DNA of 43,145 bases from a virus, in IMG/VR virus record IMGVR_UViG_3300030333_002164, positions 9,918-53,062 of that record; one strand, given 5' to 3'. Shown here one piece after another: positions 1-43,145 of this stretch (within the stretch, counting starts at the first letter, position 1; every line of letters begins with the position of its first letter). The notes beneath the pieces are model-generated. The model was not told the DNA's origin. It was given only the letters and a program-made list of their open reading frames with translations, and did not search any database. The translations under genes and the position numbers were made by a program.

Positions 1-1521
1 TACGATTTTAATATCTTCTACTTGGTCGTTTGCACGACTAATGGATCTCCTATTATCTATGTAAACAACCTGACCGCTATTTGAAGCAATTTCGGGTTTT
101 GCATAACCGTTATTGAATCTCATACCCAAATCATATTCAGTATTGTTAATAGTTCTAGAAGAAGAGTTTGGAACAGCAGGGAAGTTTACGTCTGGTTGAC
201 CAGCAGCACCTGAAGTTGCTCCACTTATAACGTTAGATCCATCAAATTCATTCTGTGTGCCAGTAACTTCAGGGAAGATACCATCAATAGCATTCTGATA
301 ATATTTCAAAACTTTTGTTGTTGCATTCCAAGAGATTACTCGACCACGAGCAGTAACGTTTGTACCACCAACAACACGTGTTTGAGTAATAATTTCGTCT
401 GGAACGTAATTACCTTGGAAAGTTGGATTAAATATGACTGCCTTACAAGCAGAAACTGTTAGGTCAGCAATTAACTCTGTTGTGCCGAATTTTAATGGGT
501 TAGTGATAAGACCAATTCGACGGTAGTCATTATCTACAGGGAAGTCACCAGCACCCTCATCATATGAGAGTTTGGCATTAATCATAGTTCTGAAAGCACC
601 GACTTCAACAACCGAATCGCTTCCATGACCACCAGGAGGAGGAATAATAACATCCACCTGACCACCATTACCAGTACCAATACCTGTAATATTGTCAACA
701 GAAATTTTACCAAAGGTATACCCAGTACCACCAGAAGTAACGGTAGCAGAAATAATACGACCACCATCGATGACAATTGAGACACGACCACCAGTACCAT
801 CACCGTTAATAGAAACGTTGTCATAAGTACCATTATTGTAACCAGAACCTGCAGCATTAATAACTACAGTATCAACTTCACCAGCAACTGCATTTGTTTT
901 TACTGCATCATTAGTAAAAACAGGCATATAGTCATTAGAGAAGAATTTAAGGACAGATGCAACTGGGATAGTATACATATACTTCCATCTATAACCATCA
1001 CCAGTAGTAACAATAGAGGTAGAAGTACCAGTAGGTTCAACAGTTGATGGTTTTCCGTTAGGATCACTAGGGGAAGTTCCGTTATAGATGCACTTATAAA
1101 CTTGATACTGAGAGTTTACAACGTAAAAGTCAGAATCATATAGTTTAGTAGCACCAGAGGCAGCAGTTTTACTAGGAGAATAATCATGACGATACATGTC
1201 ATAGGTGAAACCTAATCCACCAGTAGTTTGTTCTGGGGAAACCCAGTCAATCCTACGCACAACTTGAACGGTATCCGAAGCAAGAACTCTCTTGAGAGAG
1301 ATCATGTCATCATAAGAACCAGAAAATTCCGAGAATGAATCAACTGCCTGTGGAGGCGAGTTTTCATTATCCCAACTTTGCGGTCTTCCAATGAAGAGAT
1401 ACACCCTATCACGATTGGCACCAGCAGCCGTATCGGATTGAGTCGCATCTGGACCTTCAAGTGCCTTAATGAATTTTTTTGCTGAAAAAATCCTAAATTG
1501 ATCTGTTAATAGAGCTGCCAT
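1..1521 (-). CDS. 8: Baseplate wedge subunit gp8, C-terminus cut by window edge
   Basis: The reading frame starts at ATG 1521-1519 and stays open to base 1, giving 507 visible codons. gp8 is a structural subunit of the T4-type baseplate wedge. The N-terminal part has the gp8 pattern FIGRPQSW...VRRIDW, a match in layout to the FGR.EPW and RRDW segments of T4 gp8. The C-terminal part has LITNPLKFG and GQVVYIDNRRSISRANDQVE, which parallels the ITNPLE and GEMIYMENR.PI..A.DQTEE segments near the end of T4 gp8, so only a few residues should be missing. T4 gp8 is 334 aa; the extra length is partly an insertion at about residues 214-300 with GSGYNNG and GGTGYT modules like those in neighbouring proteins. 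A late promoter motif lies just upstream at 1548-1555. The gp8 identity is confident; the role of the insertion is unknown. Confidence 0.85.
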   Translation of the reverse strand, partial: MAALLTDQFRIFSAKKFIKALEGPDATQSDTAAGANRDRVYLFIGRPQSWDNENSPPQAVDSFSEFSGSYDDMISLKRVLASDTVQVVRRIDWVSPEQTTGGLGFTYDMYRHDYSPSKTAASGATKLYDSDFYVVNSQYQVYKCIYNGTSPSDPNGKPSTVEPTGTSTSIVTTGDGYRWKYMYTIPVASVLKFFSNDYMPVFTNDAVKTNAVAGEVDTVVINAAGSGYNNGTYDNVSINGDGTGGRVSIVIDGGRIISATVTSGGTGYTFGKISVDNITGIGTGNGGQVDVIIPPPGGHGSDSVVEVGAFRTMINAKLSYDEGAGDFPVDNDYRRIGLITNPLKFGTTELIADLTVSACKAVIFNPTFQGNYVPDEIITQTRVVGGTNVTARGRVISWNATTKVLKYYQNAIDGIFPEVTGTQNEFDGSNVISGATSGAAGQPDVNFPAVPNSSSRTINNTEYDLGMRFNNGYAKPEIASNSGQVVYIDNRRSISRANDQVEDIKIV

Positions 1522-1547
1522 GTCCTAGTGACTATTGTCCTCTTGTT

Positions 1548-1555
1548 TATTTATG
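1548..1555 (-). promoter_or_regulatory. Late promoter CATAAATA for gp8
   Basis: The minus strand reads CATAAATA, seven of eight bases of the T4 late consensus TATAAATA used by the gp55 sigma factor. It lies 27 bases upstream of the gp8 start, in the short gap after the 1,389-aa gene. This would let gp8 be transcribed apart from the long operon upstream. Confidence 0.6.
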
Positions 1556-1559
1556 AAGG

Positions 1560-4500
1560 TTATGAGCGAACAGTTGTTTGATAAACAATACTCTTTATTC
1601 GATATTGAGCACCTGCATTACCATTTACTACTTCGCCACCTAAAACTGCTTGTGCTTTAGCACCATTTCCTGTGCTATCACCAGCAGCATTTGTGAAAGT
1701 TATTGTTGGATGGGTATTATATGACCCATCAATTGTCTGTTGTATACCATATCCACCATTAGTAATAGTGATAGAACCAACTTGGTCTCCAGCAGTAGTT
1801 AAAACTGCGGTTCCTGTTGCTTGTATATCTCCAGTATTTTCTATTGTTACTGTTGGAGCAGCAGTATAGTTTACTCCAGCATCTTGAATTATAAAATCAA
1901 CAATTGTACTATCGTGTGAAAATTCATACAAATAACCAGCAATACCAACATTAATATTGCCTGTATTATATGGAACGATATCCTTAACCGTTAATACTGA
2001 TGTTACTGGATTCCATGAAACACAAGTTCCCCTAACACCAGAAGTAGCACCAGTAACTATTTCATCAACACCAAAGTTCAAACCATTACCTACATTTGGA
2101 TCAAGATATAGGTCTACAAGAGCAGTATGTCCTACACCTGCACTCAATCCACCTGCCTCAGTAACTGTTGCATATTTAAATGGTATATCAGCATCCTTAA
2201 TATTGTCTCCAACTTGGAATAAAGTAGTGTTCTGACCACCAAGAGTCTCTTCAATACCATATAACGAATTATAGATACCACCGTCAAGACTAATTTGATT
2301 AAGGAAATCTGTACCAGTATTTACCAAATCTGGAATTCCATCACCAGCACCATCATTTTCTGCAATATCCTGGAATGCTTTATCTTGTAAAGATGATATT
2401 GGTACTGTTAAAGTGACAATATTATTACCAACAGAATCTATAATGACGTGAGGATCAAATCCTGAAGGAGCAGATGCAGCAACACCAGCATCGAACTGTA
2501 CAATAGCATCTTCAGTAGATGGTATACCACCATCAATAAATGCTAATTCATCAACCTCAAATGTTACTAAGAGTGCTCTAGTAGCAGGATCCCAATCATA
2601 TACTTTAGCAACCTTATTACCAGCATTCTCAACTTTTCTAATTACCCTATCACCAACATTAAACTTATAGTTTGAAGTACCATCAGATGCATTCTGTCCT
2701 GCATCAAGAATAACTCTCTGATCATAATTAAAGTTTACTCCTCTTGTTAAACCAGTAAACTTACCTTCTGCTTTAGAAGTATATGTAATAGTCTCTGTAT
2801 TAACAATAATACTTCCTGAACCTGGATAAGCAGAAGTAGAGTCAACATAAATTTCTGTATCTGCTGCACCAACATCCTTAACAAGACCAGTTAAGAAGTT
2901 TGGTACTGAGTTAAATGCCTGTCTTGCTCTTGTCTTACGTTTTAATTGAACTAACTTAGTAAAGATTATATTTGGAGCACCAGTATATCCGCTACCTGGA
3001 TCAGTAATAGTAATTCCAGTAACAGCACCTTGAGAAACTTGAGCAGTTGCTTTAGCACCAATACCACCTCCACCATTAATTAAAATATAAGGAGGTTCCT
3101 GATAAAATTCACCAGGATCTACAATAGAAATATTTGTAACCTTACCAAGAGTATCAATTTCAGCAGCACCTTGAGCACCTTGTCCACCACCACCTTCAAA
3201 TATAAGTGTTGGAGGAGTTGCATAACTTCTACCAGTAGCAAGTAACGAAAGACCAGTAACTGTCTGTACAGTAGGAGTTCCTACAGCACCAGTACCTTCA
3301 CCACCAAGAATCTTTGCTTGAGCAGGACCATAATAATTATCACCCTTTTGACTCATCGTAATATAAGCAATCTGACCAGGATTATCAGTACTTAAAACAA
3401 CATCACCTTCTGCACCCTCTGGGAATACTGTAACAGGAGCAGGTAATGTATCTCCTTCAAATAAAGGAACTCCATAAAATCTAGGACCAACTGCATATGG
3501 GAAAGCAGGAGCACCACTACCATCTTCACACATATAATATGCATAAGTTCCATTAGGATACTCAGGAGTTACACCAAACTTACCGTTATAAGCATCAAGA
3601 GTACGATTAGAAACTGCTGTATCCCAAATATAATCTTGTACAAGATCACCCATAATATATCCATCTTGGACTGTTCTAACTCCATGTCCAGATGTTGTAT
3701 AAGCAAACGTATATAATGCAGCAGGAGCATTTACAGGAACTGTAAATCTTAATTCTCTTGAAGTTGCACCATTAAATCCACTTAAATATGAAGCATAAGT
3801 TACTTCAGAACCATCGATATAATATTTTGCACCTTGAGACCAAACTTTTGCAGTATCACCAATAACTACTGGATCAACACCGTGCCAACCATCTTCTATT
3901 GAACTAATTAAAAGTTGTTGACTAAGATTACTAGCATCATTTTGTTGGAAAACATATGTCTTACCTCTTTCCAAATTCAAGAATGATGGTGTAGATCCAT
4001 CATATAAAAACTTACCATTAGATACAGTAACAACATAAGTGACAGTTGATGCAGTAACAGCAGGTGGTCTAGATCCATCAATCTCAACACCACTTTTTAA
4101 TCTAAATCCAGATACTTCTCTAGCAACTGTACCATCTGCCTTATATCCATAAGGTCCGTAAATTGGATATCCATCATAGGACATACCCAATATCTTAGAA
4201 TGTCCATCTACATGTCTTGAATAATCAATCGTATTTGGATCATTTGCATCTGATTGATAATATCCAGTAACATAATAATCATTTGTTGGAGCAGTATTAT
4301 CAATTGTTGAATCGAAACTAATATATCCTTCATCTCCAGCATACCCAGACATATATCTGTGATGCTTACAATAATAGTAAATACGATTACTCTCATCCGC
4401 ATTCATTATGAATAACGGTTGGAATTCATTTTCGTAATCTGTAGATGGTGCTTGACTTACACCTGTACTATTATAATAAAGAGTACCACCATTTAATAAA

Positions 4501-5729
4501 CCATCAGCAGTTGTACTAAACTGCATAGGATGACCATTAGGATGAGTACCAGTAGCCTGATTAGTACTATGTGCTTGATTCCAAATAATTAAATAATTTC
4601 TCTGAACCTTAATGTCTTGTGGTGCAAAGTAATATTGACCTGAAACAAATGGACCAAACTCTGTAGCATCTGTACCAAAGTCAATATAAAAAATACCGTT
4701 AGTTAAAAGAACAGGTGTATCAGATACTTTAAAACTAAATCCTGTAGATCCTAAAAATAGATCATTTTCTGCAAAACTACCTGTTGTCTGTCTTAGATAT
4801 ACTCTTGTAACTATACCACTTCCATTTCTAACAACCTTAGTAACTTCCCCTTTACCAGTACCAGATATTTCATCTACAACTCTACCAACTTCAATTTGTC
4901 CCAATGTTTCATCAACACCAGTAACATTAAGCATTATATTATCAAATTCTACTTTAATATTCCAAGTAAACTGTCTTAACTTACCCCATTCAAATACACC
5001 GTTAGTATCGTCCCATTCACTTATTAGTCTACTTGATTGATAGTAATAAGTACCATTTTCTGTAACAGCATCTGCTGAGTTATTATTCTTAATATAAGGA
5101 TATTTTACTGTATCAATAGCAAATCCTGGAGGTGGACTTCCATCTTGTCCCCATTCTGGAGTATGCAGCAAAACTCCGTTTGCCATAATACCCATAACCT
5201 TATCTGGTTGATCTTCTCTGGTACCAGGATTAGGAACGTCTTTACCGCCTCTGTATATAAATTGCTGATTAAAATTTCTATCATTTAGAGGTCCACCACT
5301 AGGAACTCTTTCAGTATCAATAATTGTTGGTTTGGGATCATTATCAGATACTATTCTTAATCTATCAGTTACACCATCAAATGTTGCTGTAGTAGGACTA
5401 TTTGGGTGTGTCTGCCAAATTCTTTTAATGTCAAATGAATTGACTACATTAGGAGTTTCTTGTTCTGGAATTATTTGAAGTCTTAAAGGATCATATCCTT
5501 TACCTCTATTCAGAACCCTAACATGTATAATCTTTCCCGAATCTTCATCAATAATAGGATAAAGGAGTGCATCTTCATCAGGAGTACCACATCCAGTTAT
5601 TGTTAGACGTGGAGGATCAGCAGGGTCGTATCCTGTACCCCCGTTTGTAACTTTAACTGCCCTTACACCAAATATTTCATCGAAAATTGGTTCAATAATG
5701 GCTCCAGATCCAGGTACTGTCCTTGTCAT
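1560..5729 (-). CDS. Large virion structural protein with YHYH, cupredoxin-like and GSGYT modules (1,389 aa)
   Basis: Likely baseplate-attached or fibre-like protein, between the 408-aa fibre-like gene (5-base gap) and gp8. The N-terminus carries a GGTGYD module (about residue 30). A cupredoxin-like segment follows at about 360-475, with H400 in GHPMQF and C454, H457 and M460 in [10 protein letters not shown], the ligand pattern of type-1 copper proteins. A YHYH domain begins with [11 protein letters not shown] (about 517-527) and resumes with [17 protein letters not shown] at about 710. Between the halves is a second cupredoxin-like segment ([16 protein letters not shown]) without Cys and His ligands. 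GGTGYT-type repeats fill about 820-930, and further ones close the C-terminus. No enzyme active site was recognised. Virion role is inferred from context and modules; copper binding is untested. Confidence 0.75.
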
Positions 5730-5734
5730 CTATA

Positions 5735-6961
5735 TCAACTTACAACGTTAATTGTTCCTTGCATCGCAGCATGGAGTGTACATTGATAATAAAGAGTGGT
5801 CGGAGCATCCATAGGGACAGTCCAATAAAGAACAGTAGTTCCACTACCACTTTGTCCAGTTGTGTAAGGAGTACCACTTAAACCTTGAGTACTTTGAATT
5901 CTGAAAGGATGAGCACCACCTTGAACACTATTGTCAAAAGCATACGTAAACCCTCTATGTACATAGATGGTTGGGTCATTTGTTGCTGCAGAAAAGCCTG
6001 GTCCATTAAATGTGAAATCAGACGATCCATTAGCATTTATTTCCCACCAAGTAATCGGACTACGTACTATAGTCCAACTAGTTCCATTATAAAACAGCGA
6101 ATCACCTTGAGTAATACCAGTAACATCTGTATCTGTTAAAGCAGCAAATGTTGTAGTTATTGTTCCATCAAAATTAACTGTTAATGTATCACCAGAAACA
6201 GCAGTACTGATATTTGTACCACCTGCAATAGTTAATGTATCTGATTGACTATTAGCAGTTGTAGATCCTGCATCAGAAGAAACTGTAGCAAATAAGTTAA
6301 TAGAGGATATACCAGAATCATCAGCAGCAGGAACCCACTTACTAGAAGCAGAACTCCATTTTAAAACTTGATTATTTGTAGGTGCAGCAGTTGTTGTATC
6401 AACGTCTGCTAAAAGATCAATACTTGAATATTGTGTTGCTATTTTTGCCTGTACATCTCCAGCACCACCAGCAGTAATATTGATATTTACATATGGATTA
6501 TCATCACCATCAACTGTGAAAAAATATCCTGTATATGTTGCTGCAGTAGGTGCGGATCCTAATGCGGAATATTCGTTTTTATATTTAACTTTAGTCGGCA
6601 TATCAATGGTATTATCAGTACCATTAAATGTGCTAGTTGTAGTTCCATTAGAAATAGTTACATTACCTGTTCCATTCGGTGCAATAACTATATTTCCATT
6701 AGAACTTGAAATGATAGAATTTCCATTAACATCCAATCCAGCCGTCAAATTAGTATAGTCTGACGGTAAGAAAGTTGATCCATTATAACGTAGTACTTGA
6801 CCAACAGCAGGGTTAGTAACACTAACAGTCAAACTAGAACCGTTTCCGATTGCAGTATAGAGTTCATTAAAATTGTCATTAATTTTATCGCCACCACCTC
6901 GCAGGGTATCCCCTGTGTTGTCGTTAGCCGTTGAACCTAAATTTAGAGCTTGCTTAGCCAT
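5735..6961 (-). CDS. Fibre-like virion protein with C-terminal cupredoxin-like domain (408 aa)
   Basis: The N-terminus has TANDNTGDTLRGGGDKINDN, followed by FNELY: the kind of short adapter seen at the start of many phage fibre proteins. The middle is Thr/Ser/Gly/Asn-rich with repeated segments such as QVLRYNGSTF and QVLKWSSASSKWVP, typical of beta-structured fibre shafts. The C-terminal 100 residues look like a cupredoxin: RGFTYAFDN, GGAHPFRI (H351), YWTVPMDAPTTLYYQC (C394), then H397 and M400, ending GTINVVS. The gene begins its own late unit, with CATAAATA at 6982-6989, and is followed after 5 bases by the 1,389-aa gene. It sits where T4 carries genes 9-12 relatives, but no specific T4 homologue was recognised. 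A host-binding or spike role is inference. Confidence 0.75.
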   Translation of the reverse strand: MAKQALNLGSTANDNTGDTLRGGGDKINDNFNELYTAIGNGSSLTVSVTNPAVGQVLRYNGSTFLPSDYTNLTAGLDVNGNSIISSSNGNIVIAPNGTGNVTISNGTTTSTFNGTDNTIDMPTKVKYKNEYSALGSAPTAATYTGYFFTVDGDDNPYVNINITAGGAGDVQAKIATQYSSIDLLADVDTTTAAPTNNQVLKWSSASSKWVPAADDSGISSINLFATVSSDAGSTTANSQSDTLTIAGGTNISTAVSGDTLTVNFDGTITTTFAALTDTDVTGITQGDSLFYNGTSWTIVRSPITWWEINANGSSDFTFNGPGFSAATNDPTIYVHRGFTYAFDNSVQGGAHPFRIQSTQGLSGTPYTTGQSGSGTTVLYWTVPMDAPTTLYYQCTLHAAMQGTINVVS

Positions 6962-6981
6962 TAGTTGCTACGATTTTTAGT

Positions 6982-6989
6982 TATTTATG
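6982..6989 (-). promoter_or_regulatory. Late promoter CATAAATA for the 408-aa / 1,389-aa pair
   Basis: The minus strand reads CATAAATA in the 37-base gap between the giant gene stop (6999) and the next start (6961). It is the same octamer as upstream of gp8, placed 21 bases before the start codon, the spacing expected for a T4-type late promoter. Confidence 0.6.
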
Positions 6990-6998
6990 GTGTTATTA

Positions 6999-9900
6999 TT
7001 ATAAGACTTCAGGATCTACTAACTCTTCACCATACAGGCTTAAGTCAGGAGCAGTCCAATCATCTGGAACTACAGTCTCAACTGCTATTTCTGGATTCTT
7101 ATATCCTGAACCAGGATTACTTAATTCAACTCCAGCAACACCGACTAGAGCACGAATTTGACCTTCAAAACCAGATATAGAGTCAATTCTTACAGTTGGT
7201 CTAGAAGTATATCCAGAACCACCAGAAGTAATTTGTACGTCCTTAAGGAACCCAGAAGTGATCACTGCTTGTGCCTTAGCATCTTGTCCAAATACAGATC
7301 CAAGATAGTCAAAGGTGATTAGTGAGTTTGAAGACTCAATAACAGCAACCTCTCTGTCGGAAGTCTCACCTTGTATGGCGATAAAGTCACCTGGTTCAAC
7401 TGGAGGTACAACCTCAGCAGCATCAACGTCTGCTTCAGAACCAACGTACGAGAAGGCAACGAATGTGGATCCCACACGAGGAATTTCAGAGAAGATAATT
7501 CTAGAACCAACAATCTCAAATCCTACGCCTGGTTCCTGAATAACACCATTTAGAGAAACGATGATATTATTTTCTGGACGTATAGTAGAAGATTGAACAC
7601 CATCCGTTAAGGTTAGTGAGTAGAATACTTCGTTACGCTTAAGGTTGAAGGACTGACGTAAGGAGTCGAACTCGAATGAAATATCATCCAATTGTCTCAA
7701 CTTACCTACGTAGAACCCTGTAAATGATGCCCCTAAATCTGGTGCTTCTGTAAACTGTATAGTATCTGAGAACGCTGTATATGCGTTAGAAGCACCTGGA
7801 GGTTGTAATATACCATTAACAAATACCATTAGATGTCCTTCTGGATCTGGTAGGTACTGTGTACCATTTTGTTGTGTTAACTTAAATGATGTTGTAGTAC
7901 CATCAAATCCTTTAAAGGAACGCTTAACACGTGCTTTAAGATCTACTTGAGCAGAGATAACTGACTTATAACCATCAGGTCCAATAACTCCATCCTTAAT
8001 ATCAAATGATCCTGCAACACCACTTAGATATAATCTCTTATTAACACCTATCGTACGTATATCTTGTACACGTGCAGCTGCTGCTCCAGCAGTTGTAACC
8101 TTAGTTGCGATAGTTGCATAACCAACTGGGAATGATGTGTTTCCATAATCACCAACTGTATCACCGTTGGTAAGAGTTCCTTGATATTCAACTACGTATA
8201 CGTAGTTATTAGCAATATCAACCTCAGAAATAATTGCATAAGTGTTTAGATCCTGTACACCACCAGTAATCTTATAAAGTCTATTACCTACGGTAAAGGA
8301 ATTAAGACCACTAATGATAGTTAAACCAAGTCTAATATTACCAACAGAAGCAATTTGATCACCAACAGAAACATCAAGACCAGCATACTTAATAACATCA
8401 AGATACTTCCTAGATTCTGAAGGATAAACAACTGCAGTTGTCTCAAATGTACCTAGAAGAGTTTCAGTATCAACTGTTAAAGTACCACCAGTATTATCAA
8501 GTATTGCTGCTTCTGCCTTCAAGAATCCTGTAGGTAATCCAGTAGCACCACTTGTATATCCCCTAAATGGAATGTCATTAGTAAATCCACCCGTAAGATC
8601 AATAATCTGCATACGATCTTCAATAGCACTAATCTGAGCAGTTGTGGAGTTTGTAGCACCAACAATAGTGTCAGTAATTGCCCAAGGACCTGCAGTAATT
8701 TCTACATCAAGATACTTGTAGTTTTCATCTTCCCAGAATCCATAAACCTTACCAGTAATTGATCCATTACCTTGTTTAGAGACATTCTCATTCATAGTGA
8801 ATGGACCGTCTGTAATATCACCATCAATACGGAATCTTTGGAAGATCTTAGCAATCTTGCCCTCATTAAGATTTACCGATTCTACCTCTGCGTAGTTATT
8901 ACTCTGAAGACCATACATAAAGTCTGCAGAACTTAATCCACCACCTACACCTGTAGGTATAGATCTAGTACCATAAGTCTTAGTTGGAATAGTAATATTA
9001 GTGTTAGTTGTTATAGTTGTATAAGTTGTATCAACTGCTAACTGTTTTCTAATAATACCAAGTAGATAACGAATTATTCTACTAATAGAATTCGTATCGT
9101 ATTGACCTGCTTTTACAGAATCAAAGAACTTATAGAAACTTGCATTCGTAGAAGGTGAAGTTAAAGTATTATCAAGTGACTTAATTGTATACTCCTCAAG
9201 AAGATTTAAAGCATATGTCTTGATGTTATACTCATCATCAGCATAGAATACTTTACTAATACCAGAAGTGTAAGGATCTAAAACGTTCTTATTAAGTTTA
9301 GAACCCCAAACATACAATCCATCAGTACCATTACCTGCATAAGATTGTTGTCCTGTCGCATTATTAACCTGAACTTTAGTTCTCATTTCGGTGAAACCAA
9401 AGGAGAACGTAGTTGTAATATATGCTCTATACCATCCATTACCATAAGGAACAGCACCGAATGCATCAGCAGTCATACCATTTTCAGGTGTGAATACAGA
9501 TCCAGTAGTTCCGTTAGAAAGGTTAAGATCAAAGAATATATTCTGTTCAGCAGCAGTACTATCATCAAGAGTTATCTTTAATCTAATTGATGTATATTCT
9601 TCAGCTTTAACGAAAACAGAGAATGTAAATTGCTGTGTATCATTATCAATTGTTACAGCACCTTCGTCAAATTTATTAGTGGTATCATCCCACTTAATAT
9701 TCTCATCATCAAAAGTATCGTATGCTGTTAGATTATAATTTCTATACAGAGTATGAAGACCAGTTGTTGAAGTTGCTGCTAATTTTTCAGCAGTCATAGT
9801 GGAGTCTGGTGAAGCAATTACATCATCAGTAATTACCAACTCAGTACCAACCCAATTAATTGTATGCTTTTCTGGGTTAGTGTATAAGTTTTCACCAGAA

Positions 9901-12900
9901 ATCTGTCCAGTAATATTTGAAGTAATACTTCTAGCAGTAGCAAGAGTCTTAACATTACCAGGAGTATTGTACCAAACATAAGCACCACTTACGCCAGCAG
10001 TAGAAACAATTGCTTGTGCGTTAGAAGTATAACCTTCTATTCTATCTGCTATTCCCCAAGGTAGTCCAGTAAAGTTTCCAATAACTAAGAAGTTATTTTC
10101 AGGATTAAATTCTAGAACTTTTGCAGTTCCACCATTATCGGATAATACTAATTCACCTTCTGTAAATGTACCAACAACATCATGAATAGTAACGTTATAT
10201 GCAACTGCAGAATCTGTTACATCAGTTGTTATAATGTCATGAACAAGGTCTAAAACAAGTTCCTCGATAAAGGCGTTGTATGTCCAAGAACCAGCACCAA
10301 ATTGAGTATTTACAATAGTTGTAATTTCTTCTTTATAGTAATTGTTGTTATAAAGAATATTCTTAGAAGCACCTCTAGCAATATCTCCTCCAGGAGAGAG
10401 CATATTAACTGCAGTATCAACTAAAACTCCGATCCTATCAACTACTAATTGAATATTTGTTGGAGTTATAGTATCTCTATATGCTGTTTGAGTAGTGTAA
10501 AGAGCAGCATAATTAGGATCACTCTGTCCACTATTAAGATCATAAAGTAAATTCTTAGCAGCTCTCTGACACATAATCTTAAGTTGCTCTATAGAATATA
10601 ATGTAGCAAGGAGTTCAGTTTCTACCTGATCTATCTGTCCTTGTGTATCAAGATATTTTTCAATCGCAGAAATTGTACTATTATTACCACCTGTTTGTAA
10701 GTCGGAAATAATTCCTAAGATAATAAGTCTTAAATCTCTCTGACATGTTGCTTCACCATTAGCACCATCAGGATAATTAAAGGCACTATAGTTAACGTTA
10801 TTGAGAGGATATGTAAATTCTGCAGTAGTAAGTCCAGTAATTTCTTCTGCGATATACTTTCTGTTAAAGTAAAGTCTATCGGCAGCAGTAGCATAATCTA
10901 AAGATGTAGGAGCAATAAGATCATTAACAGCAGTAATTAAGTTATCGATAGCAGTCTTAACGTTTGCACATCCACCAGCATCATTTGTAATACCCCAATC
11001 ACCAACAATAATATCATCAGTATTATCATAAGTTAGATCACCAGTAATTGCTTCCTTCATATAAACGCCAAGACGTTCATGAGCATATACAGACTGGAAT
11101 ACTTGTAAACGAATATGCTGTAGTTCATCATTAACACCAAGATAGAACTTAGCAACATTAATTGTATTAAAGTTACCACCAACCTCAATATCTTTAATGA
11201 ACTCTTGAAGAATTAATGCTAGGTCTGTCTTACATTGTAAGGTACCATTACCAGATCCGTCACTATTTCTAGGCATCTCTAGAGCAAGATCTGGATATCT
11301 TTGAAGCATATCATATGATGCTTTATCTGTAATAGGTCCAGCATTAGCACGTAGTAAATCAGCAGCATCACGGAATCTATCAAGAGTAGTCTCATCAATC
11401 TGATTTGCGTAGATAACATCAGTACCAGCATCATGATAAGATACTGGGAATGGAACTTCAAAATAAGTATCTACCTTACCACCAAGGAATTCATATGCAG
11501 GTTCATTTTTCCTTAAACTTCCCAAGTAATCTGTAGGAACAGCAGCATTTGCAGCAGTTAAAGTATCCGTAAGGATAGACATTAAGTTCTTAGCAGTACT
11601 TTGTACATCTGTACAATCTGCAGTTGTATAATCAAGAACTGTAACTCCATTAGTTACTGAAGAAACCCAAGTATGTCTGTCAAGAACCTTCTTAACACAT
11701 CCATAATCAGCACTCGCAAATGTATGAGTAGTATTTGGACTATAAGAAACACAATTGGTTACAGATGATATCCATGTATGTGCATAATCACCACCAGTTT
11801 GTACTACTGCTCTTGTAATAGCATTAGTAGTTGCTGAAATAAAGTTGTGTGCAGTTATATTAGTAGAAGGAATTACATCCAATACCTGTATATCAAATGT
11901 ATTAGTTTGTACATTTGAAATAGGAATCCACTTATTGCTTACAGGATCAGTTACTCTAGGATATGTGTGGTTTGTAGCATAATTATCATGAGCACAAGTA
12001 AATGTAAGTGAGTTATCAGCAATCTTAATGTGCTCACCGTTAACCATACCATGACCAGCAACAGTTACAGTCATAACACCTGTTGATGGGTTATATGCTA
12101 TTCCTGTTGGTGTGTACTGATTAACTGTACCAACAAAATTATGTACTGTTGTATCAGTAATTGCTCCTTGTCCACCATTAACATTTACAGTAATTGTGGT
12201 AGAAGATGTAGCAGTAATGGCAACAGGAATATTGTAAACATAGTCGCTACTTGAACGAGGATATTTCTTCTGAGTTGTATTACCATCACCATTGTAATCA
12301 CAAGTGAAGATAAGAGACTCTTTTGCAAGTTTAATATTTGTACCTGTAGTTAATCCATGATTACCAATAGTAAGAACCATATCACCCGAAGTTGGGTTAT
12401 ATGTTGCACCTTGTACATCAAATCCTTTAACTGGTGATGCACCAACGTTAACTGTAATTATACCAGTCTGCTTGCGAATACCATTTTCTTTAGCAGATTT
12501 GAATGTATGAGTAGAAGTATCTGAAGAAATACCGACATTAACTTGGAAAGTATCAGTAGCAACGTTAGAAACTTCTAACCATCTTCCACTTGGGAAATCA
12601 AATCCCTTACGAGGATATGCATGGTCAGTAGTAGTACCATCAAAAGCACATCTCATAGTCAAAGATTCATCAACAATCTGGATATAATCTCCGTTAGAGA
12701 ATCCATGAGATGCACTAGTAATAACCATAACACCAGTTGCAGGTGTATAAACAGCACCAGTTGCAGTCTTAGAAGTATATCCTACATCAGTAACAGGAAT
12801 AGATTTAGTTCCACCATAAGGATCTGTTGCACGAGGATAATCTTTCTGAGAACTATTACCATCCATTCCACAAGTAAACTTCAATCCAGAGTTAGCAATA

Positions 12901-15900
12901 GTAATGCTTGATCCCTCACGAATACCATGCTGACCAATAGTTAAGGTCATTTCACCTGTTTCTGCATCATAAGTAGCACCTGTTGGAGTAAACTGTACAT
13001 TTGTACCAGCAGCACCAACGTTAACTGTGATTGTCTGATCTTCTGGTGCGGTTGATTCTGCAGTATCTACTGCAGTAATAGTAAGTTCTCTATTAGCAGC
13101 ACGTGTATCATGATTTGCACGAGGATAGTACTTAGTGGATTGTCCATTATCCATAGTACATGTAAATCCTAGAGATTCTTCATCAATAAGAATCTTATCA
13201 TTAACTGCTAAACCATGACTAGGAATCTTAATTACTAAGTTTCCGTTTGCAGGGTCATAAGTAGCAGACGTTGGAGTAAATTCCTTATACTTATCAAATG
13301 TATTTCCAGTACCAGGAATAAATTTACCAACATTAACTGTAAATGTATTTGTATCGTACTTAGTGATTGCTAATGCAGAATTAGCAGCAGGGTCTGTAGC
13401 ACGAGGATAATCATGATTAGTAGCATTATCGTCAATATCACATGTAAATCTTAAAGCATCAGCAGCAAGAGAAATTGCAGATCCTTGTTTCTTAATACCA
13501 TTTGCTACAGCAGATACAAAGGTGTGTGTATAATCACCACCAGTATGAATTATTGCTCTAGTAACGCAATTGGATGTAGCAGAAACAAAGGTATGAGTTG
13601 TTGTATCTGTAGAAGTACCAACATTAACAGTAAATGTATCTGTGGTAACGTTAGAAACAATCAGATAGTTATCATATGCAGGGTCAGGTGTTCCAGCATT
13701 TGCACCAGTACCTAAAGCACGAGGATAAGTCTTAGGTTGACCAGAACCTCCAGTTGCACAGTAGAATGTTAATGAATTTGGAGTAATCTTAATAGCATCT
13801 CCATTTTCAAAACCATGATTCTTAATAGTTAAAGTAAGAACTCCTGTTGCAGGAACATAACCAGCAGTACTAGGTGTATATGCATTAGTACCAGCGATAA
13901 ATTCATGTTGATAACTACCACCAGTAACTAGAGCATTTTTCTTAGCACTTACAAATGTATGTGTGTAAACACCGCCAGCTCTTATTATACCTCTAGTAAT
14001 AGAATTGGCAACCGCAGATACAAATGAATGAGCATCAGTATTTGTCGAAGGAGCAGTTTCTAAAACATTAACATCAAATGTATTTGTAGCAACGTTAGAA
14101 ATAGTTAACCATCTTCCACTAGCATAGTCTGTAGATCTTGGATAATCTTTCTGTGCAGCAGTACCTGAAGCACCACCAAAAGCACAACTTAGTTTAATAG
14201 CACCATCATCAATCTTAATTTGTTCACCATTTTCCATACCATGACCATTAACTGTAATAGTCATAACACCCGTTGTTGGGTTATATGCAGCATCAGTAGG
14301 TGTTAACTTAGTTGGAGCAACCCAGTTATGAGTTGTTGTGTCGGAAGAAATACCAACATTAACTGTAATTACACCAGTTTGTCTCTTAAGACCATTTGCA
14401 TAAGCAGACTTAAATGTATGAGCACTAGTATCGCTAGAACGTCCAACATTAACATCAAATGTATTTTGAGTTATATTAGAAATTGGAAGCCATTCTTGGA
14501 AGGAAGGATCAGTACGTCTTGGATATTGGTGATCAGAAGCATTACCATCCTTAGCACAAGTAAATGTTATTGACTCAGGATCAAGTTTAACAGCATCATT
14601 TGCTTTTATAAGACCATTAGTAGTTGCAGACTGGAATGTATGTGCAGAAGCATTAGAGATTGCTGACTGACCGAAGAAGTAGTTACCAACATTAACTTCA
14701 AAACTATTTGTGTTTACATTAGAAATAGGCAACCATTTTCCACTAATAGGATCAGTTGATCTTGGATAAGCATGATTAGTTGCACCACCATCTAAAGCAC
14801 AAGTGAATGTTAATGATCCGTCATTAAGTTTAACTCTATCACCCTCTTGGAAACCATGACCAGCAATCGTTAACCTCAAAATACTAGTTGTAGTATTAAA
14901 TGTTGCCCCAGTTACTGTATGGTTTGTAGAAGAATTGAAATTATGTCCATTAACTGTAAGAGTCATAACTCCAGTTGTAGGAGCATAAGTTGCTGCAGTT
15001 ACTGTGTGGTTTGTAGAACCTACACTCTGAATTGGAGTAGAAGTATTATAAGTTGGGTCAGCACCACCTGGATAGTTAGATCCACTTGAACGAGGATAGA
15101 ACTTATTAGTAGTATTACCATCACCATTATAATCACAAGTAAAGGTTAGAGATTCTTTAGAAAGTCTTATAGAATCACCTGCTCTAGTAATACCATCAGT
15201 TGAAGCTTGTACAAATGTATGTACATAATCACCACCAGTAATTACTGCACCAGCAGTTGCTGAAACAAAGTTATGAGCAGTAGTGTCTGTAATAGCACCC
15301 TGACCACCGTTTACATTAACTGTGATTTGAGTAGCAGTTTTTGCTGTAATAGGTAATGCAGTATTATATGCATAGTCAGCACCGTTATTGCCTGTTGTAG
15401 AGGCACCTGTAGACCTTGGATAAGTCTTATTGGTTGTATTACCATCACCATTATAATCACAAGTAAAGGTTAATGAATTATCAGCAAGTTTGATGCTATC
15501 ACCAATATCAAATGAATGTGATCCAATCGTCATTTGTAGATCACCTGATGTTGGATCATAAGTAGCAGCACTAACGTTGTAATTAACGATAGGTGAAGTT
15601 CCAACATTAACTGTAAATGTATTGTCAGTTACTTTCGTAATTGCCAAATACTTGTTGTAAGATGGATCTGTAGTTCTTGGATAAGTCTTCTGAGAAGTAT
15701 TTCCATCCATCGTACATGTGAATGTAAGAGAGTCAGGAGCAAACTTAACTCTATCACCAACTGAGAATCCATGATTTGCAACAGTAACTTCTAGTAAACC
15801 ATCTGCAGCATCATAAGTCGCATTAGATGCTGTATATGTGGATCCACCACGAAGATAATGAGTACCAATCGTCATCAACATATCACCTGTAGTAGGTGTA

Positions 15901-18900
15901 TATGTAACAGCAGATGGGTTATGAGTTATAGTAGGTGTTATACCAACGTTAACTGTGACTGTACCAGTTTGCTTCTTAATTCCATTAGAAACTGCTGAAA
16001 CAAATGTATGAGCACCAGCACTATCATCATTTGCTCTACCAACGAATACATCAAATGTATTTGTAGTTTTGCTTATAACAGGAATCCATTGATTAGCAAC
16101 AGGATCAGTTGCTCTTGGATAATCATGATTAGTACTATTACTATCCTTAGCACATGTAAATCTTAAAGATTCGTTATCAAACTTAACTGCATCTTCTGCC
16201 TTTTGTATATTAGATGCTGTAGCAGATATGAATCTATGATCAGATAAGTCTTGAGACTTACCAATATTAACTGTAAACTTATTAGTGCTAACATTTTGAA
16301 CAAACAACCAAGCATCACTTGCAGGATCAGTTGATCTTGGATATGTATGGGTAGAACCATGATTATCCTTACCACAAGTAAATGTAAGTGAATTATCAGC
16401 AATTCTTACTCTATCACCATTAACAAATCCATGAGCAGCACTTGTCAATATTAGATTTCCATTTCCAGGATTATATTGTGCATCAGTTACAGATTTAGTT
16501 GTTGCTGCACTAAGATTATGATTATTAGATGTAATGGAAAGAATACCTGTTGTTGGATTATATGTTGTACCAGCAGCAGCAGTTAGATTTGAAGTACCAA
16601 CAGCCTTAATCTTAAGTGCATTCTTACGTGCAGGGTCAGTCAATCTTGGATAACTATGTGTGGTTGCATTACCATCCATAGTACATGTAAATGATAAACC
16701 GTTGTCTGCAATTTGAAGAGCACCAGCAGTTGTTAAATTATGACTACCAGAAACAGTAAGTACCATATCACCTGTTGCAGCATCATAAGTTGCAGTAGTA
16801 ACGTCATACCCAATTTGAGGTGACTTACCAATATCAAGTGTTATACTACCATCACGTTTAACGATACCATTTGGAGCAGCAGATTTGAAAGTATGGAGTG
16901 ATGTATCTGGTGAAATACCAACATTTACATCAAAAGTTAGATCAGTTACATTAGAAATAGATAACCATCTTCCACTATAAGGATCTGTAGATCTTGGATA
17001 AGAATGCTCAGTAGAATTTCCATCAAGAGCACAATCAAATACTAAAGATCCATCAGTAATCTTGATTCTGTCCTTATTAGCAAATCCATGCTTAGGTGTA
17101 GTAATACCGTTAGTAACAGCACGAACAAACTTATGTACATAATCACCACCAGTAGTTACTGCTCCTGTTTCTGCAGAAACGAAAGTATGTGCATCTGTAT
17201 TAGTAGAAGGAACTGTAGTTAATACTTGTACAGTAATAGTTGTATTTGTTACTGACTCAATAAGAAGTGAAGTGCTATAGAATGGGTCAGTTGTTCTTGG
17301 ATATGCCTTAATAGCAGCATCTCCAGAAGCACCACCGAATGCACAACTAAACTTCAAGGATTCCTTCTTAAGTCTTATACTTGTTCCAGCACTAAGATTA
17401 TGATTAGTTGGGAATCCTAAGGTCATCATACCTGTTGTTGGATCATAGGATCCACTATTAGGTGTTAAAGAAACGATAGGTGAAGTTCCAACATTAATAT
17501 CAAAAGTATTTTCAGTTACATTAGCAACTGCTATAGACAATCCACTCTTAGGATCTGTAGTTCTTGGATAAGAATGCTCACTATAATGATCGTCCATTCC
17601 ACAAGTGAATGTTAATGCATTATCAGCAATTCTTACACTATCACCATTTACTAATCCATGATTAGGAACAGTAACTTTCATAACACCTACAGTTGCTAAG
17701 TATGATACATCTGTAGGAGTTAAACCTCTACCACAAGTAATAGTCATTTTACCTGTAGTTGGAACATAAGATGCTCCAGTTGCAGTATGCAACTCACCAT
17801 CATATAGAATTGGTATAGACTGATCATATATTGGATCAACAGATCTAGGATATTTCTTAATAGACTGAAGACCGTCCATAGAACACTTGAATGACAAGGA
17901 TTCTTTAGCCATTCTAATGTTAGTTTTAGGTGTCAATATATGATCACCAATTTGCATCTTAAGATGTCCAGTTGTACCATCATAAGTTGCAGAAGTTGGG
18001 TTATAAACAATTAGAGGAGACTTACCAACATTAATCTCAAATGTATTAGTCTGTGAATTAGAAACAGTCAACCAACCAGTACTTGCTTGATCAGAACTTC
18101 TTGGATATGTGTGTTCTGTCTTATTACCATCCATCGAACAAGTAAATGTTAATGAATTGTCTTCAAGTTGAACTTTATCACCATTTGCAAGATTATGATT
18201 ATTAGATGTAACAACTAAAACACCTGTGGAAGCAGTATAAGTTGCTCCTGTTGCTGTTAAGGATGTTGGACCAACTAACCCATGACCATTAACAGTCATC
18301 TTCAATTCACCTGTAGAAGCAGTATATTCTGCTCCTGTTGGAGTTAATTGGGTATATGTTGGGTTAGAAGAATCAGTAATTGTAGTATCTGTCTTCTGAA
18401 GTAATCCATGATCACCTTGGATATCCCAAAGACTATTAGTAGCAATATATTCAACGATTTCATTTGCTTTACCATATGCCCAAATAGTCTCATTAATTTC
18501 AGTTTCTACATGATTAAGTTTAATATTATTAGTATCTGTTCTATCAATATAAAGTGCTGTCGCATCCCATATCTTATTATTACCACCATTACGAAGGTCT
18601 GCTACAAGAGCATCCAATATATCTCTAACATCATCTTCACAATTAGCATCACCATTAATAGTAGTGAAATTAGGGAATTTTTGATTAACAAGATATACTG
18701 TCTCTTTAGCAATAAAATCTTTATTTGCTATGATCAAATCAGCAGCATTATAGTATCTTTGTGTATTACCTGTAAATCCACGAGGAGAACCAGCAGCACC
18801 AACATTAACTGTAATAGTTGTTGATGTTACAGCACTAATTGCTAACGCAGTAAGATATGCTGGATCAGTTGCACGAGGATAAGTGTGTGAAGTTGCATTA

Positions 18901-21900
18901 TTATCTAAAGCACAAGTGAAAGATAACTTATTAGCACCAATCGTAACTGTATTGGAAGTTGTGTAACTGTGTGATCCAATAGTTAATTCTAAATCACCTG
19001 TTACATGGTTATATGTGGCAGCAGTTACATCCTTCTGACTAGCATCATTAAATGTAAGAGCATTAGATGATGTACCACCATCATAAGTATGAACTCCAGC
19101 AAAACGAGAAGATGAAGCAATAGCATCATTATTAAAGAATTCACCATTTGTAAATCCTTCTGCACCAGACCAATCTTGTGTAAAGGTCTGACCATCAACG
19201 CCATCAAAGTGAACTAATACTTTTGTATTAGCATCTCCTTGGAAAATACCAACGATAGGAGTGAATGCTGCGTTATATCTGTTTGTATTAGAAATTCTTA
19301 ATTCGTCAATATGACCAGTAAATCCATTAGTATTAGCATAGTCAGCACCAATAGTGATTGGTTTAGCAACATATGTAGAACTATCAGTACCAGTTCCTAC
19401 TTCAACACCATCTAAGTAAATCTTACCTGTAGTACTAGATCTAACATAAGTTATGTTATACCAAGTATCAGCAGAAAGTGTTGTAGCACCAGAGTTTACA
19501 AGATCAGATCCATTAACGTTCCAACGAATTTGACCTGCTTGTAAATATAATCTGATAGCAACTTCAGTTGCACCTGCAGCTCTAGTATCAATAATAGTTG
19601 CAGTTCCACTTAATGCAGCAGCAGTTGGTCGAACATAAAGTTCAACAGTAAGAGCACCAGCACCAAAAGCAATTTCTGATTGATTCGCAGTATTTCTAAC
19701 AAAATCATTTGCACCGTCAAGTAGAAGTGATGTAGTACCATACTTCTTCTGAGCAGTATCTAATTGTGCATTTCCAGTAAATTTGAAATCAAAGTAATCT
19801 TGACCATTTGCTTGTGTTCTACCAATCTTACCAAGATATACAATACTACGTGCTTGATTATATCCAATAACCTCTGCTTTAGTATCTCTAGTTCTGATTA
19901 CTTGACCTGTATTAAAGAATCCGTCACCTTGCTTATCTGTAAATGATAGTTTTCTAACTCTAGCATTTTCAGTTGCAGTAAAATCACCACTATTATTACC
20001 ATATTCGATCTTATAGTTACGAATATTTTCTCCTTCGCTGAAAGTTCCTACTGCATTATCATAAGGAAGAATAAAGTTATTAATCTGCTCATTAGCAGGG
20101 AAACTCTGGTCAAAAGAAGTAGCATTATCAGTATAATCAACAATACTAATTTGAGACTTAGAAATATCATCTAAAACTACGTTTGGATAAGATGTAGATG
20201 TAATTCTGTTAAATAAGAGTCCAAAGAATGAAGAACCTTCAGATATATTAACCTGTCCAATAAATTCATTAGTTGTAGGATCTTGATATGCACTAGTAGT
20301 AGTTACTTGAGCAACAACTCCAGATGCAGCACCGATAATAACATCATTTAACTGAATATCAAATAATCCAGGAGTAGACTGATAAGTACCAGCAGTCTTA
20401 CTTAAAGTAAGAGCATTAGTAACTAAAATCTCTGTTCCGTAAACTGGTGTACCTTGAAGTTGAGCAACAGCAGCAGTACCATCTTGTGCTCTAGTTACGC
20501 CAAGAGTTGTTGAATTAGAATTATCTGTAACAGTATTAACTAAGAATATTTCCGATCCAAACTGATATTTCTTAGTTGGTACAAATGTATTAGCAGGAAG
20601 TGCTGCTTCATCACCAGTTACAGGTACTACTTCTATCTCAGCAGTAGATGTACCAACTGAGTAACGAAGTTTAGCAAGTGGAGTTTCTTGACCTCTTTGT
20701 AGGTTAATTTGTTCAACTTTAGCAGTATTACCTTCTAAATTAGTAACATTTTCACCAAATACAAATAATCCAATATTTGTAACGTCAGTTTGAGTTAATA
20801 AAGTAGCAGAGAATCCAGTTGCACTAACGTTTACCAATTCTCCAATAATAAATGTATTGTCAGTAATATATCCAAATATATCATTACCAACAACAGAAGT
20901 TACTGTTAACTTAGCAGCAGAACTAGAACCAACTAACTGATTACCAACACTAGGGAATATTCCACTAATATTATTAAATGTTAATTTAACTGTTTGAATC
21001 TGGTTAATAGTAATGTTTGCATACTTAACACTTGCTGGAGGTTGTGGAGGTTCAGAGAATACGATAGAGTCTTGCTGAATGTTAAATGCTGTTTCTGGGT
21101 TTTGTACAACACCATTAAGAACAATCATTAACTGATTAGCATTAGCAACAACGTTGTTACCATCAACAGTTAGAGGGAATGCAATCCTTTCACCATCGAA
21201 TAGGTTAGAAATATCATCAACACGTTGTACAACAGAAGTTAAGATGTTCTCAGAAGATGTCAATCTCTTCTGTCTGAATAACACCTCAGTATTATTAAAT
21301 TCAGAGTAAATTGGTTCAACAAGAGCAAAGTTCTGAATATTTGGAACAACTGCTTCTTGAGCAAGTTCTACAGACTTAGTAAGTTGGAAAAATGTCTCCT
21401 TATTAGGAATTTGACCATACTCATTAAGATTTAATTCACCAAATACCTTAAATGATGCAGGGTGAACGTTCTTGATAAGGATCTCCTTCCAATCGCTGAT
21501 AGAAACAGCAGATTTAACAGCATAAGAGAAATCCTGATAATAGTAAGAGTCTTGAATCTTTTGAATAATTTCGGAAGGTTTACCAACATCATCGATAAAC
21601 TGACCAGTTGTTTTGGTAATAGAACCAATTTCAAGAACACCACGAGCAACCTTAAGGTCACTAATAATACCAGAAGACTTAGAAATAACACCAGTTATCT
21701 TTTGACCACTAGCAAAATCTCCAGTATAGTCAACAACCTTAAGAATTCTAGGTCCAATCTGCCATCCAGAGTTAGTTGAAACATAACCAGTTGCTGTTGC
21801 AACATCTAATGAATCTCCTTGATATACCAATTCCCCTTCTAAGAAAGTAGAAGTAATAACATTTGCTTCTGCAGCACCACCAAATGATTCTGTTAATACT

Positions 21901-24900
21901 TGTTGACGACCTGTTCCAGCGTTAACGAAGGAAAGTGCATCACCAAGAGCAGCGTTAGATGCAGTAATAGCAAGTTTTAACTGATCATCTTCTAATGAAT
22001 TAGCAGATCCAGAAATTGCATAGTAAGTAGTAGTTGAATTTAATCTACCTGTTGCACCAGCAGCAAGAGGATATTCAGCACCATCTCCAGTATCTACTAC
22101 ATTAAGAGTAACTTCTGATCCATTAACAATACCGTGAGGATAAGCAAATTGTAATAAACCTAAGTCAAGGTTAACAACATAGTTAAATGATGATCTTAGA
22201 CTTACTGTTGGTGTAGAAGAATATCCAGCACCAGGATCCTTAACTATAATTGTATCCAGACGACCATTCTTGATACTTGCCTCAGCAATAGCACCAGATC
22301 CACCACCACCTGTAATAACTACAGCAGGTGCTAATGAATATCCAGAACCTGGATTGGTTACTGTAATACTTGAAAGAATACTTGTACTTGTTAATTGGCA
22401 GTTAAGTGGGAATGTAATCTCAGGACGTAAAGTATAATCATGAGGATAATCATAACCAAAGTTATTATTCTTAAGTTTCTTAATCTTACCAACTTTATCA
22501 CCTTTAGTGAATATAGATGCCTGAGAACCAGCAGAAGGAATAACAACCTCTAATTCAGCACCAGATCCAGTTAAACCAGCACCAAGAATACCAGGAATTG
22601 CTTCAACATCTATAGTAGCAGTTGTATATCCTTTACCTGGAGAAGTAACTTCAACTTTTTGTATTTGACCAGGAATAGTTACACCTTCATCATCTTGTCC
22701 GTCTGCTACAGTAATAGCAACTAAACCACCTTCACCATCTCCAGCAATAGGGACAGCATTATATTGTCCAACTGCATATTCAGTTCCTGGAGAATTAATT
22801 GCAACTCTTTCAATAATTCTAGTTGATACAATATTAGTTACAATTGGTAGTTTTGTATAGAAACCACCTGGGTTAACAATACGAATATTATTAATAGCAC
22901 CAACTGCTTTTACAGAACTTGTACTATATGATGCAGTTGAAACTTGAGCATCACCTTCTGGTTCATTAAGTAGAGGGAATTTAAATATATCTGGTCCTTT
23001 AGTAATAGTTTCTCCAGCAGTACTAGAAATAGCAAATGTACCCTTATATGGAGAATCTACAACATCTAAGTAACTACCAGGAATTACAGGAGAATCACTA
23101 CCAGTTCTAGAAGGATCAAAATAGTATGAAATATTAGTTACAACAGTATCATCTACTTTTAACTTAACTGTTGGATTAGGTTGCCCTTCACCAGTTACAC
23201 CAGGAGTTCCAACTCTTTCAATAGAGTTAAATGAATATTCTAGTTTATAAAGATTATCCTTAGAGAATGATAAGTTTCCACCAAGAAGTGAGGAGTGACT
23301 TAGGTCAAACAAGTATTGATGACCATAATACATCTTCAAGACAGGAGACTTAACAAATATATTGACATTAGCAGCAGTAGTAGCAGGTTCTGTTATTGCT
23401 GCTTGTGGTAATTTATAGGTAAATTCTAATGGACTTACAACTGTATCAATTGGGAATGCACCATCATATTCATCATAAACAACTGAATCAACAGTCTGTG
23501 ATGGATTTCCATCAACATAGATCATCTCACCAGCAGATAGATAATGATTTGTTCCTGTAATTACATAAACTTCATTACTATTAGCAACTGCAGTTACTTG
23601 AAGAATCTTCTTAAGAGTAGTAATTAAACTAATCTTAAGTACACCAGTTAGTCCAGTAATCTGAGCAGTACTATAAGATGCATTAAATGTTATATCACCA
23701 GAATTGATAGTAATAACAGATCCAACAATATATGCAGATCCACCAGCAACTTCATCAATTCTTACAGAATAATCATCATCAGAATATGGTTTGAACTTAG
23801 CAAAACTATCAAGATCTCCTGTGCAAGTTGCTATTGTAAAGGTTGCATTTGCACCACCAGTAGTAATAGTAACTACATCACCAATTTTATAACCTGATCC
23901 TGGAGTATCAATTGAAACAGAAGAGACATTACCACCAGAAGCAGTAAAGTCAACAGTTAGTCCTGTTCCAGATCCATTAGTTGTTGTAGCAACATTATCA
24001 CCTGTATTTGCATAACCAGTACCCGCAGCAGTTAAAGAACTTAAGGTTGCAGGAATATCTGCAACAGTACCATCTAGATCATAATCATCAAGATCTATAT
24101 CAAATGTTCCAGGAGTTGTATTATCAACCTGAGCAAATGTATATCCTACAATTTCATTAATATCAGCAGGAATAGGACCAACAATCTTATAAGTAGATTG
24201 CTCATTAAACTGTTCTGTTATTAATTGACCTGTATTAAGATCATTACTCCATGCATTATTATTAACAGCAAGATATATCTTATTATTAACAGTATCTTTT
24301 CTAATAATATAACCACTATTAACAAATGATCCTGAATCGTTGTTTAATACTAACTTCGTACCAACTGTAAAGTTAAATGCCTGATTGATTGTCAATTCTT
24401 GAACATTATCAATCTTAACTGTATTTGTAACCTTAAAGTAATACCTATCTTTAACTACAGCATTTACTGATAATTTTTGAGAACCAGGAGAAGGTACAGT
24501 TGCTGTTCTAGAACCCCAAATATCATTAGTATATGTTAATGTCTGAGTATCCTGTGACATCGTTGTAGTAGTATCATCAAAGTCTAATGACTGGAATCCT
24601 GCTTCACCAAGAGCATATCCAACATTAGCAATAGTTAATACAGATCCAGTTACAGGAGTTACAGCAGTTCTCTTGAATCCTATTTGTGTATTAGTTTGTA
24701 ATCCTTTATCCCCAAGTCTAGTAGCATCAGCATTCTTATCTACTTTTAAACCCCAAGCAACATAGTCAATATAATCATATCGATTTAAATTGGTAGTAAA
24801 CCAAGCATCATCAGTCCAATCATAGGTAAATGCATAAGTTGCAACTGGAGGTAATGTTGCAATATCAGTAGGAACTGTAGGAACTACAGCTCTATTACGT

Positions 24901-27900
24901 AATCTCAAATGATCTATGTAATACTGACCCTGTTTTGCTTTAGCAAAATCTGTTGCACCAGAACCCCATCCAATCTGATTACCGAAATAAAGATCCTTAG
25001 AACCTAAAGATGTACCTGCTAGTGTACCAGAAATAACTTGAATACCATTAACATATGCTTTAAAATCATTACCTGACTTACTCAAACCAATAACTTGCCA
25101 AGAATTATCAGCAAACATAGTTGTTTGAGTAGATTCTGTTGGAGTTGCAGAGTTTAATGCTGTTGAGCTATTAGTAATTGCTAATTGTAATTTACCATTA
25201 CCACCAGTTCCTGAACTATAACCCAACCATAATCCACCAGTAGCATCTTGTGCTCCACCAATACCTATTAAAGTTTGTACATCCTGTGATAAAGTTTGAG
25301 ATTCTGCAGCATTTTTAAAGATAAAGAACTCTATAGTCCAATCGCCAGCAAGTTTGGTTCCTAAATCAGTTCCTGCTACTTTTAAGTAAGAATTTTCCCA
25401 AGTAGAATTAGATCCAGCTGGTTGATAACCTAAAATCTTAGCAACATTATCTGCATAAGTTATAGCAGAACTACCACCAACAGAAGTTAATGTGTAATGA
25501 CCTGTAGTATCAACTTGTTCACCACCATCAAAATTGAATATAAATTCATTTCTATTCCAAGAAGTCTGTCCAAATACATGAACATCACCAGAAGTATCAA
25601 CTTCTAAAGTACGAACTGATATACCTTCAATATTGTTCTTATCAAATTCATTTATAGTATGATTCTTAATTATACCATCATACCCAAGTTTAACAGTACC
25701 TACTGTCTTATGCTGATTAGTATTATTTGTTCTTGTATATGCAACGTTAAGATCACCAAAAATATCAATAGCACAAGAACTTGCCATCTGAATATCTCTA
25801 CCTGGAGCAACATAACGATAATTCCAGATTAAATCACCATCAGTTTTTACTTTACCAATCCAAAAACTATCTTTATCAGTAGCATTAGACTTAAGTCTGC
25901 AAGTAGCAACTAGATAAACTTCTTTAAATTCATCAATACAAAGACTACTATCAATTAGAGAATATAATGAATTACTGTATTCTTTAATGAATTCTATTGT
26001 AATTACACTAGTACCTATACTTGCCTTACCAAATGCAACGTTAATGTCAGATGCGTTAGTATCTGCAGCAGTTTCCATACTGAAATATACATCAGTTCCA
26101 TCAATAACAATATCAGTAACTTTTTCGGAACTAGATGGAGATGCTAATTTTCTCTTAACCGAGAAACTACCTGCTGTGTCTATAGAAGCAATATATGCAT
26201 CATAAGGAGAACTGGAGTTAGTATTAGTATAACCTCCAATAATAAAACGAGTATCAGAATATTTTTTAATTGCTGTTACATTATCAGCACGAGTGGCACC
26301 AGAAATACCAGCATATGCTCTTTGGAAACTTAATGTGGCACTTAATCCATTAGCAGCCTGAACATACTTACAAAGTATGATATCAGGGTTATATGCAGCA
26401 AGTAAAGTACTATTTGGTTTATTAATACCAACTACCCAAATATTATCACCATCTACCTCAATTTTTTGGAATTCTGTATAATTTTGACCATCAGAACTCT
26501 CTAATGTCTTCTCCCATTCTTTAACACCTGTCGCAGATAATTTTGATACAAATGCAACTTCATTACCATTAGTTTTCTTAGTTACACCACAAGTAAAGAC
26601 TTCTTTATTAGTATTAATGTATATGTCATTAACTCTAACATAATTGTTATTTTCAATCTTAGAAACATAATAATCTGCCTTTTTGAATACCTGAGGATGA
26701 CTTAAAATAACACGAGGATTTGTAGTATATCCAGAACCAGAATTTAAGATATTAACAGTATCAATAGATCCAACAGATGTTACAACTGCTTGTAAATCTC
26801 CCTGTGTACCAACACCATCAATTGTTATAGTTGGAGGAATATCGGTATTATATCCAGATCCAGTCTGATTTATTGTAATTTCTTCAATACCTCTAAATTG
26901 ACGAACAACAAATGTCTTATTTGTGTTAGTCATAATAGGTGTATAGTCAATAAAGACACTATCACCAGCAATTAAGTTATGAGGTACAGAAGTCTTTAAT
27001 ACACCGAAATTAGATCCACCAATATTTTCAAATCCATATGTAGAAACTGTTTCACCCTTAATTCTTGAAACACGAGCAGAAACACCAGTACCATCAGTAT
27101 CAGTATTATCAAATACTAAACGGTCATTAACCTGATAGTTTTTACCTGGGTTTTCAACTGTAAATCCAGTTACAGAAGCATCTTCAAACTTAGTAGTAGT
27201 CTCAACTTCAATATCAACCTTAGAGTCAAATTTAACTTTAGGGAAATAATCAAATAATTGTAGAGGTGACTCCTCAAATAATTGAGCAGGATTAGCAGTC
27301 TCATCTGCATCTATAACACCATCTCTATTAGTATCTTCTACTTCAAATAGGATAATATCTCCATCTTCTGTAGTTAGAGCATTTGTAGAAGCATTTGGAA
27401 CCCTTGTAACATCAATATCAACGTTTTCATAAGGATCTCTGTATCTTACAACACCAGTAGGAATATTTTGCTGAACTGCATCAGCACTAAGGTTCCAAGT
27501 ATCTACAACAGAGTTGAAACTTGGTCCTAGAACATATGGGAAGACTGGATTACCAGCTTCAGTAGCATCAATAGTTACAAAATAACAATATCTACCAGCT
27601 GAATACTCTGGTGTTTTACAGAAACGACCATTATACTGGTCTAAATCACCTAAACCAAAAGTATACTCATAGTCTTCAACAAAATTACCTGCTGGTTCTT
27701 CAGTTAAAAGAGGTCCAGCAGATCTAACTGGATATGGATTAGTTGTAACATCATATACTAATGCAGGTTTTACTCTATATGATGAATTTAACCTAGTAAC
27801 AGCAGATGCTTGATTAGTTGGGTCAGAATATCCATAAGGACCATAAATTGGATTACCATCAAATGCCCATCCAATAATAGGTGAGTGTACTAATTGATCT

Positions 27901-30900
27901 TCTTGCTCAAGAATATTATTTTGAGCATCTTCATATAAGTTATCACCAAGGATATACCTCATCTTCTGAGGGTTTGAAAGGTGAGCATACTCACCACCAT
28001 ACTCATTATTATACCCTTCAAATACTGCTCCTTTAGCAGCGTCGAATGTTGATTGTGTTTGAAGGTTATAAGTCCATTGGAATACAGATGGTGTAAATGT
28101 AGCACCTTGACCAACAGAATTCAAATTAATAATTGTTGTTCCTTGTGTATATCCAATACCTTTGTTAATGATAGTAATACCAGTTACTCTACCAGCATTT
28201 TCACCATCAGTATCAATAGTTGCTCTTGCTACAGCACCAAAACCAATACCCTGAATAGTAACTTCAGGTGCAGTTGTATATCCAGAACCAGCAGAAATAA
28301 TAGCAATAGAAATAATTCTTCCATTATTAACAATTGCCTGAGCAACAGCACCAGTACCAGAACTCAACGTTACTGTTGGAGTTGATGTGTAAGATTCACC
28401 ACCATTTGATACTGTAATTTCTTTAATTGGACCTCTAACAGATGCAGTACCAGTTGCTCCTACTCCTCCTCCACCAACAATAGTAATTGAAGGTTGTGAA
28501 GTATATCCAGTACCACCAGTATTGATCAATATTCTTGATACAACACCTTTTGTAATAATAGCAGTTGCAGCAGCACCTGAACCGCCTCCACCAACAATAG
28601 AAACAAGTGGAGAAGTTGTGTACCCAGAACCCCCTGCAGTGACTGTGATCTCAGAGATAGAACCGTTAACAGTTACGTCAGCAGTTGCTCCTGTTCCACC
28701 ACCACCTGAAATAGTAATAGCAGGAGGAGATGCAGCATCATAACCAGAACCAGCATCAGTAATAGAGACTCCAGTTACAGCACCAAAAGTTTTGGTTAGT
28801 TTTGATTTATAAGACCATATAGAAACACCATTAACCCATGTACCAACAGGACCAGGAGTAATAGCATTTTTGGTCGAAATTGTGGTAGGATTTTTAGGGA
28901 ATCTATTTAATTTCCTCTGGTTTCCTGGTAAAAGTGCAGATCCAGGGAAAGGTCCGATTTCATAATTGGGGATACCCGTGGAAGCAACATAAGTGTAATT
29001 ATCATTAAAGAAAGTATTTTGAACATTAGTCGTATAAGGTCCAATAACGTTTAAAATAGCATTATTAATGGATTTACCTTTATTAAGGTCAATAGATACG
29101 AGAATATTACCCTGTGGAACAACAGTAGCAGGTTGAGGTAATTGATACTGAAAAACAGTATCACTATCTCTCGATGTAACCAAGAAAGTTCCGTTATAGA
29201 TGATTGGGTTAGCACCATAAATGGTAACTTGATCTCCAACTAACAAACCGTGAGGATTAGAACAAGTAATAGTAGCAGATTGGTCATTAACACCACCAAA
29301 AGTTACACTAGAAACTTGAATTAATTTTTTAACGTTATACAACCAAGTTGTTAATTCTGATCCAGTACCAGTACCACCAAGTTTAGAAACTGCTAATTTA
29401 TCACCAGGAAGGTAATAAGAACCAGTATCTGTTAATGTTGTTTGTTGAGCATCAACAATACCAACAATATTCATTACAACTTCTTGTAATGTACCTTTAT
29501 TAAGGTAAACTTTAAAGTTTGATTTTACTTCAGTAGCAGCATCCCAATCTTCAACAACACCATTATAAGAACGAGTACACTCAATAAACTGGTTTAATGA
29601 TTTCTCTTTATATTGAACAACTTCACTATCACCTATAATAAACTCACCGTTCCTTTCTGGCCAACCAATTGTAGAGTCAACCGTAATGATTGAGTCGGTT
29701 GTACTCAAAGGTTCAGCAAGATTTGTCTTATAAGGTACGGTAAACGTCCCATTAATAGTTTCTTCTGAAAGAATAAGTTCAAAAATTTCTACCTCAGAAG
29801 TTTTAATCGAAATATAATTTTCTACTAAAGCACTTGCTGCAGCAACATTAGGATCTGCAACATCAGCATCTTGTATTAATAATGCATCTTTAATATTTCT
29901 TGGATCACCACTAACTAAAGTAGCACGAAGAATAGTATCGATAGACCAAGTAGCATCAGAAGGTTTGATAATTTGGTCTTTTGGATAAGAAATACTTACA
30001 GTTTCACCATATAAGAGTTTAAACAAATAAGCAATACTAAAAGATGTACCCTTAGAAGAGTAGAAATCTTTAATTGTCTTAATTGATGTTCTTACATCAA
30101 TTTTAGTATAATCTAGTTCAGGAACATCTGGTAAAAACTGTTCTGTATACTTATCAAGTAATCTCTTAACAAAAAGGGCATCAAGACATTTAACAGGTGT
30201 ATTTACTATTGCAGATGCAGCAGTAGTATTATTTGAGAATACTGCATTACCATCTTCAGTATATGAAGTGATACCACTTGCTGCTCTAGCACATCCTTCA
30301 AATTGTGCTTTACTATATCCAGTACCAGACTGATTTACTGTAAATCCAGTAATTTCATTTAAACCAATCTCAGCAGATGCTTTTGCTGAAGGAGGATCTT
30401 GAATAACAACTTTTGGAGGATTAGATGCACTATATCCCGTTCCAAAAGAACTAATATTGATATCAATAATCTTACCGTTGAAAATAGATGCTGATGCTAC
30501 TGCTCCACTTCCACCAATATAAGTTCCTTGGTCATTTACTCTTTCATCAACAATATAAACAGAAGGTATATCATCATACCCACTTCCACCACTTAAAAGT
30601 TCGATATTAATTACTCGTCCATCACCATCAACTTGAGTTTCTAAAACTTGAGCACCAACTGGGTCAATAATAGCAATTCTTGGTGTAACTTCGTATCCTT
30701 GTCCAGGATTAGCAATAGTAATGCCAGTAACTTGACCATCTGTTAAGACTGCTCGTAATGCTGCCTTAATTCCATTAGTACCAGTAGGTTCATCAATATA
30801 AACTTCTGGAATGGTAGTATATCCAAATCCTTGTGCAGTAATGGGAATTGTGCCTGTGACTTGTCCATTAGTAATGGTAGGAGTGCCTAATGTAGCACCT

Positions 30901-32153
30901 CCAGGCTGCCTAAAAGTAAGTCTAGGTGTGAATGTATATCCACTACCAGAATTAGTGATTTCCAGTCCAGTTACAGCACCATCAGTAACCGTAGCTGTAA
31001 GGGTTGCTTGACTAGATCCTGCTTTTGTTGGACTTTCTACTTGAACAACTGGTGGGTTTGTAGAACTATAACCTTTACCACCATCTAATAGAGAAACAGA
31101 CTTAAGACCATTAACCAAAGCAGTAGCAGCACCACCAGAACCTTCTGTAGAACTAATAGAAACTTTAGGTGGATATTCAAATCTATAATCTGAACCTGTT
31201 GTACTAGTATTAATGTCAGTTAAATTACCATTATCATCAACACGAGCATAACCAATTGCACCAGCACCAAAAGAAGGGACTGGTGCTTCAATAGCATATA
31301 AAGATAGGAATCTACCGTTTAATGGAGCATCTCTGAAGATGAATTGATCTCCATCAACCCAAAAATCAACTTTTGGTGTTAAAATACGCTTATCGTAGAT
31401 TGCAATTACATATTCATCAACAATTGGTTCATATTGAGCACCATTTCTAGTAATGGAGAACTGTTTTTTACCATCTCCAAAAGAATTAGAAAGATTATCA
31501 ATACCAACAATAGTATTTTCAATAAAACCGCTTAAAAATGTAATATATGTCTCAGAAGCATTATCAGCAGGTATTTTTGTTCTAGGAGCAGTTGTAAATA
31601 CAATATTTGTCCCATCTACAGTATAATCAATATTAGGAACCTGTAATTCACCATATACACTAACAATTAGGTGTTGTGCCGATACAGGAGCAATAGGATT
31701 CTCTTGTGATGTAAGTGCAAACCTTACTGTACTACCATCAAAAGAGTTTATGGGACTAGCAAGACCAGTCCACTTTAATTTTACCTGTTCATAAGAAATA
31801 CCTGGACTTAACGCAATACTAGGAGCAGCAGTTGTTTTCTCATAGTAAATTACTTCATCGCCAATAAGAATACTACCATTCTCAGTTAAAAAATCATCAA
31901 CAGACTCTACAACAATCTTATCATCAGTAACACTAACCGCTTCTACAACTTTCGAGGCACCATCAAGAATTCCAATATCTAATTTATCGATATCCAGATA
32001 TTGAAGAAAATTATTAACAATATTCTGTCCTAAACCTTGTTTTTCCTGAGATTTATAGTAATATTCAATAAATTTATTGAATAATGGATACTCTGACCCT
32101 ATAAAATCAGGGGTTTGGGAAGAAACCGCCTGTGAGACCTTATTGATATTCAT
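6999..32153 (-). CDS. Giant gp7-like baseplate/fibre protein (8,384 aa)
   Basis: One uninterrupted frame, 6 bases after gp6, in the slot of T4 gene 7. Three blocks resemble the end of T4 gp7 (about 1,030 aa): YPLFNKFIEYYYKSQEKQGL (residue 22 on), DFYSSKGTSFSIAYLFKLLY (about 695; T4 FYSTKG...YKFLFKVLY), and YYYQDFSYAVKS...WKE...VHPASFKVFGE (about 3530-3570; T4 YYV.KI.S...WK...VHPVGF). Between and after them: GSGYT repeats at about 300-625, 1120-1350 and 3260-3325; a YHYH domain ([11 protein letters not shown]) at about 1420-1560; probable beta-propeller at 1820-2200; LamG-like domains at about 2210-2430 and 4120-4365; a YPR repeat array at 4370-6840; helical C..D/GGN repeats at about 4465-4530 and 6930-7310; a jelly-roll-like domain at 7420-7640; NGxxQ...P modules and a last GGSGYT at the C-terminus. 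It probably anchors in the wedge and projects outward. Function of the expansion is inferred. Confidence 0.85.
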   Translation of the reverse strand: MNINKVSQAVSSQTPDFIGSEYPLFNKFIEYYYKSQEKQGLGQNIVNNFLQYLDIDKLDIGILDGASKVVEAVSVTDDKIVVESVDDFLTENGSILIGDEVIYYEKTTAAPSIALSPGISYEQVKLKWTGLASPINSFDGSTVRFALTSQENPIAPVSAQHLIVSVYGELQVPNIDYTVDGTNIVFTTAPRTKIPADNASETYITFLSGFIENTIVGIDNLSNSFGDGKKQFSITRNGAQYEPIVDEYVIAIYDKRILTPKVDFWVDGDQFIFRDAPLNGRFLSLYAIEAPVPSFGAGAIGYARVDDNGNLTDINTSTTGSDYRFEYPPKVSISSTEGSGGAATALVNGLKSVSLLDGGKGYSSTNPPVVQVESPTKAGSSQATLTATVTDGAVTGLEITNSGSGYTFTPRLTFRQPGGATLGTPTITNGQVTGTIPITAQGFGYTTIPEVYIDEPTGTNGIKAALRAVLTDGQVTGITIANPGQGYEVTPRIAIIDPVGAQVLETQVDGDGRVINIELLSGGSGYDDIPSVYIVDERVNDQGTYIGGSGAVASASIFNGKIIDINISSFGTGYSASNPPKVVIQDPPSAKASAEIGLNEITGFTVNQSGTGYSKAQFEGCARAASGITSYTEDGNAVFSNNTTAASAIVNTPVKCLDALFVKRLLDKYTEQFLPDVPELDYTKIDVRTSIKTIKDFYSSKGTSFSIAYLFKLLYGETVSISYPKDQIIKPSDATWSIDTILRATLVSGDPRNIKDALLIQDADVADPNVAAASALVENYISIKTSEVEIFELILSEETINGTFTVPYKTNLAEPLSTTDSIITVDSTIGWPERNGEFIIGDSEVVQYKEKSLNQFIECTRSYNGVVEDWDAATEVKSNFKVYLNKGTLQEVVMNIVGIVDAQQTTLTDTGSYYLPGDKLAVSKLGGTGTGSELTTWLYNVKKLIQVSSVTFGGVNDQSATITCSNPHGLLVGDQVTIYGANPIIYNGTFLVTSRDSDTVFQYQLPQPATVVPQGNILVSIDLNKGKSINNAILNVIGPYTTNVQNTFFNDNYTYVASTGIPNYEIGPFPGSALLPGNQRKLNRFPKNPTTISTKNAITPGPVGTWVNGVSIWSYKSKLTKTFGAVTGVSITDAGSGYDAASPPAITISGGGGTGATADVTVNGSISEITVTAGGSGYTTSPLVSIVGGGGSGAAATAIITKGVVSRILINTGGTGYTSQPSITIVGGGGVGATGTASVRGPIKEITVSNGGESYTSTPTVTLSSGTGAVAQAIVNNGRIISIAIISAGSGYTTAPEVTIQGIGFGAVARATIDTDGENAGRVTGITIINKGIGYTQGTTIINLNSVGQGATFTPSVFQWTYNLQTQSTFDAAKGAVFEGYNNEYGGEYAHLSNPQKMRYILGDNLYEDAQNNILEQEDQLVHSPIIGWAFDGNPIYGPYGYSDPTNQASAVTRLNSSYRVKPALVYDVTTNPYPVRSAGPLLTEEPAGNFVEDYEYTFGLGDLDQYNGRFCKTPEYSAGRYCYFVTIDATEAGNPVFPYVLGPSFNSVVDTWNLSADAVQQNIPTGVVRYRDPYENVDIDVTRVPNASTNALTTEDGDIILFEVEDTNRDGVIDADETANPAQLFEESPLQLFDYFPKVKFDSKVDIEVETTTKFEDASVTGFTVENPGKNYQVNDRLVFDNTDTDGTGVSARVSRIKGETVSTYGFENIGGSNFGVLKTSVPHNLIAGDSVFIDYTPIMTNTNKTFVVRQFRGIEEITINQTGSGYNTDIPPTITIDGVGTQGDLQAVVTSVGSIDTVNILNSGSGYTTNPRVILSHPQVFKKADYYVSKIENNNYVRVNDIYINTNKEVFTCGVTKKTNGNEVAFVSKLSATGVKEWEKTLESSDGQNYTEFQKIEVDGDNIWVVGINKPNSTLLAAYNPDIILCKYVQAANGLSATLSFQRAYAGISGATRADNVTAIKKYSDTRFIIGGYTNTNSSSPYDAYIASIDTAGSFSVKRKLASPSSSEKVTDIVIDGTDVYFSMETAADTNASDINVAFGKASIGTSVITIEFIKEYSNSLYSLIDSSLCIDEFKEVYLVATCRLKSNATDKDSFWIGKVKTDGDLIWNYRYVAPGRDIQMASSCAIDIFGDLNVAYTRTNNTNQHKTVGTVKLGYDGIIKNHTINEFDKNNIEGISVRTLEVDTSGDVHVFGQTSWNRNEFIFNFDGGEQVDTTGHYTLTSVGGSSAITYADNVAKILGYQPAGSNSTWENSYLKVAGTDLGTKLAGDWTIEFFIFKNAAESQTLSQDVQTLIGIGGAQDATGGLWLGYSSGTGGNGKLQLAITNSSTALNSATPTESTQTTMFADNSWQVIGLSKSGNDFKAYVNGIQVISGTLAGTSLGSKDLYFGNQIGWGSGATDFAKAKQGQYYIDHLRLRNRAVVPTVPTDIATLPPVATYAFTYDWTDDAWFTTNLNRYDYIDYVAWGLKVDKNADATRLGDKGLQTNTQIGFKRTAVTPVTGSVLTIANVGYALGEAGFQSLDFDDTTTTMSQDTQTLTYTNDIWGSRTATVPSPGSQKLSVNAVVKDRYYFKVTNTVKIDNVQELTINQAFNFTVGTKLVLNNDSGSFVNSGYIIRKDTVNNKIYLAVNNNAWSNDLNTGQLITEQFNEQSTYKIVGPIPADINEIVGYTFAQVDNTTPGTFDIDLDDYDLDGTVADIPATLSSLTAAGTGYANTGDNVATTTNGSGTGLTVDFTASGGNVSSVSIDTPGSGYKIGDVVTITTGGANATFTIATCTGDLDSFAKFKPYSDDDYSVRIDEVAGGSAYIVGSVITINSGDITFNASYSTAQITGLTGVLKISLITTLKKILQVTAVANSNEVYVITGTNHYLSAGEMIYVDGNPSQTVDSVVYDEYDGAFPIDTVVSPLEFTYKLPQAAITEPATTAANVNIFVKSPVLKMYYGHQYLFDLSHSSLLGGNLSFSKDNLYKLEYSFNSIERVGTPGVTGEGQPNPTVKLKVDDTVVTNISYYFDPSRTGSDSPVIPGSYLDVVDSPYKGTFAISSTAGETITKGPDIFKFPLLNEPEGDAQVSTASYSTSSVKAVGAINNIRIVNPGGFYTKLPIVTNIVSTRIIERVAINSPGTEYAVGQYNAVPIAGDGEGGLVAITVADGQDDEGVTIPGQIQKVEVTSPGKGYTTATIDVEAIPGILGAGLTGSGAELEVVIPSAGSQASIFTKGDKVGKIKKLKNNNFGYDYPHDYTLRPEITFPLNCQLTSTSILSSITVTNPGSGYSLAPAVVITGGGGSGAIAEASIKNGRLDTIIVKDPGAGYSSTPTVSLRSSFNYVVNLDLGLLQFAYPHGIVNGSEVTLNVVDTGDGAEYPLAAGATGRLNSTTTYYAISGSANSLEDDQLKLAITASNAALGDALSFVNAGTGRQQVLTESFGGAAEANVITSTFLEGELVYQGDSLDVATATGYVSTNSGWQIGPRILKVVDYTGDFASGQKITGVISKSSGIISDLKVARGVLEIGSITKTTGQFIDDVGKPSEIIQKIQDSYYYQDFSYAVKSAVSISDWKEILIKNVHPASFKVFGELNLNEYGQIPNKETFFQLTKSVELAQEAVVPNIQNFALVEPIYSEFNNTEVLFRQKRLTSSENILTSVVQRVDDISNLFDGERIAFPLTVDGNNVVANANQLMIVLNGVVQNPETAFNIQQDSIVFSEPPQPPASVKYANITINQIQTVKLTFNNISGIFPSVGNQLVGSSSAAKLTVTSVVGNDIFGYITDNTFIIGELVNVSATGFSATLLTQTDVTNIGLFVFGENVTNLEGNTAKVEQINLQRGQETPLAKLRYSVGTSTAEIEVVPVTGDEAALPANTFVPTKKYQFGSEIFLVNTVTDNSNSTTLGVTRAQDGTAAVAQLQGTPVYGTEILVTNALTLSKTAGTYQSTPGLFDIQLNDVIIGAASGVVAQVTTTSAYQDPTTNEFIGQVNISEGSSFFGLLFNRITSTSYPNVVLDDISKSQISIVDYTDNATSFDQSFPANEQINNFILPYDNAVGTFSEGENIRNYKIEYGNNSGDFTATENARVRKLSFTDKQGDGFFNTGQVIRTRDTKAEVIGYNQARSIVYLGKIGRTQANGQDYFDFKFTGNAQLDTAQKKYGTTSLLLDGANDFVRNTANQSEIAFGAGALTVELYVRPTAAALSGTATIIDTRAAGATEVAIRLYLQAGQIRWNVNGSDLVNSGATTLSADTWYNITYVRSSTTGKIYLDGVEVGTGTDSSTYVAKPITIGADYANTNGFTGHIDELRISNTNRYNAAFTPIVGIFQGDANTKVLVHFDGVDGQTFTQDWSGAEGFTNGEFFNNDAIASSSRFAGVHTYDGGTSSNALTFNDASQKDVTAATYNHVTGDLELTIGSHSYTTSNTVTIGANKLSFTCALDNNATSHTYPRATDPAYLTALAISAVTSTTITVNVGAAGSPRGFTGNTQRYYNAADLIIANKDFIAKETVYLVNQKFPNFTTINGDANCEDDVRDILDALVADLRNGGNNKIWDATALYIDRTDTNNIKLNHVETEINETIWAYGKANEIVEYIATNSLWDIQGDHGLLQKTDTTITDSSNPTYTQLTPTGAEYTASTGELKMTVNGHGLVGPTSLTATGATYTASTGVLVVTSNNHNLANGDKVQLEDNSLTFTCSMDGNKTEHTYPRSSDQASTGWLTVSNSQTNTFEINVGKSPLIVYNPTSATYDGTTGHLKMQIGDHILTPKTNIRMAKESLSFKCSMDGLQSIKKYPRSVDPIYDQSIPILYDGELHTATGASYVPTTGKMTITCGRGLTPTDVSYLATVGVMKVTVPNHGLVNGDSVRIADNALTFTCGMDDHYSEHSYPRTTDPKSGLSIAVANVTENTFDINVGTSPIVSLTPNSGSYDPTTGMMTLGFPTNHNLSAGTSIRLKKESLKFSCAFGGASGDAAIKAYPRTTDPFYSTSLLIESVTNTTITVQVLTTVPSTNTDAHTFVSAETGAVTTGGDYVHKFVRAVTNGITTPKHGFANKDRIKITDGSLVFDCALDGNSTEHSYPRSTDPYSGRWLSISNVTDLTFDVNVGISPDTSLHTFKSAAPNGIVKRDGSITLDIGKSPQIGYDVTTATYDAATGDMVLTVSGSHNLTTAGALQIADNGLSFTCTMDGNATTHSYPRLTDPARKNALKIKAVGTSNLTAAAGTTYNPTTGILSITSNNHNLSAATTKSVTDAQYNPGNGNLILTSAAHGFVNGDRVRIADNSLTFTCGKDNHGSTHTYPRSTDPASDAWLFVQNVSTNKFTVNIGKSQDLSDHRFISATASNIQKAEDAVKFDNESLRFTCAKDSNSTNHDYPRATDPVANQWIPVISKTTNTFDVFVGRANDDSAGAHTFVSAVSNGIKKQTGTVTVNVGITPTITHNPSAVTYTPTTGDMLMTIGTHYLRGGSTYTASNATYDAADGLLEVTVANHGFSVGDRVKFAPDSLTFTCTMDGNTSQKTYPRTTDPSYNKYLAITKVTDNTFTVNVGTSPIVNYNVSAATYDPTSGDLQMTIGSHSFDIGDSIKLADNSLTFTCDYNGDGNTTNKTYPRSTGASTTGNNGADYAYNTALPITAKTATQITVNVNGGQGAITDTTAHNFVSATAGAVITGGDYVHTFVQASTDGITRAGDSIRLSKESLTFTCDYNGDGNTTNKFYPRSSGSNYPGGADPTYNTSTPIQSVGSTNHTVTAATYAPTTGVMTLTVNGHNFNSSTNHTVTGATFNTTTSILRLTIAGHGFQEGDRVKLNDGSLTFTCALDGGATNHAYPRSTDPISGKWLPISNVNTNSFEVNVGNYFFGQSAISNASAHTFQSATTNGLIKANDAVKLDPESITFTCAKDGNASDHQYPRRTDPSFQEWLPISNITQNTFDVNVGRSSDTSAHTFKSAYANGLKRQTGVITVNVGISSDTTTHNWVAPTKLTPTDAAYNPTTGVMTITVNGHGMENGEQIKIDDGAIKLSCAFGGASGTAAQKDYPRSTDYASGRWLTISNVATNTFDVNVLETAPSTNTDAHSFVSAVANSITRGIIRAGGVYTHTFVSAKKNALVTGGSYQHEFIAGTNAYTPSTAGYVPATGVLTLTIKNHGFENGDAIKITPNSLTFYCATGGSGQPKTYPRALGTGANAGTPDPAYDNYLIVSNVTTDTFTVNVGTSTDTTTHTFVSATSNCVTRAIIHTGGDYTHTFVSAVANGIKKQGSAISLAADALRFTCDIDDNATNHDYPRATDPAANSALAITKYDTNTFTVNVGKFIPGTGNTFDKYKEFTPTSATYDPANGNLVIKIPSHGLAVNDKILIDEESLGFTCTMDNGQSTKYYPRANHDTRAANRELTITAVDTAESTAPEDQTITVNVGAAGTNVQFTPTGATYDAETGEMTLTIGQHGIREGSSITIANSGLKFTCGMDGNSSQKDYPRATDPYGGTKSIPVTDVGYTSKTATGAVYTPATGVMVITSASHGFSNGDYIQIVDESLTMRCAFDGTTTDHAYPRKGFDFPSGRWLEVSNVATDTFQVNVGISSDTSTHTFKSAKENGIRKQTGIITVNVGASPVKGFDVQGATYNPTSGDMVLTIGNHGLTTGTNIKLAKESLIFTCDYNGDGNTTQKKYPRSSSDYVYNIPVAITATSSTTITVNVNGGQGAITDTTVHNFVGTVNQYTPTGIAYNPSTGVMTVTVAGHGMVNGEHIKIADNSLTFTCAHDNYATNHTYPRVTDPVSNKWIPISNVQTNTFDIQVLDVIPSTNITAHNFISATTNAITRAVVQTGGDYAHTWISSVTNCVSYSPNTTHTFASADYGCVKKVLDRHTWVSSVTNGVTVLDYTTADCTDVQSTAKNLMSILTDTLTAANAAVPTDYLGSLRKNEPAYEFLGGKVDTYFEVPFPVSYHDAGTDVIYANQIDETTLDRFRDAADLLRANAGPITDKASYDMLQRYPDLALEMPRNSDGSGNGTLQCKTDLALILQEFIKDIEVGGNFNTINVAKFYLGVNDELQHIRLQVFQSVYAHERLGVYMKEAITGDLTYDNTDDIIVGDWGITNDAGGCANVKTAIDNLITAVNDLIAPTSLDYATAADRLYFNRKYIAEEITGLTTAEFTYPLNNVNYSAFNYPDGANGEATCQRDLRLIILGIISDLQTGGNNSTISAIEKYLDTQGQIDQVETELLATLYSIEQLKIMCQRAAKNLLYDLNSGQSDPNYAALYTTQTAYRDTITPTNIQLVVDRIGVLVDTAVNMLSPGGDIARGASKNILYNNNYYKEEITTIVNTQFGAGSWTYNAFIEELVLDLVHDIITTDVTDSAVAYNVTIHDVVGTFTEGELVLSDNGGTAKVLEFNPENNFLVIGNFTGLPWGIADRIEGYTSNAQAIVSTAGVSGAYVWYNTPGNVKTLATARSITSNITGQISGENLYTNPEKHTINWVGTELVITDDVIASPDSTMTAEKLAATSTTGLHTLYRNYNLTAYDTFDDENIKWDDTTNKFDEGAVTIDNDTQQFTFSVFVKAEEYTSIRLKITLDDSTAAEQNIFFDLNLSNGTTGSVFTPENGMTADAFGAVPYGNGWYRAYITTTFSFGFTEMRTKVQVNNATGQQSYAGNGTDGLYVWGSKLNKNVLDPYTSGISKVFYADDEYNIKTYALNLLEEYTIKSLDNTLTSPSTNASFYKFFDSVKAGQYDTNSISRIIRYLLGIIRKQLAVDTTYTTITTNTNITIPTKTYGTRSIPTGVGGGLSSADFMYGLQSNNYAEVESVNLNEGKIAKIFQRFRIDGDITDGPFTMNENVSKQGNGSITGKVYGFWEDENYKYLDVEITAGPWAITDTIVGATNSTTAQISAIEDRMQIIDLTGGFTNDIPFRGYTSGATGLPTGFLKAEAAILDNTGGTLTVDTETLLGTFETTAVVYPSESRKYLDVIKYAGLDVSVGDQIASVGNIRLGLTIISGLNSFTVGNRLYKITGGVQDLNTYAIISEVDIANNYVYVVEYQGTLTNGDTVGDYGNTSFPVGYATIATKVTTAGAAAARVQDIRTIGVNKRLYLSGVAGSFDIKDGVIGPDGYKSVISAQVDLKARVKRSFKGFDGTTTSFKLTQQNGTQYLPDPEGHLMVFVNGILQPPGASNAYTAFSDTIQFTEAPDLGASFTGFYVGKLRQLDDISFEFDSLRQSFNLKRNEVFYSLTLTDGVQSSTIRPENNIIVSLNGVIQEPGVGFEIVGSRIIFSEIPRVGSTFVAFSYVGSEADVDAAEVVPPVEPGDFIAIQGETSDREVAVIESSNSLITFDYLGSVFGQDAKAQAVITSGFLKDVQITSGGSGYTSRPTVRIDSISGFEGQIRALVGVAGVELSNPGSGYKNPEIAVETVVPDDWTAPDLSLYGEELVDPEVL
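7030..7220 (-). repeat. C-terminal GGSGYT modules of the giant protein
   Basis: Two modules, ITSGGSGYTSRPTVRI and LSNPGSGYKNPEI, close the giant protein. They match the internal arrays and the copies in neighbouring proteins. Confidence 0.6.
11640..19050 (-). repeat. Array of about 22 YPR repeats in the giant protein
   Basis: This coding stretch encodes roughly 2,470 residues of degenerate tandem repeats with a mean period near 110 aa. A unit reads: Y.P.TG.M.LTI..HG (often NHGL or GHGM), then GD.I.I, then SL.FTC, then YPR.TDP, then L.I..VT.NTF.VNVG, then HTF.SA..NGI. I counted 22 Tyr-Pro-Arg signatures, nearly all preceded by a single Cys in FTC or FSC. Some units are shortened, and the array is interrupted near 18400-18760 by a helical segment. 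Such arrays suit a long fibre or whisker with beta-rich domains. Confidence 0.8.
22190..22370 (-). repeat. GSGYT module pair in the giant protein
   Basis: Two modules with VTNPGSGYSLAPAVVITGGG and VKDPGAGYSSTPTVSLRS, of the same type as the larger arrays near the N-terminus. Confidence 0.6.
28100..28790 (-). repeat. GSGYT array, second block of the giant protein
   Basis: About seven consecutive modules of 30-40 aa. The common unit is I.I...G.GYT..P.V.I.GGGG.GA.A.A.V..G.V. Examples are DAGSGYDAASPPAITI, AGGSGYTTSPLVSIVGGGG and NTGGTGYTSQPSITIVGGGG. The regular strand-turn-strand pattern suggests a beta-solenoid or stacked beta-hairpins. Confidence 0.7.
30290..31250 (-). repeat. GSGYT array, first block of the giant protein
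   Basis: About eight modules, including LDGGKGYSSTNPPVVQV, NSGSGYTFTPRLTF, NPGQGYEVTPRIAI, SGGSGYDDIPSVYI and SFGTGYSASNPPKVVI. The block lies between the N-terminal gp7-like block and the FYSSKG block, so it splits the gp7-like region. Confidence 0.7.
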
Positions 32154-32159
32154 CTAACT

Positions 32160-34193
32160 TTAGAAGCAAGTCGAAGTGTTAACTGTGCCAGCGTTGTTGA
32201 CTGTTGGAACTTCAATTAGAGTAGGAGTCTGATTGAAAACAGTTGGCGTAAGACTATTTAGAGGGATAGTACCAGGTGGAACTGTTCCAATTGGAGATAC
32301 CGTAACCTCTGGATTAACAATATTAATAATTGTACCTGGAGTTGAAGCAGGAATAGTCGAATTATTTGATGGAATGAATAAAACTGGAATTTGTAATTCA
32401 TTTGGTAATAGACTTATGTCTATAATACTACCTACTCCAGTAACAGCATCAGTAATAGTTAAATTGGTTGATTGTGGTACATCATCACCTGCACCAACAA
32501 TATTAACTGGACCAAAACAAATTTCACCTGTATCATAGTTTACTGTACCAGCATTAGAATTAGTATAGACTTTCTTATTACCAGTATTATAGAAAGTCCT
32601 TAAATTACCAAAACCGTCATCTTCAAATTGTTGATCAATACCTGGTCTATCAAATGTTCTAAAAGTTCCAGATAATAGAATAGGTTCTTTTTTACATATT
32701 GTATTAGCACCATCTGTATTACTTGGAGCACTATTATAAAGAGCACCACCAGTAGATACACAATAAGTATTTGTCTGGTTAACAGCAGGATTGATATATT
32801 TTAGAATAGTTGTTTGAAGAGAAACGTCACTAATACACTTATTAGAGAGTGTAATTGCTTTTTCAAAACTTTGACTTCTAAATGTAGAATTGAAATTATT
32901 AATTTGTGTTTGTTCAGCCCAAGATGTAATAGAAGACTGAATATCTGTTTTAATCTGTGATGTAGAGGATCCACACCCAGTATCATATAAAGCAAAAATC
33001 TTACTGTAAATGTAGACCTGATCTGGGTCAATAACTACAGGTTCAATAGATGCCATAGCATAAGTTCTTAAATCTGCAGCAACTTCTTTCTTAGTTTGAT
33101 CATTTAGAAGAGAACCAGTTTTAGTCTTAATTGCAATATAAACTTTACCGTAAATTGGTGGTGTAAGTGAATCTCCACCATATGCAACTACGGATTCTGC
33201 ATTAGCATAAACTTTTTTAGTAATTACAGCATAATCTTGTGCTGTAACTGCTCTATATTGAGAAGAATAGTATCTAGGAGCATTATACTTGATAGATTCT
33301 ATACTTTCCGCATCAGCACCTAATTGAGACCTTTGTTTTACCTCTGTTACAGTATCAGCACTAGTATAATTAATATTCAAATTATCAGTAAAATTACCAA
33401 TAAATGAGAACTGATTTACTTCATTTGCTTCAGCACCAGAAGTAACCAGATATTCAAGAACGATTACCTCACCATCTTTAACCTTTCTACCAACACTATC
33501 ATCACCAAATCGTATCTCATACCTCATATCCTCGCCTTCAGCAAGGAAATAAACCCTTGTAGTAGCAGTTAAGTTAGTAACAGTATCTACTTGGTTATAG
33601 AGATCAGAAGCAGTCGCAGATTCGTTTGCTTTGACTCTTACAGTTATAGTAGATAAATCTGCATCTTCAGAAGGAACTTTATAAACCTGATTAGTAAATG
33701 TATTAACAACATACTGGAAAGTAACTATAGATCCTTCCTGAACCAATAAATTGTCAAATACAGCAACTCCAGTAGTCGTATTTACTTCTACTGTAGTATC
33801 TTTTAAAATATTCCAAATATAATTACCACCTGTCGCAACAGCACCCTTTTTTAACGTAACACTACTTGGATATGCACCATTTGTCTGTGTTGTTTGTAAA
33901 GTTAACTTCAAACATGCTTTAGAAGCAAGAATTGATCTAGGAACATAGTTTAAAAGTTTTGCAATATTAACAACGTTGTCTCTAACCGTAGATGAAGGCA
34001 AAAATGCCTCATTTAACGCCATATTAGCATTAAATGCTGTATAATAACTATTATAAGCTAAAGTATCAATTAAATACGATAATCCAGACCCTTCAAAATC
34101 ATAATCAGTAAACTCATTTCGAGTTCTTAGATACGATTTAATTGAAGACTTGATATCATCAAAGTCTAATGCTGTTAAATTATTCGGTTGCAT
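32160..34193 (-). CDS. 6: Baseplate wedge subunit gp6
   Basis: gp6 is the wedge protein whose dimers form the continuous ring of the T4 baseplate; it contacts gp7, gp25 and gp53. The 677-aa length agrees with the family (T4 gp6 is 660 aa). The N-terminus (TALDFDDIKSSIKSYL..RNEFTDYDFEGSGLSYLID) and the following helical part with NEAFLPSSTVRDNVV..AKLLNYVPRS are typical of gp6/J-like proteins. The middle has RYEIRFGDDSVGRKVKDGEVI followed by LEYLVTSGAEANEV, the FGD.. .G..... G..I...YLVT.G..AN pattern of the family. The start abuts the gp25 stop, and the stop is followed after 6 bases by the giant gp7-like gene, reproducing the T4 order 25-6-7. Confidence 0.92.
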   Translation of the reverse strand: MQPNNLTALDFDDIKSSIKSYLRTRNEFTDYDFEGSGLSYLIDTLAYNSYYTAFNANMALNEAFLPSSTVRDNVVNIAKLLNYVPRSILASKACLKLTLQTTQTNGAYPSSVTLKKGAVATGGNYIWNILKDTTVEVNTTTGVAVFDNLLVQEGSIVTFQYVVNTFTNQVYKVPSEDADLSTITVRVKANESATASDLYNQVDTVTNLTATTRVYFLAEGEDMRYEIRFGDDSVGRKVKDGEVIVLEYLVTSGAEANEVNQFSFIGNFTDNLNINYTSADTVTEVKQRSQLGADAESIESIKYNAPRYYSSQYRAVTAQDYAVITKKVYANAESVVAYGGDSLTPPIYGKVYIAIKTKTGSLLNDQTKKEVAADLRTYAMASIEPVVIDPDQVYIYSKIFALYDTGCGSSTSQIKTDIQSSITSWAEQTQINNFNSTFRSQSFEKAITLSNKCISDVSLQTTILKYINPAVNQTNTYCVSTGGALYNSAPSNTDGANTICKKEPILLSGTFRTFDRPGIDQQFEDDGFGNLRTFYNTGNKKVYTNSNAGTVNYDTGEICFGPVNIVGAGDDVPQSTNLTITDAVTGVGSIIDISLLPNELQIPVLFIPSNNSTIPASTPGTIINIVNPEVTVSPIGTVPPGTIPLNSLTPTVFNQTPTLIEVPTVNNAGTVNTSTCF

Positions 34194-34613
34194 TTACTCA
34201 GGTCTCTGTAAGACAAAGTTGATAGTTTCAACAAGAGGGATTCCCACAATTCTATATTCTACTGTAACTGCAAGTTTATTTGCATCGGCAAATGGTTGTA
34301 CAGAAACATCACTTAGTTCTACCCTAGGCTCATACTGATTAATTGTATTTATGATCTCATCTTGAATTGCATCTGCTACAAAGGCATCCAAGGGTTCAAA
34401 TAACATTTCTCGAACTCTACACCCCACAGTTGGATTAAAGGGTTTTTCTCCAGGAGTTGTTAAAATTAAATTCTTTATAGATTGTTTGATGGCATTATCA
34501 TTTTTCACTGCACCAACATCTAAAGTAAAGGCATTTTTAGCAAATGTCATACCAACATCTTTAAATGCCCTAGATTTTTTTAGTTCTTTTCCACTAATTT
34601 CCTTTAATGCCAT
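34194..34613 (-). CDS. 25: Baseplate wedge subunit gp25
   Basis: gp25 is a small wedge protein that joins gp6 and gp53 and helps start sheath assembly. The 139 aa match the usual size (T4 gp25 is 132 aa). The signature TTPGEKPFNPTVGC lies at residues 52-65, and YEPRV, the EPR motif shared by gp25 and T6SS TssE, at 94-98, followed by V.L.DV.V. The ATG shares one base with the TAA stop of the SET gene (TAATG), which suggests translational coupling. The gp6 start follows directly. Confidence 0.93.
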   Translation of the reverse strand: MALKEISGKELKKSRAFKDVGMTFAKNAFTLDVGAVKNDNAIKQSIKNLILTTPGEKPFNPTVGCRVREMLFEPLDAFVADAIQDEIINTINQYEPRVELSDVSVQPFADANKLAVTVEYRIVGIPLVETINFVLQRPE

Positions 34614-34909
34614 TATACGCTATAGAAGGTGTATTTCAGAGATAATTCTTCACCCTTTTTTATTGGTTTAATAGTTTTCATGTAATAAATCTCACCCCAA
34701 TCTTGTTTCTTAGAATACTTAACGCAATTAGGATCATCACTATGATTCACAAAACCCCCTATAGGGGTTCTCATTATATCATCATCTACAACTACATGGG
34801 ATACACCTAACTCTAGATCAGCAGGTATATCCTCTTTAGCAAAGATACCTTGTCCTGCAATAGGACTATCTTTGATATGTAAACCAGTTGGTAAGGCTTG
34901 ATAACTCAC
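34613..34909 (-). CDS. Minimal SET-domain protein (98 aa)
   Basis: SET domains are usually protein-lysine methyltransferases using S-adenosylmethionine. Visible family motifs are GQGIFA (residues 19-24), the FVNHSDDPNC motif (53-62), where NHS..PN forms part of the cofactor site, and GEELSLKYTFY (86-96) with the catalytic-region tyrosine. At 98 aa it is a bare SET core with no pre-SET or zinc-binding region. The start is GTG at 34909: no in-frame ATG lies upstream, because a TAG stop comes seven codons earlier. The stop overlaps the gp25 ATG by one base, and a late promoter motif is upstream (34933-34939). The substrate is unknown; a virion or host protein is possible. Fold confidence is good, activity is inferred. 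Confidence 0.75.
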   Translation of the reverse strand: MSYQALPTGLHIKDSPIAGQGIFAKEDIPADLELGVSHVVVDDDIMRTPIGGFVNHSDDPNCVKYSKKQDWGEIYYMKTIKPIKKGEELSLKYTFYSV

Positions 34910-34932
34910 GTTGACATGACAAATCTATCTAC

Positions 34933-34939
34933 TATTTAG
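34933..34939 (-). promoter_or_regulatory. Late promoter CTAAATA for SET-gp25-gp6-giant
   Basis: The minus strand reads CTAAATA 24 bases upstream of the SET GTG start, in the 40-base gap after ho1. The same heptamer occurs twice upstream of the late operon (39468-39474, 39565-39571). It would drive the wedge genes separately from ho1. Confidence 0.5.
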
Positions 34940-34949
34940 TGGGTTTTGC

Positions 34950-35633
34950 TTATGATTTGAATAATTTAGATTTAATCAATCCAAGAAGGACTTTAAAGAG
35001 AGATTTTGATGCATTTCCTTCCAATTCATCAAAAATGTACATATTTAACCTAAAAGCATAGTTTGCTTCAGTAATTAGAGCATTTACTTGAGATTCATTA
35101 ATATCAAGTGAGTCTAATGTTGAACGATACCCATTTTTGAATTCTTTTGCATCATCAATTTTCTCAAAATCGTAAAAATGCAATCCTTCACCTCTTGGAG
35201 GATTTAATGCATTCTCCGCAATACCTTTTAAGATTTGTCCACCTGATAGATCACCAATATAGCGAGTATAATGATGTGCTATGAGTAAATACGGATCATC
35301 GTTGGCAATTTCGTTAATTCTATAGCAATATGTGTTACATGCTTCAGTAGGTATCTGTAAACTCCTCCAATTAGGACCATAATAGTACCTAAGATCCCTT
35401 TCAAGAGCATTAACACGCTCTAATTCGGGATAATGTATCATATTAACTAAAGGATCCGTAGATTCTCGGATTCTTTGCTCCATTGTGTCATAGACATAAT
35501 AGAAATTAGTCAATAATTGACGATATTGCTCTGGATCTAGCACACCTCTGAGGAATCCAGCAACAAATTTAGTATTTTCCGCAGCAGAATGGGACTTTTT
35601 AGTCCCTTCTTTCAATTCTTTTGCTAATCCCAT
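34950..35633 (-). CDS. ho1: Haem oxygenase (phage ho1)
   Basis: Haem oxygenase opens haem to biliverdin IXalpha, CO and iron, using reduced ferredoxin in cyanobacteria; biliverdin is the precursor of phycobilins. The 227-aa length is near that of cyanobacterial HO1 (about 240 aa). The proximal haem ligand is H15 in KKSHSAAEN, and the distal helix motif YIGDLSGGQ is at residues 125-133, both in family positions. Cyanophages carry ho1 as a host-derived metabolic gene; its usual partners pebS or pcyA are not in this window. The ATG shares one base with the stop of a 48-aa gene (TAATG). A position inside a late baseplate operon implies late expression, unlike many phage metabolic genes. Catalytic motifs are intact. 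Confidence 0.93.
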   Translation of the reverse strand: MGLAKELKEGTKKSHSAAENTKFVAGFLRGVLDPEQYRQLLTNFYYVYDTMEQRIRESTDPLVNMIHYPELERVNALERDLRYYYGPNWRSLQIPTEACNTYCYRINEIANDDPYLLIAHHYTRYIGDLSGGQILKGIAENALNPPRGEGLHFYDFEKIDDAKEFKNGYRSTLDSLDINESQVNALITEANYAFRLNMYIFDELEGNASKSLFKVLLGLIKSKLFKS

Positions 35634-35779
35634 TATCTTCCTTGACCTCTATAACGCTTTTTTGCACCATTTCGTGAAGTTGGGGAATATTTTGTGTGCA
35701 TTGAATATCCTTGGCGTGTTTTTTTAGGTTTTGCTTCCATTTTACTCTCGCCAGAGTTCCAATTAATAGATTTTGCCAT
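35633..35779 (-). CDS. Small basic protein, 48 aa
   Basis: This frame runs from ATG at 35779 to TAA at 35635-35633. It encodes a polar, strongly basic peptide beginning MAKSINWNSGESKMEAKPKK and ending NGAKKRYRGQGR, with no hydrophobic segment. The start lies 3 bases after the PAAR gene stop, and the stop overlaps the ho1 ATG by one base. That tight packing, with no other gene between, argues that it is real. Function is unrecognised; nucleic-acid binding or virion packaging would suit the charge, but nothing shows it. Confidence 0.65.
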   Translation of the reverse strand: MAKSINWNSGESKMEAKPKKTRQGYSMHTKYSPTSRNGAKKRYRGQGR

Positions 35780-35782
35780 AAT

Positions 35783-36328
35783 TTAAAGACCTATGAATAC
35801 ATTTGGACTACCACCTACAACAAGTGAAGTGCAGGGGAACGCAGGAGTTTGATCCCCTAAAGGATCTCCGATACGACCTGCTCTTCTTTTGTTAATGAAA
35901 ACCGTTTTTGAGGTTGCCATTAACTTCCGAGAGTGACCTTTTGCGGTTTCTCTACCACCCTCTACACCTACTGTACACCACCAAGCAGGTGTTGTTAATG
36001 TTACAGCACATTTGTACCCTATAGAGGTTGTAGTATGCACAGAAGGTGTAGGATGAGGTGTTAGTATATCTTGATCGATTATCGGTACCATTTTATTGAT
36101 TATAACATTCGTCACTCCTCCTGTCAACGGAAGTTGTGCCATAGGTGGCCATAATGTAGTTGCATTCATTGCTTGTACTGGTTTCGGCACTACAGCAGGT
36201 GATAATGATGGATGAGGACATGGAGATAACGTACCTCCACCTAATCCTGGGTGATGTGATGAACAGCATCCAACACCATGTCCACTACAGGTACCCATGT
36301 ATAGTGCTGCTCCTATTGGTGCTCCCAT
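35783..36328 (-). CDS. PAAR-like tail spike tip protein (181 aa)
   Basis: PAAR proteins cap the central tail spike (T4 gp5.4) and the VgrG spike of type VI secretion, forming a sharp metal-bound cone. The C-terminal part reads SKTVFINKRRAGRIGDPL (residues 140-157), followed by a Cys and GSPNVFIGL at the end, matching the PAAR pattern VFING.PAAR.GD....C....I..GSPNVF. The N-terminus is rich in Cys and His (TCSGHGVGCCSSHH at 13-26, then PCPHP), giving candidate metal ligands. T4 gp5.4 is about 97 aa, so this version is nearly doubled and the added Pro/Thr-rich middle is unexplained. It sits 5 bases after the 802-aa virion gene. Confidence 0.75.
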   Translation of the reverse strand: MGAPIGAALYMGTCSGHGVGCCSSHHPGLGGGTLSPCPHPSLSPAVVPKPVQAMNATTLWPPMAQLPLTGGVTNVIINKMVPIIDQDILTPHPTPSVHTTTSIGYKCAVTLTTPAWWCTVGVEGGRETAKGHSRKLMATSKTVFINKRRAGRIGDPLGDQTPAFPCTSLVVGGSPNVFIGL

Positions 36329-36333
36329 ATTAA

Positions 36334-38742
36334 TTACTCTGAATAAGGATTTCCGTACGCTATGTTTGCTAGATTGAATTGTGCTGCAGAAGCAGTCATA
36401 TCATTCCACATTTTCATATCTCCTGTTGCAGTCCACGCTTTACATCCGTCTCCTAGAAGACCTGACATAGTATATGTAGTCGTAGTTGTGGTACCATCAC
36501 CATTATCTACCGTAGTATCTGAACTTCCTGCAGGTGCAGAACATGAAAAATGAGAACATCCCGCGTTTACTGGTGTACAAGAAAGACTAATACTAATAGT
36601 AGTAGACGGTTGAGGGTCGGGACGGTACTGTTTCATCATATATTTAGTGTAGGTTGACGCATGTGGTAGGTCATTTGTCGTACCTTGTACGGTTTCTATA
36701 AAGGATTGATCCCTTTTATCAAACTCTGGTACCACTTCTTGCGTAATTGCTGCAATATCAGATAACCTATTCGCGGCAGAACGGTCTTTCTCCGTTGTAA
36801 AACGATCCTTTATTTCACTTGGTAGGTCACTATCACTCAAATACCCCAAATCATACTTAATTGAAGTAGCATCTTTAAGCGGATCAGTAACACTTTTCTT
36901 GTATCCCCTCTGTGGTAATTGATCAATTCTTTGATTATTAGGGTCTTGCTTTACTTTAAATGAGACTGCAGGGTTTTGTTGCACTCTTTCTTCCACGTTT
37001 GAATCAACACTATCTTGAAATTCCTTAGATTGTTCTGGAGTAATGACCATATCACCCTTAGGAAACGCATTAATTAAGTCAACTGCCCTTTCTTTTAACT
37101 CATCTCCTCGAATTGTATTAGAATAAGTAGCAGTTTCTCGTTTATGAACATTTGTTACTACAATTTGTGGTAAATTTGTATCACTATAACCTGCTCCACC
37201 GTCTTTAATTGTTAACCCAGTTAGTACACCTGCACTAAAAGTACCTTCAACTACTGCTGTTCTACCAGTATCAATCATTGGATCAGTAACAATCAACTCA
37301 GGTTCCCGTCCATATTGGTTCCAACCTTCTCCTCCATCGTTAATAGCAACACCTGTTAGTACACCATTAGTCAAAGTTGGTGTTATTTTAGGTTGAACAA
37401 GCACATTCCATATGTCTGGTGCGTTCTTATCAAGGTCAGCAGTAATAAATTGGATAGATTTATCCATAAATTCATACTTTCCTATTAATATTGCTCTATC
37501 TTTAATGCCTTTACCTGCTTTTGCGGTTATAACATGGTTTCTATTAGACGTATATTGCGTTTCTTTAGTAAAATCACTACCATTTCCATCCAAATAGATG
37601 ATATGATAAGGAAAATTGTCTATATCTGTGTGGAAAGCACGAGTTATTTCATGTCCATTAATAGTATCACCTTTTCTAAGTATATCAAACCCTGTTGCAT
37701 CACCTAATCCTTCATAAGGACCAACACCAGTAACCTTTAAATTGACTGTTAAAGTGCTAACTGTATTATCTGGATGAGTATGCTGATACTGTAGAGTAAA
37801 TGTATCTCCATTAGCATAACCTGTTCCTGGTGATAATACCTCTGTTGCTAACCAAGAGGTACCTGAGAAGACAGTATTTGCTCCTGAATCGTCATATACA
37901 GACTTAATCTCTACTTTTACTCGTAATCCAGTCTTATTATTACCTACATCGTCTAATTCAAATACTTGGAAGTCATCTAATGCCTCGTCGCCACTCTGGT
38001 AGGGTGGGTTTTGGGTAGTTTCGTATAATATTCCTGATACTTCTTGTTGATTCCACGCATCAGTATAGGTTACTCCATCATAGGAGAAACTAAAGTCTGT
38101 GACTCCATTAGGGAGTGTAGTGGATAAAGAGTCGTAGGAGAATGCTAATTTGTTCCTGTCAGACCCAAATCCAAATAAAGTAGGATGAGGACAGTCTTGA
38201 TCACCAGTAAAATTGCCCTCTGGGATAGTATAAGATAATGTGGTGCTCGCGGGGGCACACGTAAATCCAGTACAAGGAAAACAATTACCATCCCCTTCAG
38301 ATGCTGTTAAACCACCAGTATTATTATTTGTAGTTGATATAGATGCTGTCTCGTAATAATAACAAGGTGTTCCTATAACACCCTGATCATCAGAGGTATC
38401 GTACATATAGGAGAACCATGTATCACTATAACCGAAGTCATATGATAAACCTGTTGGGTAATAGTCGTAGATGAACGAGCAGTTTTGTCCAAAGTTATTG
38501 TGGGGGACGGCACGAGTAAGTTTGCCACATGACGCAGAACTAGCAGGAAGGGGGTTGCCACAAACCACTACGGAAGGATACATTACTGCTACACCTTCTC
38601 GTGTAGGTATATTGTATGCTCCGTTACTTCGGATTACATTTAAAGGATATTCCTGAAAGTCTACAGTAACACCAGTAGCAGTACCAGGTTGAAATGCTAT
38701 ACAAGCATCGGTTGCTTTATTATTGTAAGGATTACATCCCAT
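36334..38742 (-). CDS. Virion structural protein, 802 aa, function unknown
   Basis: No enzymatic motif was recognised; in particular no lysozyme domain like that of T4 gp5. The N-terminal third is Cys- and aromatic-rich (for example NCFPCTGFTCAP). A GTGYANGDTF module lies near residue 305, and two GSGYT-type modules near 470-520 (INDGGEGWNQYG, IKDGGAGYSDTNLPQIVV) match those of gp8, the giant and the 1,389-aa protein. A polar, probably helical part follows at about 545-690, then a C-terminal Cys/Thr-rich tail. The ATG overlaps the stop of the coiled-coil gene by one base (TAATG), and the PAAR-like gene follows after 5 bases. Being next to PAAR suggests a hub, spike or baseplate-periphery role, which is inference. 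Confidence 0.6.
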   Translation of the reverse strand: MGCNPYNNKATDACIAFQPGTATGVTVDFQEYPLNVIRSNGAYNIPTREGVAVMYPSVVVCGNPLPASSASCGKLTRAVPHNNFGQNCSFIYDYYPTGLSYDFGYSDTWFSYMYDTSDDQGVIGTPCYYYETASISTTNNNTGGLTASEGDGNCFPCTGFTCAPASTTLSYTIPEGNFTGDQDCPHPTLFGFGSDRNKLAFSYDSLSTTLPNGVTDFSFSYDGVTYTDAWNQQEVSGILYETTQNPPYQSGDEALDDFQVFELDDVGNNKTGLRVKVEIKSVYDDSGANTVFSGTSWLATEVLSPGTGYANGDTFTLQYQHTHPDNTVSTLTVNLKVTGVGPYEGLGDATGFDILRKGDTINGHEITRAFHTDIDNFPYHIIYLDGNGSDFTKETQYTSNRNHVITAKAGKGIKDRAILIGKYEFMDKSIQFITADLDKNAPDIWNVLVQPKITPTLTNGVLTGVAINDGGEGWNQYGREPELIVTDPMIDTGRTAVVEGTFSAGVLTGLTIKDGGAGYSDTNLPQIVVTNVHKRETATYSNTIRGDELKERAVDLINAFPKGDMVITPEQSKEFQDSVDSNVEERVQQNPAVSFKVKQDPNNQRIDQLPQRGYKKSVTDPLKDATSIKYDLGYLSDSDLPSEIKDRFTTEKDRSAANRLSDIAAITQEVVPEFDKRDQSFIETVQGTTNDLPHASTYTKYMMKQYRPDPQPSTTISISLSCTPVNAGCSHFSCSAPAGSSDTTVDNGDGTTTTTTYTMSGLLGDGCKAWTATGDMKMWNDMTASAAQFNLANIAYGNPYSE

Positions 38743-39080
38743 TACTTATTATTAATCAGTTCCTCTAATCTATTTAACCGATCTTCGTTGCGTTTTTGAG
38801 TAGCACCTGTTGGTTTGGGATGTGCCATCTCTTCTAACTTGGTTATTCTTTTATATAATTCATCATAATTCTGTCTCATGTCAAGGTAGTCTTCATATCC
38901 CTTTGGTTTATAATACGTCTTATCAGGGGTAGGAATCTCTTGTACATGTTTTTCGAGGTCTTCTAGACGCTTACCAAGGCGAATTAGACAGGTATTAATA
39001 GTGTCCATCGCTTCGTTATAGTCTTGCTCAAAAGAGTATTCGCTATTCGTCATATTTTTTGAAGGAAAGAGAGTTGTCAT
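38742..39080 (-). CDS. Coiled-coil protein, up to 112 aa
   Basis: The frame encodes an acidic/basic, mostly helical protein with two heptad-like segments: DTINTCLIRLGKRLEDLEKH (about residues 30-50), then NYDELYKRITKLEEMA and RLNRLEELINN at the end. Such proteins often trimerise or act as chaperones. The start is uncertain: the longest form begins at 39080 inside the upstream 54-aa gene (38-base overlap), while ATG at 39053 (MTNSEYSFEQ) leaves only an 11-base overlap; neither has a clear ribosome site. The stop shares a base with the 802-aa gene start, so it may serve that protein. Function is unrecognised. Confidence 0.6.
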   Translation of the reverse strand: MTTLFPSKNMTNSEYSFEQDYNEAMDTINTCLIRLGKRLEDLEKHVQEIPTPDKTYYKPKGYEDYLDMRQNYDELYKRITKLEEMAHPKPTGATQKRNEDRLNRLEELINNK

Positions 39081-39207
39081 CTTTTATATCGTAGTCTAAT
39101 TCATCTCCAACGTTCCATAGTAACTCATCTGTTAACTCTACTGGAAGGGTAATTACTATATCCCCATACTCATTTTCCTCTAAGGAAACGGTAAATCTGT
39201 GTGACAT
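39043..39207 (-). CDS. AbrB/MazE-like small protein, 54 aa
   Basis: The frame runs from ATG 39207 to TAG 39045-39043 and encodes MSHRFTVSLEE..., then IVITLPVELTDELLWNVGDE, LDYDI and LSFKK. The order strand-ITLP-helix-W..GDELD-strand is that of the swapped-hairpin SpoVT/AbrB fold found in transcription regulators and antitoxins. It starts 6 bases after the 72-aa gene stop and overlaps the next gene by 11-38 bases depending on that gene's start. No toxin gene lies beside it, so a DNA-binding role is only suggested. Confidence 0.6.
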   Translation of the reverse strand: MSHRFTVSLEENEYGDIVITLPVELTDELLWNVGDELDYDIKDDNSLSFKKYDE

Positions 39208-39213
39208 GTTTTT

Positions 39214-39432
39214 TCATAGGCGGTTTGTAGAGACTCCTTGTTTTAATGGGTGAGACTTCTTCCATTTCTCCCATTCTTTAAGAACGTCTTCAACATCATT
39301 TATAATATTATTACTTACACAATAGTCAGCACACTCGTACATTCTCGGATCTAACCATCTGTCAGTAGTAATCAACTTTTCCAAGACCCATGTGCGATTA
39401 TCTTGGTGTACTTGCTCAAACTCTGGGGACAT
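39214..39432 (-). CDS. Small protein of unknown function, 72 aa
   Basis: First gene of the late operon downstream of the two late promoter motifs. The product is acidic and Trp-rich (TWVLEK, DRWLDP, EWEKWKKSHP) with a Cys pair (ECADYC) and appears helical, without a membrane segment. AGG lies about 9 bases before the ATG as a weak ribosome site. No family was recognised. Confidence 0.6.
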   Translation of the reverse strand: MSPEFEQVHQDNRTWVLEKLITTDRWLDPRMYECADYCVSNNIINDVEDVLKEWEKWKKSHPLKQGVSTNRL

Positions 39433-39467
39433 GTTTTTTACCTGGGAAATTTTTTTAGAATTTTTTA

Positions 39468-39474
39468 TATTTAG
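39468..39474 (-). promoter_or_regulatory. Late promoter CTAAATA, proximal
   Basis: CTAAATA followed by TAAAAAA on the minus strand, 36 bases upstream of the first late-operon start. It fits the cyanophage/T4 late -10-type element. Confidence 0.55.
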
Positions 39475-39564
39475 ATGGCGTTTGGGAACCTTTGTAGGTT
39501 AGGGTAGTGGCCGTTTTTATATCAAGAACCCCCGCTATGACTGCCTTTTGGGGCGATATCTTTA

Positions 39565-39571
39565 TATTTAG
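39565..39571 (-). promoter_or_regulatory. Late promoter CTAAATA, distal
   Basis: A second copy, CTAAATATAAA, 97 bases further upstream, sharing ten bases with the proximal one. Together with the terminator at 39609-39634 it marks the early-to-late boundary. The stretch between the two promoters has no credible reading frame and no tRNA fold that I could find. Confidence 0.5.
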
Positions 39572-39608
39572 TAGATGAATTAACTGTCTTGTGTGTTACA
39601 TAGGCATG

Positions 39609-39634
39609 AAAAAGGGGCAACTAAGTGTTACCCC
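39609..39634 (-). terminator. Rho-independent terminator after the 76-aa gene
   Basis: On the minus strand GGGGTAAC, loop ACTTA, GTTGCCCC, then five T. The 8-bp stem has one G-T wobble. It begins 11 bases after the stop of the 76-aa gene and isolates the small-gene cluster from the late operon. Confidence 0.75.
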
Positions 39635-39644
39635 CATTATACAA

Positions 39645-39875
39645 TTAGTTTGCTAGATTGTCAAGAACTGACTGGTCAATCTCTTGGACGTTTGTAACAT
39701 TTTTCAACCACTTATTTATGTGGCGAGATGTAGTTACTGACCAAAACTTGTTAGTTCTAACATAACCTTTCTCAGGCAAATATGCTGCAACTGGTGTTCT
39801 ATAACTGAAGAAGATTTGTGTTCCGTCGTTAATAGAAACCTCGTTCTGATTTGCTGCGATTGGTGTTAGTTTCAT
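39645..39875 (-). CDS. Small phage protein, 76 aa (TTSRHINKWL family)
   Basis: The product starts MKLTPIAANQNEVSI and contains SYRTPVAAYLPEKGYVRTNK then FWSVTTSRHINKWL. The pattern TPVA....G..RT.K.WS.TTSRHINKWL is familiar from small hypothetical proteins of T4-like cyanophages and other phages, but no activity is known to me. It has its own sigma70-like promoter (39908-39936) with a palindrome over the -10, a purine-rich ribosome site (AAGGAA), and a terminator just downstream, so it is probably a single-gene unit. Confidence 0.8.
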   Translation of the reverse strand: MKLTPIAANQNEVSINDGTQIFFSYRTPVAAYLPEKGYVRTNKFWSVTTSRHINKWLKNVTNVQEIDQSVLDNLAN

Positions 39876-39898
39876 GGGAATTAATTCCTTGATTGATT

Positions 39899-39913
39899 TA
39901 TACTAATAGTATA
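39899..39913. promoter_or_regulatory. 15-bp palindrome overlapping the -10 (possible operator)
   Basis: TATACTA-A-TAGTATA is a perfect 7-bp inverted repeat about one central base. It covers the TATACT -10 element of the promoter for the 76-aa gene, a position suited to a dimeric repressor. Its AT-rich make-up means it could also be chance. Confidence 0.4.
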
Positions 39914-39936
39914 GTATTAATCGGGGTTAATTACAA
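39908..39936 (-). promoter_or_regulatory. sigma70-like promoter for the 76-aa gene
   Basis: Minus strand TTGTAA (39936-39931), 17-bp spacer, TATACT (39913-39908). Both boxes are close to the host consensus and the spacing is ideal; the start codon lies 33 bases beyond the -10. This is the form of an early promoter read by host polymerase. Confidence 0.55.
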
Positions 39937-40005
39937 CCTAACTTGTGCCACTTTGTTGACTGTCACACCTTATGTAATAACAACCGTTATTCTCTTATGT
40001 ATTAC

Positions 40006-40203
40006 TTAAGGCGGTACATGTTCATCCTTAATTGTTAGATACCATCCAATCGATTTAATATAATCAAAGCATGAATATCTGGGCAATTCTTTATACCTTT
40101 CTCCCCTAGAGTTTCTAACACCGTCCATGTATAATTCAAGGTCAGTTACTGAATAAAACGTCCCATGAAGTTTTCCGTGTTCGTCTTCAATTAGATACTG
40201 CAT
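40006..40203 (-). CDS. Small protein of unknown function, 65 aa
   Basis: Soluble, aromatic-rich product (MQYLIEDEHGKLHGTFYSVT..., YIKSIGWYLTIKDEH). It overlaps the preceding gene by 17 bases in another frame, as seen elsewhere in this cluster. No family was recognised. The 130 bases downstream hold only the promoter of the 76-aa gene. Confidence 0.55.
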   Translation of the reverse strand: MQYLIEDEHGKLHGTFYSVTDLELYMDGVRNSRGERYKELPRYSCFDYIKSIGWYLTIKDEHVPP

Positions 40204-40393
40204 TTTCCACAGGGTTGTTAATAATTAGTGAAGAAAGTTTGTAAGGTATTTCTGAACCTCTTACAAGGTAATTATACCATAATTGTTTATAATCTGTCAA
40301 GTAAATCTGAATTCCTGGATATAACTTGACTTTCGGTAGATTGCGTGCTAAGAGTGTAACAAATACGAGATAAATTAGAGGCATATAAAACAC
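40187..40393 (-). CDS. Small protein with N-terminal membrane segment, 65-68 aa
   Basis: The longest form starts with GTG at 40393; an ATG three codons later (40384, MPLIYLVFVTLLARNLP) is the more likely start, though neither has a clear ribosome site. Residues 5-17 are hydrophobic and could form a short membrane anchor or signal-like helix, followed by a soluble tail rich in Tyr and Asn. No family was recognised. Confidence 0.5.
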   Translation of the reverse strand: MFYMPLIYLVFVTLLARNLPKVKLYPGIQIYLTDYKQLWYNYLVRGSEIPYKLSSLIINNPVENAVSN

Positions 40394-40420
40394 ACTAATA
40401 CATTTATATTACCATTTAAT

Positions 40421-40588
40421 TTATTCCACATAATCATCAAAGTTTTCCACATGGTTGTTAGAAACTGTCCATAATCTTCGTTTTCTAATTGTTTCCCACA
40501 TCATCACAGTTAGTTCCTTAAGTGTTATCCAAACGTAGTTAATCTGTTCAGATGTTGTTACTCCGCATTTATTATTTCTCTCTGTCAT
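40421..40588 (-). CDS. Small protein, 55 aa
   Basis: Frame from ATG 40588 to TAA 40423-40421. The product contains TSEQINYVWITLKELTVMMW and TIRKRRLWTVSNNHVENFDD, a probable helix pair with a basic patch. It overlaps the end of the 67-aa gene by 17 bases, the same overlap length as between the 40187 and 40006 genes. No family was recognised; the evidence is an open frame with coding-like composition and neat packing. Confidence 0.5.
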   Translation of the reverse strand: MTERNNKCGVTTSEQINYVWITLKELTVMMWETIRKRRLWTVSNNHVENFDDYVE

Positions 40589-40775
40589 AGTATATAATAC
40601 CTTTCCAATTCTCTCTATAAATTAATAAATTAGTCTCCTTATATCCATGTAAACTGTTACTATCTTCTCTGCGATTAAGACTCATAGTTATATATTCATC
40701 ACCTATAAAATTGACTTCTCCAGTATCATCTTGATAGGAAATCTTCTCTCCTTTGATAAACTTTGGATCGTGCAT
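40572..40775 (-). CDS. Small protein, 67 aa (GEVNFIGDEYITM type)
   Basis: Contains GEKISYQDDTGEVNFIGDEY then ITMSLN, then ETNLLIYRENWKGIIY. This strand-rich arrangement (a flexible loop, then V.FI.DEYIT, then L.Y...W) recurs in small hypothetical proteins of T4-like cyanophages. It looks like a small beta-barrel. No function is known to me, and no strong ribosome site was seen. Confidence 0.65.
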   Translation of the reverse strand: MHDPKFIKGEKISYQDDTGEVNFIGDEYITMSLNRREDSNSLHGYKETNLLIYRENWKGIIYYDREK

Positions 40776-40796
40776 ATTAGAATGATAAAATGTTAT

Positions 40797-41033
40797 TTAG
40801 ATGATTAAATTAGGTGGATTAGATTTACTATTAAAAGAGTAACCTTTACAGTAATCTTCTACATCTTCATCATAAATTGTAACTGGTTTGAGTAAATCTT
40901 CTTCGGAAAGATTCTGTAATTCAGTTAACAAATCAAGGTAAGTCATAGGGGTTCGTTGTAACTTTTGGTGACGTAATGTGTCGTAGTAATGTGTTAAGAT
41001 TGTCCAAGGAATTAATTGGAAATGTGTTGACAT
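40797..41033 (-). CDS. Small acidic protein, 78 aa
   Basis: The central part, MTYLDLLTELQNLSEEDLLK followed by PVTIYDEDVEDY, has the form of a small family common in cyanobacteria and their phages: helix, L..L..EDL..PVT.YD, acidic end. GAGGTGAT lies 4 bases before the ATG and supports this start, though the family-like part begins at residue 30. Function unknown. Confidence 0.65.
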   Translation of the reverse strand: MSTHFQLIPWTILTHYYDTLRHQKLQRTPMTYLDLLTELQNLSEEDLLKPVTIYDEDVEDYCKGYSFNSKSNPPNLII

Positions 41034-41044
41034 ATCACCTCATA

Positions 41045-41272
41045 TTATACTCCAGTATGTGATAACGATCCACCGTAATCTTGCTTATTAAATATACACG
41101 TTTTATATATCTTTAAGAGTAAATCATAATTAACTCCCTCCCAATCTTGCCACTCTGAAACATAATCAGCATTATCAAAATCGCCTGTTCCATCAACATA
41201 TTGTGGGCAAGATTGCAAATCATAATTATCATCTACCCAAAAGATTCTTCCAAAAGATTCACTTTTATACAT
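41045..41272 (-). CDS. Small acidic protein of unknown function, 75 aa
   Basis: Product begins MYKSESFGRIFWVDDNYDLQ and is rich in Asp, Tyr and Trp, with ADYVSEWQDWEGVNYDLLLK in the middle. GGAGG lies 9 bases before the ATG. The start abuts the stop of the 66-aa gene, indicating one transcript. No family was recognised. Confidence 0.65.
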   Translation of the reverse strand: MYKSESFGRIFWVDDNYDLQSCPQYVDGTGDFDNADYVSEWQDWEGVNYDLLLKIYKTCIFNKQDYGGSLSHTGV

Positions 41273-41473
41273 TTAAATTACCTCCTCTTCGTTATCACCG
41301 TAAAAGCGAGAATCTGGGAACTCACTTAACTTAATTGCTGCTAAAGTTGCGATCATAGTATATACTTTCTCACCACTAACTCGCTCTTCTCGGCAATAAT
41401 ATTCGACCATATCTTCAATTAGGTCAGTAACATCATTTGCTGTTTTTAATAATTCTGGTGATACATTAGACAT
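41273..41473 (-). CDS. Small helical protein, 66 aa
   Basis: Predicted mainly helical (ELLKTANDVTDLIEDMVEYY, then MIATLAAIKLSEFP), acidic at both ends. A GGAGG ribosome site lies 8 bases before the ATG. It overlaps the stop of the 86-aa gene by 8 bases. No family was recognised. Confidence 0.65.
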   Translation of the reverse strand: MSNVSPELLKTANDVTDLIEDMVEYYCREERVSGEKVYTMIATLAAIKLSEFPDSRFYGDNEEEVI

Positions 41474-41726
41474 GATAAGTAACCTCCGTTGATGATACGA
41501 ATTGTGGGCAATTTGTGTGATCTACGTTGTTATCAACGTACTTAAATGTATTAATTTTATCATACACTTCGTTGACAAATTTCTCAGTAGACATTATTCT
41601 TTTAGACATAGTTTGTCCCATAAATGTTAAGATCCTGAGAACTTTGTCGGGATGTTGTACATTATCCCATGTTTTTACAGGATAATAATCACATACCATG
41701 TGACCTTTTTTTGACTGTAGTTGCAT
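41466..41726 (-). CDS. Small protein of unknown function, 86 aa
   Basis: Soluble product with DYYPVKTWDNVQHPDKVLRI and STEKFVNEVYDKINTFKYVD, and single Cys residues near each end. GGAG 8 bases before the ATG supports the start. It follows a 44-aa frame by 2 bases. No family was recognised. Confidence 0.65.
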   Translation of the reverse strand: MQLQSKKGHMVCDYYPVKTWDNVQHPDKVLRILTFMGQTMSKRIMSTEKFVNEVYDKINTFKYVDNNVDHTNCPQFVSSTEVTYHV

Positions 41727-41728
41727 AA

Positions 41729-41863
41729 TTAAACTCCTTTTTTAGTGGATTTGGTTGTTACTTTTCCTGTTGTATTCTTCGGATAGTTTGTTAAGAAGTA
41801 ATACTTAATTACAGGGGTTGGATTTACTAATTGTTCGTAAATTGTAGGGGTCATGGTGAACAT
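41729..41863 (-). CDS. Small protein, 44 aa
   Basis: Frame from ATG 41863 (or ATG 41854) to TAA 41731-41729, encoding MFTMTPTIYEQLVNPTPVIK then YYFLTNYPKNTTGKV and a basic tail. It fills the gap between the terminator at 41884 and the 86-aa gene, and its 3' end carries that gene's ribosome site. No promoter was clear. Coding status is moderately likely. Confidence 0.45.
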   Translation of the reverse strand: MFTMTPTIYEQLVNPTPVIKYYFLTNYPKNTTGKVTTKSTKKGV

Positions 41864-41883
41864 TAGTGAGAATGATTAGGGAT

Positions 41884-41910
41884 AAAAAAATCGTGGCGAG
41901 ATCCACGATT
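41884..41910 (-). terminator. Rho-independent terminator after the 102-aa gene
   Basis: Minus strand AATCGTGG, 6-base loop, CCACGATT, then a run of T. The 8-bp stem is perfect and its poly-T is formed by bases 41884-41890. It is 16 bases after the 102-aa stop. Confidence 0.85.
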
Positions 41911-41914
41911 GATG

Positions 41915-41943
41915 CTTGCTATGTGTTAAACACCGATAGCAAG
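41915..41943 (-). other. Second hairpin spanning the stop of the 102-aa gene
   Basis: CTTGCTAT pairs with ATAGCAAG (8 bp), with an inner GTGT/ACAC pairing separated by a 2-base bulge. It sits directly upstream of the terminator and includes the stop codon. It may protect the mRNA 3' end or strengthen termination. Confidence 0.5.
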
Positions 41944-42234
41944 TAATAAATCTTTTAGATAGTCTTCTGCACAATCTTGTGCGTCATAGATGTTATCAAA
42001 AGAACCTAGATGCACCTCGGTGCCTATGATGCAACCTTTTGAATCGTCATAGTTCATAGACTTGACCTCAAAACGGTCTCCACCGTAGTGATAGATTGAA
42101 AGATTTGGATCGAGATCGTTTTGTCTACGATAAGTGTCGAACATGGAAGTGCGGACACCTAAAGACCACTCGAAACCTAGATAGTCATCTGTGAGATCGA
42201 TTGACTGTGAAAAAAGAGTTTTAGAATTTGACAT
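41926..42234 (-). CDS. Protein of unknown function, 102 aa
   Basis: Acidic, probably alpha/beta protein: SIDLTDDYLGFEWSLGVRTS at the front, IYHYGGDRFEV in the middle, DNIYDAQDCAEDYLKDLL at the end. It is flanked by its own sigma70-like promoter (42296-42324) and a strong terminator, so it appears to be a separately controlled unit. Codon use is richer in G/C than in neighbouring genes. No family was recognised. Confidence 0.7.
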   Translation of the reverse strand: MSNSKTLFSQSIDLTDDYLGFEWSLGVRTSMFDTYRRQNDLDPNLSIYHYGGDRFEVKSMNYDDSKGCIIGTEVHLGSFDNIYDAQDCAEDYLKDLLLAIGV

Positions 42235-42295
42235 AATTTTGAAATTAAATGTTTGTGCTTAACCAAGAAATTTGCCCTTTCTTGATTATGTACCT

Positions 42296-42324
42296 AGTAT
42301 CGCATAAAATGGGGCAAAAATCAA
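42296..42324 (-). promoter_or_regulatory. sigma70-like promoter for the 102-aa gene
   Basis: Minus strand TTGATT (42324-42319), 17-bp spacer, GATACT (42301-42296). About 60 bases of leader follow, which contain a 7-bp hairpin (CAAGAAA...TTTCTTG) near 42264-42284. Confidence 0.5.
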
Positions 42325-42344
42325 GCGACCTTGTACCTGTTTGT

Positions 42345-42533
42345 CTACTGGCACAAGTCCTCGAATTTCTGACGTGCGATTGATTCGATTGCCTCTAGAG
42401 TGCCTGATCCGTTAGGGTTTGACCAGCACAACTCGTTTAGTTGATCCTCAGTCAATTTGTTATGGACTCTGAACTCTTCCCATGCCTCGTCATGGCATGT
42501 TTCTAATAGTGCTTCGTGATGTAGTGATGACAT
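42345..42533 (-). CDS. Small acidic protein, 62 aa
   Basis: Helical product starting MSSLHHEALLETCHDEAWEE and ending AIESIARQKFEDLCQ, with TEDQLNELCW in between; three Cys and three His could bind metal, but no spacing matches a known finger. It has its own -10 (TATAAT at 42571-42566). No family was recognised. Confidence 0.65.
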   Translation of the reverse strand: MSSLHHEALLETCHDEAWEEFRVHNKLTEDQLNELCWSNPNGSGTLEAIESIARQKFEDLCQ

Positions 42534-42565
42534 TTTTAAAAATCCATTTGTTTTCTTATATCCTT

Positions 42566-42571
42566 ATTATA
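42566..42571 (-). promoter_or_regulatory. Perfect -10 box TATAAT before the 62-aa gene
   Basis: Minus strand TATAAT, 32 bases before the start codon. No good -35 box sits 16-18 bases upstream; that place holds a CCCCA/TGGGG inverted repeat (42584-42595), which may bind a phage activator or be chance. Confidence 0.4.
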
Positions 42572-42631
42572 GAGGATGGATTACCCCAAATGGGGAAAAT
42601 GTGTGACAGTTAGTAGACTGACCCTTTTCTC

Positions 42632-42823
42632 TTATACTTCCTCTCCTAATTTGTTGAACTCTTTGTTAAGAATAGGAACATATAATACACCATCATCTTT
42701 TAACATAGAGAGCATACTTTTAAACCATTTGTTGTTAATTTCATGCTGCTCTGGTGTTAAATTAGCAGTCACAATATTATCTCCTGATGTATCATTAACA
42801 AAGTAAGTTTCTGACCAATTCAT
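42632..42823 (-). CDS. Small protein, 63 aa
   Basis: I place the start at ATG 42823 (MNWSETYFVNDTSGDNIVTA) rather than an upstream ATG at 42853: GGAGG lies 7 bases before it, and the ATG overlaps the TGA stop of the preceding gene (ATGA), a standard coupled junction. The remainder (PEQHEINNKWFKSMLSMLKD, GVLYVPILNKEFNKLGEE) looks alpha/beta. No family was recognised. Confidence 0.65.
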   Translation of the reverse strand: MNWSETYFVNDTSGDNIVTANLTPEQHEINNKWFKSMLSMLKDDGVLYVPILNKEFNKLGEEV

Positions 42824-42990
42824 ACTATTTCCTCCACAGAATTGATGTCCCATTCTGATACATACTCATCTAATACTTCAAATGAGTTAATATCAGCATG
42901 TGCTAATTCTCTTGCTTCTTCCTCATTTTGTGCATCAACTTGTATAGTGAAATAGTTAACTTCTGCACATTCAATTAGGTATGATTTCAT
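42820..42990 (-). CDS. Small protein, 56 aa, DpnD/PcfM-like pattern
   Basis: Frame from ATG 42990 to TGA 42822-42820 with GGAGG 6 bases before the start. It encodes MKSYLIECAEVNYFTIQVDA, then QNEEEARELAHADI and a W-containing end. The strand, strand, A.NEEEA..LA helix, strand layout is that of small DpnD/PcfM-type proteins common in phages and plasmids; the assignment is tentative. Its stop overlaps the next ATG (ATGA). Confidence 0.6.
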   Translation of the reverse strand: MKSYLIECAEVNYFTIQVDAQNEEEARELAHADINSFEVLDEYVSEWDINSVEEIV

Positions 42991-42991
42991 G

Positions 42992-43144
42992 TTAACCTCC
43001 GTAAATTACTTCGTAAAGTTCATCTGTGGTGGCATTTTGAAACTTACTTTCGCCATACAATTTGATGTAATTACACATATCATTATAAGACCAATCATAA
43101 AGATGGTTATACTTATCAAGAAGAAATTGCGTATCTTCTTGTAA
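42992..43144 (-). CDS. C-terminal part of an unknown protein, N-terminus outside window
   Basis: Fifty codons are visible before TAA 42994-42992; the frame is open to the right edge. The product has DKYNHLYDWSYNDMCNYIKL and ends ATTDELYEVIYGG. The last codons carry the GGAGG ribosome site of the next gene, which starts 1 base after the stop, so they share an mRNA. Identity cannot be judged from this fragment. Confidence 0.55.
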   Translation of the reverse strand, partial: LQEDTQFLLDKYNHLYDWSYNDMCNYIKLYGESKFQNATTDELYEVIYGG

Positions 43145-43145
43145 C

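Follow-up and report, generated by a model that had tools for sequence, protein, structure and literature searches.

In bacteriophage T4, each tail has 18 copies of gp9, a trimer whose C-terminal domain is the coaxial attachment site of the long tail fibre; when the baseplate fires, gp9 is brought against gp10 (both according to an excerpt of PMC3004832). Among cyanophages, petE has been reported in S-RSM4, Syn9 and P-SSM2 (excerpt of PMC2984593). Here we describe a gp9 gene of a T4-like cyanophage. The window, i.e., the whole stretch of 43,145 nucleotides that was analyzed, is contained in a virus record of 53,062 bases. The best overall explanation of our data, which we hold to be probable, is that the gene encodes a gp9 socket with a type-1-copper cupredoxin domain, the ligand loop of which has the length of that of amicyanin.

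Identity and Setting of the gp9 Gene

Baseplate wedge genes of a T4-like cyanophage are clustered in the window, namely a gp25-type gene, a gp6 homologue, a virion protein of 8384 aa, gp9 and a gp10-position gene. The gp9 gene adjoins the gp10-position gene, and the gp25- and gp6-type wedge genes are located upstream.

5735..6961, minus strand: gp9 homologue, baseplate wedge / long-tail-fibre connector, 408 aa (phrog_677, Pfam T4_gp9_10_N)
6659..6955, minus strand: N-terminal T4 gp9/gp10-like region, residues 3-101 (PF07880; PDB phmmer)

The family phrog_677 ("baseplate wedge tail fiber protein connector") was matched along the entire 408-aa protein (E 8.1e-200), and Pfam T4_gp9_10_N (PF07880) matched residues 3-101 above the gathering score (E 2.1e-9). 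A phmmer search of the PDB with the same protein returned T4 gp10 (E 7.2e-6) and T4 gp9 (E 4.8e-5). It also matched 390 phage records, mostly of Synechococcus and Prochlorococcus phages, with a coverage of at least 80% in 287 of them; gp9 of S-SSM5 stood at 78% in this comparison. Taken together, these PHROG, Pfam, PDB and phage-record matches identify the protein as a gp9 socket and not as a fibre tip. An earlier note on this DNA had seen in it a cyanophage fibre protein with a metal-binding tip. The cyanophage origin was borne out by the PHROG and phage-record matches as well as by the wedge cluster, whereas the identity as a fibre or fibre tip had to be given up, being ruled out by the matches to phrog_677, T4_gp9_10_N, T4 gp9/gp10 and phage gp9. 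Thus, judged from its sequence relatives, the 408-aa protein of this T4-like cyanophage is homologous to gp9 and is the predicted socket of the long tail fibre. The model of full-length gp9 was poor (pLDDT 59.5), and the C-terminal domain is therefore placed in the trimer by analogy with T4.

Fold of the C-Terminal Domain

5738..6046, minus strand: C-terminal cupredoxin domain, residues 306-408 (~103 aa), from profiles and predicted structure

According to both sequence profiles and structure prediction, residues 306-408 of gp9 are a separate domain with a cupredoxin fold. A profile of 13 copies of the domain found 93 PDB sequences at E<=1, and 60/60 among the matches listed were cupredoxin-type copper proteins. 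With a profile built on 52 phage and MAG copies, 48 PDB matches were obtained at E<=0.01, all 48 of them copper proteins, including nitrite reductases, plastocyanins, amicyanins (amicyanin at E 1e-4), a pseudoazurin and a multicopper oxidase. Plastocyanin 2plt was matched by this second profile with an E of 7.6e-7 (8.6e-7 for the stretch).

The model of gp9 residues 296-408 presented nine strands (pLDDT 94.6, pTM 0.86). Foldseek with this model gave 15 PDB matches at E<=0.001, every one a copper protein, and structural comparison likewise gave copper proteins in 50/50 among the matches listed. T4 gp9 is not among the matches listed for either comparison, an absence that does not speak against a relation to its C-terminal domain. 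The best structural match in the PDB was the first domain of the Hyphomicrobium nitrite reductase 2dv6 (Z 10.9, rmsd 2.0 A, 92 residues), followed by rusticyanin 2cal (Z 9.5, 2.6 A, 94 residues, ~22% identity). The domain model, Foldseek, the structural comparison and the PDB profiles thus agree with the earlier claim that the C-terminal ~100 residues are cupredoxin-like.

Searched against Pfam, 5/13 copies matched PF00127 (best E 0.0011) and 5/13 matched PF25489; the gp9 domain alone gave just PF25489, with 17.3 bits, under the cut-off of 27. We encountered no Pfam or PHROG entry naming a cupredoxin in gp9 or gp10 above the curated cut-off. The domain model also matched "Beta-sandwich proteins" of pithovirus and marseillevirus in BFVD (A0A481Z6J5, A0A481YWX9, A0A481Z7Q7), with a TM of 0.65-0.72 by query length.

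Putative Ligand Residues and Their Conservation

5909..5911, minus strand: H351, first His ligand (putative), kept in 81/81 homologues
5780..5782, minus strand: C394, Cys ligand (putative), sole Cys of the gp9 protein, kept in 81/81
5771..5773, minus strand: H397, second His ligand (putative), kept in 81/81
5762..5764, minus strand: M400, axial Met ligand (putative), kept in 81/81

Read back from the window at 5735-6961 on the minus strand, H351, C394, H397 and M400 stand in the order and with the C-x2-H-x2-M spacing that had been described before. This spacing had been ascribed to small blue copper proteins as a class. The set is indeed intact; more precisely, C-x2-H-x2-M is the loop length of amicyanin, not that of plastocyanin or pseudoazurin. 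In the HMM alignment with 2plt, the phage H, C, H and M are opposite the H, C, H and M of plastocyanin, the ligand loop of which is two residues longer. The motif C-x2-H-x2-M was found three times in the 86,286 six-frame residues of the window, in gp9, in gp10 and in one plus-strand frame near there that is interrupted by stops. A chance motif is ruled out by this rarity and by the 48/48 profile matches to copper proteins.

In the domain model, H351 is just ahead of a strand, C394 is at a strand end, and H397 and M400 are in the loop before the last strand. Indirectly, this predicted placement and the superposition on type-1 copper domains are consistent with four ligands lying close together, the other check named in the earlier note. 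The gp9 protein contains three His residues (335, 351, 397), none of them within an HxH, and exactly one Cys is present in 75/81 aligned gp9 homologues.

Conservation of the four residues in homologues had been set beforehand as a check, and all four are invariant in 81/81 gp9 sequences. These sequences come from the window and from the 80 loci that ranked best among 593 relatives, retrieved by scan patterns devoid of ligand residues. Taken alone, this invariance weighs little because the 80 homologues fetched are all at least 71% identical and 37/103 positions of the domain are invariant across the 81 sequences. A hand-picked alignment of 13 copies with 29-54% identity to gp9 (A1, which omitted the degenerate L089 and duplicate L087 copies as well as the long-looped gp10 and L082 copies) contains eight invariant residues, four of which are the ligands. 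When the alignment was enlarged and the degenerate L089 restored (A6), each of the four ligands was found in 62/63 rows. A recent pick-up of a host plastocyanin, with residues not yet lost, is ruled out, as copies only 29-54% identical keep the ligands.

A ligand-masked profile retrieved 555 copies from 344 sources; 478 of the copies have H, C, H and M. Some of the seeds of this search had been obtained with patterns that include ligand residues. A set of 78 distinct, ungapped and unseeded copies, identical sequences being counted once, excludes all 240 seeds, each of the 210 copies from the gp9 scan, the 14 genome copies and the gapped rows. The H/C/H triad was kept in 72/78 of these copies, 67 with M, 3 with Q, 1 with L and 1 with A, and the remaining 6/78 lacked the Cys and the second His together (Fisher p 4e-9, for copies that are not independent). 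In two "-CHM" rows and in the "HCP-" rows, the dash is an alignment gap beside ligand-like residues. Several of the loci L001-L080 and L253-L332 are near-identical, and the counts given are numbers of sequences rather than of independent events. A strict triad, a softer axial ligand and a joint loss, as seen in these alignments, are together characteristic of type-1 copper sites.

Among individual copies, the axial Met is replaced by Gln (3) or Leu (1) in L264, L267 and L261, with H/C/H intact. Type-1 copper sites with an axial Gln occur in stellacyanin, and with Leu in some multicopper oxidases. Also, the gp9-type ORF 3798-5309 of L339 and L340 has the Cys loop CGVPSH, in which the Cys-His spacing is longer than in gp9; the Cys-His spacing of azurin is closer to that of this loop.

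Further Copies in the Window

1560..5729, minus strand: gp10-position baseplate wedge protein, 1389 aa (phrog_708, E 0)
4305..4637, minus strand: gp10 cupredoxin copy 1, aa 365-475, intact H..C454-x2-H457-x2-M460
3681..4055, minus strand: gp10 cupredoxin-like copy 2, aa 559-683, degenerate (ligand-masked profile)
6999-32153, minus strand: 8384-aa virion structural protein, phrog_701 at both ends
23121..23354 (G000:33038-33271), minus strand: weak ligand-less cupredoxin-like stretch in the 8384-aa virion protein (E 0.004)

The gp10-position protein contains two cupredoxin-like stretches and a YHYH domain (Pfam, 2.1e-12), a domain predicted to be a zinc-binding hydrolase (excerpt of PMC7824862). 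Homologues of copy 1 keep H/C/H in 72/72 and M in 70/72. The first His of copy 2 is missing in 60/60 homologous copies, a comparison which tests the first His only, since most of its rows end before the Cys loop, at least in part owing to the limit of the fetched flank. With one intact and one degenerate copy, gp10 provides a built-in control: copy 1 keeps H/C/H and copy 2 lacks the first His, and the fold therefore does not need the ligands. In the 8384-aa protein, the translation of the stretch 23121-23354 contains no ligand set.

Distribution in Other Phages and in Cells

The domain was detected in 341 phage records; among those listed, the more distant ones are 33-52% identical. Syn9 has intact copies of both the gp9 and the gp10 type, and S-SSM5 likewise has an intact domain. 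Its carriers include fibre proteins of the podovirus P-GSP1, of S-SCSM1 and of RN05-S, a wedge protein of S-SKS1, the "T4-like proximal tail fiber" of P-SSM2 and the T7-tail-fibre-like protein L092. The profile of the virion domain also matched a plastocyanin-like frame of 131 aa with a signal-like start in P-SSM2 (L371, E 0.006), which represents a natural positive control.

A search of the genome collection gave 11 matches (L333-L343). The frames of L333, L334, L335 and L339 (L340 is the twin of L339 by frame map) match PHROGs phage families; phrog_677 spans the length of the L334 frame and covers only the N-terminal part of that in L339. In three Bacteroidota contigs (L337:4071-5309, L338:3780-5309, L341:4044-5291), CHRD domains are present in the proteins and the cupredoxin domain is at the protein end. 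These CHRD-linked copies are a possible cellular source of the phage module. Other copies are accompanied by a collagen repeat (L336) or by Ig-like repeats, the latter in an ORF of a Prochlorococcus single-cell contig (L343:3-3170), and one lies in a frame of 1820 aa with no Pfam match in a Flammeovirgaceae MAG (L342:4863-10322). Among plasmids, no match to the domain was obtained at E<=1.

Proposed Copper Site and Alternative Explanations

We are highly confident that the C-terminal domain of gp9 combines a cupredoxin fold with a predicted, binding-competent four-ligand site. As the copper-site domain looks complete and many marine phages have retained its ligands, copper may be carried by the virus particles, and its presence in the mature virion seems likely to us. 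One copper would be bound per gp9 subunit, which, by the stoichiometry of T4, could amount to up to 36 sites per virion (18 in gp9 and 18 in gp10). A virion protein made in the cytoplasm meets little free copper before lysis. The metal may be acquired once the cell has lysed, either from sea water or from the host envelope. Once bound, it would pin the loops at one end of the sandwich, and the pinned loops would harden the socket domain that bears the load of the tail fibre or that makes the contact with gp10, which in T4 occurs at firing. The presence of the module in fibre proteins, including the proximal tail fiber of P-SSM2, suits a role at fibre joints. Nevertheless, a joint-stabilising or coupling role, rather than another, is put forward here as a tentative proposal, with the odds somewhat against it.

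The site could hold Zn or another metal. A structural zinc or mixed-metal site would mean that the scaffold accepts any divalent metal, which in the host cytoplasm would mostly be Zn, and that the metal serves stability alone. Zinc is easier to obtain than copper in the cytoplasm, where virion proteins fold, and a conserved four-ligand set does not tell which metal it holds. However, a strict H/C/H with an axial Met and exchanges to Q, L or A is the type-1 copper pattern, and Met is unusual as a zinc ligand, so that this explanation seems to us unlikely. The residues might also be kept for folding or packing with no metal in the virion, and the invariant neighbours HPFR and YYQCT point to a constrained core around the site. 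Yet copies that have lost the Cys along with the second His are still scored as having this fold, and copy 2 of gp10 has lost the first His throughout; the residues appear dispensable for the fold and are lost together. We consider an apo site very unlikely.

Two further explanations concern the encounter with the host. The earlier note had suggested that a metal-binding tip could stabilise the trimer or bind a metal-containing molecule on the host surface. In the case of metal-assisted recognition, the copper site or its surface would bind a copper-carrying or copper-importing component of the envelope, as a copper counterpart of the Ferrojan Horse. The tip of T4 gp37 binds seven irons via HxH, and an iron Trojan Horse has been proposed for marine phages (excerpt of PMC11705849); moreover, copies of the domain are found in fibre proteins of other phages (S-SCSM1, P-SSM2, P-GSP1, L092). 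Against this, gp9 is a socket of the baseplate and not a tip. The domain is also strongly conserved among phages that infect different hosts, as receptor-binding tips typically are not. We regard such recognition as quite improbable. In the case of a redox or light switch, the reduction of blue copper or its absorption of light would alter the fibre joint and make attachment light- or redox-dependent. P-HM2 fails to adsorb in darkness, whereas P-SSP7 adsorbs (excerpt of PMC7112961). The A6 profile matched P-HM2 (L346) six times, some of these copies showing H..C..H..M, and P-SSP7 (L347) not at all (0 matches). However, the P-HM2 matches sit in frames of 1837-4458 aa and not in a gp9-sized protein, and two phages make no test, myovirus versus podovirus being confounded with the difference. 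In addition, S-PM2 (L345), the adsorption of which is reportedly light-dependent, has just one degenerate stretch and no intact copy by the A6 profile; copper is therefore not required for this tail type. The excerpt of PMC2984593 attributes light-dependent adsorption only to "several marine cyanomyoviruses". A switch of this kind appears to us the least probable of these possibilities.

The preferred reading remains a gp9 socket with a type-1 copper site. Both the fold and the site have long been known. The place in a phage baseplate is the new element, not found in open-access print; in the open-access literature, searched by titles and abstract starts, no paper on cupredoxins in phage tails was found. 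If copper is bound, many cyanophage tails would carry a centre known, in the literature searched, only from electron-transfer proteins and copper enzymes. This would account for a domain family left unnamed in phages by PHROGs and Pfam, and copper would join the iron-phage question in the ocean. Also, C394 and H351 would then offer a one-residue handle on the working of the fibre socket. In a broader and highly speculative scenario, to which we give very little credence, abundant marine phages would bear type-1 copper centres by the tens in their baseplate and fibre joints. The virion, copper-loaded and redox-active, would then sense light or redox state at the cell surface and so set the moment of attachment and of firing, and in the ocean phages would act as a copper ligand in particulate form.

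Comparison with Known Systems

With the small type-1 copper proteins (amicyanin, plastocyanin, rusticyanin, pseudoazurin), the phage domain shares the beta-sandwich and the order H...C-x2-H-xn-M, and amicyanin has the same C-x2-H-x2-M loop as the gp9 domain. In contrast to these proteins, the phage domain has a Pro directly after the first His and, rather than being a free electron carrier, it forms the C-terminal part of a baseplate protein of the virion. Residues 24-132 of 2dv6, the start of the Hyphomicrobium nitrite reductase, which we take to be a type-1 copper domain, are 17% identical to the phage domain and belong to a redox enzyme. Similarly, the product of cyanophage petE is a free metabolic protein, whereas the gp9 domain belongs to the virus particle.

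A metal has likewise been proposed for the tails of marine phages in the Ferrojan Horse hypothesis, alongside iron sites in the fibres of T4 (gp37, HxH) and of Alteromonas phage R22Y (excerpt of PMC11705849). Iron, however, is at HxH pairs of fibre proteins, and gp9 has a type-1 copper fold and no HxH. A further counterpart is T4 gp9, the socket for the long tail fibres, which is like gp9 of the window in its N-terminal region and in its gene being adjacent to gp10. The difference lies at the other end of the protein: the PDB phmmer search gave no match to the C-terminal domain of T4 gp9, and here a predicted cupredoxin stands in its place.

Follow-up and report, generated by a model that had tools for sequence, protein, structure and literature searches.

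What occupies the place of T4 gene 7 in the baseplate cluster of a T4-like cyanophage, and can a single protein of 8,384 residues be the counterpart of T4 gp7? T4-like cyanophages rank among the most abundant ocean viruses. In T4, six copies of gp7 are present per baseplate; the protein joins two gp6 chains in each of the six wedges and connects the wedge core to the peripheral gp10-gp11-gp12.

Published statements on gp7 in cyanophages diverge. T4 gp7 was said to be absent, with VrlC as its replacement (PMC7029224), and gp7 was assigned to the non-cyanophage core (PMC3037559). The morphogenesis part of a core/quasicore list, taken by itself, does not show gene 7 (PMC2993671). GenBank annotation names gp7 in P-SSM4 (7,312 aa), P-SSM2, P-HM1 and S-SM2, and a protein 'similar to gp7' or 'gp7-like' in P-SSM3 and S-CRM01. 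In a 2021 survey, P-SSM4 gp7 ranked first in size among bacterial-virus proteins (PMC8553790). Neither a description of a split core or insertion series nor a cryo-EM paper on a cyanomyovirus baseplate was found in the open-access literature.

Locus and gene organization

The window, i.e., the whole stretch of DNA analysed, comprises 43,145 nucleotides (positions 9,918 to 53,062) of the 53,062-base IMG/VR record IMGVR_UViG_3300030333_002164, a contig of T4-like cyanophage type. The gene (6999..32153, minus strand, denoted (-) below) is a single ATG-to-stop open reading frame (ORF) of 8,384 aa with zero internal stops, and was classified as a gp7-like baseplate wedge protein by its match to phrog_701. 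It lies directly after gp6 and ahead of the gp8-side wedge genes. The minus-strand gene order is phrog_719 wedge protein, PAAR, heme oxygenase, SET-domain ORF, gp25, gp6, the giant gene, gp9-like gene, 1,389-aa wedge protein, gp8. Immediately upstream are the gp6-like wedge protein (32160..34193 (-); T4 gp6 match, E=3e-26) and, before it, the gp25-like wedge protein (34194..34613 (-); profile match). Immediately downstream follows the gp9-like connector (5735..6961 (-); profile match), then the 1,389-aa wedge protein (1560..5729 (-); phrog_708) and the gp8-like wedge protein (1..1521 (-); profile match), which runs off the window. The initial annotation had described the ORF, its gp6 and gp8-side neighbours and three gp7-like blocks, all of which were confirmed; the blocks lie at residues 22, 697 and 3537-3570.

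A SET domain (PF00856, E=5e-11) was found in a 98-aa ORF (34613-34909 (-)) between gp25 and heme oxygenase, an unexpected content for a phage baseplate operon. The heme oxygenase itself (34950-35633 (-); PF01126, E=1e-69) also lies inside the baseplate cluster; this enzyme is a typical auxiliary metabolic gene of cyanophages. The late-promoter core ATAAATA occurs four times by motif count (1548-1554, 6982-6988, 34346-34352 and 39713-39719, all (-)) where about 24 are expected, on the coding strand every time and each as CATAAATA; two of the sites precede the start codons of gp8 and the gp9-like gene by approximately 21-33 bases. TATAAATA was found 0 times in the same kind of count, with 7.5 expected. 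The scarcity of ATAAATA suggests that stray late promoters are avoided, and the distribution of the motif suggests that the giant gene is co-transcribed with gp6.

Core blocks and homology to T4 gp7

Four short motifs mark the blocks in the giant protein: YPLFNKFIEYY at residue 22, FYSSKG at 697, YYYQDFSYAV at 3537 and VHPASF at 3563. Core block 1 (residues 1-60; 31974..32153 (-)) is the counterpart of the helical segment of T4 gp7 around residues 645-689, as recognized via pf16-type intermediates. Profile comparison places core block 2 (residues 641-790; 29784..30233 (-)) on T4 gp7 724-799 and core block 3 (residues 3500-3620, HPA motif at 3564; 21294..21656 (-)) on T4 gp7 866-897. In T4 gp7 the anchors fall at residues 664, 734 and 884. 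The alignment covers about 250 residues of that protein, more than the 150-200 first assumed for the T4 blocks.

The profile-profile comparison proposed in the initial annotation was carried out with hhalign and bore out the relationship. The joined blocks aligned in order with residues 645-897 of T4-family gp7 (97.7%, E=1.4e-12); this alignment was cut out using the window's own blocks and is best taken alongside the PDB search with uncut homologues given below. Block 2 alone reached 96.5% and block 3 alone 73% (E=3e-5). Block 1 alone was not significant, though correctly placed (0.6%); it matched pf16-type proteins with 96.7%, and T4 was reached through such intermediates only. For natural homologues of 500 aa, the match to T4 gp7 took in blocks 1-2 and extended past them (95.8%, E=7e-9). 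The seven control baseplate proteins of T4 (gp5, gp6, gp8, gp9, gp10, gp11 and gp53) all remained below 1%. When four uncut short homologues (approximately 500 aa) were used as a profile against all PDB chain sequences, T4-type gp7 was recovered at 1e-6 and 1e-5, with no other significant match.

Direct search is weak, since the match of the giant to phrog_964 (T4 gp7) is limited to 28 residues of block 2 (E=7e-5); the match to phrog_701 has E=0. Residues 679-728 pass the cut-off of the Pfam wedge family PF23786 (29.3 bits vs 27). Pf16, Yut3, Melnitz-3, HTVC008M and phiN3 also match PF23786 above the cut-off, and the 283-aa protein of Ackermannviridae matches it end to end. The Pfam models Gp7_helical, Gp7_5th and Gp7_6th, which T4 gp7 matches, were not matched by the giant at E<=1, and the protein is therefore filed as a gp7-core homologue and not as a strict T4-type gp7. 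The N-terminal 640 or so residues of T4 gp7 have no counterpart ahead of block 1, which starts at residue 1 to 22. A structure model of an 896-aa homologue was weak (pLDDT 59.6); gp7 ranked first in Foldseek (3.7e-7 and 1.2e-5), but with TM <0.1 and by a program that also uses sequence, and the low-confidence model is taken as support only.

A separate gp7 gene, which would have counted against this assignment, was found neither elsewhere in the 53-kb record nor, since that record is a genome fragment, in 15 complete relatives, in which matches to the core blocks were confined to one ORF. The central GSGY part of the profile matches other ORFs in these relatives too, as a promiscuous module would. 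Judged from the alignments, the three blocks are shown to be homologous, in order, to T4 gp7 in the region 645-897. The view of a gp7 whose blocks were pushed apart is upheld by sequence, synteny, graded intermediates and the single gp7 in the relatives; the alignments support a protein in which three gp7 core blocks lie thousands of residues apart, split by inserted and appended modules.

Inserted modules and repeat array

The insert at site A (residues 61-640; 30234..31973 (-)) was delimited by windowed phmmer and the anchors and includes GSGY repeats at residues 305-615. Further GSGY repeats were found by windowed phmmer at residues 1119-1357, 1746-1820, 2703-2770, 3231-3326 and 8287-8358. 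The insert at site B (residues 791-3499; 21657..29783 (-)) contains, according to Pfam and phmmer, GSGY repeats and a YHYH domain (residues ~1331-1531; 27561..28163 (-); PF14240, E=3e-15 and 3e-7), the latter as named at first reading. The 1,389-aa wedge protein (1560-5729 (-)) also carries YHYH and GSGY modules; as the two nearby genes have these in common, modules seem to be exchanged among baseplate genes that lie close together. No Pfam match was obtained in the giant for the 'propeller' module.

The C-terminal extension (residues 3621-8384; 7002..21293 (-)) was delimited by comparison with relatives. It contains a LamG/concanavalin-like domain (residues 4161-4290; 19284..19673 (-); PF13385, E=9e-20), which had initially been placed between the blocks; the significant domain lies after block 3, and only a sub-threshold match was found between blocks. 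It is followed by 22-24 FTC...YPR repeats of approximately 95 aa (residues 4372-6775; 11829..19040 (-)), identified by repeat detection and from two other contigs. Of the roughly 4,800 repeat residues originally proposed after block 3, about 2,400 (4372-6775) are indeed repeat array; the rest consists of other modules. The array is interrupted once by a module of about 100 aa, which recurs at residues 6965-7043 and 7087-7237. Residues 7508-7622 (9288..9632 (-)) resemble Rcc01080, the head spike fibre of a gene transfer agent (phmmer vs PDB, E=8e-9).

The FTC...YPR unit recurs in proteins that carry a cyanophage tail-fibre annotation. Fold prediction for two repeats gave a small all-beta domain with moderate pLDDT (73.9), for which no PDB match was obtained at E<=0.001. 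The copies are alike at 60-79% in DNA, and TRF detected no repeat array in the DNA of the giant. Two other metagenome contigs contain the stretch of residues 3540-8374, at 92% and 90% identity and with the full set of 22 YPR motifs. An assembly artefact or a recent tandem amplification was ruled out because the copies have diverged and two other contigs carry the array.

Relatives and size range

Apart from T4 gp7, 21 phage proteins with lengths of 283-8,384 aa carry the three blocks in order, as does one ORF of 9,580 aa; the anchors are collinear in 22 gp7-position proteins. Across the relatives examined, the gp7-position gene lies between gp6 and gp9/gp8. Sizes at this position are 283 aa in Ackermannviridae, about 500 in pf16 and Yut3, 1,032 in T4, then 1,454-5,195, 6,064-7,351, 8,384 in the giant and 9,580 in IMG/VR. 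In this last version (IMG/VR 3300026292_000006, record positions 16810-45549 (-)), a gp7-like ORF, the three blocks are all present together with 28 YPR motifs, so the window protein is not the size extreme.

Block 1 is separated from block 2 by 68-70 aa in T4, pf16, Yut3 and phiN3, by 165-178 aa in Ackermannviridae, a pelagiphage, a Methylophilales phage and the smaller cyanophage forms, and by about 670-680 aa in the giants. Between blocks 2 and 3 the distance is 81 in IME250, 150 in T4, 317-879 in other small forms, 1,164-2,423 in mid-size cyanophages and 2,785-2,904 in the giants. The stretch from block 3 to the C-terminus measures 148 residues in T4 and 13-236 in small forms; mid-size cyanophages reach up to 1,807-2,684, and the giants have 2,588-4,820.

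The giant is collinear with S-SM1 and S-MbCM100 over residues 1-4353 and ~6680-8384, mostly at 60-75% identity, and its final 1,700 or so residues are approximately 61% conserved in S-SM1. The intervening stretch of about 2,300 aa, absent from both, is the FTC...YPR array. By repeat detection 24 units are present in the giant, 14 in P-SSM3, 7 in P-RSM4, 2 in S-SM1 and 1 in S-MbCM100; on these comparisons, close relatives differ in length mostly through repeat number.

The first 120 residues of the giant are matched by 427 phage records and block 3 by 486, and matches to the giant are dominated by Synechococcus and Prochlorococcus phages. With the blocks in about 430-490 phage records, the arrangement is not peculiar to the phage of the window. 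The one apparent gene fission among the relatives was discarded, since the break coincides with a run of Ns at a scaffold gap. Pelagibacter phage HTVC008M has genes annotated as curli csgF, csgG and csgB (7562-9557).

Virion proteins and probable host contact

Orthologues of the giant are known from virions. S-SZBM1_208, with a predicted mass of 724 kDa, was detected by virion mass spectrometry with 71 peptides and 13.5% coverage (PMC9146016); its ORF was verified at 6,619 aa. The S-SM1 orthologue T4-GC969 is a virion protein (PMC3037559), the S-CREM2 orthologue ORF122 yielded 91 unique peptides in virions (PMC10665884), and the database record of S-SCSM1 labels ORF15 a virion protein. S-PM2d081 (3,048 aa) acquired an early mutation during coevolution with Synechococcus (PMC9910659); the orthologue S-PM2p084 matches it in length (3,048 aa). 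The modules of carbohydrate-binding type, the variable repeat number, the recurrence of the repeat unit in cyanophage tail-fibre proteins and the S-PM2 mutation point indirectly to a host-facing role; the extra mass is likely to be a host-contacting fibre or arm, and it is plausible that the protein acts as the fibre scaffold initially described.

Alternative explanations

A chance likeness, in which a large adhesin or fibre gene carries short gp7-like motifs, is hardly credible: the direct T4 match is short for each block, but block order, anchor spacing, intermediates, controls and synteny argue against coincidence. It is also very improbable that gp7 was lost and replaced by VrlC, the giant being an unrelated structural protein. 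Such a replacement has been claimed for cyano- and pelagimyophages (PMC7029224), and gp7 stands only in the non-cyanophage core list (PMC3037559). This reading does not fit, because these genomes encode VrlC separately, downstream of gp8; furthermore, the giant next to gp6 holds the gp7 blocks.

Given homology, the inserts could still form a compact baseplate skirt or ring, serving as reinforcement or contraction trigger, instead of an arm or fibre that contacts the host. Some weight is lent to this by conservation at 60-75% of much of the inserted sequence among relatives, which is not the pattern of typical host-range tips; the YHYH, LamG and phage-fibre-like modules, a repeat number that ranges from 1 to 24 among relatives and the coevolution mutation in the S-PM2 orthologue make it unlikely on balance. 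That the chain is cut in assembly, so that the blocks act as separate polypeptides and the C-terminal part as a separate fibre, appears improbable. It would agree with published mass spectrometry, which gives peptides only, and with the partial families 19630 and 18802 in PHROGs, but the gene is a single ORF in every annotated relative examined.

Proposed role in the baseplate

Very probably the giant is the gp7 counterpart of the T4-like cyanophage baseplate, with core blocks that would fold back together, peripheral arms and growth at fixed sites. The three blocks would re-join in space as the wedge core at the gp6 dimer, as in T4, and the stretches between and after them would loop out of this core. 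The GSGY, YHYH, LamG and other beta modules, together with the 24-copy array, probably build large peripheral arms, six per baseplate if the stoichiometry of T4 applies. These arms may extend the baseplate rim, contact the host and take over the work of T4 gp10/gp11/gp12. A small ancestral core would have grown at three fixed positions, namely the two gaps between successive blocks and the stretch after block 3.

A wider proposal is offered tentatively, at somewhat below an even chance: in marine Kyanoviridae gp7 could be the main host-contacting organ, a chain of approximately 0.8-1 MDa in six copies per baseplate, with loops and repeat arms in place of gp10, gp11 and gp12 and a reach set by repeat number, and gp7 could belong to the universal T4-like core, from which it has so far been left out.

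Comparison with known systems

The giant is a large member of a known, widespread and under-described family and is not categorically new. On the present evidence, and contrary to some papers, these phages do have gp7, and it is among the largest bacterial-virus proteins known. The series from 283 to 9,580 aa maps the insertion-tolerant sites of an essential core, and the adsorption machinery of cyanophages and the evolution of the baseplate become directly testable.

Among known proteins, the gp7 of P-SSM4 (AAX46881.1, 7,312 aa; phrog_701) has the same position and size class as the giant. The P-SSM3 orthologue (phrog_701), also of 7,312 aa, contains the three blocks and shares approximately 75% identity with the giant across residues 2-3789. 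Both are 1,072 aa shorter than the window protein, mainly because the latter has more repeats (22-24 vs 14 in P-SSM3). T4 gp7 (1,032 aa; PDB 5hx2, 5iv5) is likewise encoded after gp6 and its core, residues ~645-897, is homologous to the blocks of the giant; its extra domains are the N-terminus (1-640) and domains V and VI. Unlike T4 gp7, the giant begins at the core, into which about 600 and 2,700 aa are inserted and which a tail of 4,800 aa follows. The 283-aa protein of Ackermannviridae (PF23786) and the 503-523-aa proteins of pf16 and Yut3 contain all three blocks in order, as in the giant, and represent a near-minimal core without the large modules.
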